This document shows positions 1 through 64,000 of a stretch of DNA of 64,000 nt, in pieces (the first letter of the stretch is position 1; the number at the start of each line of letters is the position of its first letter). The notes under the pieces are model-generated. The model made no database searches and was not told where the DNA came from. It worked only from the letters and a program-made list of their open reading frames with translations. The DNA lies in the NCBI RefSeq assembly GCF_004210375.1, contig NC_134831.1:43186035-43250034 (forward strand), given 5' to 3'. Source of the DNA: Tachypleus tridentatus (lineage: Eukaryota > Arthropoda > Merostomata > Xiphosura > Limulidae). A program made the translations under genes and the position numbers.

Positions 1-840
1 ACTTTCTCTTTTTATCACGCTTAACCATTTTATAACCAACTCTAAATTAACAGTTACAGAAAATATAATTTAAAATTATTACGGATATTTAAACAAAAAC
101 TGATACCAAGGCAACTAATATGTGAGAGGAATATGACAGTGTACGTATATTTAAATATATAAAAATAGATATCTGATTCCTACATATCCGTTGATATCAG
201 TTAGCAGAGCTGCAAAATATTGAAATTGATGACAATCTTGGATGGATGTGTATTCCTTAGAAACTTGGACTGCTTACATACTTAAGCAATACAAAATAAT
301 AAATTTGTATGGTTAAACACCCGTAAACTTAAATTCCTTATTTAGATATTGGTTAAAGCAGGAGTAGAATAATTTCAGTAAGACAATTCATGTAATTTAC
401 ACTAATACAATATATTCTTTTGGCGGAACCTGTGTGTTTGTGCGTTTATATGTATATTTTCACAAAAAGCAACTGAAGTGTTCAGACGTGACAATTCATC
501 TGTCATATTGACTTCATCGCTCAAAAAATTACGTAAAAAGTTATAAAATGGATGTCAACCTGGGCTCCATGTTTATATCTAAGAAAGTTGGACAGCTTAT
601 ATTCTTAAACAATACAGAATATAAATTTTTACGGGTAAAAACCCTTAAAGTTAAATTACCTATTTAAATATTGGTTAAAGCAGAAGTAGAATAATTTTAA
701 TAAGACCATTTATGTAATTTACATTAATACAGTATATGAAGAATTCTCTTGGCGTTACCTCTGTCCGTCTGTCTGTCCGTCCGTTCGACTAGTAACTAAA
801 GTGTTCAGACGTTAGAATTCATCTCTGTTATGTTGTCTTC
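1..840. repeat. Unassigned AT-rich sequence with an internal direct duplication
   Basis: Two diverged direct copies of about 240 bp, roughly 240-480 and 560-800, share the same order of short blocks, including TATTGGTTAAAGCAG and a TTGGCG...CCT end. The second ends in a (TCTGTCCG)-like run near 757-785. No coding sequence was recognised, and no counterpart was found elsewhere in the window. Confidence 0.5.
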
Positions 841-879
841 ATTGCACAACTTTCCTTCGACGCCAAGATCATCAGTACC

Positions 880-1740
880 CCCGGTTATTATTGATAAATT
901 GCCGTTAGATTTTTCTCTTCGTCAACATATTGCTTTCATCGACAAGTTTAAACCTGACGTCTCAGTTGACTCAAAACAAACTAGAATCCTTCGCTGAGAA
1001 GGCTCATCATGCAGCCTTCAACACTCCATGACCATGATTATCTCTATAAACCATGGAAAACTGATACCAACGTTCAGTGCTCTCCCACCAAAAGTTCCAT
1101 TAGCTTATACTCGGTATTTATCAAGGACTTTCATCTCTCTGTATCTCCAGCTGAAATTCAACATTCTGTGGAAACAACAACTTCCACGAAACTCCATACA
1201 GCCCACAGAATCGATAACAAGACTAAAGGTTTACCTACTCACGTTTTTAATGTCGTAACCGAGAATAAATAGGTAGATGATTATATATTTAACCACAGAT
1301 GTACCTAAAGTATTTTCATTTTAGTGTCCAACGTCCCAGAAGTCGATCAACTACTCTTAAACATATCAAATCTGTCAATCAGAGTACCCCTCGTCCAGTA
1401 ACCTTTTCATCTTCATGTATGCCAATTATCCCTGCTGCAAGCATCAATACTTAATTAATGCTAAGAAGAAAAACAAGATTACTCTGAGCAACGTTGACGG
1501 TACCTTTCAGCAGTGACCCAAACCAAAGACAGCTTCATGCCAGATTCAATCCACGCTCGTTAAGTCTACAGACATATCAACCGCTACATATATCAACATC
1601 ACGTTCAGCAAGAAGAACCAAACAAAATTCGCAAGAAGACACCAATCGTCCCAAACCGAAATAGAACGACTCATTGAGACAGATAGAATCGATCACTCAG
1701 TTTTGTATCCACGAACTGCCTGTTTTTATCCTTCTGGTGC
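880..1740 (+). repeat. Degenerate retroelement-ORF-like sequence, unit 0
   Basis: This stretch has coding-like composition on the plus strand but is broken by stops and shifts. Reading across frames gives Ser/Thr/Pro-rich peptides such as STPRPVTFSSS and then RRHQSSQTEIERLIETDR. The part after about 1245 recurs in units 1 (17335-17830), 2 (34935-35160) and 3 (51115-51600). It resembles a decayed gag/ORF1-type region of a retroelement, but no zinc knuckle or other diagnostic motif was seen. The short open frames at 1009-1272 are probably remnants. Confidence 0.35.
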
Positions 1741-2870
1741 AGACTTAACATTTGTATTTTATCAGTGTATATTTTTTTAGAGTTTTTGTTATAAGCTTTA
1801 CTAACCCTGATTTTCTACTTCAACAAGTTCCGGGTAGGGAGAGGGCATATTTTTCCGCGCCCTGATAGTCAAAGTGGGTTTTCTTTGGTACTCCCGTTTC
1901 TTTCTCCCGACAGCAAATTCAGAGGATTTTGGATCTACAGATCGCTATCCTCTTGTTTTTTTTTTTTTTTTGTAGAGTCAATATTTTACCTCTTGTGGAT
2001 CACCTTTGGACCCTTGCCACCAGATTGCATTACAAACCTGTTAGCTTTAAATCTTCTCGGTTTAGCTATTAATAATATATCACTAGCCCAGTTAAATTTT
2101 ACATCACGAGTAGGGCAAAGAAAAGGTTTCTTCTGGGCGCCCTTGATTGAAATGCCGTTTTGAGATGCAAAATGTTAAATCAGTTATATTGATTGTGTGT
2201 GATTCATTTCATTTTGACTTTTGGTTTCCTGCTCGAGTCACCGAGCGTAGAGGGCTGAATAAAACACCGCCCCGGCGGTGGATTTGAATGCTGGACGTGA
2301 CAAAAGATGCGATCTGGTTGTCAACGGCGTGAGGTTTCGCGTTAGGCCGTAGACGATTACCGAAGAGACAGGTGTGGTCATGGCGTGACAGGACCTCTAA
2401 AAAAATATTATAGCAGAGAGAAAAGATTTGTTGTTTGTGACGACAAATAAATAACAGGCGCAGGTGGCCTTCTGATAGTACGGCGGGTTTTGAAATTAGT
2501 TAACCGCGTTCGAATCCATGCTATAACATAATATAATTTTTATACATTAAGCTATTAATGTGTAATAAGAGTGACACTCAATCTTTAATTTTGTGAGTGG
2601 TGTGAGGTAAAATGCTAGTTACACGTTGTCATTTCCCTCAGAACATAAGTTAAATATAATAAACAGTAAGTACTGCTTTCAACAGTTCTAATAAACACAA
2701 ATAAAATCCGTTATATCGAAACAAATTTGTCTTGTTCTCAGTTCTTTTGATAACAAGTTTATAAGTTTGTTTCACGTTTTATGATTATCTTTAAGTAATA
2801 GTGTGTAATTGAACACAAACTATTTTTAACTCTATAGTCAAACTAGCTTAATTTTGAAACTAAATGTTTT
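1740..2870. other. Intergenic, conserved between units; no gene recognised
   Basis: This region is shared with 51600-52730 (unit 3) and in part with 17830-18138 and 35160-35745. It holds a T16 run near 1957, a GC-richer patch near 2230-2400 with a short CTCGAGTCACCGAG palindrome, and a tRNA B-box-like GTTCGAATCC near 2508. The 92-codon open frame at 1885-2163 is not preserved in the other units, so I treat it as chance. Confidence 0.5.
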
Positions 2871-2876
2871 CAGGTA

Positions 2877-3120
2877 TCCTCCCAGTGGGGAAGCAGAAAG
2901 ATTACGCACTTACAATGCCAAATGCTCGCCCTTTCACCATGGAGGTGTTATAAAGTCAATAGCCTAAGAGTTGGGGGTGGGTGGTGATGACTAGGTGATT
3001 TCCTTCTAGTCTTACATTGCTAAATTAAGGAAGGAGATTAACGCATACATCCTTCGTGTTGCTTTTCCTCGAAATTCAAAAGAAACAAGCTGCCTGATGA
3101 GTTTTGGGTTGGTGGTAACC
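2877..3120 (+). repeat. Old composite tRNA-SINE, unit 0
   Basis: A short head like SINE family B (CCCAGTGGGGAAGCAGAAAG) is followed by a diverged SINE family A body (CTCGCCCTTTCA, GGGTGGTGATGACTAG, TCTTACATTGCTAAATTA). Counterparts at 35745-35990 and 52735-53030 show that it predates the duplication. Confidence 0.65.
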
Positions 3121-3709
3121 CACCGTCGGTAATTAAAAAAAACAACAAGAAAGAGTACATACAATGCTAAAATTCGGGGTTCATTTGCCTACAGTGTACA
3201 GAGGAGAGAACCAATGTGGCTTTGTTCTTTGTTATAAAATAAACAAAGACAATCTTTTCAGAGAAATACCATTTGCCTTTGCAAGAAGAAAATAAAGAGT
3301 TGATATATTAAAATCGTAAATTTAATGTTTTACGTACAATACGAAATACTAAACAGAAAGGGTTAAAAAATAGGTTAAATTATAAATTAAATTGTGTTGC
3401 TATACAGATAAGGTCATGTAGCCGTATTATTAGATGTAGAAACATATTTTTCATTAAGGCAAATGATGACACATACGATCTTGTTTTATATATACCTCGA
3501 AAAGAAAATAATTATATGTACGTATATATCTTGTAGATTTAAAGCTAGTTTAAAAGAAATTTTATATTCAATATGTGTTGTTTTTTTAAGCTCAGTAATG
3601 CACTTGGGTTTTTTGCGTTTTGACCACCATCGTTAGCAAGTTTTGAAATTTATCGATATGCGCACTAAATCTCAATATTAAGATACTAGCATACATTAAT
3701 ATACACTTT

Positions 3710-3972
3710 GGTTTGTTTTGAATTTCGTGCACGAAAGCTACACGAGGGCTGTCTGTGCCAGCCGTCTCTAATTTAGCAGAGTAAAAATAAAGGGAAAACA
3801 GATCACTCACCGCCAACTGTTGAGCTACTGTTTTCTAACGAATAGTGGGATTGACCGATTTGTTATAATGCCTCGATGGCTGAAAAGTGGAGTATGTTTG
3901 GTGCGACGCGGTGTAGAACCCGCGATCCTCAGATTAGGAGTCGAGCGTCCCAACCACCTAACCATTCAGAAC
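3710..3972 (-). repeat. Diverged SINE family A, unit 0
   Basis: A minus-strand SINE with the reversed tail (GTTTGTTTTGAATTTCG), body (AACGAATAGTGGGATTGACC) and tRNA head (GAACCCGCGATCCTC). Counterparts lie just before the PLE in units 1 (19855-19975, partial), 2 (36555-36790) and 3 (53605-53865). Confidence 0.7.
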
Positions 3973-4004
3973 AAATATATAGTTTAGTTGATTTATTTAT
4001 ACAC

Positions 4005-4675
4005 AGCTAGACAAAATATTAAGGCCAATGAAGATAAAGACAAAATATGCATTTTGCGTTGTTAGACTGAACCACTTATTTGTGTGGAGCTTCAAAAGAT
4101 GAAAATAAGAAAAGGGAAAAAAAAAAAAAAATTTGGAATTGAATCAGGAAAGCGTGAACACGATGAAATAAGCTTAAATACTAGCTGGTCAAAAGTTTAA
4201 AACCATACCAAAAAGAAGTCCTAAACAAGGTAGGAAATGCCCAACGAGTGCTCTTAGTAGAGAGTTTTATGGCAGTCATTGCGAAAAACTTCAAACATTC
4301 GCTTTGGCATGGTCGATATAACAAGTAGAAAACTGGCTATAATGTTATTCCAAGTGGTGAAGATGACTTCACGAAGATCATGCACTGTTTGAAATTGACA
4401 TCCATTTCTATAGACTTCCCTTACCATCCACCCCCAAATATTTTCAATTGGGTTTAGTTCGGGCGAACACGCTCGATGGTCTAAAAGAGTCACGTTATAC
4501 GCCATAAAAAAGTCCTTTGTCCTGCGGACATTATGGATTACAACGTTTTCCTGCTAAAAGATACATTATTTCCACACAAGCAAAGGCCTTCAGTCAATAA
4601 GGATGCTCTCTCCAACATACCAATGTTACCAGCTGCTGTTTGACGCTCCTGTAATACCTGAGCTCAATTGTTCCA
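4005..4675 (-). mobile_element. Tc1/mariner DNA transposon, 3' fragment
   Basis: This is a remnant of a Tc1-type element with the end of its transposase on the minus strand. The left end carries terminal-repeat-like sequence (CAGCTAGACAAAATATTAAGG near 4008, then CTAGCTGGTCAAAAGTTTAA near 4181). At the other side it stops abruptly against PLE 3' sequence, so the 5' half is missing. It takes the place occupied by the PLE body in the other units. Confidence 0.8.
4254..4610 (-). pseudogene. Tc1-type transposase, C-terminal fragment
   Basis: The longest open part is 4254-4505 (83 codons). It contains CSPELNPIENIWGWM, the signature around the last acidic residue of the DD34E catalytic triad, followed by REVYRNGCQFQTV and a C-terminus ending PKRMFEVFRNDCH. 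Just upstream, QENVVIHNVRRTKDFF matches the segment around the second catalytic Asp, which is lost here (QQDNAPIHNA in the family). There is no N-terminal DNA-binding domain. This is a dead fragment, with near-certain family assignment. Confidence 0.85.
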
Positions 4676-4679
4676 TGGA

Positions 4680-4946
4680 AGGAGAAAGCATAAAGGAACA
4701 CCTTTCTACCGACATTAATAAATAAAATCACACATCTTAGAACACTCTCTACATTCCTACGCTGAATTATACCACACCCTTCAAACATGTGGTCAGCTGT
4801 GGGTCAGTTTCTTGTTTCTTTCTTTATGAACCTCACGATGTCGAAGAAGGACGAAACGTTGATCGCTACTCTACATAGAGCTTTCTCTACCGATACCAGC
4901 CGTTTTTACATATATATATTTTTCTCCAATTGGCTTTCTCGTCATC
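4680..4946 (+). mobile_element. Penelope-like element, 3' end only (unit 0)
   Basis: This piece matches the 3' untranslated ends of the PLEs in units 1-3: AAAGGAACACCTTT near 4691, then a hammerhead-like motif (4828-4864), then the terminal GGCTTTCTCGTCATC. The coding part is absent, replaced by the Tc1 fragment. Confidence 0.7.
4828..4864 (+). ncRNA. Hammerhead ribozyme motif, mutated core
   Basis: Aligned to the copies at 18853 and 38092: GAAC, core CTCACGA, stem II around GAAGAA, GAAA, then CGTTGATC. The invariant G5 of CUGANGA is C here, and the stem I partner is GATC instead of GTTC. It should be inactive. Confidence 0.6.
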
Positions 4947-4949
4947 TCG

Positions 4950-5800
4950 GAATATGAAATATTGTTTTGTTAGTATAGAAAAGTAATTTTCCAACAAGCT
5001 CAATACATACACAATTTCTTACATCATTCCAGTCTTGTTTATGTCCGTAACTGTAAAACAATAAAAAAGATTACACTTACACTGTTGCTTCAAACCATCT
5101 GTTCTGAAACGCAAGATTTTAGCTTGTTATACCTATGCATCTATATTTATTAAGTTGTGCCCATGCACACAAACAGAACAGTTGTTATACAAGAATAAAA
5201 ATAATTTTATAAAAGTTTCCCTCTCTATGAAGTCATAGCATTTCTTAGTTTTCATGTATCATATTTTCTGTGACGGTTAAATAACTATTACTTTTTGCCC
5301 AAAATATATTTTTTAAAAGAAATATACAATATTGGACTCTGTAAGTAGCTATTTTTGTAAATCCACAAACTCATATAAAGGACACCTATTACAATTCATA
5401 TTTTTGTTATATTTTAGCGGAAGCGGAAAGTAATTCAGTACTGTTACAGTATAAACATTACAAATTTTACTCTTTAATCTCGTTTCATAGTGACTTTTAG
5501 GTTATTAATTACAAGAAGATAAAAATATCTACCGTTTACAAAGACTTGATATATTCCAAATTTACTTTTGATAGATACCACTTTCCTGATTTCAGTTTTA
5601 TACATGCTGGGCTTCTATTTATTCTAAACCTTTGATTCACTAAATAGTTACACGTACTAAAATAATAAACCAGATGTATCATGTATTGCACGTTCCTTAT
5701 TATTCAATATTGTGTTAGGATCACGCAATTTTCGATCTCAACTGGAGTTCTAACAAAATTATTTAAAGAAAATGAGGTGAACCTTACTCAACTTGTTTAA
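4950..5800. other. Unit upstream region; no gene seen
   Basis: AT-rich sequence between the PLE and MFS exon 1. It is shared with 20945-21720, 38210-39100 and 55200-56000. No conserved open frame or RNA gene was recognised. Confidence 0.5.
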
Positions 5801-5810
5801 ACAAAAGTAT

Positions 5811-5870
5811 CTAAACCTGGTTCATAGCACTGTGAGTCCTCAGTCATACCGCTGTGCCACTGGAGTGTCT
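5811..5870 (-). repeat. SINE family B remnant upstream of MFS copy 1
   Basis: A short tRNA-related end (CCTGGTTCATAGCACTGTGAG, CATACCGCTGTGCCA). Longer counterparts at 22651-22772, 39927-40050 and 56875-56982 lie at the same distance before exon 1, so the insertion predates the duplication. Confidence 0.6.
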
Positions 5871-6630
5871 ATAATACTTAAGAATTGCTATAAGTAATGG
5901 TCAAACAATGAAGACCAAATAACCAATACACTTTTTACAGTTGTACTTGTATGGTTGATTAGTTACATGTTTTATGACCCTCGATGTGCATAACTATGGA
6001 TAAATTTTTTCCTAATTTTGTTAAAACTATAAAGTACTAGTTTTATTCGTATAGAAAATTAGCAGAATGGAGGTTCGATTCTTGGTGTCAGTTGCTGGTA
6101 TTTCCTCTTTTATCTGGCACTCGGTACAGGACTAACGTTTGGAAACATTACTCCTTACATAACTTCTTACCTGAAACAAAGAGTCAATAAGGACACAAAT
6201 ATGAAAAAACTAGCTGGATTTTCTATGGATTTATATCTACATGTTCATTGTTGTACTTAGGAGGCAAACTAGGTTGTCTCATTGGACGTTGCTGGGGCAT
6301 TATTATTGGTTCTTGTATTTTTTGGTAAGATGTATGTTTCTATTTATATGTAATAATAACAATAAGTAATAGAAACAATGACAACAGGTCTGTTTAATTC
6401 ATGGATGTAAATAGTAATAATATACAATCTCAATACACCTGTAATTAACAACACTCGGTAAAGTTTGTATTAACATAGTGACGCCCTTACCATTTTCATT
6501 TTCAATATGCACGTATTATTAAATTAACTCGATTTCTTAATTCATTAAAATAATTAATAGAACTGATATTATGTTGTATTGCTAGAAGCAAGACAGGCAT
6601 TTGTTGTTAACTGAAATTTTGATTATTTAT

Positions 6631-6916
6631 GGCCCTGAATGGCCAAGCGTGTTAGGGCGTGCGACTCGTAATATGAGGGTCGCGGGTTTGCATCCAGGTC
6701 GCGCCAAACGTGCTCGCCCTTTCAGCCGTGGGGGCGTTATAATGTGATGGTCAATCCCATTATTCGTTGGTAAAAGAGTAGCCCAACAGTTGGCGGTGGG
6801 TGGTGATGACCTGCTGCCTTCTCTCTTGTCTTACATTTCTAAATTAGGGACGGCTAGCACAGATAGCCCTCGAGCAGCTTTATGCAAAATTTAAAAAAAC
6901 AAAACAAACAAACATG
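6631..6916 (+). repeat. tRNA-derived SINE family A, full length
   Basis: The tRNA-like head has an A-box-like TGGCCAAGCG and a B-box-like GGGTTTGCATCC. The body contains GGCGGTGGGTGGTGATGAC and GGGACGGCTAGCACAGATAG, and the 3' tail is (AAAC)n. A 10-bp target duplication (GATTATTTAT) lies at 6621-6630 and 6917-6926. It sits in intron 1 of MFS copy 1 and is absent from the other copies. Confidence 0.9.
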
Positions 6917-8596
6917 GATTATTTATAAATTTTGTATCCCTACTCCATGAAAGTTTTCTGTCCGAATTTTATTTTCTCAAAATTTAAGAAATTCAATGAA
7001 CATTGAGTTTACTTAGTGCAGAGTTAGAAAAGTTATTTACTGATAGAGGTGAGAATTATTGTTGTTTTTTTCTATTAAGTTACTCGATCAGTTAGTAAGT
7101 TTATAAGTTAATCCTACTTTTGTTTCAGAGCTTATATTGAAAATTTAATGTATTTGAAAATAGGCTTCAAAGTGAACGTCAGTATAGTAAACGTTTATTT
7201 AAGAAATATATTAACTTGTTATCATTATATAAATTGAAATTAGCATTATCTGTCAAATAACACTAATAAACCGACTTAGTAAGAATACACGTAACTGAAG
7301 TGGATTGCTGATAATATAATATTTCTTGAAATCTGAAGATGAAAACACGATACAAGATAGGAAATTTATTAGGAGTATGGAAACTAACAACATAGGAATA
7401 TGTTTTGTGAGGACTTTGTAACTCTCGGAACACAAATACAATACCAGTTAATTTGTAGCGATAATTTTACCACAAGCAGAGCACCAAAAATAACACGTTA
7501 CTGTCTACTAATGTACATCAACAAATCCTGCAGAAAGGAGTTTTTGTTTGTTTCAGGTAATGCTATTAACTGTCTCAAGAGATATTTCCATTATTAACTG
7601 TATTGACAACAGTTCACAGTTTGATCAGAAAAACAAAGATGACGTTGCGATATATGATTATGAAATATATTGGTATTACGTAGAAAAATTAGAAATATCA
7701 AAGTCATAAAATGGAACAGGAGAGATGGTAATCTTTCTTTAGACCTCAAAGACAGCTCAACATATAATATATACTTTTTGTTAATGTGAATGTTATGTGT
7801 ATGTAACTCTCGTAGTTCTCGTACTGGCGTATTTATTCAAGTTAAATAAAAAAAAAATAATTTCATCTGTTAGTTCTTGGATAGCAGCAACGTACTGGAG
7901 TATGCAACATAGCCTCGTAACAACGATAGTCACTTGAAGAATGATTTATACTTTGGGACTTGTCTGTTGTTATGGCCACCCAGTGGTCACTGCTGTCGAA
8001 GTAAGCACAGTTGTTTCGAAAACATCTCAATTAGAAATGATTGAAAAACAGATAATTTCATATTCCAATCGTTTAAAAACATTATATAAGTATTTTACTT
8101 CTATATCTATAAAGCACCATACATGTAAATATATACATCTATACATCCATGTTAACGTCTAAAGCTAATCTACAAAAGTAATACACGATAAATTAAGTCT
8201 TCAAATTATGTTAATTTTTGAATTATCCATACTTGTGTAAACTCTTAGGAAAAGGGTATTCGTAATTATTCCGCTGGGAATCTAAACTCTGTATTTGTCA
8301 CTTCACGTCACAATTCATTTCTGAAAATAAGAGATGTTATCAAATCCAAAATGAATTTATCCAGATACAAAATTTATAATATTGTCTGTACATTGCGATT
8401 TTAGTGAAGTGATTGAAAGGGGGCCATTATGGGGATACCTTGAAACTTTATAACTGTATTAAGTTCATTTTGTACTTCAAGTACATAGACTAACAACTAT
8501 AGAAGGTTATAATTCTGTTGCTAAGCAACATGTTTAAAATACATTTTGGATCGTGGTATTACCAACATATCAGAGGTAAGTCTAATTGATGTTTAC

Positions 8597-8720
8597 CTCT
8601 CAGTGGCAGAACACTATGTCTTCTGACCTAAAGCTAAAAAAAACAGGTTTCGATACACTATGTTGGCTGAGCAGAAATAGGCAATTGTGTAGATTTGTGC
8701 TTAATTCAAAACAACAAAGA
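8597..8720 (+). repeat. tRNA-derived SINE family B in intron 2, unit 1
   Basis: Head CAGTGGCAGAACACTATGTC, B-box-like GGTTTCGATAC, and tail GTGCTTAATTCAAAACAAC. Counterparts are at 25150-25250 and 43101-43216, so it is an old insertion shared by the units. Confidence 0.7.
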
Positions 8721-11700
8721 CAACTAGTTGATTTCTAATAATTATTATTATGTGAATACGTCACGAATACATTTTCTGAATGACCTTTATTTTGGTTCAT
8801 TCACAACGGAATTTACTGACATTTGACTGCCTTCAGTGCTTGTTTACTGCCTCTACCTTAAGGAAACTTGATTTGACAAAAAATTATTTCTGGGTTTAGA
8901 CATCACAATTGAGGTTAGAATAAACAACGGGGTGGCGATAATGGTGGCGATAGTGCCCCAACATATTTTGGCGTGCGGTATGCTCGTCAACTTGGAACTA
9001 TCACTATTCTGTAAACATGGTTTCGCTTTCTTTTATTATACACTTCTGAATAATCCAGTAAATCAAAAACAAAATATATGTGTCTGTTGATGCATATACA
9101 TATCGTTGCAATTGATAACCAGATAATATATAATTCATAAATACGTTTCTTTACTTACAAAGTGACATAACATTAAACTTGACTATTGCAAAAGACACGT
9201 CAAAAAATAAATTAAAAATTTTCACAGTTGTTTCCCAACAAGAAAGGCTTCGTGACATGGCTAGTTGCTTCAGGGTTAGCTGTAACTCCTCTCTTTATGA
9301 ATAATGTGCAGACATTCTTTGTTAAACCTAATAATCTACAACCTGCTTCTGATGGGTAAGTTTCAAATTTCTATAAACTTTCGATACGCTTTTATAAATA
9401 AAACACAGACTCCTAGTTTCAGTTTTCTTTACCTTATTATACTTTTTACTCAAAATCGTCAATGTCATCACATCTTTTTATTTTAACAGTTATTTCTTTC
9501 ACTGTATAAGTCCCAAATATTCAGAACATATTGGAAGAAAATAATAAAGATTGTAAAATCATACTATAATGGAACACTTTGTTATATGACACTGAAAAAA
9601 AATTACCGCGCGATGTGCAAACCACAACTTTGCAAATATTTTATTGTGTGTACATGTAGATTTGCTTTAGAAGTCACAATTTTCCCGTTTCGTCTCCGTT
9701 TCTAATTACGTAGAACTCTTCTTCATTCTCAGGGTACAAATATGACGTCATGAATGCATCTAACGCGGATGTAAATCGCTGGCACCAACTGCATAAATAT
9801 CATATTACTGTCTGTTGTATGTCCATGTAAATAATTAGCATGTTGTGGACAAATGAATATTTTGCTCCGTTTTTGGAACCACTACTTTGGCCCTGTTGAT
9901 GGAGTTTCACAAAATACCGCAAGAAGGTTTGTTGGTTCCATGAGGAGATATATGCGAACTTACGGTTTCATATTTTGTTTTTGCTGTTTTTACGGGCGTT
10001 TTCTTAAAATTATATATAAAGCAAACAACTCATTACTCATCTTTTTTATTTTAAATTATTTACAATATCTTCAAAAGATTATGCGTCAAATATTTTATGT
10101 GCTGAAACAAGGTGAATGGCATTTTAGGTTCCAGGCTATAGCAAGGTATTCGAAAGAGTGTATTACATCAGGAATTGAAACTATAATTTATCCATGATTT
10201 TTTTTATTAGATTTGTGTGTTGATTTCATTGTTTGTAGTTAAACATAAAGCTACACCTTGGATTATCTGTATTGTCGAACTCTAGTTTCTAACCTTACAA
10301 ATAAGTCCGCGTTAAGTGGAATGATGCTGTTCAAACTCATCACTGTAGTATTAAATTAATTCTTACGTCAGTTTAGCTTTTTATTAACAAGTAAATGTTC
10401 ATCATTCTTTCAGATAATTTTACAACGATGAAATTATAGAAAGTGTTCCTGCTTTGTTTCTGATAACGGCATGTTTTACGGGTGGCATTCTACTGATTGG
10501 GTTACTCATGTATAAAGAATTACCACAAGAATTTAAACAGGTTAGAGCAGTCTGAATGAAGTAGTTTATTAAAAAAACTTTAGCCTGCAAAGTAAATCTA
10601 ATTCATATTATATGAAAACGTTAGACTTATTCACTAGTGGCAGTTTTCGTTAAGCGAGCTGGGAATCTTTTAATTCTCAAAAGTTCTCAATAATTCTCGA
10701 TTATTCAGTTTCAACCACATTTCAACCTCTCTATATATATTCTCTTAACGCTCTAAAATGCTCCGTTTAACGTCTGCTCGTGTTTCACGTTGATCACATA
10801 ATTAATAAAAATCTAGATGATTTTCAAACATAAGTTGTTTGTAAGATAAGTAACTCCTCATTAAACCCAAACATGACAGTAAAAGAACTTTTCTTATTTC
10901 CATCACGTTTTCAAGCGCTTCATTATTTCTAGCAATACTATTTGAAAATAAGCGTAAGAGTTTTACAGATTATTGATAAGTACCATTACTCTTCGTGTTC
11001 CAGATATGTTTCATTAATTGAGGAGAACCTGTTTTTTTTTCTTCTTTCTTCAGTATTTAAGATTCTATTATTTAAAAAATTTAGTGTTACTACGTATTTC
11101 TGAAGAAATTTTGGCTTACTTGAACCAAAGCTGTGATGACAGGTGTTTATACCAATATATACAAACGTTGGTGGAATTAAATTTTCATATAAAGGGGCTC
11201 AGCCACTCTTTAATATTAATGAAATGTAGTGTTTTTCAAAGTAAACATCCTTTTGTAAAGTGATGGCTTTACAGATAATTTAAAAAGTTAGAAACGTTTG
11301 TACTTTTATTTTCCATAATATTATATTGTCAGTTTTTATACGTATAGAAGAACTTTATTCATATTTCTATTCCAGGAAAAAAATAGCATCGAGTGAAGTA
11401 ACACATGTGTGCAAAACGTCAAGGCATTCGCACATTAAAGAATTAAATACGAAAACTCTGGACTATATAAAAACAATAAATAATGAAAAACTATCTACAT
11501 CATTGGAAGAAACTCCAGCCAAAGCGAACGCTGATGACCAACAACCGTACAGAAATAATGAAGCTGAACTTCATGTGTCACCAACAGAAGCTCTAATAAA
11601 TGAAAGAATTTTATGTTTTGTCTATAGTTTGTATTAGCTCATCTTACCCATATATGTTTTTGAATGTTTTTTATAATGTAAGTGGTATTTGTAACTTTAA

Positions 11701-13435
11701 ATTACCGTAACTAAAATTAACTTTTAAAAATAATAATTTTATTGTCACTATAAACCGTCTTGATGTGCGACATGGAAAAACCTCTGCATGAAACCACTGA
11801 GTGCAGTTTTCTAACCTTATATAAAATAAGCAGAAGTTACATTTAGAAACTAAGTAACAACTCCAGGTCTGTGTTAAAACAATTTAACTGGAGTGATGAT
11901 AGAAAGCTTTTTTTATTTGAAAATTACTTTCTTACTGTTTTTCAGACATATGGACAGACGTTTATAGAAAACGATATATTTCTATATATCTTTGGTTCTG
12001 TAGCTGAAGCTGTTAATGCTCTCAGCCGGGTGACTATGGGCTTAATTCAGGACCAAATATTTTACAAGATAAAATCTTGTAAAGGGAAGTGATTGAACTT
12101 ATGTTGTTATTAAAAATTATTAAAATAATATTTGTTGTGTTAAATGTATAAAACCTTTATAGTTAAGCAGTAAGATAGAGAGTTAAGAATAATAAAACTT
12201 TTGTCTGAGCTCTGCCATATTACAGCATAGTCCATTCTTTGCTTTGTACATAAAGCAATAATATATCAGAGTTATTATTCTCAGAGATACTAAAATAGTG
12301 AAAATAATGTTTAAAACAACACTGTTTCGAAAAAGTATTTAAAACAGTTAAGTTTAACGCAAAGAAAATAATTATACGAACACTTTCAAATTACTCACCC
12401 AAAAAAGTCGATTTGATAAGTAATTAGTTTTTCTCACGAAAATGAAAGTATAAGAAACATGCAATTAATCCAAACATCAACATCCAGAACCTACATCTGG
12501 ATTAAACGTATTATGATTTTTATTTTTCCTTATAGGTGTTGTTTTATTTTTCTCGTATTTTAAATTCGTTTTTTAACTTTAGTCAGTTTAAGTTATAATA
12601 TATTATATTTTCAGTTTACGAGTCTTCTCTTGCCGAGAATGCAGACGGTATTACTTTTCATTAGCGACATCTCTTGATGGAAAAGTTGTATACATGATCT
12701 GGATTTGTGGTCTCTCTTTTACATTTTCTCTTGCTTTTGTCTGTATTCCAGCTGCTGTTGTTGAAGTTTTTGGATCGAAATACACTTCTAAATTTTCGGA
12801 ATGGTAGTTTTTACATCAGTAAGTACACAACATTTTTTATTGCTAAAACAAAACTAAATAAATCTTTCTATAAAGAAATTATTGAACTATACATACTCAT
12901 CTTTCTTTAAAACGAACCATCTTTGTAAAAGTATAATTACCTTAAAACGACCTTATCTTCAAGATTTGAATTTATCAGAAGTAAAGTTGATATATTTTTG
13001 CAATTTATAAAGCAAACATATCGAGTTTTAACTAATAATTCATGATTTTTCGACGGCTTCCTTCTTTCTCTGGTTTTTATTTATATATCGTATTATTTCT
13101 TTGTTGGGATGGTTTGATACATTTTGTATGACAGCGACTGTTTCTTGCACAGGTCAGAATGATTTCGTTTTAGTTTAGGAAAAAGAAGTGTTTTATTTTA
13201 CTGTATTTTGAAGATCAGCGTTTGTTTTTTATCATTTGTTTCCTTGGAAGAAAAATAAAAGTAAATAAATGTCTAATTCACAACGGAAATTAACTACTAT
13301 GTTTTTATGGTACTTAAAGCAGTCACAATCTGAGACACTCAATAGCAAGGAAGCCTTTATATTATTTGTATCCTAAGTGGTCTGATAAATTCCACTATGA
13401 AGCAAAATGCACTCGTTATTTCAAATAAAGCTTAT

Positions 13436-13714
13436 TTGTTTGTTTGATTTTGAATTTCGCACAAAGCTACTCGAGGGCTATCTGTGCTAGCCGCCCCTAA
13501 TTTAGCAGTGTAAGACTAGAGGGAAGGCAGCTAATCATCACAACCCACCGTCAACTCTTGGACTATTATTTTACCAACGAATAGTGGGATTGATCATAAC
13601 ATTATAACGCCCCAACGGCTGAAACGGCGAGCATGTTTGGCGCGACGGGGATGTGAACCCGCGACCCTTAGATTACGAGTCGTACGCCTTAACAAGCTTG
13701 GTCATGCCGGGTCC
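13436..13714 (-). repeat. tRNA-derived SINE family A in intron 8, unit 1
   Basis: Full-length minus-strand copy from the TTTGTTTGTTTG tail to the head (GGCGCGACGGGGATGTGAAC, GGTCATGCCGGGTCC). It is flanked by imperfect ATAAAG(C/T)TT repeats, the likely target duplication. The homologous intron in unit 2 lacks it. Confidence 0.88.
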
Positions 13715-14109
13715 GGGATAAAGTTTGAAGGAGCCAAAAGGTATTGGTAAAAATTAGATTAAGCGTAGCAGTGTTTTCTTGTGAGCAATGCAATGATGAA
13801 AATTATTTTCAGTTACTTAATTGAGGTGTTAGAGCTCTCACCACATATTGTGTACGAGATAGATATACATTTATCATGTAATATAAATGACAATGAAATA
13901 CTTTATAAATTAATGAACATATATTACGTGATTGCGTAATGATAAATAATTTATAATTTTTTCCTTATACGCCTGATTTTTTGTTTTTCTCTTTTCATAG
14001 GGATACTTGTGACTATATTTTTCTCTGACACACAACGTACACAACCACTAATATCAAGAAATTTGACGGGAACAGCGAGGTAACTAGTTACGGGTCTTTT
14101 GAACATTAC

Positions 14110-16712
14110 AAGTGACTTTCTTAATATTAATTTTCAGATGTTTTAAAACTATAACATCAACACAGCCCTCACTTCCTGTTTAATCATTATATAATAAAGT
14201 ATCGCAATGTTTGTTCATCTATAAATGATTTGATAAATAATTCTTTAACCCATCTAAAAGTATATTACCACAGAGATGTTGATCAGCTGTGTTATGAAAA
14301 CAAATTGACTGAAGACTAACCATTAATGTGACTGTTTCATCTAATTTGATGGCAGAAATTCTCTTATAGTGTTCAAAAGGTTTTCATGTCTGTATATCAC
14401 AGCTATTGTGTGGTTGACATATTATTATACGCTTTTATCTACCTTCATTAATAAGTTACTATTGGTAATGACCTTAATGTATTAAACGTTAAAGACAATT
14501 AATGAGGCTCTCTAACTATTGGAATAATATGTGTTTGGATTAAACTATCTCTTCTCACCAATTCTAGACATGGACTGTAAATTAAGTGTTCTGCCTGTAT
14601 TTCCTTCTTTAGAGAAACGAGTGTAACGTAACGTATATCCATTATATTATCATTGTATTCGAATTTTTAGAAACTTACTAGTTATTAGGCTGATCTAGAA
14701 CGTGTGGAAAGATAGTTAGTAAAAATATTCTGCTGGTGTTTGAAAACAGTCTTGTTACATGTGCTGATAGACTCACCGTAAATTGTACGTCGTAAAGTCT
14801 TTTATAAGTCGAAATAGTCGTATTAGGTAAAAACCTTAATCTTATGTTGTCTTCTCTATCTTTCCTTAACATGTTTGAAGCACCTAGAAGGATGTATATT
14901 CGTGTTTGTTCGATGTTGTTTGTATGCAAATGTGAATGGCTTCATTCGCCATATGAAACTGTGTCTACGGATAACCTTACTGTTTCCAACAGTACTGCGT
15001 CTCCGAGAAGAGAAATGACAAATACCTAACGTGTGGAAAAAAAAGGTGTGTTAATTGAAAATTATTCAATGTGACTCGTTGGTACAATCTTTTATGTTCC
15101 AAGAGGGTTGTATCGCAGACACTTATCAGTAAAGTAAAACTGACACTCATAAGATTACAAGTTATTACATGTAATATATGTTCTCTTTAGAGCAGACATG
15201 AGGTATTCGGTATTAATATTTATATACTGTGGTACGGAAAATTAAAGTAATCGTATTTTGTAATTGAAATGCAGTGACATAGTATTTGTATTCACTAAAT
15301 GGATTCATGAACACTTAATACTGTAAGAGTACATCGACTGTTCTTGCAGATTCGGTGACAATCCCGACACTAACAGGTTTCAGCCAGGGTCAGAACATTG
15401 TTACCTTCAGTTATGTAGTGCCATGTATTTATTGGCTGACAATTCAGATTGACAAGATGCACTCCAGATATAATTTCAATGTTGTCTCTACGGTGAAGAT
15501 ATCTGTTTACGTCTGGCTGACTCAGTATGAACATTCCACTTGGCTGGAACAATGGATCCCAGGTCTAAACACATCTGGTCTTTCACTAGAAGTACGATCC
15601 ATTAATTCAATGGAATGCTTCCTCAGCAAGATGTCAATAAATTTTCTCTAAAACCTAGTTTTGGAACCATAGAACCAAAAGAGGACTGATCCCCCTTGAA
15701 AGGAAGGAAAGCTGTTTAGTTTATTGTTTTAATCCAAGACACTAACTGCCTCATCTTCAGAAGATAGAGATGAGCACGTACGTAATCAGATAATATTTGT
15801 GTTTAGTGGTAGAGAATCCTGCGACGCTCTCTTTTCTGAGATTGTATCTTTGAATAGACACCAAATATAAAATTAATATGAGAGATATAACATTAAATTT
15901 AGGAAACACCTTCACATTAAAATTAAAAGTGAGTAGTATTGTTATTCAGGTAATAATTCGTTAATATCCAGTCACAAAGTTCACTCTTTTAATTTTCCAT
16001 TTGTAGAAATATATTTGGCTGTTACAGTTTACGTAATCATTATATTTTTGTTTTCACGAATACTTGACTTGTACTATGAAGGTCACTGATGTATATCATT
16101 GGACTTGAATAACAAACTTACTGTAACTACTAATCACACTGTATGCTGCTTTTAACATTAACTAAACTTTTAACTTACGTATATTACATTCCTTCTGATT
16201 GTAAACAAAGTTTTATATTAAAGAAGAACCCAAGAAGAGGTTTCTTTCAACTCTGTCTCACAAATACCAATTTGATTTTAAGTATTTTAGACAGTGAAAC
16301 GTGAAAACATAATCTTCAAGAAATATAATGATTGCAACGTAAATCAATGGATAAATCCCACGAATATCAGTTAACTGCCATTTCAGTTAAACAGGGCGCA
16401 CAAAAACCAACAACATTTAAGACGCTAAAACCATTTGTTGTTCAGATAAGGGATGATAAAATGTGAGAAAAATACAAACCTTGTTTTTACGATATTAAAA
16501 TTAGTAAATAAAAACATGTTTTCTTGTTTTATTTTCCTCATTTAAAAAAAAACAAAACGAATTTAATAGTAATAGGGAAACTGGATCTCTTTGTTTTCTG
16601 GAATAAGAACGATGCTATTCATTTCAATAATCTGATTAGACACCAATCAGTGATAGTTTAATTTAAATTCTTTAGTTGCCCTGCCGGATTAAAGTGGAGT
16701 TCTGGTAATATT
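14110..16712. other. Intergenic, unit 1; no gene recognised
   Basis: AT-rich sequence after the MFS pseudogene. 14317-15320 matches 30539-31800 in unit 2. Open frames on both strands at 15355-15651 and 15370-15552 overlap each other, have no recognised motif and are not found in unit 2 or 3. Confidence 0.5.
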
Positions 16713-16723
16713 TTGGAATAATG

Positions 16724-16983
16724 TTGTTGTTTTTGTTGTTTTGGAATTTCGTACAAAGCTACTCGAGGGCTATCTGTGCTAGCCGTCCCTAATTTAGCAG
16801 TGTAAGACTAGAGGGAAGGTAGCTAGTCATCACCACCCACCGCCAACTCTTTTACCAACGAATAGTGGGATTGACCGTCACATTATACGCCCCCACGGCT
16901 GGGAGGGCGAGTATGTTTAACGCGAACCCGCGACCCTCGGATTACTAGTCACACGCCTTAGGCGTTTGGCCATGCCAGGCCAG
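16724..16983 (-). repeat. tRNA-derived SINE family A with 11-bp target duplication
   Basis: Minus-strand copy, from its TTGTT-rich tail to the head (CCTTAGGCGTTTGGCCATGCC). The target duplication TTGGAATAATG lies at 16713-16723 and 16984-16994. The same 11 bases occur once, uninterrupted, in unit 3 (about 50765-50775), which is the empty site. Confidence 0.9.
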
Positions 16984-17029
16984 TTGGAATAATGATACAA
17001 ATAATTAACTCTTTCCTCTATTCTTTCAG

Positions 17030-17101
17030 ATTCACGAACCGCAATTTCTTTACTTGGTTGGCGTATGCATTATTCCGTTACTAATGGCGGGCATTGGGTA
17101 G
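17030..17101 (+). other. Possible terminal exon remnant (23 codons + stop), unit 1
   Basis: After a pyrimidine-rich stretch and AG, 23 open codons begin IHEPQFLYLVG and end in a hydrophobic run (CIIPLLMAGIG) followed by TAG. The same segment appears in unit 3 (50811-50882, same length and same stop) and, more degenerate, in unit 2 (from 34637). It could be the last exon of a neighbouring membrane-protein gene carried along in the duplication. Units 2 and 3 lack the acceptor AG, so at best it is a remnant. The family is not recognised. Confidence 0.3.
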
Positions 17102-17334
17102 CTAATCTACTTCATTTATAAGATATCACGAAAGTTTCAACCCAGTTACAAATGAAATAAATAAAATGCCAAATCAAATACTCTATAGAGTATCAAACAA
17201 TCTTATAATTGTTTTTATTACTACTAGAAAACATTACAACATTAAATGATTGTTTTTAGTAGTATATATTTGTGTATTACTATAAGTTAAAAACATAATG
17301 TGTTTTTTTTATTTTTATATTTCGTACTTTGTTA

Positions 17335-17830
17335 AAGACGTGACCGAGCATAAAAAGGTAGCTTATTATATACTTAACCACAGATGTACCTACAGCAGTT
17401 TGATTTTAGTGTCGAATGTCCCCGACGTTAAACCAACTACTTTTCAACATGTAAAGTCTATCAGTCTGAGTACCCCTCGTCCAGTAGCTTTTCATCTTCA
17501 TGTATGCCAATTATCTCTTCTGCAAGCAGCAATACTTTAATTAATGCTAACAAGAAAGACAAGGATACTCCGACCAACGTTGATATTACGATTCGTTAGC
17601 GACTCAAACAAAAAAGATAGCTTCGTGCCAGATTCAATATACGCTCGTTAAGACCACAGACATATCAACCACGACAGATATTAACATCACGTTCAGCAAG
17701 AAGACCCAAACAAGATTCACAATAGAAGGACTCATTGAGACAGATAGAATTTGTCACTTAGTGTTGTGTCCACGATCTGCCTATCTTTATCCTCCTAGTT
17801 CCTTAGATCGATCTTTTAATCGATTGCAGA
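17335..17830 (+). repeat. Degenerate retroelement-ORF-like sequence, unit 1
   Basis: Homologous to 1245-1740 and equally broken. It shares STPRPV and the RLIET(D) stretch near its end. It is probably a passenger of the tandem duplication rather than a separate insertion. Confidence 0.35.
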
Positions 17831-18130
17831 CTTAACACTTTTGTTTTATCGTTGTTTATTTTTTGTGCTTTTTGTGAAAAGTTTTACTCACACTGATTAT
17901 CTCTCCAGCAACTTCAAGGGACGGTTAGGGTAGATTTTTCGGCGCCCTGATCGTGAAAGTAGGTTTTCTCGGGGTACTCCCGTTTCCATTCATAGCAAAT
18001 TATAAGGTTTTTAACCTTAACCTCTCGCGGACAACCATTAGACCTTGGTCACTAGATTGCATTACAAACTCATAAACTTTAAATCTTGTCGGCTTAGCTA
18101 TTAATAATCAATCACTAGCCTAGATAAATT

Positions 18131-18695
18131 TTACATCACGCGTATGACGTATGGTTGATTTTGCTTTCTGTCTAGGTGTGTGCGTATAATGTTTTCTACG
18201 GTTTGTGGAGGAAACTTATTGATGTTGATGAAGTATTGTTTTATTTTGTCTAATTCATCGTTAATTTTATCTGGTGAGAATAGTTTTATGGCTGTGTTTA
18301 TTTGGTTTCTTAGTATGTTAAGTTTTTGTTTTGTTTCATGTGCTGAGTCCCAAGGAATATTTAGTCCAGTATGTGTGATTTTTCGGTGGATATCTGTTTT
18401 GAATTGTGTGTCGGTTCTTGTAATTTTGAGATTAAGAAGTGATATTTGATTTCTTTCTTCCTGTTCACATGTGAAGTTAATGTTGGGATGTATAGAGTTA
18501 ATGTGATTGAAAAAATTAAGTATGTGTTCTGTAGATTTGAATCCCGCAACCGTGTCATCTACATATCTGTACCAGTATAGTGGTTGAAGTAATGATGTGT
18601 TAATTGCTTGTGTTTCAACTTGTGTCATAAACATATTGGCTAGAACTGGTGTTACTAGGTTGCCCATGCTTAGGCCATTTGTTTGTATAAATAAA
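18131..18695 (-). pseudogene. Penelope-like reverse transcriptase, central fragment
   Basis: The open frame starts at the rearrangement junction and reads QTNGLSMGN, then TPVLANMFMTQVE, the RT motif that in most PLEs reads SMGSPLSPVLANIFM. The catalytic YVDD (in WYRYVDDTVAGF) is at 18554-18565. The usual downstream PLE segment follows (LNLKITRTD, TGLNIPWDSAHETKQK, PQTVENIIRTHL). This is the longest intact RT stretch in the window, about 185 codons, but it lacks the N-terminal fingers and the endonuclease. Confidence 0.88.
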
Positions 18696-18974
18696 GGAAT
18701 ATAAAGGAACGCCTTTATACCTATATCAATATAATAAAATAAATAAAATTATATATTCAAACATCTAACACCGCCCTCTACATTCCGACACTCAGTTACA
18801 CAACCCCTTCCAAACATGTTGTCAGCTTCCGGTCAGTTACCTCTTTCTTTGTGAACCTGACGATGACCGAAGAAGGTCGAAACGTTGTTCGCTCTTCCAT
18901 GTAAAATATTTTTTCAACCCAAATGAGCCGTTTTTGCATATATATTTCTCTACAAGTGGGTTTTCTCGACATCA
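18138..18974. mobile_element. Rearranged Penelope-like element, unit 1 only
   Basis: Left part: a reverse transcriptase segment on the minus strand (18131-18695). Right part, from about 18697: the 3' UTR of the same family on the plus strand (AAAGGAACGCCTTTATACC, hammerhead at 18853, terminal GGGTTTTCTCGACATC). The two halves meet head to head, as in inverted or twin-primed insertions. It interrupts sequence continuous in units 0 and 3 (equivalent to 2108 and about 3050). Confidence 0.75.
18853..18890 (+). ncRNA. Hammerhead ribozyme, intact core (type I)
   Basis: Read 5' to 3': GAAC (stem I strand), CTGACGA (conserved core CUGANGA), stem II GACC/GGTC with a GAAGAA loop, GAAA, then ACGT, which can form only a 2-bp self-complementary stem III, the nucleotide T at the cleavage position, and GTTC (pairs with GAAC). 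All invariant core positions are present. Such short stem III hammerheads are known in PLEs and are thought to work better as dimers. Self-cleavage is inferred, not shown. Confidence 0.8.
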
Positions 18975-19215
18975 CTGATCCTTCGTGTAGCTTTTGCGCG
19001 AAATTCAAAACAAACAAACTGCCTGATGAGTTGTGGGTTGGTAATAACCCGCCATCTGTAATTAACAATATACAAGAAAGAGTACATACAATGCTAAAAT
19101 TCGTTGTTCAATTGCCTACAGTGAACGTAGGAGAGAACCAATACGGTTTTGTTATTTGTTATAAAATAAATAAGGACAATCTTTTTAGAGAAATATTATT
19201 TTCCTTTGCAAGTTG

Positions 19216-19480
19216 GACCTGGCATGGCTAAGTGCGTAAAGCGTGCGCATCGTAATCCTAGGGTCGCGGGTTCGCGCTCGCGTCGCGCTAAACATGCTCG
19301 CACTCCCAGCCGTGGGGGCGTATAATGTTACGGTCAATCCCACTATTCGTTGGTAAAAGAGTTGGCGGTGGGTGGTGATGAATAGCTGCTTTCCCTCTAG
19401 TCTTACACTTGTAAATTAGGGACGGCTAGCACAGATAGCCCTCGAATAGCTTTGTCGAAATTTCAAAACAAACAAACAAA
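19216..19480 (+). repeat. tRNA-derived SINE family A, unit 1 intergenic
   Basis: Head GACCTGGCATGGCTAAG, B-box-like GGGTTCGCGCTC, body AGCACAGATAGCCCTCGA, and tail CAAACAAACAAA. A perfect 10-bp target duplication CCTTTGCAAG lies at 19203-19212 and 19481-19490. Confidence 0.9.
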
Positions 19481-19854
19481 CCTTTGCAAGAATAAACTAA
19501 AGAATTGTTATATTAAAATCGTGCATTTAATGTTTTACGTAGAAAACGAAATAGTAAATACAAAGGGTTAGTAATTGGGTTAAATTATTAATTTAATTGT
19601 GTTGCTATGGAGATAAGGTCATGTAGCTGTATTATTAAATGTAGAAACACATCTCTCAGTAAGGTAAATGATGTTACATACGGTCTTGTTTTGTATATTC
19701 CTCGAAAAGAAAATAATTATATATACATATATAACTTGTAGATTTAAAGTTAGTTTGAAAGAAACTTTATATTCAATATGCGTTGTTTTCTTAAGTTCGG
19801 TATTGCATTCAGATTTTTGGCGCATTGACCACCATCTTTAGCAAGTCCTGAAAT

Positions 19855-19975
19855 TTATCGATAATGCCTACATGGCTGAAAAGCGGAGCAAGTTTGGTGA
19901 GACGAGGTTTGGAACCCACAACCCTGAGATGAGAAGTTGAGCGTCTCAACCATTTGGTCATCTCGGACCAATATA
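19855..19975 (-). repeat. Diverged SINE family A fragment, unit 1
   Basis: Only the tRNA-related end remains (CATGGCTGAAAAGCGGAG, GAACCCACAACCCTGAG). It is the counterpart of 3710-3972 and lies directly before the PLE. Confidence 0.6.
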
Positions 19976-20048
19976 GATTTAATGTGAATTATTTATATAT
20001 GTTAAAACGGTTGGTATGGGTTGAGAAAATTCTATGTGGGTAAGCAAA

Positions 20049-20083
20049 GAACGTTTCGACCTTCTTTGGACATCGTCAGATTC
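20049..20083 (-). ncRNA. Degenerate inverted hammerhead motif, 5' end of PLE (unit 1)
   Basis: On the minus strand: GAAT, CTGACGA, a stem II with one mismatch around AAAGAA, GAAA, CGTT. The core is kept, but the following stem I strand (CTTT) pairs poorly with GAAT, so activity is doubtful. Confidence 0.55.
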
Positions 20084-20137
20084 ACAAAGAAAGAGAGAGG
20101 AAACTAACCGATAGTTAACAACATATTTAAAGAGGTT

Positions 20138-20712
20138 GTGTATTTACAAAGAAATGGCCTAATCTTGAGCAATCCAGTATCACCAGTTCTAGCCAATATT
20201 TTTATGACACAAGTTGAAACACAAGCAAAATCAAACAACAAATGTAAATATACCCCACGAATTAAACAATCACAAAACCGTATATCATATATTCCCAATA
20301 TCATCAGAAGAATAACCAACATTTGGCAGAAATTAGTAACAAAATATCACATTCCAGTAGATACTAAATTTATTCATAAACCAGGAAAAAAACTAAGGTC
20401 TATATTATGTAAAACCTACACTGACAAACACCACACTAACATTATTTATAAAATACAATATGATAACTGCCCAGACTTCTGTATTGGAGAAACAAGTAAA
20501 AAATGGAAACGAAATTCAAAGAACACAAAAAGTCACCTTCACACGCTTTCGAACACTGCAAATCAAATAAACACAATATAACCATAAAAAATACCCAAAT
20601 ACCAAATAAAGAAACAAGCATAAACAAACGAAAAATTAAAGAAACCTTACTTTTACAACAACTCAAGACAAAAATAAACCAACACAAAGTGACACCTTTA
20701 CACCTATATTGA
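20138..20712 (+). pseudogene. PLE polyprotein remnant: RT start, then GIY-YIG endonuclease
   Basis: Residues SNPVSPVLANIFMTQVETQA (RT motif) are fused by deletion to the C-terminal half. A linker (NIWQKLVTKYHIP) is followed by the endonuclease: NIIYKIQYDNC (GIY-like strand), CIGETSKK (YIG-like strand, Tyr replaced by Cys) and, after a frameshift near 20503, TKFKEHKKSPSHAFEHC. The zinc-binding-like Cys/His spacing and the C-terminal Lys-rich tail are typical of PLE endonucleases. It cannot make an active enzyme, as the RT catalytic site is absent. Confidence 0.82.
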
Positions 20713-20819
20713 TAAATATAATCAAACATCAAGGCACGCCCTGTACATTTCTACACTCAATTACACAACCATCTTAAACATGTGGTCAGGTACAGATCAC
20801 TTACCTCTTTCTTATTTAT

Positions 20820-20857
20820 GAATCTGACGATGACCGAAGAAGGTCGAAACATTGTTC
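20820..20857 (+). ncRNA. Hammerhead ribozyme, 3' end of PLE (unit 1)
   Basis: GAAT, CTGACGA, stem II GACC/GGTC with a GAAGAA loop, GAAA, CATT, GTTC. The core is intact. One change (CGTT to CATT) breaks the self-complementary stem III, and stem I begins with a G-T wobble, so activity may be reduced. Confidence 0.7.
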
Positions 20858-20944
20858 GCTCCTCTACATAGAATTTTCTCAACTCATACCACCCGTTTTT
20901 TACTTATATATATTTCACAACAAGTGGGTTTTCTCGTCATCAAA

Positions 20945-22645
20945 GAATATGAATTATTGTTTTGTATATGATAGAAAAGTTATTTTCCAACAAGCTCATT
21001 ACATATACAAATGCTTACATCATTCCTGTCTTGTTTATGTCAATAACTGTAAAACAGTAAAAAGAGATTACACTTACATAAATATCTGAAGCCATCTGTT
21101 CTAAAACATAACGTTCTACATTATTATACCTATGCATCTAAATTTATTGAGTTGTGCAAATGCACACATAAGGAACAGTTGTCATACAAGAATAGAAATA
21201 ACTTGATAAAAGTTATTTTCCTCTCTGTGAAGACATAGCGTTTCTTAGTTTTCATATATCATATTTCCTGTGACAGTTAAAATAACTCTAACTTTTTCTA
21301 CAAAATATTTTTTTTGAAAAGGAAAAAACAATGTTGGACTCTGTAAGTAAGTATTTTTGTTATATTTATAGCGGTAGTGGAAAGTAATTCAGAACAGTTA
21401 CAGTATAAACATTATAAATTTGACTCTTTAATCTCGTTTCATAGTGACTTTTACTTTATTAATTACACGAAGATAAAAGTTTCTACTGTTTACAATGGCT
21501 TAATATATTTCTGATTTACTTTTGTTAGATACCACTCTCCTAATTTCAGTTTTATATATGCTGGTTTTCTATTTATTCTAAACCTCTGATTCACTAAATA
21601 GTTACACGTACTAAAGAAAGCCAGATGTATCATGTATTGCACGTTTCTTATCATTCGATATTATGTCAGGATCACGAAATCTTCGTTCTCAAATATAGTT
21701 CTGACAAAATTATGTGAAACAAACGAGGTAATCTTTACACAACTTATCTAAACAGAAGTATCGTCAGATTCTCTAAAGATATGTGAATTAGCGTTTGATG
21801 TTGTTTCTAGATTAGATGAGCTCCATAATACGCCGCTATATAAGAAATTCCTCTTCCATGGGGAACATTGAAAGCTATAGTATTCGAAATAATGTTCTGC
21901 AATTCTACAGCCTTTAACAATCATGACATACAGTTAGTACAGTTATTCTACAACAAAAGAATAAAGAAAATTTTATTATAGAATACTTAAATTGAAGTCT
22001 GAGCTCGATAATGTTTCTTATATTATTGAAACTGAGTGATATTGGGAATACAATAGCTTTTTGTGAGTTTTAAAAAAATTCTTACTTTTTATATTATTTG
22101 TTTTTGGCGTCAACTTAATTAATCCTTTCAAATGTCTAATTCTATAACACTGATTTATTGATTACAGTAGGTTACAAAATTTTTACTTTTTCTTGTTCCT
22201 TGGCAGTAAGTGTTATTTCCAAATTGCTTATGCCTAAGTAAATGGTAAATTCCTATTTTTCTCTTCAATTTTTGCTTTTGTGATCTGAGAGCGTATAAAA
22301 AAAACATGATGGGAGACAATATTTGGAGGCTGATACGTAAAAGTGATTTGCATTACAGTCGCAAATCTCGAAAAAACTACGGACTTTTAAACATTTTGTT
22401 CGTTTTTGTATAACTTTAGTGTAAGTACATGTAAATCTTGATTCATATGTTGTTTTATTCATACCATATGTAAATGAAAATGTGTGTAATTTGCCCATTC
22501 TTACATACAAAATAGGTTAATTTCTAGCTTTCATTATCCAGGTCAGAAAACCAAAGTTTTAAGATAATAACGGACATTTTCTGTACTTTCTGAACACAAG
22601 CAATTAAGAAATAGCACATACTGTACAAGAACAATATTTGTGTCA
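20945..22645. other. Unit upstream region, unit 1; no gene seen
   Basis: AT-rich sequence matching 4950-5800, 38210-39925 and 55200-56870. Open frames such as 22265-22510 (minus) are not preserved in the other units. Confidence 0.5.
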
Positions 22646-22650
22646 CACAT

Positions 22651-22772
22651 TGTTATTTGGAATTAAGCACAAAGCTACACAATGGGCTATATGTGCTCTT
22701 CCCACCATGAGTATCGAAACCCGGTTACTAGCACTGTGAATTCTTAGTCATACCGCTATGTCAACGGAGGGT
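22651..22772 (-). repeat. tRNA-derived SINE family B upstream of MFS copy 2
   Basis: Reversed tail GGAATTAAGCACAAAGCTAC, body CAATGGGCTATATGTGCTC, and head ATCGAAACCCGGTTACTAGC. Counterparts precede exon 1 in all units. Confidence 0.8.
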
Positions 22773-22971
22773 CTATAATACTAAAGTTTTTTTTTAAGTA
22801 ATAACCAAAGAATTAAGACCAAATAAGCAAAACACGTTTTACAGTTGTAGTTGTATTGTGTGATGAGGAAAATGCTCTTTAACATAGATGTGACATAACT
22901 ATGGATAACTATTTTCTTAATTTCGTTAAAACTATAAAGTACTTGTTTTATTCGTATAGAAAATTAGCAAA

Positions 22972-25900
22972 ATGGAGGTTCGACCCTTGGAGCCAGAAAC
23001 GAGCTGAATTTTCTATGCATTTATCTGTACATGTTCATTGTATTACTTTGGAGGCAAACTAAGTTGTATTATTTTACGTCGCTGGTGAATTATTATTGGT
23101 TCTTGTATTTTTTTGGTAAGATGTATGTTTGTATTTATATGTAGTAATAATAAAAGCTAATAAAACAATGACAACTGGTCTATTTAATTTACAGATGTAA
23201 ATAGTTATAATATACAATCACAATACACCTGTAATTAACAAAAGTCAGTAACGTTTGTATTAATATAGAGACGTCGTTTGAATTTTATTTGAAAGAAAAC
23301 ACATTTTTACTGAAATAGAGAGTTTATTATAAGCTATACGCTCTTCTCTATTCAGATTATGTACATTGTGTGAAAGAAAATTCTACTTTTATTTTGATAT
23401 GGTTTTGTTTACAGTTCATTTGAAGATCCTTCTATCTTTTAGTTCTTCTTTGTAGTTTAGTCGTATTCAAATGATTACTCACGTTTTGTTAAGTGCAGAT
23501 TCAATTTCAATATGCACATATTATTAAATTAACACGATTTATTAATTCATTAAAATAATTAATAGCACTGATATTATGCTATATTGCTAGTATAGGACAT
23601 GCATTATTTGTTAACTGAAATTCGGATTATCTATACATTTTGTATCCAAACTGAATGAACGTTTTCTCTCCAATTTCTTATTTTCTCGAAATTTATGAAA
23701 TTCAGTGAATATTGAGTTTACTTATTGTGGAGTTACAAAAGTTATTTACTGATAGAAGTGAGAATTATTCTTGTTGTTGTTGTTTTATTAAATTTCTCGA
23801 TCAATTATTACGTTCATAAGTTAATCCTACATTCGTTTCAGACCTTATGTTGAAAATGTAAAGTATTTGAAAATAGGCTTGAAAATTAATGTGGGTGTAG
23901 TAAACGTTAATTTAATAAACATATAACTTGTTATCATTACATAAATTGAAATTAGCATTATCTCTCAAAGAGTACTAATAAACCGACTTAATAACAAAAC
24001 ACGTTACTATAGTGGATTGCTAATCATATAATATTTGTTCAACTCTTAAGATGAAAACACGATGCAAGACAGGAAATCTATTGAGAGTATAGAAATTAAC
24101 AACATAGAATGAAGTATTGTAAGAAAAAACATAAATGAAATACCTGTTTGTAGTGATGAAAATTTTACCACAAAAAGAAAAAGAAAGATGACGATGGTAT
24201 ATATGAATATGAAATATGATATGTACTGTAGAGATAAAGGAATAGAAAGAAATCTAAAATAATGATACTGATATGGTGGATGAAATATCAAAGTGATAAA
24301 ATGGAGTAGGAGTGATGGTAATCATTTTTTAGATCTTAAAGACAGCTCTACGTATAATGTATATTTTTTGTTAATGTGAATGTCATGTGTGGGTAATTAT
24401 CGTAGTTCTCATACTAGCGTATTTATTCAAGTTAAATAAGAAAACATTTTGTCTGTTAGTTTTGGGATAGCATTAACGTACTAGAGTATACAACAGGGCC
24501 TCGTAACAACCATAACAACTTATGGAGTGATTGATAGTTTTGGACTTGTCTGTTGTTATGGCTACCCAGTGGTCACTGTTGTCGAGGTGAGCACTGTTGT
24601 TTCGAAAATATCTCAATTAAAAATATTTAAAAAAACAGATAACTTCTCATTCCATTTGATGAAAAAAATTATTTAAATATTTTATATCTATTGATATAAA
24701 GCACCATATATATAAGTATATACATCTGTATTTCCATGTTAACGAATACAGGTAACCTACAATAGTAATACACGATAAGTAAAGTCTTCGATTTTTTTTT
24801 AATTCTTGAATTCACCATACTTGTATAAATTATTATGAGAAGGGTATAGGTAATTATTCTGCTGGAAATCTAAACTCTGTATGTGTAACGCCCCATCACG
24901 AATGGGTTGAAAGGAGGCCATGATGGGGATGCCGTGAAAATTTATAACAGTATAAATGTAATCTTAGAAATTAATAAATAAGGAATTATTTTTTTCAATT
25001 TTTTTATTATGCATTTTATTTATTACTTTAAGTACATAGACTAACAACAATATTAAGTTATAATTTTGTTGCTAAGCAACATGTTTAAAAAAAAAATTTT
25101 GAAGTTACCAACTTGCTTTTTCTAGATATTAGTTGTCAATTTAATTGACGTTTACCTCTCACTGGCAGAACACTATGTCTGCGGACTTACAAGCTGAAAA
25201 GAGGTTTCGATACCCTTTATTGGCTGAGTACAAATAGCCAATTGTGTATTTACTGAAGTTTGACTGCTTTCAGTGCTTGTTCTCTGCCTTTACGCTAGTG
25301 AAACTTGATTTCGCAAAAAACATATTTTTCAAGTTTGATATGAGAATTGATGTTAGAAAATACAACGGGGTGGCGATATTGGTCATTTTCCTAACATATT
25401 TTGTCGTGCGGTGTGCTCGTCTACTTGGAACTATCACTTTTGTGTAGACGAGGTTTCGCTTTCTTTTTTTATCCACTTCTAAATAATCCTGTAAATCTAT
25501 AATAAAATGGATGTATCTGTTGATGCAAATACATCTCGTATATATCGTTGCCATTAATAATCAGATAATACATAGTTCATACAATACTTTTCTAAACGTT
25601 TCAAAACTTATCTCATTATATAACATTTAACTTCATTATTTCAAACGATACGCCACAAAATAAATTAAAAATTTTCACAGTTGTTTTCGAAGAATAAAGG
25701 CTTCGGGACACGGATAGTTGCATCAGGGTTAGCTGTAACTTTTATCTTTATGAATAGTGTGCAGACATTCTTTGTGAACCCTAATAATCTCCAACCACCT
25801 TGTGATTACAAATTTCTGTAAACTTTTGTGACACTTCTACATATAAAACACAGACTACTAGTTTCAGTTTTCTTGTACTTTTTCATCAAAATCCTTGCTT

Positions 25901-28148
25901 ATTTTTATTTTAACTGTAATTTTGTTCACACTACAAGTCACAAATATTTCGAACATTTTGGAAGAAAATTATAAGGATTGTAAAATCGTGCAATAATGTA
26001 ACATTTACTTATATGACACTGAAAAAAATTTACTGCGCGATGTGCAATCCCCAATTCAGAGAATTTATGAAATTTAGAAATATTAAATGTTAGTTGGTTC
26101 AAAAAGGTGAATGACATTTTAGATACCAGGCTGGAGCAAGGTATTCGAAGACAAAAATATTGTATCACCTCAGGAATTGAAGCTATAATTTAAACATGAG
26201 TTTTATTTATTAGTTTTGTGTTTTTATTTTATTGTTTGTAGTTAAACATAAAACTACACCTTGGATTATCTGTATTGTTGAAATCTGATTTCTAACCATA
26301 TAAATAAGTCCGTTTTAAGTGGAGTGATGCTGTTCAATCTCATCACTGTAGTATTAAATTAATTCTTACGTCAGTTTTGGTTTTTAATTAACAAGTAAAC
26401 GTTCAACATTCTTTCAGATATTTTTAGAAAGATGAAATTATAGAAAGTGTTCCTGCTTTGTTTCTGGTAACGGCAAGTTTTACTGGTGGCATTCTACTGA
26501 TTGGGTTACTCATGTATAAAGAATTACCACAAGATTTAAAACAGGTGATAGCAGTCTGAATGAAATAGTTTATTAAAAAAAAATTTCGACTGCAAAGTAA
26601 ATCTTATTCATTTGATATGAAAAAGTTAGACTTATTTACTAGTGGCAGTTTTCGTTAAGCGAGCTGGGAATCTTTTAATTCTGAATTGTAAGGTTTGTGC
26701 GGACGTATGTTAAATTCAAACCAAATTATGAAAATAATTCATTTGAAACCAAATATATTGAATCTCTGGAGATATATCCTCTTAACGCTCTAAAATGTTC
26801 ATTTCAAATTCTGCTCGTGTTTCATGTTGATCACATAATTCATACAAATCTAGATGATTTATAAACATGAGTCGTTTGTAAGATAAGTAACTTTTCATTA
26901 AACCCAAACTTTGCTTATTTGAATCACGTTTTCAAACGTTTCATTATTCTTAGCAATACTATTTGAAAATAAGCGTAAGCATTTTACAGATTATTAATAA
27001 GTACCATTTCTCTACGTGTTCGAGATATGTTTGTTTATTTTAATAGTATCTATTTTCTTCTTCCTTCTTCAGGAGTTAACAATATTCTGTAAAAAATATA
27101 CTGTTACTGCGTATTTCTGAAGAAAGTTTGGCATGTGAGAACCGAAGCTATGACGACAGGTGTTTATAGTAATATATAGAAACATTGGTGGAATTAAATA
27201 TTCATCTAAAGAGGCTCAGCCAAGGTTTAATATTAACGAATTGTAATGTTTTTTTTTTAAAAAAACAGTCTCTAGTGAAATGATGGTTTAATCACCTTGT
27301 GAAAAAAATGAGAAAAGTTGGCCCTTCTATTTTCTATTATATTGTATTGTCAGTTTCGAAACATACAGAACAACTGTATTCATATTTCTAATCCAGGAAG
27401 AAACGGTATCCAGTGAACTAACATATATATGCAAAACGTCAAAAATTTCTTCAAAAACTCTGGACAGTCGAACAACAAAAAATAATGATAAAACTCTCTA
27501 GATGATTGGAAGATACTCCAGCCAAGATGAGTGTTTGTTTTTTATCATTCATTTTCTTGGGAAAAAAGTAAACAAATTTCTGATTCACAACACAAATTAA
27601 CTACCATGTTTTTTTTGTAATTAAAAACTGTCGCAATCTGAGACACTGAAGAGCAAGAAAATCATTTATATTATTTGAAACCCATCTGGTCTAATAGGTT
27701 CCGCTATTAAGCGAAATGCATCATGTGTAATCGATGTATTATTACACACTCGTCTTTTTGGATCAAGCATAAGGGAGCATAAAGGTGTTGTTAAAAAATT
27801 AGATAAAGCGTAGCAGTGTTTTCTTGTGAACAACGCAATAATCAAAATTAATTTCATTTACCTAATTATGGTATTAGCGCTATCACCACATAAGCATTTT
27901 TGTTGTGAGACTGATACAGTTTGATGTACATTAAAAACGTAATATAAATTAATGAACCAATATTGCGTGATCGGGTAATGATAAATAATTTATAATTTTA
28001 TTCCCATAAGACTGTTTGTTTGTTTTTTCGTTTTATAGGGATACTTGTGACAATATTTTTCTATGATACACAACGCACACAACCAATAATATCAAGAAAT
28101 TTTGACAGGAACAGCGAGGGAACTATTTATGGGTCTTTTGAACATTAG
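22972..28148 (+). pseudogene. MFS transporter pseudogene, copy 2 (internally deleted)
   Basis: This is the shortest copy. Recognised exons: exon 1 22972-23115 (the middle, encoding most of TM1 and the first loop, is deleted), exon 2 24460-24586 (127 nt, with an in-frame TAG after ALTY), exon 3 25681 to about 25808 (3' end and splice donor deleted), exon 4 26418-26544 (in-frame TAG at its fourth codon), exon 5 27396 to about 27525 (truncated), and exon 9 28039-28148. Exons 6, 7 and 8 are missing: the exon 5 remnant runs straight into sequence that lies downstream of exon 8 in the other copies. Exon 9 is well preserved, with the C-terminal tail RTQPIISRNFDRN and the terminal SFEH-stop. The family assignment rests on homology to copies 1 and 3. 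Confidence 0.85.
25150..25250 (+). repeat. SINE family B in intron 2, unit 2 (truncated)
   Basis: Counterpart of 8597-8720 with head CACTGGCAGAACACTATGTC. It is cut off after GGCTGAGTACAAATAGCCAA. Confidence 0.65.
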
Positions 28149-29815
28149 AAATGACTTTATTAATACTTGTTAATCTGCAGATGTTTTTAAAAATGTTACA
28201 TCAACACAGCCTTCACTTCATGTTTAATCATTATATAATAAAATATCGTAATGTTTCTTCATCTGTAGTTGCTTTGATAAGAATTTTTTTCACCCATCTC
28301 AAAGTATAGTAACACAGAGATATTCATTAGCTGTCTTATGAAAACAAATTGATAAAGTAAAATGCTATATGTTAGTGGCTCATTGAATAATTGACATATG
28401 CTATTACGTCTTTGTATAGTAGAATAATGTATACTGGAGTACAGATGTATTAGTTTGGTTAATCAGGGCTTGTGTTTACTGAGGTGATTACGATTTGATG
28501 TGTCCCTGAGATGAAACATTGAAAAATAAAATAATTTTCTCTGGATGCCAGCTGTTTCTCTTTACTAACTATCTAGATGTATTATCATTATATATCATAT
28601 ACAAACATTGCTACGAATGTATTGAAAGCTAATGTTCCAAAAGTGTTTATTTCACTGTATTTGTAACATGTCTTTTCGAGAAAATTGTAGAAAATCCTGG
28701 TTTGTCAGAACTTGATAAACTCTAAATCAAAAGATACCATTCATTATAAACTTGCTGATGTTTAAACTTGTTTTTTTATTTCTTTTGTGATTATTATCTC
28801 AAAGGAAACGACTTTTGTTTTACGATATCATCGAAAACAAAATACAATTCGAGTATTCTGTGGGTTGAAAATATTTAAGTGAATTTTTTCTATTCTTTAC
28901 ACAAATAGTTGAACACAGTGTTATATAAATTATTATATCTAACATATGAGTTATGTATTTTGAGGAATCTTTAGTTAATACTTAAGAGTTAATTTTAATT
29001 AAGTGAATTAGACCCCAAAGCTCGATACAACAATATATGTATATTTTCAAATGTTATTTACTCACACATATTTCTATATTAATTTAGGTATTTCAGAATC
29101 ATTTAGAAGAAAAGCTACTAACTTACTTTTCTGTAGTCTTTGCAAATCATGTTGTTTAAATTATTAGCTGTTTATCCAAAATATAATAAATTCAGTACTG
29201 TTACTCATTTGAATAGATGCATGTAATTGTATTCTTTATTAGTGAGGGTTCCTAAAAATTAAAGTCTAGGCTACTTGGAGCGGGAGAGTATAATATATGT
29301 AAAGTTATTTGAAATGCCTTTTATTCATACAGTTTACGAAGGAATTTCAGAAGTAAGAAAAACTGGTATAACTGGTTTATATCAACAGTCTCTATCTTAT
29401 ATTCGCTTGAAATGATTACTTAATATCATAAACAATAATGTTGCAAATCTTTCTTATTATTCATAATACTAACTGAAGTTAAACATTGTGATGTATTTTA
29501 ATCGTCATTTCTTAATGGTCAGTATCAGTGCCATATTTTCGTGATTTTAAATAATAAAACATTATTTGTACAACAAAAACCTACAGGTACTAGTCCAATA
29601 ATTATTCAGTTAAATTTCCTGAGTGTTTTGAGTTTAACAAAATATTAATTCTGGTTAGTGACATGAAACAAAATACATACACCAGTGTAAAAGTGGTCTT
29701 AGTAAACTAGTTCAGTAAAAGTTTGTACAAAAATGTCAAATTTAGAAACGATAATGTTCATTATAACTTTAATTATATTTGCATAACTTACATTGTAGTT
29801 AGTTAAATATATTAA
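28149..29815. other. Intergenic, unit 2; no gene recognised
   Basis: AT-rich sequence after MFS copy 2. The first 650 bases match 48467-49118 in unit 3; the rest has no counterpart elsewhere in the window. Confidence 0.5.
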
Positions 29816-29819
29816 ATGA

Positions 29820-29930
29820 GCCCCCCAGTTACACAAAGGTATGTATGCGGATTCACATCGCTAAGATTCATTTTTGAATACGCGTGGTAGGCAGAGAACA
29901 GGTTGCCTACTGTGCATGTTTGCACTTGTG
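29820..29930 (+). repeat. tRNA-derived SINE family B (diverged), abutting a SINE A
   Basis: Head AGCCCCCCAGTTACACAAAG and GGTATGTATGCGGATTCAC, like the head at 61451. The copy is diverged and is followed directly by a family A SINE. Confidence 0.65.
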
Positions 29931-30211
29931 GCTTGGAATGGCCATGTGGGTTAAGGCGTTCGACTTATAATCTGAGAGTTGCGGGTTCGAATCCCCGTCG
30001 CATTAGAAATGATCGTCCTTTTAGGCGTGGGGGCGTTATAATGTGACGGTCACTCCCATTATTCGTTGGTAAAAGAGTATCCCAAGAATTGGCGGTGGGT
30101 GGTGATGATTAGTTGTCTTCCCTCCAGTCTTACACTGCTAAATTATGGACGGCTAGAACAAATTGTCCTCTGTAAATTTGCGTGAATTCCAAAACCAAAC
30201 AAACAAACAAA
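29931..30211 (+). repeat. tRNA-derived SINE family A, unit 2 intergenic
   Basis: Head GCTTGGAATGGCCATGTGG, perfect B-box-like GGGTTCGAATCC, body GGCGGTGGGTGGTGATGATT, and tail CAAACAAACAAACAAA. No clear target duplication was found. Confidence 0.88.
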
Positions 30212-30420
30212 AGAAAATCTTAATTTAAAACAAACCAAACTATTAAATGATTTTTATTTTTATTTTATTTGTCGAAATTCTAAACATTACATAATTTTAC
30301 ACATTGTTAATAATGGGATGCCTTTGCTCCAAACAATGCAATTAACCCCATAGTGGCATTAGTGGCTTGTACCTGATGATGGGTTTAATTATGTCTATAT
30401 ATATTTATCTCCATAGAAAA

Positions 30421-30545
30421 TAAAATGTTTACTTGTTTAAGAGGAAAGCCATAAGGGGATCTTTGCTGTCTACACTGCAGGGAATCGAATACAGGATTTT
30501 AGTAATGGAAGTCGGTAAACTTGGCGCTCTCCTTAAGAGGACCAA
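30421..30545 (-). repeat. Third tRNA-related SINE-like repeat
   Basis: Contains the reversed B-box-like GGGAATCGAATACAGG and an end (GGAAAGCCATAAGGGGATC) similar to the one at 38556-38670. Boundaries are approximate. Confidence 0.45.
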
Positions 30546-32045
30546 CCATTAATGTGACTTTTCATCTAATACGGCGCCAGGAATTCTGTTATAGGGTTCA
30601 AAACGTCTTCATCTCTGAATATCACAGGTATTGTGTGGTTGATATATTATTATTTCCTCTTATCTACTTTCATTGATAAGTTACTATTGATGTTGACATT
30701 ATTGTATTATATATGTTAAGGACAATTAATCGTATTTTGTAACTATTGGAATAAAATGTTTGGATTAAACTATCTCTTCTCTCCAATTCGTAACAGAGAC
30801 TGTAAATTAAGTGTCCTGCCTGTTATATCAGTGTATTAAGTTCACAAACATTTTATTCTTTAGATAAATTAATGTTATGCAACGTATATCTATTATCTTA
30901 TCATCGTATTCGAATTTTTAGAAACTTACTAGTTGTTAGGTAGATCTAGCACGCCTGGAAAGATCGACAGTATAAAAATTCTGCTGGTGTTTGAAAACAG
31001 CCTGGTATTTCATACATTTTAATTTTAGCTTCCTACTATCGCTTGTTACCAGCGCTGACAGACTCACAGTAAATTGTACGTCGTGGAGTCTTTTATATGT
31101 CGAAAGAATCTTTTTAGGTGAAAGCCTTGATATTATTTTGTCTTATCTATCTTTTTTAACATGTTTGAATCACCAAGGATGTATATCGTGTCAGTCCCAT
31201 GTTGATCGTTTGCTAATATGAATGACTTCAATCGTCACGTCTCCGGATATCTTTACTGTTTCCAATGGTACTGTGGCTTCCAGAAGAGAAATGACAAATA
31301 CCAAACCTGTGGTAAAAAAAAGATTTGTTAATTGAAGATTATTCAATGTGACTCTTTGGTACAATCTTTTATGTTCCAATAGGGTTGTATGGCAGACACT
31401 TATCAGTAAAGTAAAACTGACACTCTTAACATTTCAAGTTGTCGAGGTGTGAAAGAAATCTTAAGTTACTTAGGCTATATTTTTTATGGAGAGTCAATAG
31501 TAGAGTACATATCTTGGCAGCGACTTTCATGTACAGAAAGATTTAATTGTTTACTTAAACCAGTTAGGTACATGTTACTACAAAGTACCCAATCTCAGTG
31601 AACTGGGAAGACATTACTAGATTGAAGGGAAGAAACAACCATCGAAACCCAAGTACTGGCAAGATAAAAACTTGTAGACATGTTCTGTTTAGAGCAGACA
31701 TGTTGTATTCGGTATTAATATTTATATACTGTGGTAGGAAAAATGAAAGTAATGATATTTGGAATTGAACTTCAGTGACGTAGTATTTGTATTCGCTCTT
31801 CACTCCAATAATCTAATTAGATTCCCATCAGTGATAATTTAATTTAAATTAAATGTGTTAGAATTTTTATATGTGAATATGGAAATTTTAATGTTTTATT
31901 TCAACAAGTTCCAAGATGTTTGTTAACCACAGAATAAAACAATATAATTATCACACCTGATGAAAGAACAATTTTTTTTACCATAAACCTACAAGCCAGA
32001 ATTCTAAATTAAACGTTTTGTTCTTCAAAGGAAAGATATCAGATA
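30546..32045. other. Intergenic, unit 2; homologous to unit 1
   Basis: 30539-31850 matches 14317-15320 and 16610-16670 in unit 1 and is absent from unit 3. No gene was recognised. Confidence 0.5.
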
Positions 32046-32049
32046 ATAT

Positions 32050-32200
32050 TTCTTTGTTGTTGTTTTTAATTTCGCGCCTAGCTACATGAGAGTTATTTGT
32101 GCTAGACTTTCCTAATTTAGAAGTGTAAGACTAGAGGGAAGACAGCTAAACATTACCACCGACAAACAAATAGTTTAATTGATCGACACTTTATAACTAC
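32050..32200 (-). repeat. SINE family A fragment, unit 2
   Basis: Reversed tail TTTAATTTCGCGCCTAGCTAC and body TAATTTAGAAGTGTAAGACTAGAGGGAAG. The tRNA head is missing. Confidence 0.7.
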
Positions 32201-32229
32201 CCAGGTATAATGAGGATATGAAAGGTATT

Positions 32230-34100
32230 CTAGGCTTTGGAGGTAATTGCGGAAGTAAGAACAACATTGCGGTGGAGATACACTGGCTATCACTCTACAT
32301 TATATAGTGGTGGACCAGTTGGAACTTTGTATTTATAACTGAGGGTAGGCTTTAATTTTTTAGAAGAAAATGTATTACTTTTTACAGATTGTTAAATAAT
32401 TTTAGAATTCTGCAAGTCACTGAATACTTTATGTCTAAAATTAATTATCAAATATGAAGGTTTGATTTTTGGTTTCTGTTTTTCGAAAATTCATAAACCA
32501 TTGACTTTGAAGATATATTTTATAATATGTATAAGTACGTGTTTTGCATTATCATGTTCAAAATAAAAAAAACAAACAAACTTATTACAGTCACAAATGT
32601 TCTTATTTTGGAAAGGTTATTTTGATAAATCTTTTTAAATATTAATTAAAGTACACTAGTACTGTTATAAAATGTATTATCCAAATTACTACAATATTCT
32701 GGGTAAATCAACCTATTTTAATTTATTATTTCCTTTATCTCTAGTTTTTTTTTACTTTTATGAAAAAATTATCTATCAAGAAAAATAAACAATACAATAA
32801 TCATTACTGAAATTGAAATAAGTAGAGTTATTAAAATGTTGGTTCAATTCATAAGGATGTAATGTTTTCAGTTTCGAAATGCAGAAGTTCCCTTGTTGAA
32901 GTCTGTTGGTGTCTTCATTAACAATTTCTTACACACTTAACTTAACAAAGGTAAAAATAGTGAATTCAAAAATTATATAGAATTCATTAAATTATTTTAA
33001 ACTTGAGATTTATGCAAAATATTTGAATTTGACCACCTATACAGACACGCACAAAACTTGTTAATATGCTGTGGGGCAACCTTTATCTCAAGACATAAAT
33101 ATTTGTAGAGTAGTGGAGATAATAACAGCAGAACAAAGGGAAACGTGAAAAATTTAAATTACAAGTGCAAATAATAAATTTAATAAAATTATAAAATCAG
33201 TTGAAAGAGCTACTGTATACTGACACTGATTTTTCCCGTGCTATTAAGCTTTAGATACTTTTCGGGTTATGGAAATTATTAAAAGTCATAGTTGAAAGCA
33301 AAGGAGAATATGTTATATGTTAATAACACAACAACTGACATCTCAGGTGCTGACGAGGAATCTCGTTCAACACTAATAACAGTTATTACGTTTAAAGGTT
33401 TCTGATGTATTAAGCAGTCAGTGAAATTATTTTTTTTATTTGTATCATCAAAGTAAAAAAAATAAACAAGAGTATGTTAATATTAAAAATATAGTGGAAA
33501 GAAAACACAATGTATTAAATACATTAAACGAAATTTGTATAAATCAAACCAACTTTGAAAAAGAAACAAAAACGAAAGAGATAGATAAAACCCAGTCATG
33601 GCATATCCTGATGTATTCCAGTGTTTTGTGTTTTCAAGTACTCTATGTGTATTAATTTTTTTCTTTTAGCGAATAAACAATTCAACGATTTTCAGATATT
33701 TCGCTGTAATGTTTTATCCAAGAAAAATAGTTGTTATTCTGTAGTTTCTTAAAATATCTACAGTTGGCAGTTGTGCTTTATTGGTCACCAAGAATATAGT
33801 GTTATTAAGCTCAAACAGACACAATTTATATGAATATTTGATTTTGAGGATTATAAGCCTGCAGATTTCTAAGCACGGCGAAAGAGTATTAATCATTTAT
33901 CTATGGTTTAAAATAATTCTTAGCACACACTCGTATATTTAGAACGGCAGCCTTGTTTTCGCCATATCTGTGATTCTTCTTAGAAATCTTATAGTCAGAA
34001 AGAAAAATAAATTGCAAAATACATATACCTTCCAAAAAGCAACGGTTTGTCTGTGGGCCTAAGACGCTTAAAATCAAATTTTGATATTCGTGGTTGCAGT
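32230..34100. other. Intergenic, unit 2; homologous to unit 3
   Basis: Matches 49118-50720 in unit 3 and is absent from unit 1. Open frames at 33440-33655 (plus) and 33714-33896 (minus) are broken in unit 3, so they are unlikely to be genes. Confidence 0.5.
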
Positions 34101-34156
34101 GCTGAATTAAAGTGGAGTTCTGGTAAAATTTTGGAATAATGATAGGTTTGTTTGTC

Positions 34157-34333
34157 GGCCCGCATGGTCAAGCGTGTTAAGGCGTGCGACTCGTAACCCC
34201 ACTATTCGTTGGTAAAAGAGAAGCCCAAGAGCTGGCGGTGGGTGGTGATGACCAGCTGCCTTCTCTCCAGTCTTACACTGCTAAATTAGGGCCGGCTAGC
34301 ACAGATAACCCTCGAGTAGTTTTGCGCGAAATT
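34157..34333 (+). repeat. SINE family A with internal deletion, unit 2
   Basis: Head GGCCCGCATGGTCAAGCGTG jumps after GCGACTCGTAA straight to the body (CCCACTATTCGTTGGTAAAAG), losing about 115 bp including the B box. It ends at GTTTTGCGCGAAATT. It lies within about 20 bp of the site hit independently by the SINE at 16724 in unit 1. Confidence 0.8.
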
Positions 34334-34636
34334 ATTCGTATTTGTGTTCGATAACAGATGAATTTCAGTTCGAATTGTTCGAAAACAATCAACATGAGTT
34401 TGTTCAACAGGAAAGAGGAGCACGAGACTATATAATTTTGTTACCTACATTTAGTCTAAAATTTTTGCGAATTTAATAAATAACTGTTGGTTGTATAATA
34501 TTAAACTCCGATCGGATAAAATAACCTACATTTAGGTCAAAAATAAAAAGTCATTTCGGCCAAAAATAAATAGAGTATTATTATTTGTTTGTTTTTTGAA
34601 ATTTTTTGTTTTTTTGAAATGCTGCTATTCTTCTCG

Positions 34637-34700
34637 ATTCACGAACCACAATTTCTTTACTTGGGTGACCTATGCATTATTCCTGATTATTACTGATGAT
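34637..34700 (+). other. Degenerate exon-like segment, unit 2
   Basis: This is the counterpart of 17030-17101. It begins IHEPQFLYLG but soon drifts out of frame and stops early. It follows a SINE insertion and other rearranged sequence (34157-34620). Confidence 0.25.
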
Positions 34701-34934
34701 AATCTACTTCATTTTTAAGATATCACGAATGTTTGAACAAAGTTACAAATGAAAGAAATCAAATGCCAAATCAAATACTCTATAGAGTATCAAACAATCT
34801 TATAATTTGTTTTTATCACTACTAGAAAACTTTTCAACATTATATGTTTGTTTTTTAGTAGAATATATTTGTGTATTACTATGAGTATAAAACATAATGT
34901 GGCTCTTTTTATTTTTATATTTCGTACTTTGTTA

Positions 34935-35160
34935 AAGACGTGACCGAGCATAAACAGGTATCTGATTATATACTTAATCACAGATGTACCTATACTATTT
35001 TCATTTTAGTGTCGAACGTCCCCGACGTCGACCAACTACTTTTCAACATGTCAAGTCTATCAGTCAGACTACCCCTCGTCCAGTAGCTTTTCTTATTGAT
35101 GTATGCCAATTATCTCTTCTGCAAGCAGCAATACTTTATTATTGCTAACAAGAAAGACAT
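34935..35160 (+). repeat. Degenerate retroelement-ORF-like sequence, unit 2 (short)
   Basis: Homologous to the start of 17335-17830. Just after 35160 it jumps to the sequence that in unit 0 lies near 2340, so the middle is deleted here. Confidence 0.35.
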
Positions 35161-35744
35161 GGACTTTTTGACCAACGCCGACATCACTCTTCAGCAGCGG
35201 TAGGCCGTCGACGATTACCTGGTAGACTGGAGGGGTAATGGCATGACAGGTCCTGGCATCTAAAACAGTATGATAGCGGAGAGAAAAGATTTGTGTTTTG
35301 TGACTACAAATAAATAACAAATGCAGTTGGACTTCTGATAGTGCGGCGGGTTTGGACATTAGTAAACCGCGTTCGAATCCATGCGACAACAAATATAATT
35401 TTTATGCTTTAAGCTATTAGTATCTAATAAGAGTGACATACAATCTTTAATTTTTTTAGTGCAGTGAGGGAAAATGCAACTTACACGTTGTCATTTCCCT
35501 CAGGACAGTAGTTAAATATAATAAACGGTATGGACTGCTTTCAACAGTTCCCATAAATACAAATAAATTCCGTTATATCGAAAAAAAAATTGTCTTGTTC
35601 TCAGTTCTTTTGATAACAACTTTATAAGTTTCTTTCACGTTTTATGATTATCTTTAAATAATAGGGTGAAATTGAACACAAACTGTTTTACCTCTACAGT
35701 CAAACTAGCTTAATTTTGAAACTAAATGTTTTCATGTATCCTCC

Positions 35745-35990
35745 CAGTGGGGAAGCAGAAAGATAACGCACATATAATGTCGAATGCTCTCCCTTTCACT
35801 ATGGAGGCGTTATAAAGTCAATAATCTAAGAGTTGGCGGTAGGTGGTGACGACTAACTGATTTCCCTCTCGTTTTACATTGCTAAATTAAGGAAGGCTAG
35901 TGCAGAGATCCTTCGTGTTGCTTTTGCGCGAAATTCAAAAGAAACAAGATGCTTGATGTGTTTTGGGATGGTAGTAACCAGCCGTCGGTA
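35745..35990 (+). repeat. Old composite tRNA-SINE, unit 2
   Basis: Counterpart of 2877-3120, with the same order of family B head and diverged family A body. Confidence 0.65.
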
Positions 35991-36554
35991 ATTACAAAAC
36001 CAACAAGAAAGAGTACATACAATGCGAAAATTCGGGGTTCATTTGCCTGCAGTGAACATAGGAGAGAACCAATGTGGTTTTATTATTTGTTATAAAATAA
36101 ACAAAGACAATCTTTTTAGAGAAATACCATTTGCCTTTGCAAGAAGAAACTAAAGAGTTGATATATTAAAATCGAAGATTTAATGTTTTACGTATAAAAC
36201 GAAATAGTAAACACAAAGGGTTAAGAAATTAGGTTAAATTATTAATAAAATTGTGTTTCTATAGAGATAAGGTGATGTTGCCATATTATTAAATGTCGAA
36301 ACACAACTTTCAGTAAGGCAAATGATGTCACATACGATCTTGTTTTGTGTATTCCTCGAAAAGAAAATAATTGTATATACATATATAACTTGTAGATTTA
36401 AAGCTAGTTTGAAAGAAACTTTATATTCAATGTACGTTGTTTTCTTAAACTCGGTAATTCACTTAGGTTTTTTGCGTTTTGACCACCATTGTTAGTAAGT
36501 CATTAAATTTATCGATATGCGCACTCGCCACTAAGATACTGGCATACTTTAATA

Positions 36555-36790
36555 TATAGTTTGGTTTGTTTTGAATTTCGTTCAAAACTACATGAGGGCT
36601 GGCTCTACTAGCCGTCCCTAATTTAGCAGTGTAAAACTAAATGGAAAACAGACAAACCAACGCCAACTCTTGGGCTTCTGTTTTATAACGAATAGTGGGA
36701 TTGACTCTTACGTTAAAATGCCTCCATGGCTGAAAAGCCAATCGTGTTTGGTGCGACGAAGTTTGGAACACTCGACAATTTCGGACCAAC
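36555..36790 (-). repeat. Diverged SINE family A, unit 2
   Basis: Counterpart of 3710-3972: reversed tail GTTTGTTTTGAATTTCG near 36564, body AACGAATAGTGGGATTGAC near 36689, and a truncated tRNA head. Confidence 0.65.
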
Positions 36791-36865
36791 ATTGATTTGA
36801 AGTGAATTATTTATATATGTTACAACGACTGGTATGGGTGTAGAAAATTCTATATGGAGAAGCGA

Positions 36866-36901
36866 AAACATTTCGATCTTCTTCGGCCAACGTCAGATTT
36901 A
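36866..36901 (-). ncRNA. Degenerate inverted hammerhead motif, 5' end of PLE (unit 2)
   Basis: On the minus strand the core reads CTGACGT instead of CTGACGA, followed by GGCC, GAAGAA, a mismatched return strand, GAAA and TGTT. A9 is lost, so it is probably dead. Confidence 0.5.
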
Positions 36902-36974
36902 CAAAAAAAATGAGAGAGGTAACTGACCGATAGCTGACCACATGTTTGTAGGCGGTTGTGTATTTACTAACAAA

Positions 36975-37960
36975 TGGCCTAAGCATGAGCAATCCAGTAT
37001 CACCACTTCTAGCCAATATTTTTATGACACAAGTTAAAATACAAGCAATTAACACGTAATTACTTCCACCACAATACTGGTACAGATATGTAGACGACAC
37101 TATAGCGGGATTCAAATCCACAGAACGTACATTTAATTTTTCCATTCTGTTAACTCTATACATCCCAACATTAAATTCATTCACTTGTGAACAGGAAAAA
37201 AGCAAGCAAATACCATTTCTTAATCTCGAAATTACAAGAACCGATACATAGTTTAAAACAGGAATCCACCGTAAAATCACCCATACTGGATTATACATTA
37301 CTTGGAACTCATCACTTGAAACAAAACAAAAACACATCATACTAAGAAACAATAAACACAGCCATTAAACTCTGCTTGACAGATATAATCGACGAATTAG
37401 ACAAAATAAAACAATACTTCATCAACATAAATAAGTTTCTTCCACAAGCAGTAGAAAACATTATACGCAAACACCTAGACAAAAAGCAAATTCAACCAAG
37501 AAAAATAAATATACCCCACGAATTAAACAATCACGAAACCGTATATGGCTGCATACCATATATTCTTGATATCAGCGGAAAAATAACCAACATTTTTCAG
37601 AAACTAGCAACAAAATATGACATTTCAGTTGATAGTAAATTTATTTAAAAACCAGGCAGAAAACTAAGGTCTATACCATGTAAAAATCACAGTGACAAGC
37701 ACCACACCAACATTATTTATAAAATACAATGTGATAACTGCCACGACTTCTATTTTGGAGAAACAAGTAGAAAAATGAAAACCAGATTCAAAGAACATAA
37801 AAAGTCAGCTTCACACGTTGTCGAAAACTGCAAATCAAAGAGACACAACATAACCATAAATAAACAGCCAAATACTCAATAAAGAAAGAAACATAAACAA
37901 ACGCAAAATTAAAGAAACCTTACTTTTAGAACATCTCAAGCCCAAAATAAACCAATACAA
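36975..37960 (+). pseudogene. PLE RT and GIY-YIG endonuclease, frameshifted
   Basis: Across frames: MSNPVSPLLANIFMTQV (RT), WYRYVDDTIAGF (catalytic site), then a long open stretch from 37376 (DELDKIKQYFININKF, AVENIIRKHLDKKQ, NIFQKLATKYDIS), a stop at about 37646, and the endonuclease NIIYKIQCDNC, FYFGETSRKMKTRFKEHKKS. The YIG-like motif is YFG. Several stops and shifts rule out function. Confidence 0.82.
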
Positions 37961-38091
37961 AGGAACGCCTTTATACCTGTATTAATAAATATAATCAAAC
38001 ATTTAGGCACGCCCTATACTTCCCACACGCAATTACACAAATCCTTAAACATGAGGTCAAATACCGATCGGTTACCTCTTTCCTTATTTAT

Positions 38092-38129
38092 GAACCTGAC
38101 GATGACTGAAGAAGGTCGAAACGTTGTTC
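38092..38129 (+). ncRNA. Hammerhead ribozyme, intact core, 3' end of PLE (unit 2)
   Basis: GAAC, CTGACGA, stem II GACT/GGTC (one G-T wobble) with a GAAGAA loop, GAAA, CGTT, GTTC. The core, the palindromic ACGT and the 4-bp stem I are identical to those at 18853. Confidence 0.8.
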
Positions 38130-38555
38130 GCTCCTCCACATAGAATTTTTTCAAACCATAGAACTCGTTTGTACATACATATTTTTCACTACAAGTTGTT
38201 TTTTTCGTCATCAAAAATATGAATTATTTTTTTGTATATAATAGAAAAGTAATTTTCCAACAAACTAAATACATATACAAATTCATACATCATTCCTCTC
38301 TTGTTTGTGTCAAAAACTGTCAAACAATAAAAAAGATTACACTCACATTAATGATGGAAGCCATCTGTTATAAGACACAAGGTTTATTGAGGTTTGCGCA
38401 TGCACACAAACAGAACAGTTGTTATACAAGAATAAAAATAATTTGAAAAAGTTATTTTCCTCTCTGTGAAATCACAGCATTTTAATGTATCATATTTTGG
38501 GTGATGGTTAAAATTACTATTGCTATAAATAAGAAAAGGAAGAAAGAGTATTAGC

Positions 38556-38670
38556 TTTGTGTTTTCTTAGAGAAAAACCACAGGAGGTTATTTGCTGAGT
38601 TTACTGACTAGAATCGAACCCCTGTTTCTAGTTTTTGAAATCCGAAGACATACCGCTGTACTAACAAAAG
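38556..38670 (-). repeat. Third tRNA-related SINE-like repeat, unit 2
   Basis: Reversed head with AGAATCGAACCCCTGTTTC (B-box-like) and CATACCGCTGTACTA. It is present only in this unit at this place. The 102-codon open frame at 38592-38900 runs out of this repeat and is not a gene. Confidence 0.5.
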
Positions 38671-39926
38671 TGGAAACAATAGCGGCATCTGTAAGTAGCT
38701 ATTTTATTATATTTATAGCACTAGCGGAAAGCAATCCAGAACAGATACAGTGTAAATATTACAAATTTTACTCTTTAATCGCGTTTCATAGTGACTTTTA
38801 CTTTGCTAATTACATCAAGTTAAAAATATCTACTGTTTACAATGAATTAATATATTCCAGATTAACTTTTGTAAGATATCACTTTCCTAATTTCAGTTAA
38901 GCTGGTCTTCTGTTTATTCTAAGCCTTTGATTCACTAAAATAAGCAGGTACTAAAGTAAGCCAGATGTATCATGATTTCACGTTTCTTATCATTCGATAT
39001 TACGTAAGAATCACGCAATCTTCGATCTGAATTGTAGTTCTAACAAAACTATGTGAAGCAAATGACGTAAACCTTACACAACTTATCTAAAAAAAAGTGT
39101 ATTCAGATTTATTAATGATGTGTTAATAAGGGTTTATTGTTGTTTCTGGATGAGATGAGATCCTAAATACGCCACTATATAACATGTTCCGCTTCCATGG
39201 GGAACATTGAAAGCTATAGTGTTCGGAACAATGTTCTGCAATTCTACAGCCCTTAACAATTATGACATACAGTTATTACAGTTATTCCACAACAAAAGAA
39301 TAAAGAAAATTTTATAATAGAATACTTAACCTTGTGTTCAATGTACCAAGGCAAAAACTCGATAAGGTAGACGTTTCTTATATCATTGAAACTGAGTGAT
39401 TTTGCAAATGCATTAGCTTTTAGTAAGTTTTAAAGAATTTCTTCCTTTTTATATTGGCGTTAACAGAATATGTTTTTGACGTCATCTTAATTAATCCTTT
39501 CATATGTCTAATTCTATAACACTGATTGACTGATTACAGTACATTACAAAATTTTTACTTTTTCTTGTTCCTGAACAGAAGATGTTATTTCCCAATTGAT
39601 TATGCCTAAGTAAATGGTAAATACCTATATTTCTCTTCAAACTTTGCTTTTGTGACCTTGGAGCGTATAACGTTGTTCGTTTTTGTATACCTTTAGTTTA
39701 TTTACATGTAAATCTTGATTCATATGTTGTTTTATTCAGACCTTATGGAAATGAAAATGTGCAGATTTGGATGTTTTTAAATAGAAAATAGGTTAATTTC
39801 TAAATTTCATTATCCAGGTCAGAAAACAAAGGTTTGAAGAGAATAACGGCCATTTTCTGTATTTCTAAAACACAAGCAATTAAGAAATAGCACATACTAT
39901 CCAGGATCAAAATTTGTGTTACACAT

Positions 39927-40050
39927 TGTTATTTGGAATTCAGTACAAAGCTACACAATGGACTATATGTGCTCTTAGCATCACGGGTATAGAAACCCGG
40001 TTTCTTGTAGTGTGAGTACTCAGTCACACCACTGTGCCAATGGAGGGTTT
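39927..40050 (-). repeat. tRNA-derived SINE family B upstream of MFS copy 3
   Basis: Counterpart of 22651-22772: ATTTGGAATTCAGTACAAAGC, GAAACCCGGTTTCTTGTAG, CACACCACTGTGCCA. It ends about 200 bp before exon 1. Confidence 0.78.
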
Positions 40051-42774
40051 ATAATACTGAAGAATTGCTTCAAGTAATGACCAGACAATTGAGACCAAAT
40101 AATCAATACACTTTTTACAGTTGCAGTTGTATGGTGTGATTAGGTAAATGCTCTATAACATGAATGTGCATAACTATAGATAGCTATATTCTTAATTTAG
40201 TTAAATCTATAAAGAACTAGTTTTATTCGTAGAGAAAATCAGCAGAATGAAAGTTCGACTCTTGGTGTCAGTTGCTGGATGATTCCTGATTTGTCTGGCA
40301 CTCGGTACAATACTAACGTTTGGAAACATCACTTCTTACATAACTTCTTACCTAAAACAAAGAGTCAACAAGGACACAACATATGAAGAAACTAGCTGGA
40401 TTTTCTATGCATTTATCTCTACATGTTCATTGTTGTACTTGGAAGGCAAACTAGGTTCTCTCATTGGACGTCGCTGGAGTATGATTATTGGTTCTTGTGT
40501 TTTTCGGTAAGATGTATGATTGTATTTATATGTAATAATAATAATGACTGATAGAAACAATGGCAACAGGTTTATTTAATTCATGAATGTAAATAGTATC
40601 ATATACAATCACAATACACCTGTAATTAACAAAACTTAATAAAGTTTGTATTAATATAGAGACGTCATCAGAATTTTCATTGAAAGAGAACAACAACTTT
40701 TTACTGAAATAGAGGGATTACTACAAGGTATTTGGGTTTTATGAAGTGAAAATTAATCGTCACTTTTCATCTATTTGAGGTAAATGAATATAAGTTTTAC
40801 GTTCTTCTCTTTTTAGTTTATGTACTTTGTGAGATAGAAAATTTTACTTTTATTTTGCTTTGGTTTTGTTTCCTGTTCATTTGATGATCCTTCTATCATT
40901 TAGTTCATCTATGTAGTTTAGACGTATTCAAATGTTAATTAACGTTTTATCTGGTGCACAAATTTATTCCAATATACACCTATTATTAAATTAACACGAT
41001 TTCTTAATTCATTAAAATAGTTAACAGCACTGATATTATGTTATATTGCTTGAAGCAGGACAGGCATTATTTCTTAACTGAAATTTGGATTATTTAAAAA
41101 TTTTGTATCCCTACTCTATGAACGTTTTCTCTCCGATTTGTTATTTTCTCGAAATTTAAGAAATTTAGTGCACATTGAGTTTACTTAATTCAGAGATAGA
41201 AAAGTTATTTACTGATAGAATTGAGAATTATTGTAGTTGTTTTTAAATTAAGTTACTCGATCAGTTTGTACGTTCATAAGTTAATCCTACATTCGTTTGA
41301 CACCGCTTGTTGAAAATTTAAAGTGCCTTAAAATAGGCTTGAAAATGAATCTGGTATAGTAAACATTTATTTAAGAAACATATTAACTTGTTATCATTAT
41401 ATAAATTGAAATTGGCATTATCTCTCAAATAATACTACTAAACCGACTTAATAACAAAACACGTTACTGTAGTGGATTGCTGATAATATAATATTTGTTC
41501 AACTCTGAAAATGAAAACACGGTGCAAGACAGGAAATTTATTGGGAGTATGGAAATTAACAAAATAGGAAGAAGTATTGTGAGGACTTTGTAACTCTCTG
41601 AAGAGCAAGCACAAATAAAATACCATTTATTTTGTAGTGATAACAATTTTATCACAAGAAGAGCACCAGAAATAGCACGTGACAGCCTACTAAGGTCATC
41701 AATAAATCCTGCAGAAAGAAGTTTTTATTAGTCTCAGTAATGATATTAACTGTCTTTAAATGCATTGACAACAGTTCATAGTTTGAGCAGAAAAACAAAG
41801 ATGACGTTGCGATATATCACTATGAAATATGTTGGCATTATGTATAAAATTTAGATATGGTGGCGCTGTATGTGGACGACAAAGACATACTGTATATTTA
41901 AAGGAACAGAAGGAAATCTAGAATAATGATACTGCATTGGAAGAGCAAATATGAAAGTGATAAAATGGAATAGGAGAGATAGTAATCTTTTATTTTTCGA
42001 TTTCAAAGACAGCTGTACATATAATATATATTTTTTGTTAATGAGAATGTTATGTGTGTGTAATTCTCGTAGTTCTCGTACTGGCGTATTTATTCAAGTT
42101 AAATAAAAACGTTTTTGTCTGTTAGTTTTGGAATAGCAGTAACGTACTGGAGTATACAACACAGCTTCGTAACAACGATAATAACTTATGGAGTGATTGA
42201 TACTTTGGGATTTGTCTGTTGTTTTGGTCACCCAGTGGTCACTGTTGTCGAGGTGAGCACTGTTGTTTCGAAAATATCTCAATTAAAAATATTAAAAAAA
42301 ACAGATAATTTCTCATTCCATTTGATGAAAAAATATCATTTAACTAGTTTATATCTATTGATATAAAGCACCATACATATTAGTATATACATCTGTATAT
42401 CCATGTTAACGTCCACAGGTAACCTGCAATTGTTATACAAGATAAGTTAAATCTTCGAATTGTTTTAATTCTTAAATTCACCATACTTGTATAAACTCTT
42501 ATAAAAATGTATCAGTAATTATTCCGCAGGGTATCTACACTCTGTATGTGACACTCCACGTCACGAAGGGGTTGAAAAGAGGACATGATGAGGATGCCGT
42601 GAAATCTTATAAATTAATAAATCAAGAAATATTTTCTTTCAATTTTTTATGTATACATTTTATTTTCTACTTTAAGTACATCGACTAACAACAATATCAA
42701 ACGATAATTTTGTTGCTATGCAATATGTTTTAAAAGACATTTTTGATCGTGGTGTTACCAACTTGTTTTTCTAC

Positions 42775-43060
42775 GGGCCCGGCATAGTCAAGCGGATCAA
42801 GGCGTGCCTCTCGTAATCTGAGGGTCGCAGGTTCGCATAACCGTCGCGCCAAACATGCTCGCCCTTTCAGCCGTGGGGACGTTATAAAGTGACGGTTATT
42901 CCCACTATTCGTTGGTAAAAGAGTAGCCCAAGAGTTGGCAGTGGGTGGTGATGACTAGCTGCCTTCCTTCTGGTCTTACACTGTTAAATTAGGGACAGCT
43001 AGCACAGATAGCCTTAGAGTAGCTTTGTATGAAATTCAAAAAGAAACAAACAAACAAAAG
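42775..43060 (+). repeat. tRNA-derived SINE family A, full length, intron 2 of copy 3
   Basis: Head GGGCCCGGCATAGTCAAGC, B-box-like GCAGGTTCGCATAACC, body GGCAGTGGGTGGTGATGAC, and tail AAACAAACAAACAAA. The target duplication TTTTTCTAC lies at 42766-42774 and about 43062-43070. It is absent from the same intron in units 1, 2 and 4. Confidence 0.9.
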
Positions 43061-43100
43061 CTTTTTCTACATATTAGTTGTCAACCCAATTGATGTTTAC

Positions 43101-43216
43101 CTCTCACTGGCAGAACACTATGTCTGCGGACTTACAAGTAAAAAGAGGTTTCGATACCCTTTATTGGCTGAGCACAAATAGGCAATTGTGTAGATTAGTG
43201 CTTAAAACAAAACAAG
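43101..43216 (+). repeat. SINE family B in intron 2, unit 3
   Basis: Counterpart of 8597-8720: CACTGGCAGAACACTATGTC, GGTTTCGATACCC, and tail GTGCTTAAAACAAAACAAG. Confidence 0.7.
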
Positions 43217-46200
43217 AAAATCAACCAGTTGATTTGTAATAATTATTACTATGTGAATACATCACGAATACATTTCATGAATGACCTTTATTTTGGTTGA
43301 TTCAAAATGGAATTTACTGACGTTTGACTGCCTTCAGTACTTGTTCTCTGCCTCTGCGTTTGTGAAACTTGATTTCGCAAAAATATTATTTTTGTAGTTA
43401 GGTATGAGAATTGAGCTTAGGATACACAACGGTGGGCTGATATTGGTTGGGTCCTTAACATATTTTGACCTGCGGTATTCTCTTCCACTTGGAACTATCA
43501 CTATTGTGTAGACGAGATTTCTAATCCTGTATATCTATAATAAAATGGACGTGTCTAAGGTGCAAATACATATCGTTGCCATTAATAACAAGATAATATC
43601 TTGTTGATATAATACGTTTCTAAACGTTTCTACATTGACTAAACGATATAAAATTTAACTTGATTATTTCAAAAGACGAGTCACAAAATAAATTAACATT
43701 TTCTTTCACAGTTGTTTCCGAAGAAGAAAGGCTTCGTGACAGGAATAGTTGCTTCAGGGTTAGCTCTAACTCCTATTTTTATGAATAGTGTGCAGACATT
43801 CTTTGTGAACCTTAATAATCTCCCACCTGCTTCTGATGGGTAAGTTACAAATTTCTGTAAAATTTCGTGACTTTTCCACATATAAAACACAGACTACTTG
43901 TTATAATTATAAAGATTGTAAAATCGTGCTATAATGGAACTTTATACGACACTGAAAAAAAAAAAATGCTGCGGGTTGTGCAAACCACAACATCGCGAAA
44001 TTTTTATTGTGTGTTCATGTAGATTTGCAACAAGAGTCACAATATTCCCGTTTCGTCTCCGTTTCTAATTTCGTAGAACGTTTCATCATTCTCAGGGTAC
44101 AAATATGACGTCATGAATTCATCTAACGGGGATGTAAATTGCTGGCACCATCTGCATAAATATCACAATACTGTATGTTGTATGTACATGTAAATAATTA
44201 GTAGGATGTGAACATGTGTATATTTTGCTCCGTTTTTGTAACCACTACTTTGGCCTTGTTGATGGACTTCCATAAAATATGGCAAGACGGATTGTTGGTT
44301 ATGAGAGGAGATATATGCAAACTTACCGTTTCATATTTAGTTTTTGCTATTTTTGCTGTTTTTACGGGCGTTTTTTTACGCAGAACTTTATTTTTCTTTA
44401 TTTTCAAGATTTTTTTTAGTTATATATCAGGGAAAAAACTTTTTATTTTCTAAAACAACCTTTCATTAATCATGAATTTACATAACTGCCGTCCAAAGTA
44501 CGGGTATCTTAGCTAGTCATATATAACCCATCAGATCATGCATATTATTATTTTCACTCATTATTCATCATTTTTTATTTAAAATATTTACAATATCTTC
44601 AAAGGGTTATATTTCATAAATTATTTTTTCATTAAATTCATGAAAATTAGAAATATGTAATGTTAGATGTTGAAACACGGTGAAAGACATTTTAGATTCC
44701 AGGCTGGTGGAAGGTATTCGAAAGACACAAATATTGAATTACATCAGGAATTGAAGCTATAATTTATCCACGTGTTTTATTTATTAGTTTTGTGCGTTGA
44801 TTTCGTTGTTTATAGTTAAACATAAAGATACACCTTGGATTATCTGTATTATCGAAATATGGTTTCTAACGTTATAAATAAGTCCACGTTAAGTGGAGTG
44901 ATGCTGTTTAATCTCATCACTATAGTATTAAATTAATTCTTACGTCACTTTAGTTTTTTATTAACAAGTAAACGTTAAACATTCATTCAGATATTTTTAC
45001 AAAGATGAAATTATAGAAAGTGTTCCTGCTTTGTTTCTGATAACGGCATGTTTTACCGGTGGCATTCTACTGATTGTGTTACTTATGTATAAAGAACTAC
45101 CACAAGACTTAAAACAGGTTAGAGCAGTCTGAATGAAGTAGTTTATTAAACATTTTAGGCTGCAAAGTAAATCTTTATCATAGGATATGAAGAAGTGCGA
45201 CTTATTTACTGGTGACAGTTTTTGTGAAGTGAGCTGGGAATCTTTTAATTCTTAATAGTAAAATTTCTGTGGACGTATGTTAAATTCCAACCAAATTATA
45301 AAAATAATTCATTTGCAACCAAATATATTGAATCTCTGGGGATATATCCTCTTAACGCTCTAAAATGCTCATTTCAACTTCTATTTGTGTTTCACGTTGA
45401 TCACATAATTCATACAAATCTAGATGATTTATAAACATGAGTTGTTGTAAGATAAGTAACTTCTCATTAAACCCAAACTTTGCTTATTTGAATCACGTTT
45501 TAAACGCTTCATTATTCTTAGTAATACTATTTGAAAATAAGCGTAAGAGTTTTACAGATTATTAATAAGTACCATTACTCTACGTGTTCCAGATATGTTT
45601 GTTTAATTTAATAGTACCTGAGTTATTCTTCCCTCTTCAGTATCTAAGAATCTTCTGTTAAAAAAATATAGTGTTACTGCGTATTTTGAAAAAAAATTTT
45701 GGCATGTGTGAATCGAAGCTGTAAGGTCAGGTGTTTATACTAATATATAGAAACGTTGGTAGAATTAAATTTTCATCTAAAGAGGCTCAGCCAGGGCTAA
45801 ATATAAAGAAATATTGTGCGTTTTTTAAAGAAAACAGCCTCTAGTAAAATGATGGCTTAATCACCTCGTTAAAAAAATCAGAAAAGTTGACACTTCTATT
45901 TTCCATTATATTGTATTGTCAGTTTCTGTACATACAGAAGAAATGTATTCATATTTCTAACCCAGGAAGAAACAGTATCCAGTGAACTAACACATATGTG
46001 TCAAACGTCTAGGCATTCGTGCATAAAAGAATCAAGTACAAAAACTCGGGACTGTAGAACAACAATAAATAATGAAAAACTATCTACATCATTTAAAGAA
46101 ACTCCAGCCAATTCGAACGCTGATGACCAACAACCGTACAGAAATAATGAGCCGAACTTCATATGTCACCAACAGAAGCTCTGAAAATGAAAGAATTTTA

Positions 46201-47886
46201 TCTTTTGTCAATAGTTTGTATGTGCTCATATTACCCATAAAAGTTTGTTAATGTATTTTACAAGATAAGTAGTATCTGTAACTTTTAACTACCATAACTA
46301 AGATTACCCTTTAAAAATATTAATTTTAATGCCATTATAAACCGTCTTGAAGTGCGACATAGAAGAAACTTTGCAAACAACCATTGAGTGCAAATTTCTA
46401 ACCTTATATAAAATTAGCAGAAGTTATATTTAGAAACTAAGTAACAACTCCAGGTCTGTGTTAAAACAATCTAACCGGAGTGATTACATTTTTTCAGACA
46501 TATGGACAGACGTTTATAAAAGACGATACTTTTCCTTCTTTCGTCTGTTCTGTAGCTGGAGCTGTTCATGCTCTCAGCCGAGTGACAGTGGGCTTAATTC
46601 AGGACAAAATATCTTACAAGGTAAAAACGTGTAAAAAGGTGATTGAACTTATGTTGTTATTTAAATTATTAAAATAATATTTGTTGTGTTGAATGTATAA
46701 AATTTTTGTGGTTAAGTAGTAAAATAGAGAGCTCAGAATAATAAATTTTCTTTTGAGCTCTTTTTTATAACAACATAGCCCATTCTTTGATGTCGAGAAA
46801 ATCCACTTGTAGAGAAACATATCACTGTCAGATCACTCACCTAATCAGTCGATTTGATAAGTAATCAGTTTATCTCACCAAAATAAAAGGATAAGAAACA
46901 TACACCTGATCCAAACTCTGGACCGAATAATTAGTACTTGTCATAAAAACACATCTCTGGATGAAACATAATGATTTCTTTCTTTCTTTATAGCTGTTGT
47001 CTTATGTTTCTTGTATTTTAACTTTGTTTTTTTGACTTTAGCCACTTTAAGTTATAATATATTACATCTTCAGTTAACGAGTCTTCTCTTGCTGGGAATA
47101 CAGACAATATTCCTGTTTACTATGGTGGCGACATCTCTTGAAGGAAAAGTTACGTACATGATCTGGATTTGTGGATTTCATTTTACATTTTCTCTTGCTT
47201 TTGTCTGTATTCCGGCTGCTGATGCTGAAGTTTTTGGATCGAAATACACTGCTGAAATTTTCGGAATGGTATTTTTTACATCAGTAAGTTTACAACACTA
47301 TATAAATTTTTTGTTACTAAAACAACACTGAGTAAATGTTTCTGAAAATAAATTATTGAACTATATATAATCAAGTTTATTTAAAGACTAACTCTCTTTG
47401 TGAAAGTGTAATTACCTTAAAACCACGATATTTTCTGGATTTGAAATTATCCGAAATAAAATTGATATATTTCTACAATACGTTTAGTAAACATAACGAG
47501 TTTTAATTGATAATTCATGGCTTTATATTTCAGACGGCTTCCTTCTTTCTCTGGTCCTTATTTATACATTGTATTATTTCTACGTTGGAATGGTTTGCCA
47601 CATTTTGTGTGACAGCGACTCTTTCTTTCATAGGTCAGAAAGATTTTGTTTTAGTTTATGAATAAGAAGTGTTCTATTTTAGTGTATTTTAAAGATCAGC
47701 GTTTATTTTTATCGCTTGTTTCCGTGAAAAAAATAAATGCAAAAGATGTCAGTTTCACAACGTAAAGTAACTACCATGTTTTTTAGTAATTAGAAACTGT
47801 CGCTACCTGAAACACTCAAGAGCAAGGAAGTCTTAATATTATTTGAATCACAACTGGTGTAATAAGTTCTGCTATTAAGCGAAATG

Positions 47887-48011
47887 ATGTTGTTTTGAAT
47901 TAAGCACAAAGCTACACAATGAGCTCTTTGTGCTCTGTACACCACCAATATCGAAACCCAGTTCTTAGCGTTCTAAGTCCACAGAGATACCGCTTAGCCA
48001 TTGGGGGCAAA
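47887..48011 (-). repeat. tRNA-derived SINE family B in intron 8 of MFS copy 3
   Basis: Reversed tail TGTTTTGAATTAAGCACAAAG, body CACAATGAGCTCTTTGTGC, and head ATCGAAACCCAGTTCTTAGC to GGGGGC. The 7-bp flanks CGAAATG (47880-47886 and 48012-48018) look like the target duplication. Absent in units 2 and 4. Confidence 0.82.
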
Positions 48012-48466
48012 CGAAATGCATCATGTGTAATGAATGTATTATTACACACTCGTGTTTTCGGATAAAGCATAATGGAGCAAAAAGGTGTTGTTAAAAAATA
48101 GATAAAGCGTAGCAGTGTTTTCTTGTGAACTATGCAATTATCAAAATTAATTACAGTTACTTAATTATGGGATTAAATCTATTACGACATATAGGTTATG
48201 AGATTGATTCAGTTTGATGTACATTAATCATGTAATATAAATTATAGTGAAATACTTAATAATAATTAATGAACATATATTACGTGATTGCGTAACGATA
48301 AATAATACATAATTTTATTTAAATATGCCTGTTTGTTTGCTTTTTTCTTTTCATAGGGATACTTGTGACTGTATTTTTCCCTGAAGCACAACGCACACAA
48401 CCTTTAATATCAAGAAATTTTGACAGGAACAGCGCGGGACCTAGTTTTGGGTCTTTTGAACATTAG

Positions 48467-50760
48467 AAATGACTTTCTTAATACTTGTTAAACTGCAGGT
48501 TTTTAAAAACTGTAACATCAACACAGCTTTCACTTCCTCTTTAATCATTATATAATAAAATATCGTAATGTTTGTTCATTTGTAGCTGCTTTGATAAAGA
48601 TTTCTTTAACTCATCTCAAAGTATAGTTACACCGAGATGTTCATTAGCTGTTTTTGAAAACAAATTGATAAAGTAAAATGCTATATGTTCATGGTTCATT
48701 GAATAATTGACATATGCTATGACCTCTTTAGTAACATAGTAGATTAATGTAAACTTAATTTTTAAAGTATTTGTTTGGTTAATGAGGTCTTGTGCTTTGT
48801 GAGGTGTTTACGATTTGATGAGAACATAGGGTGAAACATTGAAAAATAAAATAATTTTCTCTGAATACCAGTTGTTTCTCTTTACTAAACATCTACATGC
48901 ATTATCATTATATATCATATACAAACATTGTTATCAATGTTTTGAAAGCTAATGTTTCAAAAGTGTTTATATCACTGTATTTATAACATGTCCTTTAGAG
49001 AAAATTGTAGAAAATCCTGGTTTGTCAGAACTTGATAATCACTAGGACAAAAGATACCATTATGAACTTGCTGATGATTAAACTTGTTTTTTTTTTCTTT
49101 TGTGATTATTATCTGAAGAAGTAAGAACAACATTGCGGTGGAGATACATTGGCTATCACTCTTGGTTATCAAATAAGTGTTTTGCATTATCGTGTCCAAA
49201 ATCAAAAACTTATCGCAGGCATTAATGTTCTTATGTTGCAAAGAGAAAGTTAAGTCTTTTTGAAAAATAATACACTGATACTCATAAATTAACCTATTTT
49301 AATTTATTATTTCCTTTATTTCTAGTTTTTTTTTACTTTTTGAAAAAATATCTATAAAGAAAAATTAACAATACAATGATTATTACTGAAATTCAAATCA
49401 GTAGAGTTATTAAAATTTTGGTTCAATTCATAAGGATGTAATGTTTTCAGTTTCGAAATGTAGAAGTTCTCTCGTTGAAGTCTTCTGGTGTCTTCATTAA
49501 CAATTTTTTTTATTTCTTTCTTAATAGAGGTAAACAGAGCGATTTCAAAAAAGTTTTACTTCTATAGAATTCATTAAATTATTTTTAACTTGAGATTTAT
49601 GCTAAAGGTTTAATTTTGACCCACCTATACAGACACGCTTAAACCTTGTTAACATGCTGTGGGGCAACCTTTATCTCAAGACACAAATATTTGAATAGTA
49701 GTGGAGATTGTAACAGCAGAACAACAGATTACGTGAAAAATTTAAATTACAAGTGCAAATAATAAATTTTAAGTGTTGGAAAACTGATTTCGGTTTAACA
49801 AAATTATAAAATCAGTTGAAAGAGCTTCTGTATACTGACACTGATTTTTCCCGTGCTATTAACCTTTAGATACTTTTCGGGTTATTGAAATTATAAAAAG
49901 TCATAGTTGAAAGCAAAGGAGAATATGTTATATGTTAATAACACAACAACTGACATCTCAGGTGCTGACGAGGAATCTCGTTCAACACTAATAACAGTTA
50001 TTACGTTTAAAGTTTTCTGATGTATTAAGCAGTCAGTGAAATTAACTTTTTCATGTGTATCATCAAAGTAAAAAAGTAAATAAACAAGAGTAGTTTAATA
50101 TAAAAATTCTGGTTAAAAGGAAACACAATGTATAACATACTTTAGGCGAAACTTTCTATAAATCAAAACAACTATGAAAAAGAAACAAAAGCGAAAGAAA
50201 TAGATAAAACCCAGTCATGGTATATCCTGGTGTATCCTCGTGTTATGTTTTGTCAAGTACTTTATGTGTGTTTTTCTTTCGTTTAGCGAATAAACAATTC
50301 AACTATTTTCGAATATTTCGCTGTAATGTTTTATTTAAGAAAAATATTTGTTATTCTGTAGTTTCATAAAATATCTACAGATAGCAACTGTTCATTGTTG
50401 CACTCCTAGTTTGCAGTGTTATTAGGCTCAAAAAGACACAATCTATTCTCGGCCCACCACGGGTATGAATATTTGATTTTGAGTGTTATAAGCCTAGAGA
50501 CTTCTAAACACGGCGAAAGAGTATTAATCATTCATCTATGGTTTCCAATAATTTTAAGCACACACTCGTATATTTAGAACAGCAGCCTTGTTTTCGCCAT
50601 ATCTGCGATTCTTCTTAGAAATCTTATAGCCAGAAAGAAAGATAAATTACAAAATACATATACCCTTATAAGTCAACAGCTAGTCTGCGGGCTTAAGAAG
50701 CTTAAAACCAGATTTTGATACTCGTGGTTGCACTGCTGGATTAAAGTGGAGTTCTGGTAA
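48467..50760. other. Intergenic, unit 3; no gene recognised
   Basis: AT-rich. 48467-49118 matches the start of the unit 2 intergenic region, and 49118-50720 matches 32250-34090. The 86-codon open frame at 48981-49241 (minus) spans this junction, so it is accidental. Confidence 0.5.
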
Positions 50761-50810
50761 TATTTTGGAATAATGATACAAATAACTAACTCTTTCCTCT
50801 ATTCTTCTCG

Positions 50811-50882
50811 ATTCACGAACCGCAATTTCTTTATTTGCGTGGCCTCTGCATTATTCCGATACTGATGGCGGGCACAGGGTAG
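50811..50882 (+). other. Possible terminal exon remnant, unit 3
   Basis: This is the counterpart of 17030-17101: 23 open codons (IHEPQFLYLRG...) and a TAG at the same position. The upstream AG is replaced by CG, so it would not be spliced as in unit 1. There are several amino-acid-changing differences, so selection on a protein is not evident. Confidence 0.25.
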
Positions 50883-51114
50883 CTAATCTAATTCATGTTT
50901 AAGTTGTCAAGAAAGTTTCATTCCAGTTACAATTAAAATAAATCAAATGCGATATCAAATACCCTATAGAGTATCATACAATCTTTTAATTTTTTTTATC
51001 ACTACCATAAAACTTTTCAACATTAAATGCTTGTTTTTTAGCAGTATCTATTTGTGTATTAACATAAGCATAAAACATATTGTGGGTCTTTTATTTTTAT
51101 ATTTCGTACTTTGT

Positions 51115-51600
51115 TAAAGACGTGACAAAGCGTAAACAGGTAGTTGATTATAACCAACGTCGACCAACTACTCTTCAACATGACAAGTCTATCAGTCAGA
51201 GTACTCCTCGTCCAGTCAGCTTTTCATCTTCATGTATGCCAATTATCTCTTCTGCAAGCAGCATTACTTAAACTAATGTTAAAAAGAAAGACAAGGATAC
51301 TCTGACCAACGTTGATATTACTATTTAGTAGTGACCCAAACAAAAAAAGACAGCTTCATGCCAGATTCAACCCACGCTCGTTAAGACTACAGGCATATCA
51401 ACCGCCACAGATATCAACATCACGTTCAGTAAAAAGGCACGAACAAGATTCTTAGGAAGACACCAATCGTCCCAGACTGAAATAGAACAACTTATTGAGA
51501 CAGATAGAATCGGTTTTGTATCCACGAACTACCTATCTTTATTCTCCTGGTGTCTTAGATCGATCTTTCGATCGAAGGCAGACTTAACACTTGTGTTTTA
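51115..51600 (+). repeat. Degenerate retroelement-ORF-like sequence, unit 3
   Basis: Homologous to 1245-1740 and 17335-17830. It begins with the same block (about 51118), and the segment encoding STPRPV is present near 51210. It is broken by stops. Confidence 0.35.
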
Positions 51601-52734
51601 ACTTTGTATATTTTTAGTGGTTTTTGTTATAAGCTTTACTAGCCCTGATTTCATTTTTCAGCAACTTTCGGGCATGGTCAGGTTGTATTTTTCAGCGCCC
51701 TGATCTTTCACGTAAAAATGGGTTTTCTCGAGGTATTCAAGTTTCCTGAGGTTTTTGAATCTATAGATCTCTACCCTTTTGGGTGTGTGTTTTTATGGGT
51801 TTTTTTTTGTAGAGTCACAATTTAACCTCTTGCTGACAACCATTGGACATTTGTCACCAGATTGTATTATAAAGTCGATAACTTTTAGTCTTGTGGTTTA
51901 ACTATAAATAATCAATCACTAGCCCATTTCAATTTTACATCACGAGTAGGGTGAAGATAAGGTCTCTTCATAGCGCCTTTAATTGCTTTACATCTCTTTT
52001 TAAGATGCAAAGTGTTAACTTGAAATAACTGCCACGAATTAATTTTTTTTTACGTGTGTGTGATTCCTTTTAGGTGTGTGATTGGTTTCCTGCTCGAGTC
52101 ACCGAGCGAAGAGGGCTGGATAAAAATATCGCCTCGGCGGAGGATTAGAATCCAGGACGCGTCGATAATTGCGCTCGGATTGCGGCGTGAGGTTTGGCGG
52201 TAGGACGGCGACGATTACCTGGTGGCCCGGAGGAATATTGGCGTGACAGGTTCTGGCATCTAATACAGTATGATAGCAGAGAGAAAAGATTTGTGTTTTG
52301 TGACTACAAATAAATAACAAGTACAGTTGGACTTCTGATAGTGCGACGGGTTTCGAGATTAGTGAACCGCGTTCAAATCGATGCGATAACATAATATAAA
52401 TTTTATACTTAAGCTATTAGTGTCTAATAAGAGTGACACACAATCTTTACTTTTGTGAGTGGAGTGAAGGAAAATGCTACTTACACGTTGTTATTTCCCG
52501 TAGGACAAACGCTAAACATTATAATCGATGGGTACAGCTTTCAACAGTTTCAATAAACACCAATAAAAATTGTTATATAAAAACAAATTTATTTTCTTCT
52601 GAGGCCTTTTGATATCAAGTTTATACGTTTGTCTCACGTTATACGATTATCTTTAAGTAGTAAGGTGAAATTCAACACAAAGTGTTTTATCTCTACTGTT
52701 AAACTAGCTTAATTTTGAACCAAAAGTTCTAAGA

Positions 52735-53030
52735 TGCCCTCCCAGTGGGGAAGCAGCAAAATTACGCACTTACAATGCCCAATCCTCGTCACAACAAACA
52801 TGCTCGCCCTTTCAGCCATAGAGGCGTTATACCGTCACGTTTAATCCCAGTTTTCGTTATTGAAACTTTAGCTTAAGAGATTTTGGTGGGTGGTGATGAC
52901 CAGCTGCCTTTCCTTTCGTCTTACATTGCTAAATTACGGAAGGCTAGCGCGGACATCCTTCGTTTAGCTTTTGCGCGAAATTCAAAACAAACAAATTACC
53001 CGATGAGTTATGGTTTGGTAGTTACCCGCC
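52735..53030 (+). repeat. Old composite tRNA-SINE, unit 3
   Basis: Counterpart of 2877-3120 but with a longer family A body: ACATGCTCGCCCTTTCAGCC near 52798 and the tail GCGCGAAATTCAAAACAAAC near 52973. Confidence 0.7.
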
Positions 53031-53604
53031 GTTGGTAATTAAAAAAAACTACAAGAAAGAGTACATACAATGCGAAAATTCCGGGCTCAATCGCCTACAG
53101 TGAACATGGGAGAGAACCAATGTGGCTTTGTTATTTGCCATAAAATAAACAAAGACAATCTTTCACAGAAATACCATTTGATTTTGCAAGTAAAAACAAA
53201 AGAGTTGAGATATTAAAATCGTAGATTTAATGTTTTACGTATAAAACGAAATAGTAAATACAAAGGGTTAAGAAATTAGGTTAAATTATCAATTAAGTTG
53301 TGTTGCTATAGAGATAAGGTCATGTAGCCGTATTATTAAATGTCGAAACACATCTTTCAGTAAGGCTATTGATGTCACATACGTTCTTATTTTGCATGTA
53401 CCTCGAAAATAAAATAATTATGTTTACGTATATATCTTGTAGATTTAAAGCTAGTTTGAAAGAAACTTTATATTCAAAATGCGTTGTTTTTTAAACTCGG
53501 TATTCAACTTTTAACCACCATCGTTATTAAATCCTGAAATTTATCAATATGAGCACTGAAACTCGCTATTAAAATACTGGCATACTGGATTATATAGTTT
53601 GTTT

Positions 53605-53865
53605 TGTTTTGAAATTCGTGCAAAACTACACGAGTACAGGCTGTGCTAGTACTCCCTAATTTAGGAGTGTAAAACTAGAGGGAAAACAGACGACCCACCG
53701 TCAACTGTCGGGCTACTGTTTTCTAACGAATAGTGAGATTGTCCATTACGTTATAATGCTTCCATGGCTGAAAAGGCGAACATGTTTGGTGCTACGAGGT
53801 TTGGAATCCGCGACCCTCAAATTTCGAGACGAGCGTCTCAACCACCTGGACATTTCGGACCAATA
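53605..53865 (-). repeat. Diverged SINE family A, unit 3
   Basis: Counterpart of 3710-3972, with reversed tail, body and tRNA head (CCGCGACCCTCAAATTTCG). The 80-codon open frame at 53756-53998 runs through this repeat and into the PLE end, so it is not a gene. Confidence 0.65.
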
Positions 53866-53937
53866 TATATTTAATGTGAATTATTTATATATATTAAAAA
53901 GGCTGGTATGGATTGAGAAAAGTCTATGTAGAGAAGC

Positions 53938-53974
53938 GAAAACGTTTCGACCTTCTTCGATTATCGTCAGATTC
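53938..53974 (-). ncRNA. Inverted hammerhead motif, 5' end of PLE (unit 3)
   Basis: On the minus strand: GAAT, CTGACGA, a weak stem II around GAAGAA, GAAA, CGTT, TTCGC. The core is kept. The base after CGTT is T where the 3' copies have G, so stem I is poorer. Confidence 0.55.
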
Positions 53975-54036
53975 ACAAAGAAAGTGAGAGGTAACTGACC
54001 GATAGCTGACCACATGTTTGAAGTCGGTGGCCTAAT

Positions 54037-54960
54037 GGCCTAAGCATGAGCAGTTTAGTATCACCAGTTCTAGCCAATATTTTTATGACACAAGTTGAAA
54101 CACAAACAATTAACACAGCATTACTTCCACCATTATACAAGTACAGATATGTAGACGACACGATTCATATGTGAACAAGAAGAAAGCAATCAAATATCAT
54201 TTCTTAACTTCAAAATTACAAGAACCGATAGACAGTTTAAAACAGAAATCCACCGAAAAATCACCCATACTTGACTCTACATTCCTTGAAACTCAGCACA
54301 TGAAGCAAAACGAAAAGTCAACATACTAATAAACCAAATAAACACAGCCATAAAACTATGCTCGCCAGATATAATTAACGACGAATTAGACAAAATAAAA
54401 TAATACTTCATCAACATCAATGCGTTTCTTCCACAAACAGTAGAAAACATTATACGCATACACGTAGGCAAAAAGCAAAATCAACTAGAAAATATACCCC
54501 ACGAGTTAAACACTCTCGAAACCATATACTGCTGCCTACCATATATTCCTGATATCAGCAGAAAAATAAATAACATTTGGGAGAAACTAGTAACAAAATA
54601 TGACATTCCAAATGATTATAATTTATTCAAAAACCAGGCACAAAACTAAGGTCTATACTATGTAATATCTACACTGACAAACACAACACAAACATTATTT
54701 ACAAAATACAATATGATAACTGCCCAGACTTCTATATTGGAGAAACAAGTAGAAAAATGGAAACCAGATTCAAAGAACACAAAAAGTCACCTTCACACTT
54801 TTTCGAACACTGCAAATCAAATAAACACAATATAAACATAAAAAACCCTGAATTACTAAATAAACAAAAATACATACCTGACAAAAATTAAAGAAACCTT
54901 ACTTATCCAAGAATTGAAGCCCAAGATAAGCCAACACAAAGGAACACCTTAATACCTATA
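54037..54960 (+). pseudogene. PLE RT and GIY-YIG endonuclease, broken
   Basis: Across frames: SLVSPVLANIFMTQVETQ, YRYVDDT, a deletion of about 80 bp, LNFKITRTD, DELDKIK, TVENIIRIHV, then NIIYKIQYDNC, FYIGETSRKMETRFKEHKKSPSHFFEHC. The endonuclease block keeps the canonical YIG and is the best preserved of the three, but stops and shifts lie upstream (for example near 54402 and 54625). Confidence 0.82.
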
Positions 54961-55073
54961 TTAATAAATATAATCAAACATTTACGCACGTCCTCAACAT
55001 TCCTACACTCAATTACACAACCCCCCTTAAACATGTGTTCAGATACGGATCAGTTACCTCTTTCTTTATTTAT

Positions 55074-55111
55074 GAATCTGACGATGACCGAAGAAGGTTG
55101 AAACGTTGTTC
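55074..55111 (+). ncRNA. Hammerhead ribozyme, intact core, 3' end of PLE (unit 3)
   Basis: GAAT, CTGACGA, stem II GACC/GGTT (terminal G-T wobble) with a GAAGAA loop, GAAA, CGTT, GTTC. Core and palindromic ACGT are intact. Confidence 0.78.
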
Positions 55112-55199
55112 GCTCCTCTACATAGAATTTTCTCAACTCATACCACCCGTTTTTACATATATATTTTACACTACAAGTGGGTTTTCTCGTCATCAAAGA

Positions 55200-56870
55200 A
55201 TATGAATTATTGTTTTGTATATGATAGAAAAGTTATTTTCTAACAAATTCATTACATATACAAATGCTTACATCATTCCTGTCTTGTTTATGTCAATAAC
55301 TGTAAAACAGTAAAAAGAGATTACACTTACATAAATGTCTGAAGCCATCTGTTCTAAAACACAAGGTTCCACATTCTTATACCTATGCATCTAAATTTAT
55401 TGAGTTTTTTCGAATGCACACAAATAGAACAGTTGTCATACAAGAATAGAAATAATTTGATAAAAGTTATTTTCCTCTCTGTGAAGACATAGCGTTTCTT
55501 AGTTTTCATATATCATATTTACTGTGACGGTTAAAATAACTCTAACTTTTTGTACAAAATATTTTTTTTTAAAAAGGAAAAAATAATACTGGACTCTTTA
55601 AGTAACTATTTTTGTTATATTTATAGCGGTAGTGGAAAGTAATTCAAAACAGTTACAGTATAAACATTACAAATTGAACTCTTTAATCTCGTTTCATAGA
55701 GACTTTTACTTTACTAATTACACAAAGATAAAAATATCTACTGTTTACAATGACTTGATATATTCCTGAATTACATTTGTTAGATACCACTTTCCTAATT
55801 CCAGTTTTATATATACTGGTTTTCTATTTATTCTAAACCTTTGATTCAGTAAATAGTTACACGTAGTAAAATAAATCAAATGTATCATGTATTTAACGTT
55901 CTTTATTATTCGATATTATGTCAGGATCAAGCAATCTTCGATCTCAAATGCAGTTCTAACAAAATTATGTGAAGCAAATGAGGTAAACCTTACACAACTA
56001 ATCTAAACAAAAGTATACTCAGATTGTCTAATGATGTGTGAATTTGCGTTTGAAGTTGTTTTTGGATGAGATGAGGTCCTAAATACGCCGCTATATAAGA
56101 TTTTCCGCTTCCATGGGGCACATTGAAATTTATAACATTCGAAATGATGCCCTGTTATTCTTGAGCCTTTAACAATCATGAGATACTATTAGTACAGTTA
56201 TTATACAACAAAAGAATAAAAAAAAAATTATTATAGAATACTTAGCCTTGTTTGCAATGTACCAAGACCAAAACTCGTTAAGGAAGAAGTTTTTTATATC
56301 ATTGAAACTGAGTGATGTTGGAAATATAATAACTTTTAGTAAGGTTTAAAGAATTTATTCCCTTTCATATTATTTGTTTTTGGCGTTAACAGAGTACGTT
56401 TTTTGACGTCATTTTTATTAATCCTTTTATGTGTGTAATTCTATGACACTGATTGACTGATTATATTATATAACAAAATTTTTACTTTTTGTTGTTCCTG
56501 GGTAAAAAGTGTTATTTCCCAATTGCTTATGCCTAAGTAAATGGTAAATACCTATTTTTCTCTTCAAACTTTGCTTTTGTCACCTAGGAGCGTATAACGA
56601 AAACATGATGGGAAACTATATTTGAAGGCTGATACGTAAAAGTGATTTACATTACAGTCCTAAATCTAGATAAACTACAAACGTTTAAAATTTTTTTTTT
56701 CTTTTTTGTACAACTTTAGTGTAAATACATGTAAATCTTGATTCATATTCTAAATTTCATTATCAAGTTCACAAAACAAAAGTTTGAAGAGAATAATGCC
56801 ATTTTCTGTATTTTATAACATAAGCAATTAAGAAGTAGCACATACTATCCAGTAAGAAAATTTGTGTTAC
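55200..56870. other. Unit upstream region, unit 3; no gene seen
   Basis: AT-rich sequence matching 20945-22645 and 38210-39925. No coding or RNA gene was recognised. Confidence 0.5.
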
Positions 56871-56874
56871 ACAT

Positions 56875-56982
56875 TTTTATTTCGAAATAAGCACGAAGCT
56901 ACACAATGGGCTATCTGTGCTCTTCCCACCCGGTTTCTAGCACCGTGAATCCTTAGTCATACCGCTGTTCCAATAGAAGGTC
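56875..56982 (-). repeat. SINE family B upstream of MFS copy 4
   Basis: Counterpart of 22651-22772: AAATAAGCACGAAGCTACAC, ATGGGCTATCTGTGCTC, CACCCGGTTTCTAGCACC. It is slightly shorter in the middle. Confidence 0.75.
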
Positions 56983-59900
56983 TATAATACTGAAGAACTG
57001 CTTTAAGTAATGGCACGACAATTAAGACATATAATCAATACATGTTTTACAATTTCAGTTGTATGGTGTGATTAGGTAAATGTTCTATAACATATATGTC
57101 CGTAAGTATGATAACTATTTTCTTAATTACGTTAAAACTATACAGTACTGGTTTTATTCGTATAGAAAATTAGTAGAATGAAAGTTCGACTCTTGGTGTC
57201 AGTTGCTGGATGTTTCCTGATTTATCTGGCACTTTGTACAATACTTACGTTTGGAAACATTACTCCTTACATCTCTTCTTACCTGAAACATAGAGACAAC
57301 AAGGACATGATATATGAAGAAACTAGCTGGTTTTTTTACTCATTTTTTCGCTACATGTTCATTGTTTTACTTAGAAACTAAGTTATCTTTTTGGACGTCG
57401 CTGGTGAATTGTTATTGGTTATTGTATTTTTTGGAAGAAGGTTTGTTTGTATTTATTTGTAATAATAATAATAATAACAAATAAAACAATGACAACTGGC
57501 CTGTTTAATTCATGGATGTAAATAGTTATAATATACAATCACAATACAACTGTAATTAACAAGATTAAAAAGATTGTATTAAAAAGAGAGACGTCGTTAG
57601 AATTTTAATTGAATAGAAATCGACAACTTTTTACTGTAATAAAGGGTTTACTTTAAGCTGTTTGGGTTTTATGAAGTGAAAATTAATCGTCACTTATCAT
57701 CTATTTCAGGTAAATGAATGTAACCTCTACCCTCTTCTCTTTTTAGTTTATGTACTTTGTGAGAGAGAAAATTCTACTTTTACTTTGCTATGGCTTTGTT
57801 TACTATTCGTTTGAATATCCTTGTGTAATTTTGTTAAATGTAGTTTAGTCGTATTCAAATGTTAAATCACGTTTTATTTAGTTCACATTAAAAATCAATA
57901 TACACATATTAATTTAACACGATTTCTCAATTCATAAAAATAATTGATCGCACTAATATTATTTTGAATTGCTAGTAAGAGGATAAGCATTATTTGTTAA
58001 CTGAAATTTTTATTATTTATATATTTTATATATTTTGTTTCCCAACTCCATCAAAATTTTCTCTTCGATTTCTTATTTTCTCGAAATTTATAAAATTCAG
58101 AGAATATTGAGTTTACTTAATGCAGAGTTAGAAAAGTTATTTTCTGATAGGAGTGAGAATTATTGTTGTTTTTGTTTGGCTATTAAGTTACTCGAACAAA
58201 TAGTACGTTCATAAGTTAATCCTACATTCGTTTCAGAGCTTATGTTGAAAATTTAAAGTATTTAAAAATCGACTTTAAAATGAACGTGTGTATAGTAAAC
58301 GCTTATTAAAGAAACATATTAACTTGTTATGATTATATAAATTGAAACTAGCATTATCTCACAAATAATACTAATAAACCGACTTAATAACAAAACACGT
58401 TACTATTGTGGATTGCTGATGACATAATATTTCTTCATCTCTGAAAATGAAAACACGATGCAAGACAGGAAATTTACTGGGAGTATGGAAATTAACAATA
58501 TAATAAGAAGTATTGTAAGGACTTTGTAACTCTCGGAACAGCAAACACAATTAAAATATCAGTTAATTTGTCGGGATGACAATTTTACACCAAGAAGAGC
58601 ACCAGAAATAGCATGTAACAGCTATGTCAATAAATCCTGCAAAATGAAGTTTTTGTTTGTTTAAGTAATGATATTAACTGTCTTTAAATGCATTGACAAC
58701 AGTTCATAGTTTGAGGAGAAAAACAAAGATGACGTTGCGATATATGATTATGAAATATGTTGTTGTTACGTAGGAAGATTAGAGATGGTGGCGCTATATC
58801 TGCACAACAAAAATATATTGTATAGATAAGGGAAGAGAAGGTAATCCAAAATAATGACACTGTTTTAATAGAGCAAATATCAAAGTGATAAAATTGAAAA
58901 CGAGAGACAGCTTTACATATAATATATATTTTTTGTTAATGTGAATGTCATATGTGGGTAATTCTCGTAGTTCTCGTACCAGCGTATTTATTCATGTTAA
59001 ATAAGGTATTTTTGTCTGTTAGTTTTGGGATAGCAGCAACGTACTGGAGTATACAACAGGGCCTCGTAACAACCATAATCACTTATGGAGTGATTGATAC
59101 TTTGTGACTCGAAACAATTGACTACAATGGATTACAATTGTTAATTCACAATGGAATTTACTGACGTTTGATTGCCTTCAGTGCTTGTTCTCTGCCTCTA
59201 CGTTTGTGAAACTTGATTTCGCAAAAAATTATATTTGAAGTTAGATATGAGAATTGAGGTTAGGATATATAACAGAATGGCGATAGTGGTTAGTGCCATA
59301 TTTTGAAGTGCTGTATGCTTGTTTACGTGGAACTGTCACTAATGTGTAGACATGGTTTCCCTTTTTTTTTATTATGCACTTCTGAATAATCCCGTAAATC
59401 TATAATAAAGTGGATTTGTCTTGTGATGCAAATAGATATCGTTGCAATAAAAACCAGATAAAATATAGTTCATTCAAAACGTTTATTAACTTACAAAATG
59501 ATATAACATTTAACTTGATTATTTCAAACGTCACGCCACAAAATAAATTAACTTTTTTTTCACAGTTGTTTCCCAACAAGAAAGGCTTCGTGACAGGGCT
59601 GGAGGATTCAGGGTTAGCTGTAACTCCTCCATTTATGAATAGTGTGCAGACATTCTTTGTAAACCCTAATAATCTACAACCTGCTTCTGATTGGTAAGTT
59701 ACAAATTTCTATAAACTTTCGTGACGCTTTTAGAAATAAAACACACACTCCTAGTTTCAGTTTTCTAGTACCTTATTTTACATTTTCCTCAAAATAATAA
59801 AAATTCTTACTTATTTTTGTTTTAACTGTCATTTTTTTCACTCTACAAGTCACAAATATTTAGTACGTTTTGGAAAAAAAAACTATGAAAATTGTAAAAT

Positions 59901-60736
59901 CATGATATTATGGAGATTTTACTTATATGACACTCATAAAAATTTCTGCGCGATGTGAAAACCCCATTTTCGCGAAATTTTTGTTTTGATGTTGATTTGC
60001 AATAGGAATCACAATTTTCCCGTTTCGTCTCCGTTTCTCATTACGTAGAACTTTATTTTTTCTTCATTCTCAGGTGTTTTTTTTTAATTATATACAAAGG
60101 AAACAACTTTTCATTTCCTAAGACAACCTTTGATTAATCATGAATTTACGTAAATGCCGTTTAGGGTACGGGAACACCAGCTAGTCGTATACAACCCCAC
60201 AGATCCTGCATATCATTGTTGGAATTCATTATTTATCATTTTTATTTGAAGATATTTACAATATCTTCAAAGGGTTATGTGTTATAGATAATTCTTTAAT
60301 TAAATTCATGAAATTTAGAAATATTAAATGTTAGTTGTTGAAAGAAGGTGAATAACATTTTAGATACCAGGCTGGAACAAAATATTCGAAAGACACAAAT
60401 ATTGTCTTTCATCAGGAATTAAAGCTATAATTTACATATGTGCTTTTTTTATTAGTTTTGTGTGTTGATTTCATTGTTTGTAGTTAAACATGAAGCTATA
60501 CTTTGGACTATCTGTATTGTCGAAACCTTTTCTCTAACCTTACAAATAAGTCCGTGTTCAGTGAAATGATGCTGTTCAATCCTATTACTAGAGTATTAAA
60601 TTAATTCTTACGTCACTTTAGTTTTTTATTAACAAGAAAACGTTCAACATTCTTTCAGATATTTTTACAACAATGAAGTTATAGAAAGTGTTCCTGCTTT
60701 GTTTCTGATAACGGCAAGTTTCACTGGTGGCATTCT

Positions 60737-60969
60737 GTTTGTTTTGGAATTTCGCACAAAGCTACTCGAGGTCTATCTGTGTTAGCCGTCCCTAATTTAG
60801 CAGTGTAATACTAGAGGGAAGGCAGCTAGTCATCACCACCACGAAAAGTGGAATTGAAAGTCACATTATAACGCCCCCACGGCGAGCATGTTTGGCGCGA
60901 TTCGGGCGCGAACCCGCGACCCTCAGATTACGAATCGCATGCCTTAACGCTCTAGGCCATGTCAGGCCA
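60737..60969 (-). repeat. tRNA-derived SINE family A inserted in exon 4 of MFS copy 4
   Basis: Minus-strand copy: tail GTTTGTTTTGGAATTTCGC, body AGCCGTCCCTAATTTAGCAG, head GGGCGCGAACCCGCGACCC and GGCCATGTCAGGCCA. A perfect 11-bp target duplication GGTGGCATTCT, itself exon sequence, lies at 60726-60736 and 60970-60980. An internal stretch (the CAACTCTTGG part) is missing. Confidence 0.93.
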
Positions 60970-61450
60970 GGTGGCATTCTACTGATTGGGTTAACACGTA
61001 TAAAGATTTACCACAAGAATTAAAACTGGTTAGAGGAACTTTAGATTGCAAAGTAAATGATATGAAAAAGTCCGACTTATTTACTAATGGCAGTTTTCGT
61101 TAAGCGAGCTGGGAATCTTTTAATTCTGAATAGTAAGGTTTGTGTGGACCAATGTTAACTTTCAACCAAATTATAAAAATAATTAATTTGCAATCAAATA
61201 TAGTGTTGATGCGTATTTCTGAAGAAGTGTTGACATGTGTGAACCAAAGCTGTTAGGAAAGGTATACTAATATATAGAAACGTTGGTAAAATTAAATTTT
61301 CATCTAAAAAGGCTCAGCCAGGGTATTAAATTAACGAAATTTATTGGTTTTTTGTAAGACAAAAGCCTCTAGTAAAATGATGGGTTTATCACATAATTAA
61401 GAAAATGAAGAATGTTGGCGCTTCTATTTTCTATTATATGGTATTGTCAG

Positions 61451-61569
61451 CCCCCCACTAGTACAGCGGTATGTCTACGGATTTATAACGCTAAAATCAG
61501 GGGTTCGATTCCCGTCGGTGGGCTGAGCAGATAGCCCGATGTGGCTTTGCTATAAGAATAACACATAAC
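61451..61569 (+). repeat. tRNA-derived SINE family B, intron 4 of MFS copy 4
   Basis: Head CCCCCCACTAGTACAGCGG, B-box-like GGGGTTCGATTCCC, body GAGCAGATAGCCCGATGTGG, and tail AAGAATAACACATAAC. The target duplication GTATTGTCAG lies at 61441-61450 and 61570-61579. This is the best-preserved family B copy in the window. Confidence 0.88.
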
Positions 61570-64000
61570 GTATTGTCAGTTACTATACATACAGAACAAC
61601 TGTATTCATATTTCTAACCCAGGAAGAAACAGTGTCCAGTAAACTAACACATATGTGCAAAACGTCAAGGCATTCGTGCATTAAAGAATTAAGTACAAAA
61701 ATTTCTGGACAATAGAACAACAATAAATAATGAAAAACTATCTACATCATTGGAAAAAACTCCAGCCAATTTGAACGCTGATGACCAACAACCGTAGAGA
61801 AAAAATAAAGCTGAACTTCATGTACAACCAACAGAAGCTCTTAAAATGAAAGAATTTTATCTTTTGTTAATAGTTTATATGAGCTTATATTACCCATATA
61901 TGTTTTTAAATGTTTTTTATCAGGTAATTAGTATATGTCACTATAAATTACCATATCTAAGATTAACCTTTAAAAATTATTAATTTTATTGTCATTATAA
62001 GCCGTGCGACATGGAACAAACTCTGCAAGAAATCATAGAGTGCAGATTTCTAACTTTATATAAAATAAGTACAAGTTATATTTAGAAACTAAGTAACAAC
62101 TCCAGAACTGTGTTAAAACAATCTAACCGGAGTGATTATAGAAAGTTTTTTTATTTCAAAATTATTTTCTTACTGTTTTTCAGACATATGAACAGACGTT
62201 TATAGAAGACGATTCGTTTTTATCTATCGTTGGTTCTGTAGCTGCAGCTGTACATGCTATCAGCCAGGTGACTGTGAGCTTAATTAAGGACAAAATATCT
62301 TACAAGGTAAAAACAAGGTGAAGTGAAGTGATTGGACTTATGTTGTTATTAAAAATTATTAAAATAATATTTGTTGTGCTCATTGTATAAAATATTTAAA
62401 GTTAAGCAGTAAGATAGAGAGTTTAGAAAAATAAAACTTGTGTCTGAGGTCTGCACTTTAACAACATAGTTCATTCTTGCCTTTGTAAATTAGGCGAAAA
62501 TATATCAGTGTGATAATACTCAGCGATACTGAGATAGTGAAAATAATGTTGAAAAAAAACTGTTTTGAAAAGTGTTTAAAACACTTTAGTTTAAAGTAAA
62601 GAAAATATTTATACGAACACTTTCAGATTACTCACCAAATCAGTCGATTTGATAAGTAATTAGTTTTCTCCTGAAAGAAAAAAAGGATAGTAAATGTTAA
62701 CCTAATCCAAACTCTGGACCGAATAATATGTATTTTAATAAGAACATATTTCTCGATTAAACATAATAATTTTATCATTTATATAGCTGTTGTTTTATGT
62801 TTCTTGTAGTTTAAATTTGTTTTTTAACTTCAGTCCCTTTAATTTATATATCTTTTATTAACGAGTCTTCCTTTGCTGCGAATAAAGTATTACTCTTCAC
62901 TATGGTGGTAACATCTCTTGAAGGAAAGGTTATGTACATGAATTCGGTTTGTGTTCTCTCCTTTACAATTTCTCTTGCTTTTGTTTGTGTTCCGGCTGTT
63001 TTTGCTGAAGTTTTTCGATCGAAGTACACTTCTAAAATTTTCGGAATGGTATTATTTACATCAGTAAGTATTCAACGTTATATCATTTTTTTATGTCTGA
63101 AACAAAACTAAATAAATGTTTCTGTAAATAAATTATTGAACTATAAATAGTCAAGGTTTTTAAAGACCAACCCTCTGGGAACGAGTATTTACTTTAAAAC
63201 CACGTTATATTCTAAATTTGAATTTATCAGAAGTAAAGTAGACATCTTTTTACAATACATAAAGTAAACATATGGTGTTTTAACTAACAATGCATGGCTT
63301 TTTATTTCAGACGGCTTCCTTCTTTTTTTGTCTTTTTTTATCCATCGTATTATTTCTTCGTTAGGATGGTTTGCTAGATTTTGTGTACAGCTACTGTTTC
63401 TTTCAAAGGTCAGTATGATTTTGTTTTAGTTTATGAACAATAAGTGTTCTATATTACTGTATTTTAAAGATGAGTGTTTGTTTTCTTATCATTCATTATC
63501 TTGGGAAAAAAAAAGTAAACAAATGTCTGATTCACAACGCAAATTAACTGCCACGTTTTTTCGTAATTAAAAACTGTCGCAATCTGAGACACTGAAGAGC
63601 AAGGAAAACCTTTATATTATTTGAAACCCAACTGGTCTAATAAGTTCTGCTGTTAAGCGAAATGCATCCTGTGTAATGGATGTATTATTATACACTCGTC
63701 TTTTTCGATCAAGCATAAGAAAGGAAAAAGGTACTGTTAAAAAATTAGATAAAGCGTAGCAGTGTTTTCTTGTGAACAATGCAACTATCAAAATAAATTT
63801 CAGTTACTTAATGATGGGATTAGAGTTATCACCACATATTGGTTATGAGATTGTTATAGTTTCATGTACAATAATCATGTAATATAAATTACAGTGAAAT
63901 ACTTTATAAATTAATGAACATATATTACGTGATTGCGTTATGATATATAATTTATAATTTTATTCCCATATGGCTGTTTATTTGTTTTTTTGCTTTTCAT

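Follow-up and report, generated by a model that had tools for sequence, protein, structure and literature searches.

The window, a stretch of 64,000 nucleotides from Tachypleus tridentatus, carries four disabled copies of a nine-exon MFS transporter gene, arranged head to tail in units of about 17 kb together with intergenic DNA and fragments of mobile elements (Table 1).

Units, gene copies and lesions in the window

Self-blastn of the window yielded 143 pairs of at least 150 bp at E ≤ 1e-10. Among the 48 pairs of at least 500 bp, 47 were direct repeats spaced by one to three unit lengths (14.0-20.5, 32.5-36.5 and 49.8-51.5 kb); a single SINE accounted for many of the shorter pairs. In ten shuffled versions of the window (approximate dinucleotide shuffling), no such repeat pairs occurred. 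The start codons (ATG) of the genes were located at 6067, 22972, 40247 and 57178, thus unit spacings of 16905, 17275 and 16931 bp were observed. Self-blastn and ATG positions therefore both agree with the original prediction of ~17 kb units with copy starts 16.9, 17.3 and 16.9 kb apart. Chained alignments with unit 3 as reference covered 11872 of 16905 bp of unit 1 (82.2 % identity), 12307 of 17275 bp of unit 2 (83.0 %) and 6036 of 6823 bp of unit 4 (81.8 %). The units were collinear, as expected from the predicted segmental duplication of the gene plus intergenic DNA. The predicted number of four genes was correct, but the window begins within a further unit, u0 (4034 of 6066 bp aligned, 78.4 % identity), and copy 4 is truncated where the window stops; parts of five units are present. 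Within u0, the segments 1342-4001, 4689-5810 and 5815-6066 correspond to the unit-3 positions 10913-13643, 14689-15770 and 16682-16931 (77.5-80.6 %), while 1241-1342 aligned with units 1 and 2 in self-blastn.

Table 1 Positions of units, gene copies, exons and mobile elements in the window
Feature	Position	Strand	Basis and remarks
Unit u0, intergenic portion of another unit, preceding copy 1	1241..6066	+	unit-3 matches, self-blastn
Unit 1 (copy 1 and downstream intergenic DNA)	6067..22971	+	16905 bp; self-blastn, chaining
Unit 2	22972..40246	+	17275 bp; self-blastn, chaining
Unit 3	40247..57177	+	16931 bp; self-blastn, chaining
Copy 1, MFS pseudogene	6067..14109	+	exon alignment
Copy 2, pseudogene	22972..28148	+	exon alignment
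Copy 3, least damaged of the four window copies	40247..48466	+	exon alignment
Copy 4, pseudogene, cut by window end	57178..64000	+	exon alignment
Copy 3 exon 1	40247..40506	+	homology and phase
Copy 3 exon 2	42126..42252	+	homology and phase
Copy 3 exon 3	43712..43839	+	homology and phase
Copy 3 exon 4	44991..45117	+	homology and phase
Copy 3 exon 5	45966..46264	+	homology and phase
Copy 3 exon 6	46498..46620	+	homology and phase
Copy 3 exon 7	47074..47283	+	start inferred from paralogue alignments and the open frame of C7:42.808
Copy 3 exon 8	47534..47633	+	homology and phase
Copy 3 exon 9, with terminal TAG	48357..48466	+	homology and phase
Reverse-transcriptase fragment in unit 1, presumably Penelope-like	18134..18748	-	RVT_1 E 1.5e-5, below curated cut-off
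GIY-YIG fragment in unit 2, presumably Penelope-like	37649..37879	+	GIY-YIG E 0.0023, below curated cut-off
SINE in copy 4 exon 4	60742..60966	-	11-base target-site duplication; same insertion in twin block

The four copies share nine exons with common boundaries wherever exons are retained. All exon borders were set by homology and phase, not by transcripts, and the start of exon 7 was partly chosen for keeping the frame open; an older exon set began exon 7 81 bases earlier and lacked the exon-5 tail. As predicted, every visible copy has decayed, and each has lesions that are not explicable by homopolymer errors. Copy 1 has frameshifts of one base each in exons 1, 5 and 9, stops in exon 2 (TGA) and at the start of exon 4 (TAA), deletions of 5 bp and 1 bp in exon 7, and has lost the exon-6 donor GT and the exon-8 acceptor AG. 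In copy 2, exons 6-8 are absent, exon 1 has lost 117 bp, exons 1, 2, 4 and 5 contain stops, and the exon-3 donor is deleted. Copy 3 has four lesions: a TGA in exon 1 (40280), one base missing from exon 5 (near 46149), a TAA in the exon-5 tail and loss of the exon-5 donor GT. In copy 4, exon 1 contains indels and a TGA and has lost its donor, exon 2 is truncated by a deletion, exon 4 is interrupted by the SINE, and frameshifts affect exons 5, 7 and 8. A stop at position 62807 of copy 4 and an indel in a T run had been considered as exon-7 lesions, but lie outside exon 7 as finally set. Most lesions are private among the window copies. The lesions had been predicted to be all different; this is mostly the case, except for a TGA at one identical exon-1 codon in copies 2 and 4. 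Outside the exons, window copies diverge from each other by 13-16 %. SINE insertions, judged by eye, are copy-specific among the window copies and have target-site duplications. The reverse-transcriptase and GIY-YIG fragments presumably derive from a Penelope-like element, in view of this pair of domains; a unit-3 counterpart of the latter was located by eye at 54622-54888. Three short tandem repeats were present, and tRNA and Rfam searches found none.

Family members outside the window

Search of the 2.17 Gb assembly with the 81-residue exon-7 peptide gave at least 131 scored matches, clustered on several contigs (150 of 174 candidates scored). For a nucleotide probe (40000-41500), 40 of 178 first-look candidates were scored, which gave at least 68 matches. 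On contig C7, clusters of opposite orientation lie at 42.75-43.25 and 45.96-46.68 Mb, ~2.7 Mb apart; 200 kb, ~35 kb and eight search loci were examined there. Sixteen copies were examined beyond exons 1-2: the four of the window, ten in C7:42.74-42.94 Mb, C7:86.42 and C7:46.40. One of them was fully open. Open, nearly intact and many wrecked copies are interleaved in this multi-cluster family. Two otherwise complete copies carry single-base frameshifts, C7:42.904 two and C7:86.42 one; since these sit in T runs, assembly error is possible. C7:42.904 had been a candidate for an intact copy and was ruled out by its frameshifts. Identity between the two is 99.24 % across 4.5 kb; at C7:46.54, it reaches 99.8 % for a pair of copies 5.8 kb apart. 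In a cluster at C9:164-165 Mb, 11 of 13 exon-7 matches contained no stop, although exon 7 alone is no proof of an intact gene. The TAG seen within some exon-7 matches falls, in C7:42.808 at least, on the acceptor AG preceding the exon. Among viral contigs, none of 20 pattern matches was confirmed as a relative.

The open copy, C7:42808315-42816094, is located ~380,000 bases from the window and may be the functional member that the original prediction had proposed, as one of two alternatives, to lie outside the window. Its nine homology-inferred exons, with GT-AG at eight junctions, form an open frame of 488 codons; the first stop is codon 489 of 495, six codons ahead of the copy 3 stop. In comparison to the near-intact C7:86.42 (C7:86422680-86431040), 61 of 990 codon positions 1+2 differed (6.2 %), against 58 of 495 positions 3 (11.7 %) and 687 of 5039 non-exon positions (13.6 %), with P 3.3e-12 for positions 1+2 versus non-exon and 3.5e-4 versus position 3. 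Comparison with copy 3 gave P 5.2e-10 against non-exon. These contrasts show codon constraint on this putative gene.

The open copy matched Pfam MFS_1 with E 4.6e-28 and 98.6 bits, above the curated cut-off of 33.4, and is thus a member of the MFS; the joined exons of copy 3 reached 52.4 bits. The Pfam match and the exon alignments bear out the predicted nine-exon MFS gene with common boundaries. Pfam scans of single MFS exons and a PDB search with a piece of exon 1 were uninformative. The match to the OFA transporter profile TIGR00890 spans positions 1-375 of 377 (E 3.6e-37), but with 128.2 bits remains below the curated cut-off of 374.85, thus the copy is termed OFA-like and not counted as an OFA member. 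It is also below the cut-off of NF049980 (118.8 versus 320 bits), the profile of the bacterial L-lactate transporter SfMCT (structure 6G9X), a close known system. OxlT (PDB 8HPJ/8HPK) was the best solved relative in a PDB search (E 5.8e-6). In a weak pairwise alignment with positions counted by hand, R272 and K355, the substrate-site arginine and lysine of OxlT, pair with an arginine and a threonine, respectively. The likeness to OFA transporters consists in the full-length profile match, the difference in the score; the residues at the two sites point both ways.

Twin block and order of inactivation

Most of the window has a counterpart on C7, ~320 kb upstream: window 10792-63674 corresponds to C7:42.872-42.924 Mb with 93-97 % identity in pieces, and window 1857-8711 pairs with lower identity, 88.6 %. 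This twin block shows duplication of a multi-unit block. Copy 1 and its twin share the loss of the exon-6 donor and the exon-7 deletions, copy 2 and its twin the exon-1 deletion, copy 4 and its twin the SINE in exon 4. These copies were therefore dead before the block duplication, which thus copied pseudogenes. Not every stop in copies 1 and 2 recurs in the respective twin. Since then, no constraint was detectable on copies 1, 2 and 4 versus their twins: changes at positions 1+2 and in non-exon sequence were 35/668 and 142/3654 (P 0.11), 17/502 and 186/4433 (P 0.48), and 24/565 and 109/2845 (P 0.63), respectively. None of the four lesions of copy 3 was found in its twin. Here 26 of 989 positions 1+2 had changed compared to 308 of 6701 non-exon positions (P 0.0034); positions 1+2 and 3 did not differ significantly (26/989 versus 19/493, P 0.20), thus the constraint on copy 3 stands on the non-exon contrast. 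Lack of twin-shared lesions together with some constraint points to a later death: copy 3 was probably open at the block duplication and died afterwards.

With the older exon set, copy 3 showed fewer private changes at positions 1+2 (34/862) than at position 3 (30/427, P 0.020) or in introns (P 0.00065). The trend was opposite in copy 1 (54/862 versus 17/427, P 0.094) and absent in copy 4 (P 0.35). Among the six pairs of window copies, the contrast of positions 1+2 and 3 was weak (P 0.015-0.44); nonsynonymous/synonymous ratios, from the older exon set, were 0.58-1.90 with a smallest one-sided P of 0.054.

Origin of the array

The window is very probably a decayed segment of a large array, both tandem and segmental, of OFA-like MFS transporter genes under birth-and-death evolution. 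The pattern had been considered unusual; the window copies represent one part of a family with several clusters, and this looks like an ordinary gene family continually gaining and losing copies. Collinear head-to-tail units and an open, constrained copy beside pseudogenes (one of 16 fully open) were both found, as tandem birth-and-death evolution implies. Within one cluster, the window would lie at the downstream end or close to it. Units of ~17 kb, consisting of the gene and TE-filled intergenic DNA, were duplicated head to tail, for which unequal exchange would be the simplest mechanism, and multi-unit blocks were duplicated again. Copies are lost individually to substitutions, indels, deletions and, in one case, a SINE insertion, whereas elsewhere at least one is open and under codon constraint.

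The original prediction had also offered a loss of the family after its expansion; C7:42808315 would then be a recently dead copy, open by chance. Fifteen of the 16 examined copies are broken, and C7:42.904 and C7:86.42 are complete but for their frameshifts, but these may be assembly errors, the open copy is under codon constraint and most C9 exon-7 matches are stop-free. Because an open copy exists, complete loss is unlikely. It is quite improbable that an already dead gene was duplicated as a passenger, so that the window copies never functioned as copies. The near-flat codon-position divergence, e.g., of copies 2 and 3 or 2 and 4, would fit, as would the pseudogenes copied in the block step, but most window lesions are private, an open copy exists and its pairs with C7:86.42 and copy 3 are constrained. 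No lesion common to all copies, including open ones, was seen. Identity between units 1 and 3 ranges from 75 % to 89 % across aligned blocks; that the dead units of the collinear, multi-block array, with its opposite-strand clusters, are a gene-conversion reservoir reshuffling sequence into the few live transporter genes is very improbable. Assembly duplication of one locus, as haplotigs or wrongly expanded repeats, is hardly credible for the window copies with their non-exon divergence far above usual heterozygosity and copy-specific insertions, SINEs included, and deletions, although the 99.24 % and 99.8 % pairs fit local assembly duplication at their sites.

Under birth-and-death evolution, the seemingly extinct array would be a local sample of an expanded transporter family, carboxylate-type by homology. 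Among the titles and abstract openings listed in the literature search, none dealt with this array or with tandem OFA-like genes in arthropods. For the mollusc Sinonovacula constricta, 54 MCT and 16 SMCT genes with tandem and dispersed duplication are reported, likewise a duplicated invertebrate carboxylate-type transporter family; the likeness lies in this mode of expansion, and the abstract mentions no pseudogene array, unlike the window (PMC11939762). A burst of ABC genes has been described for spider mite (PMC3724490). The scale of the expansion, with its 131 or more exon-7 matches, is the most interesting part. The window may also be read as an ordered natural experiment: four neighbours were duplicated together when one was probably open and the other three were dead, which separates unconstrained from constrained change. 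Olfactory receptors and P450s are tandem gene families with birth-and-death evolution. Such families likewise have head-to-tail duplicates, interleaved open and dead copies and block duplications, but here the units are long and TE-rich, and the clusters are of opposite orientation.

Period, repeats and gene of the array

Comparison of the window with itself revealed collinear repeats with a period of ~17 kb: 47 of 48 matching pairs of at least 500 bp were direct repeats one, two or three units apart, and ten approximate dinucleotide shuffles gave no matches at the same thresholds. The MFS gene copies 1 to 4 start at 6067, 22972, 40247 and 57178. The units of copies 1, 2 and 4 aligned to the copy 3 unit over 70-88 % of the length with an identity of about 82-83 %, and a fifth, partial unit lies upstream of copy 1. 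The original prediction had described this array correctly and aptly. Positions 1-1240 have a counterpart at C7:42.863-42.865 Mb and none in the other units of the window; they include a local direct duplicate, 223-524 and 546-849 (75 % identity).

A ~280-bp SINE, by eye presumably tRNA-like, is present in 12 copies or fragments of at least 120 bp; a tRNA search of the window called none, this element included. Since some insertions occupy unit positions common to the units and others interrupt a single unit, the SINE was mobile before and after the unit duplications. Target-site duplications were recognized by eye at 16724, 19214 and 60742. Fragments of reverse transcriptase and GIY-YIG, which we take to be Penelope-like, and of a presumably mariner-like DDE_3 transposase all scored below the curated cut-offs. 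Introns, SINEs and the Penelope-like fragments suggest a genome of animal type; the SINE sequence, like the genome size, may point to a horseshoe crab.

The gene has nine exons with boundaries common to the copies, and the joined exons of copy 3 matched Pfam MFS_1 (E 4.9e-14), thus it is an MFS transporter gene, as predicted. Below the cut-offs, copy 3 also matched the L-lactate and the oxalate/formate MFS transporter models of NCBIfam. The copy with an open frame outside the window (open copy, C7:42808315-42816094) matched positions 1-375 of 377 of TIGR00890, the oxalate/formate antiport family (OFA), with E 3.6e-37, under the curated cut-off. Among solved structures, OxlT, the oxalate:formate antiporter, is nearest to the open copy in sequence (E 5.8e-6); of two presumed OxlT substrate-site residues, one aligned to an identical residue and the other differs, in a weak pairwise alignment. 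Because of the sub-cut-off family match and the proximity to OxlT, the gene may be called OFA-like.

Inactivation of the window copies

Every copy in the window is inactivated, as had been claimed. In copy 1 the reading frame is shifted in exons 1, 5 and 9 and meets stop codons in exons 2 and 4; exon 7 has deletions, and the exon-6 donor and the exon-8 acceptor are lost. Copy 2 carries a 117-bp deletion in exon 1 and stops in exons 1, 2, 4 and 5; its exon-3 donor is lost and exons 6-8 are absent. In copy 3, stops interrupt exon 1 and the tail of exon 5, and exon 5 also has a 1-bp deletion and a lost donor. In copy 4, exon 1 is damaged by indels and a stop and has lost its donor, a deletion runs through exon 2, a SINE sits inside exon 4, and more frameshifts occur elsewhere. 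Homopolymer errors are ruled out as cause of the four deaths, since each copy bears at least one substitution, long deletion or insertion.

Considering matches of at least 88 %, window 10792-63674 resembles C7:42.872-42.924 Mb, ~320 kb upstream, at 93-97 % in pieces, and 1857-8711 resembles the stretch just upstream of it at 88.6 %; about three units were copied together as one block. Each of copies 1, 2 and 4 has lesions in common with its counterpart (twin) there, some stops in copies 1 and 2 being private, and none of the copy 3 lesions is present in its twin. Therefore, at the block duplication three copies were dead and one was probably open. Changes at codon positions 1+2, position 3 and non-exon sites (final exon set) were, against the twins, 35/668, 14/332 and 142/3654 for unit 1, where only the gene part within the 93-97 % block was compared (1+2 versus non-exon, P 0.11); 17/502, 15/254 and 186/4433 for unit 2 (P 0.48); 24/565, 13/282 and 109/2845 for unit 4 (P 0.63); and 26/989, 19/493 and 308/6701 for unit 3 (P 0.0034; 1+2 versus 3, P 0.20). 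Between the window copies the codon-position contrast is weak, as expected if much of the divergence accrued after death.

Open and near-intact relatives

Copies were examined at C7:42.74-42.94 Mb (ten, several truncated and one cut at the end of the stretch), C7:86.42 and C7:46.40; in the last, exons 2 and 3 were not found. The open copy has an open frame across nine exons, with GT-AG at 8 junctions and the stop at codon 489, six codons ahead of the copy 3 stop position; its exon borders are inferred, the exon-7 start being set by paralogue alignments and keeping the frame. A working-looking member, of predicted splicing and function, hence exists outside the window, in agreement with the first of the two alternatives in the original prediction. 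C7:42.904 has two single-base frameshifts and C7:86.42 has one, all in T runs, so each copy either died very recently or was assembled wrongly. The open copy is under codon constraint: compared with C7:86.42, changes numbered 61/990 at positions 1+2, 58/495 at position 3 and 687/5039 at non-exon sites (1+2 versus non-exon, P 3.3e-12; 1+2 versus 3, P 3.5e-4).

The pattern had been regarded as unusual; an ordinary explanation suffices, namely birth-and-death within a large tandem transporter family, in which units would be duplicated by unequal exchange.

Family extent and possible large duplications

The assembly searched comprised 2,167,478,450 bases in 205 contigs, and the window occupies C7:43186035-43250034 in it. 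With 40 of 178 candidates scored, a 1.5-kb probe gave at least 68 matches; one lies on C106 and the rest on C7, in clusters at 42.75-43.25 Mb (+), 45.96-46.68 Mb (-) and 86.34-86.42 Mb (+). A search with an 81-residue exon-7 peptide, in which 150 of 174 candidates were scored, gave at least 131. A few places count as two pieces in these minimum totals, and the weakest peptide matches (31-37 % identity) may be other superfamily transporters. Copy 4 is the final match of the 42.75-43.25 Mb cluster, and among the candidates scored neither query matched C7 between the window end and 45.95 Mb; this cluster therefore probably ends, on its downstream side, within the window. C9, C10, C13 and C7:156-159 Mb hold additional clusters, with many exon-7 matches free of stops; of two 10-kb samples, one from C9 had a stop in exon 1 and one from C13 had exon-4 to exon-8 matches without stops.

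Features in the window and exon-7 peptide matches among those scored
Feature	Location	Strand	Remark
DDE_3 transposase fragment	4257-4553	-	E 3e-5, below cut-off
SINE in coding exon 4 of copy 4	60742-60966		11-base target-site duplication (by eye); insertion common to twin block
Exon-7 peptide	C7 42.7-43.3 Mb		19
Exon-7 peptide	C7 45.9-46.7 Mb		26
Exon-7 peptide	C7 86 Mb		5
Exon-7 peptide	C7 156-159.2 Mb		32
Exon-7 peptide	other C7		3
Exon-7 peptide	C9		17
Exon-7 peptide	C10		12
Exon-7 peptide	C13		12
Exon-7 peptide	C106		2
Exon-7 peptide	C5, C11, C12		1 each

C7:42.904 and C7:86.42 share 99.24 % identity over 4.5 kb. Around them, C7:86.34-86.43 and C7:42.83-42.91 Mb, 43.5 Mb apart, carry probe matches in matching series, which would reflect either a segmental duplication of very recent date or a duplicate made in assembly. 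The clusters at 42.75-43.25 Mb (+) and 45.96-46.68 Mb (-) hold the same gene in opposite orientation about 2.7 Mb apart; one copy from each shared 95.8 % over 3.4 kb. For several match pairs between them the two coordinates add up to nearly the same value, about 89.49 or 89.61 Mb, the pattern that large inverted duplications would leave. At C7:42767131-42768401, two 637-bp copies lie head-to-tail with 99.4 % identity.
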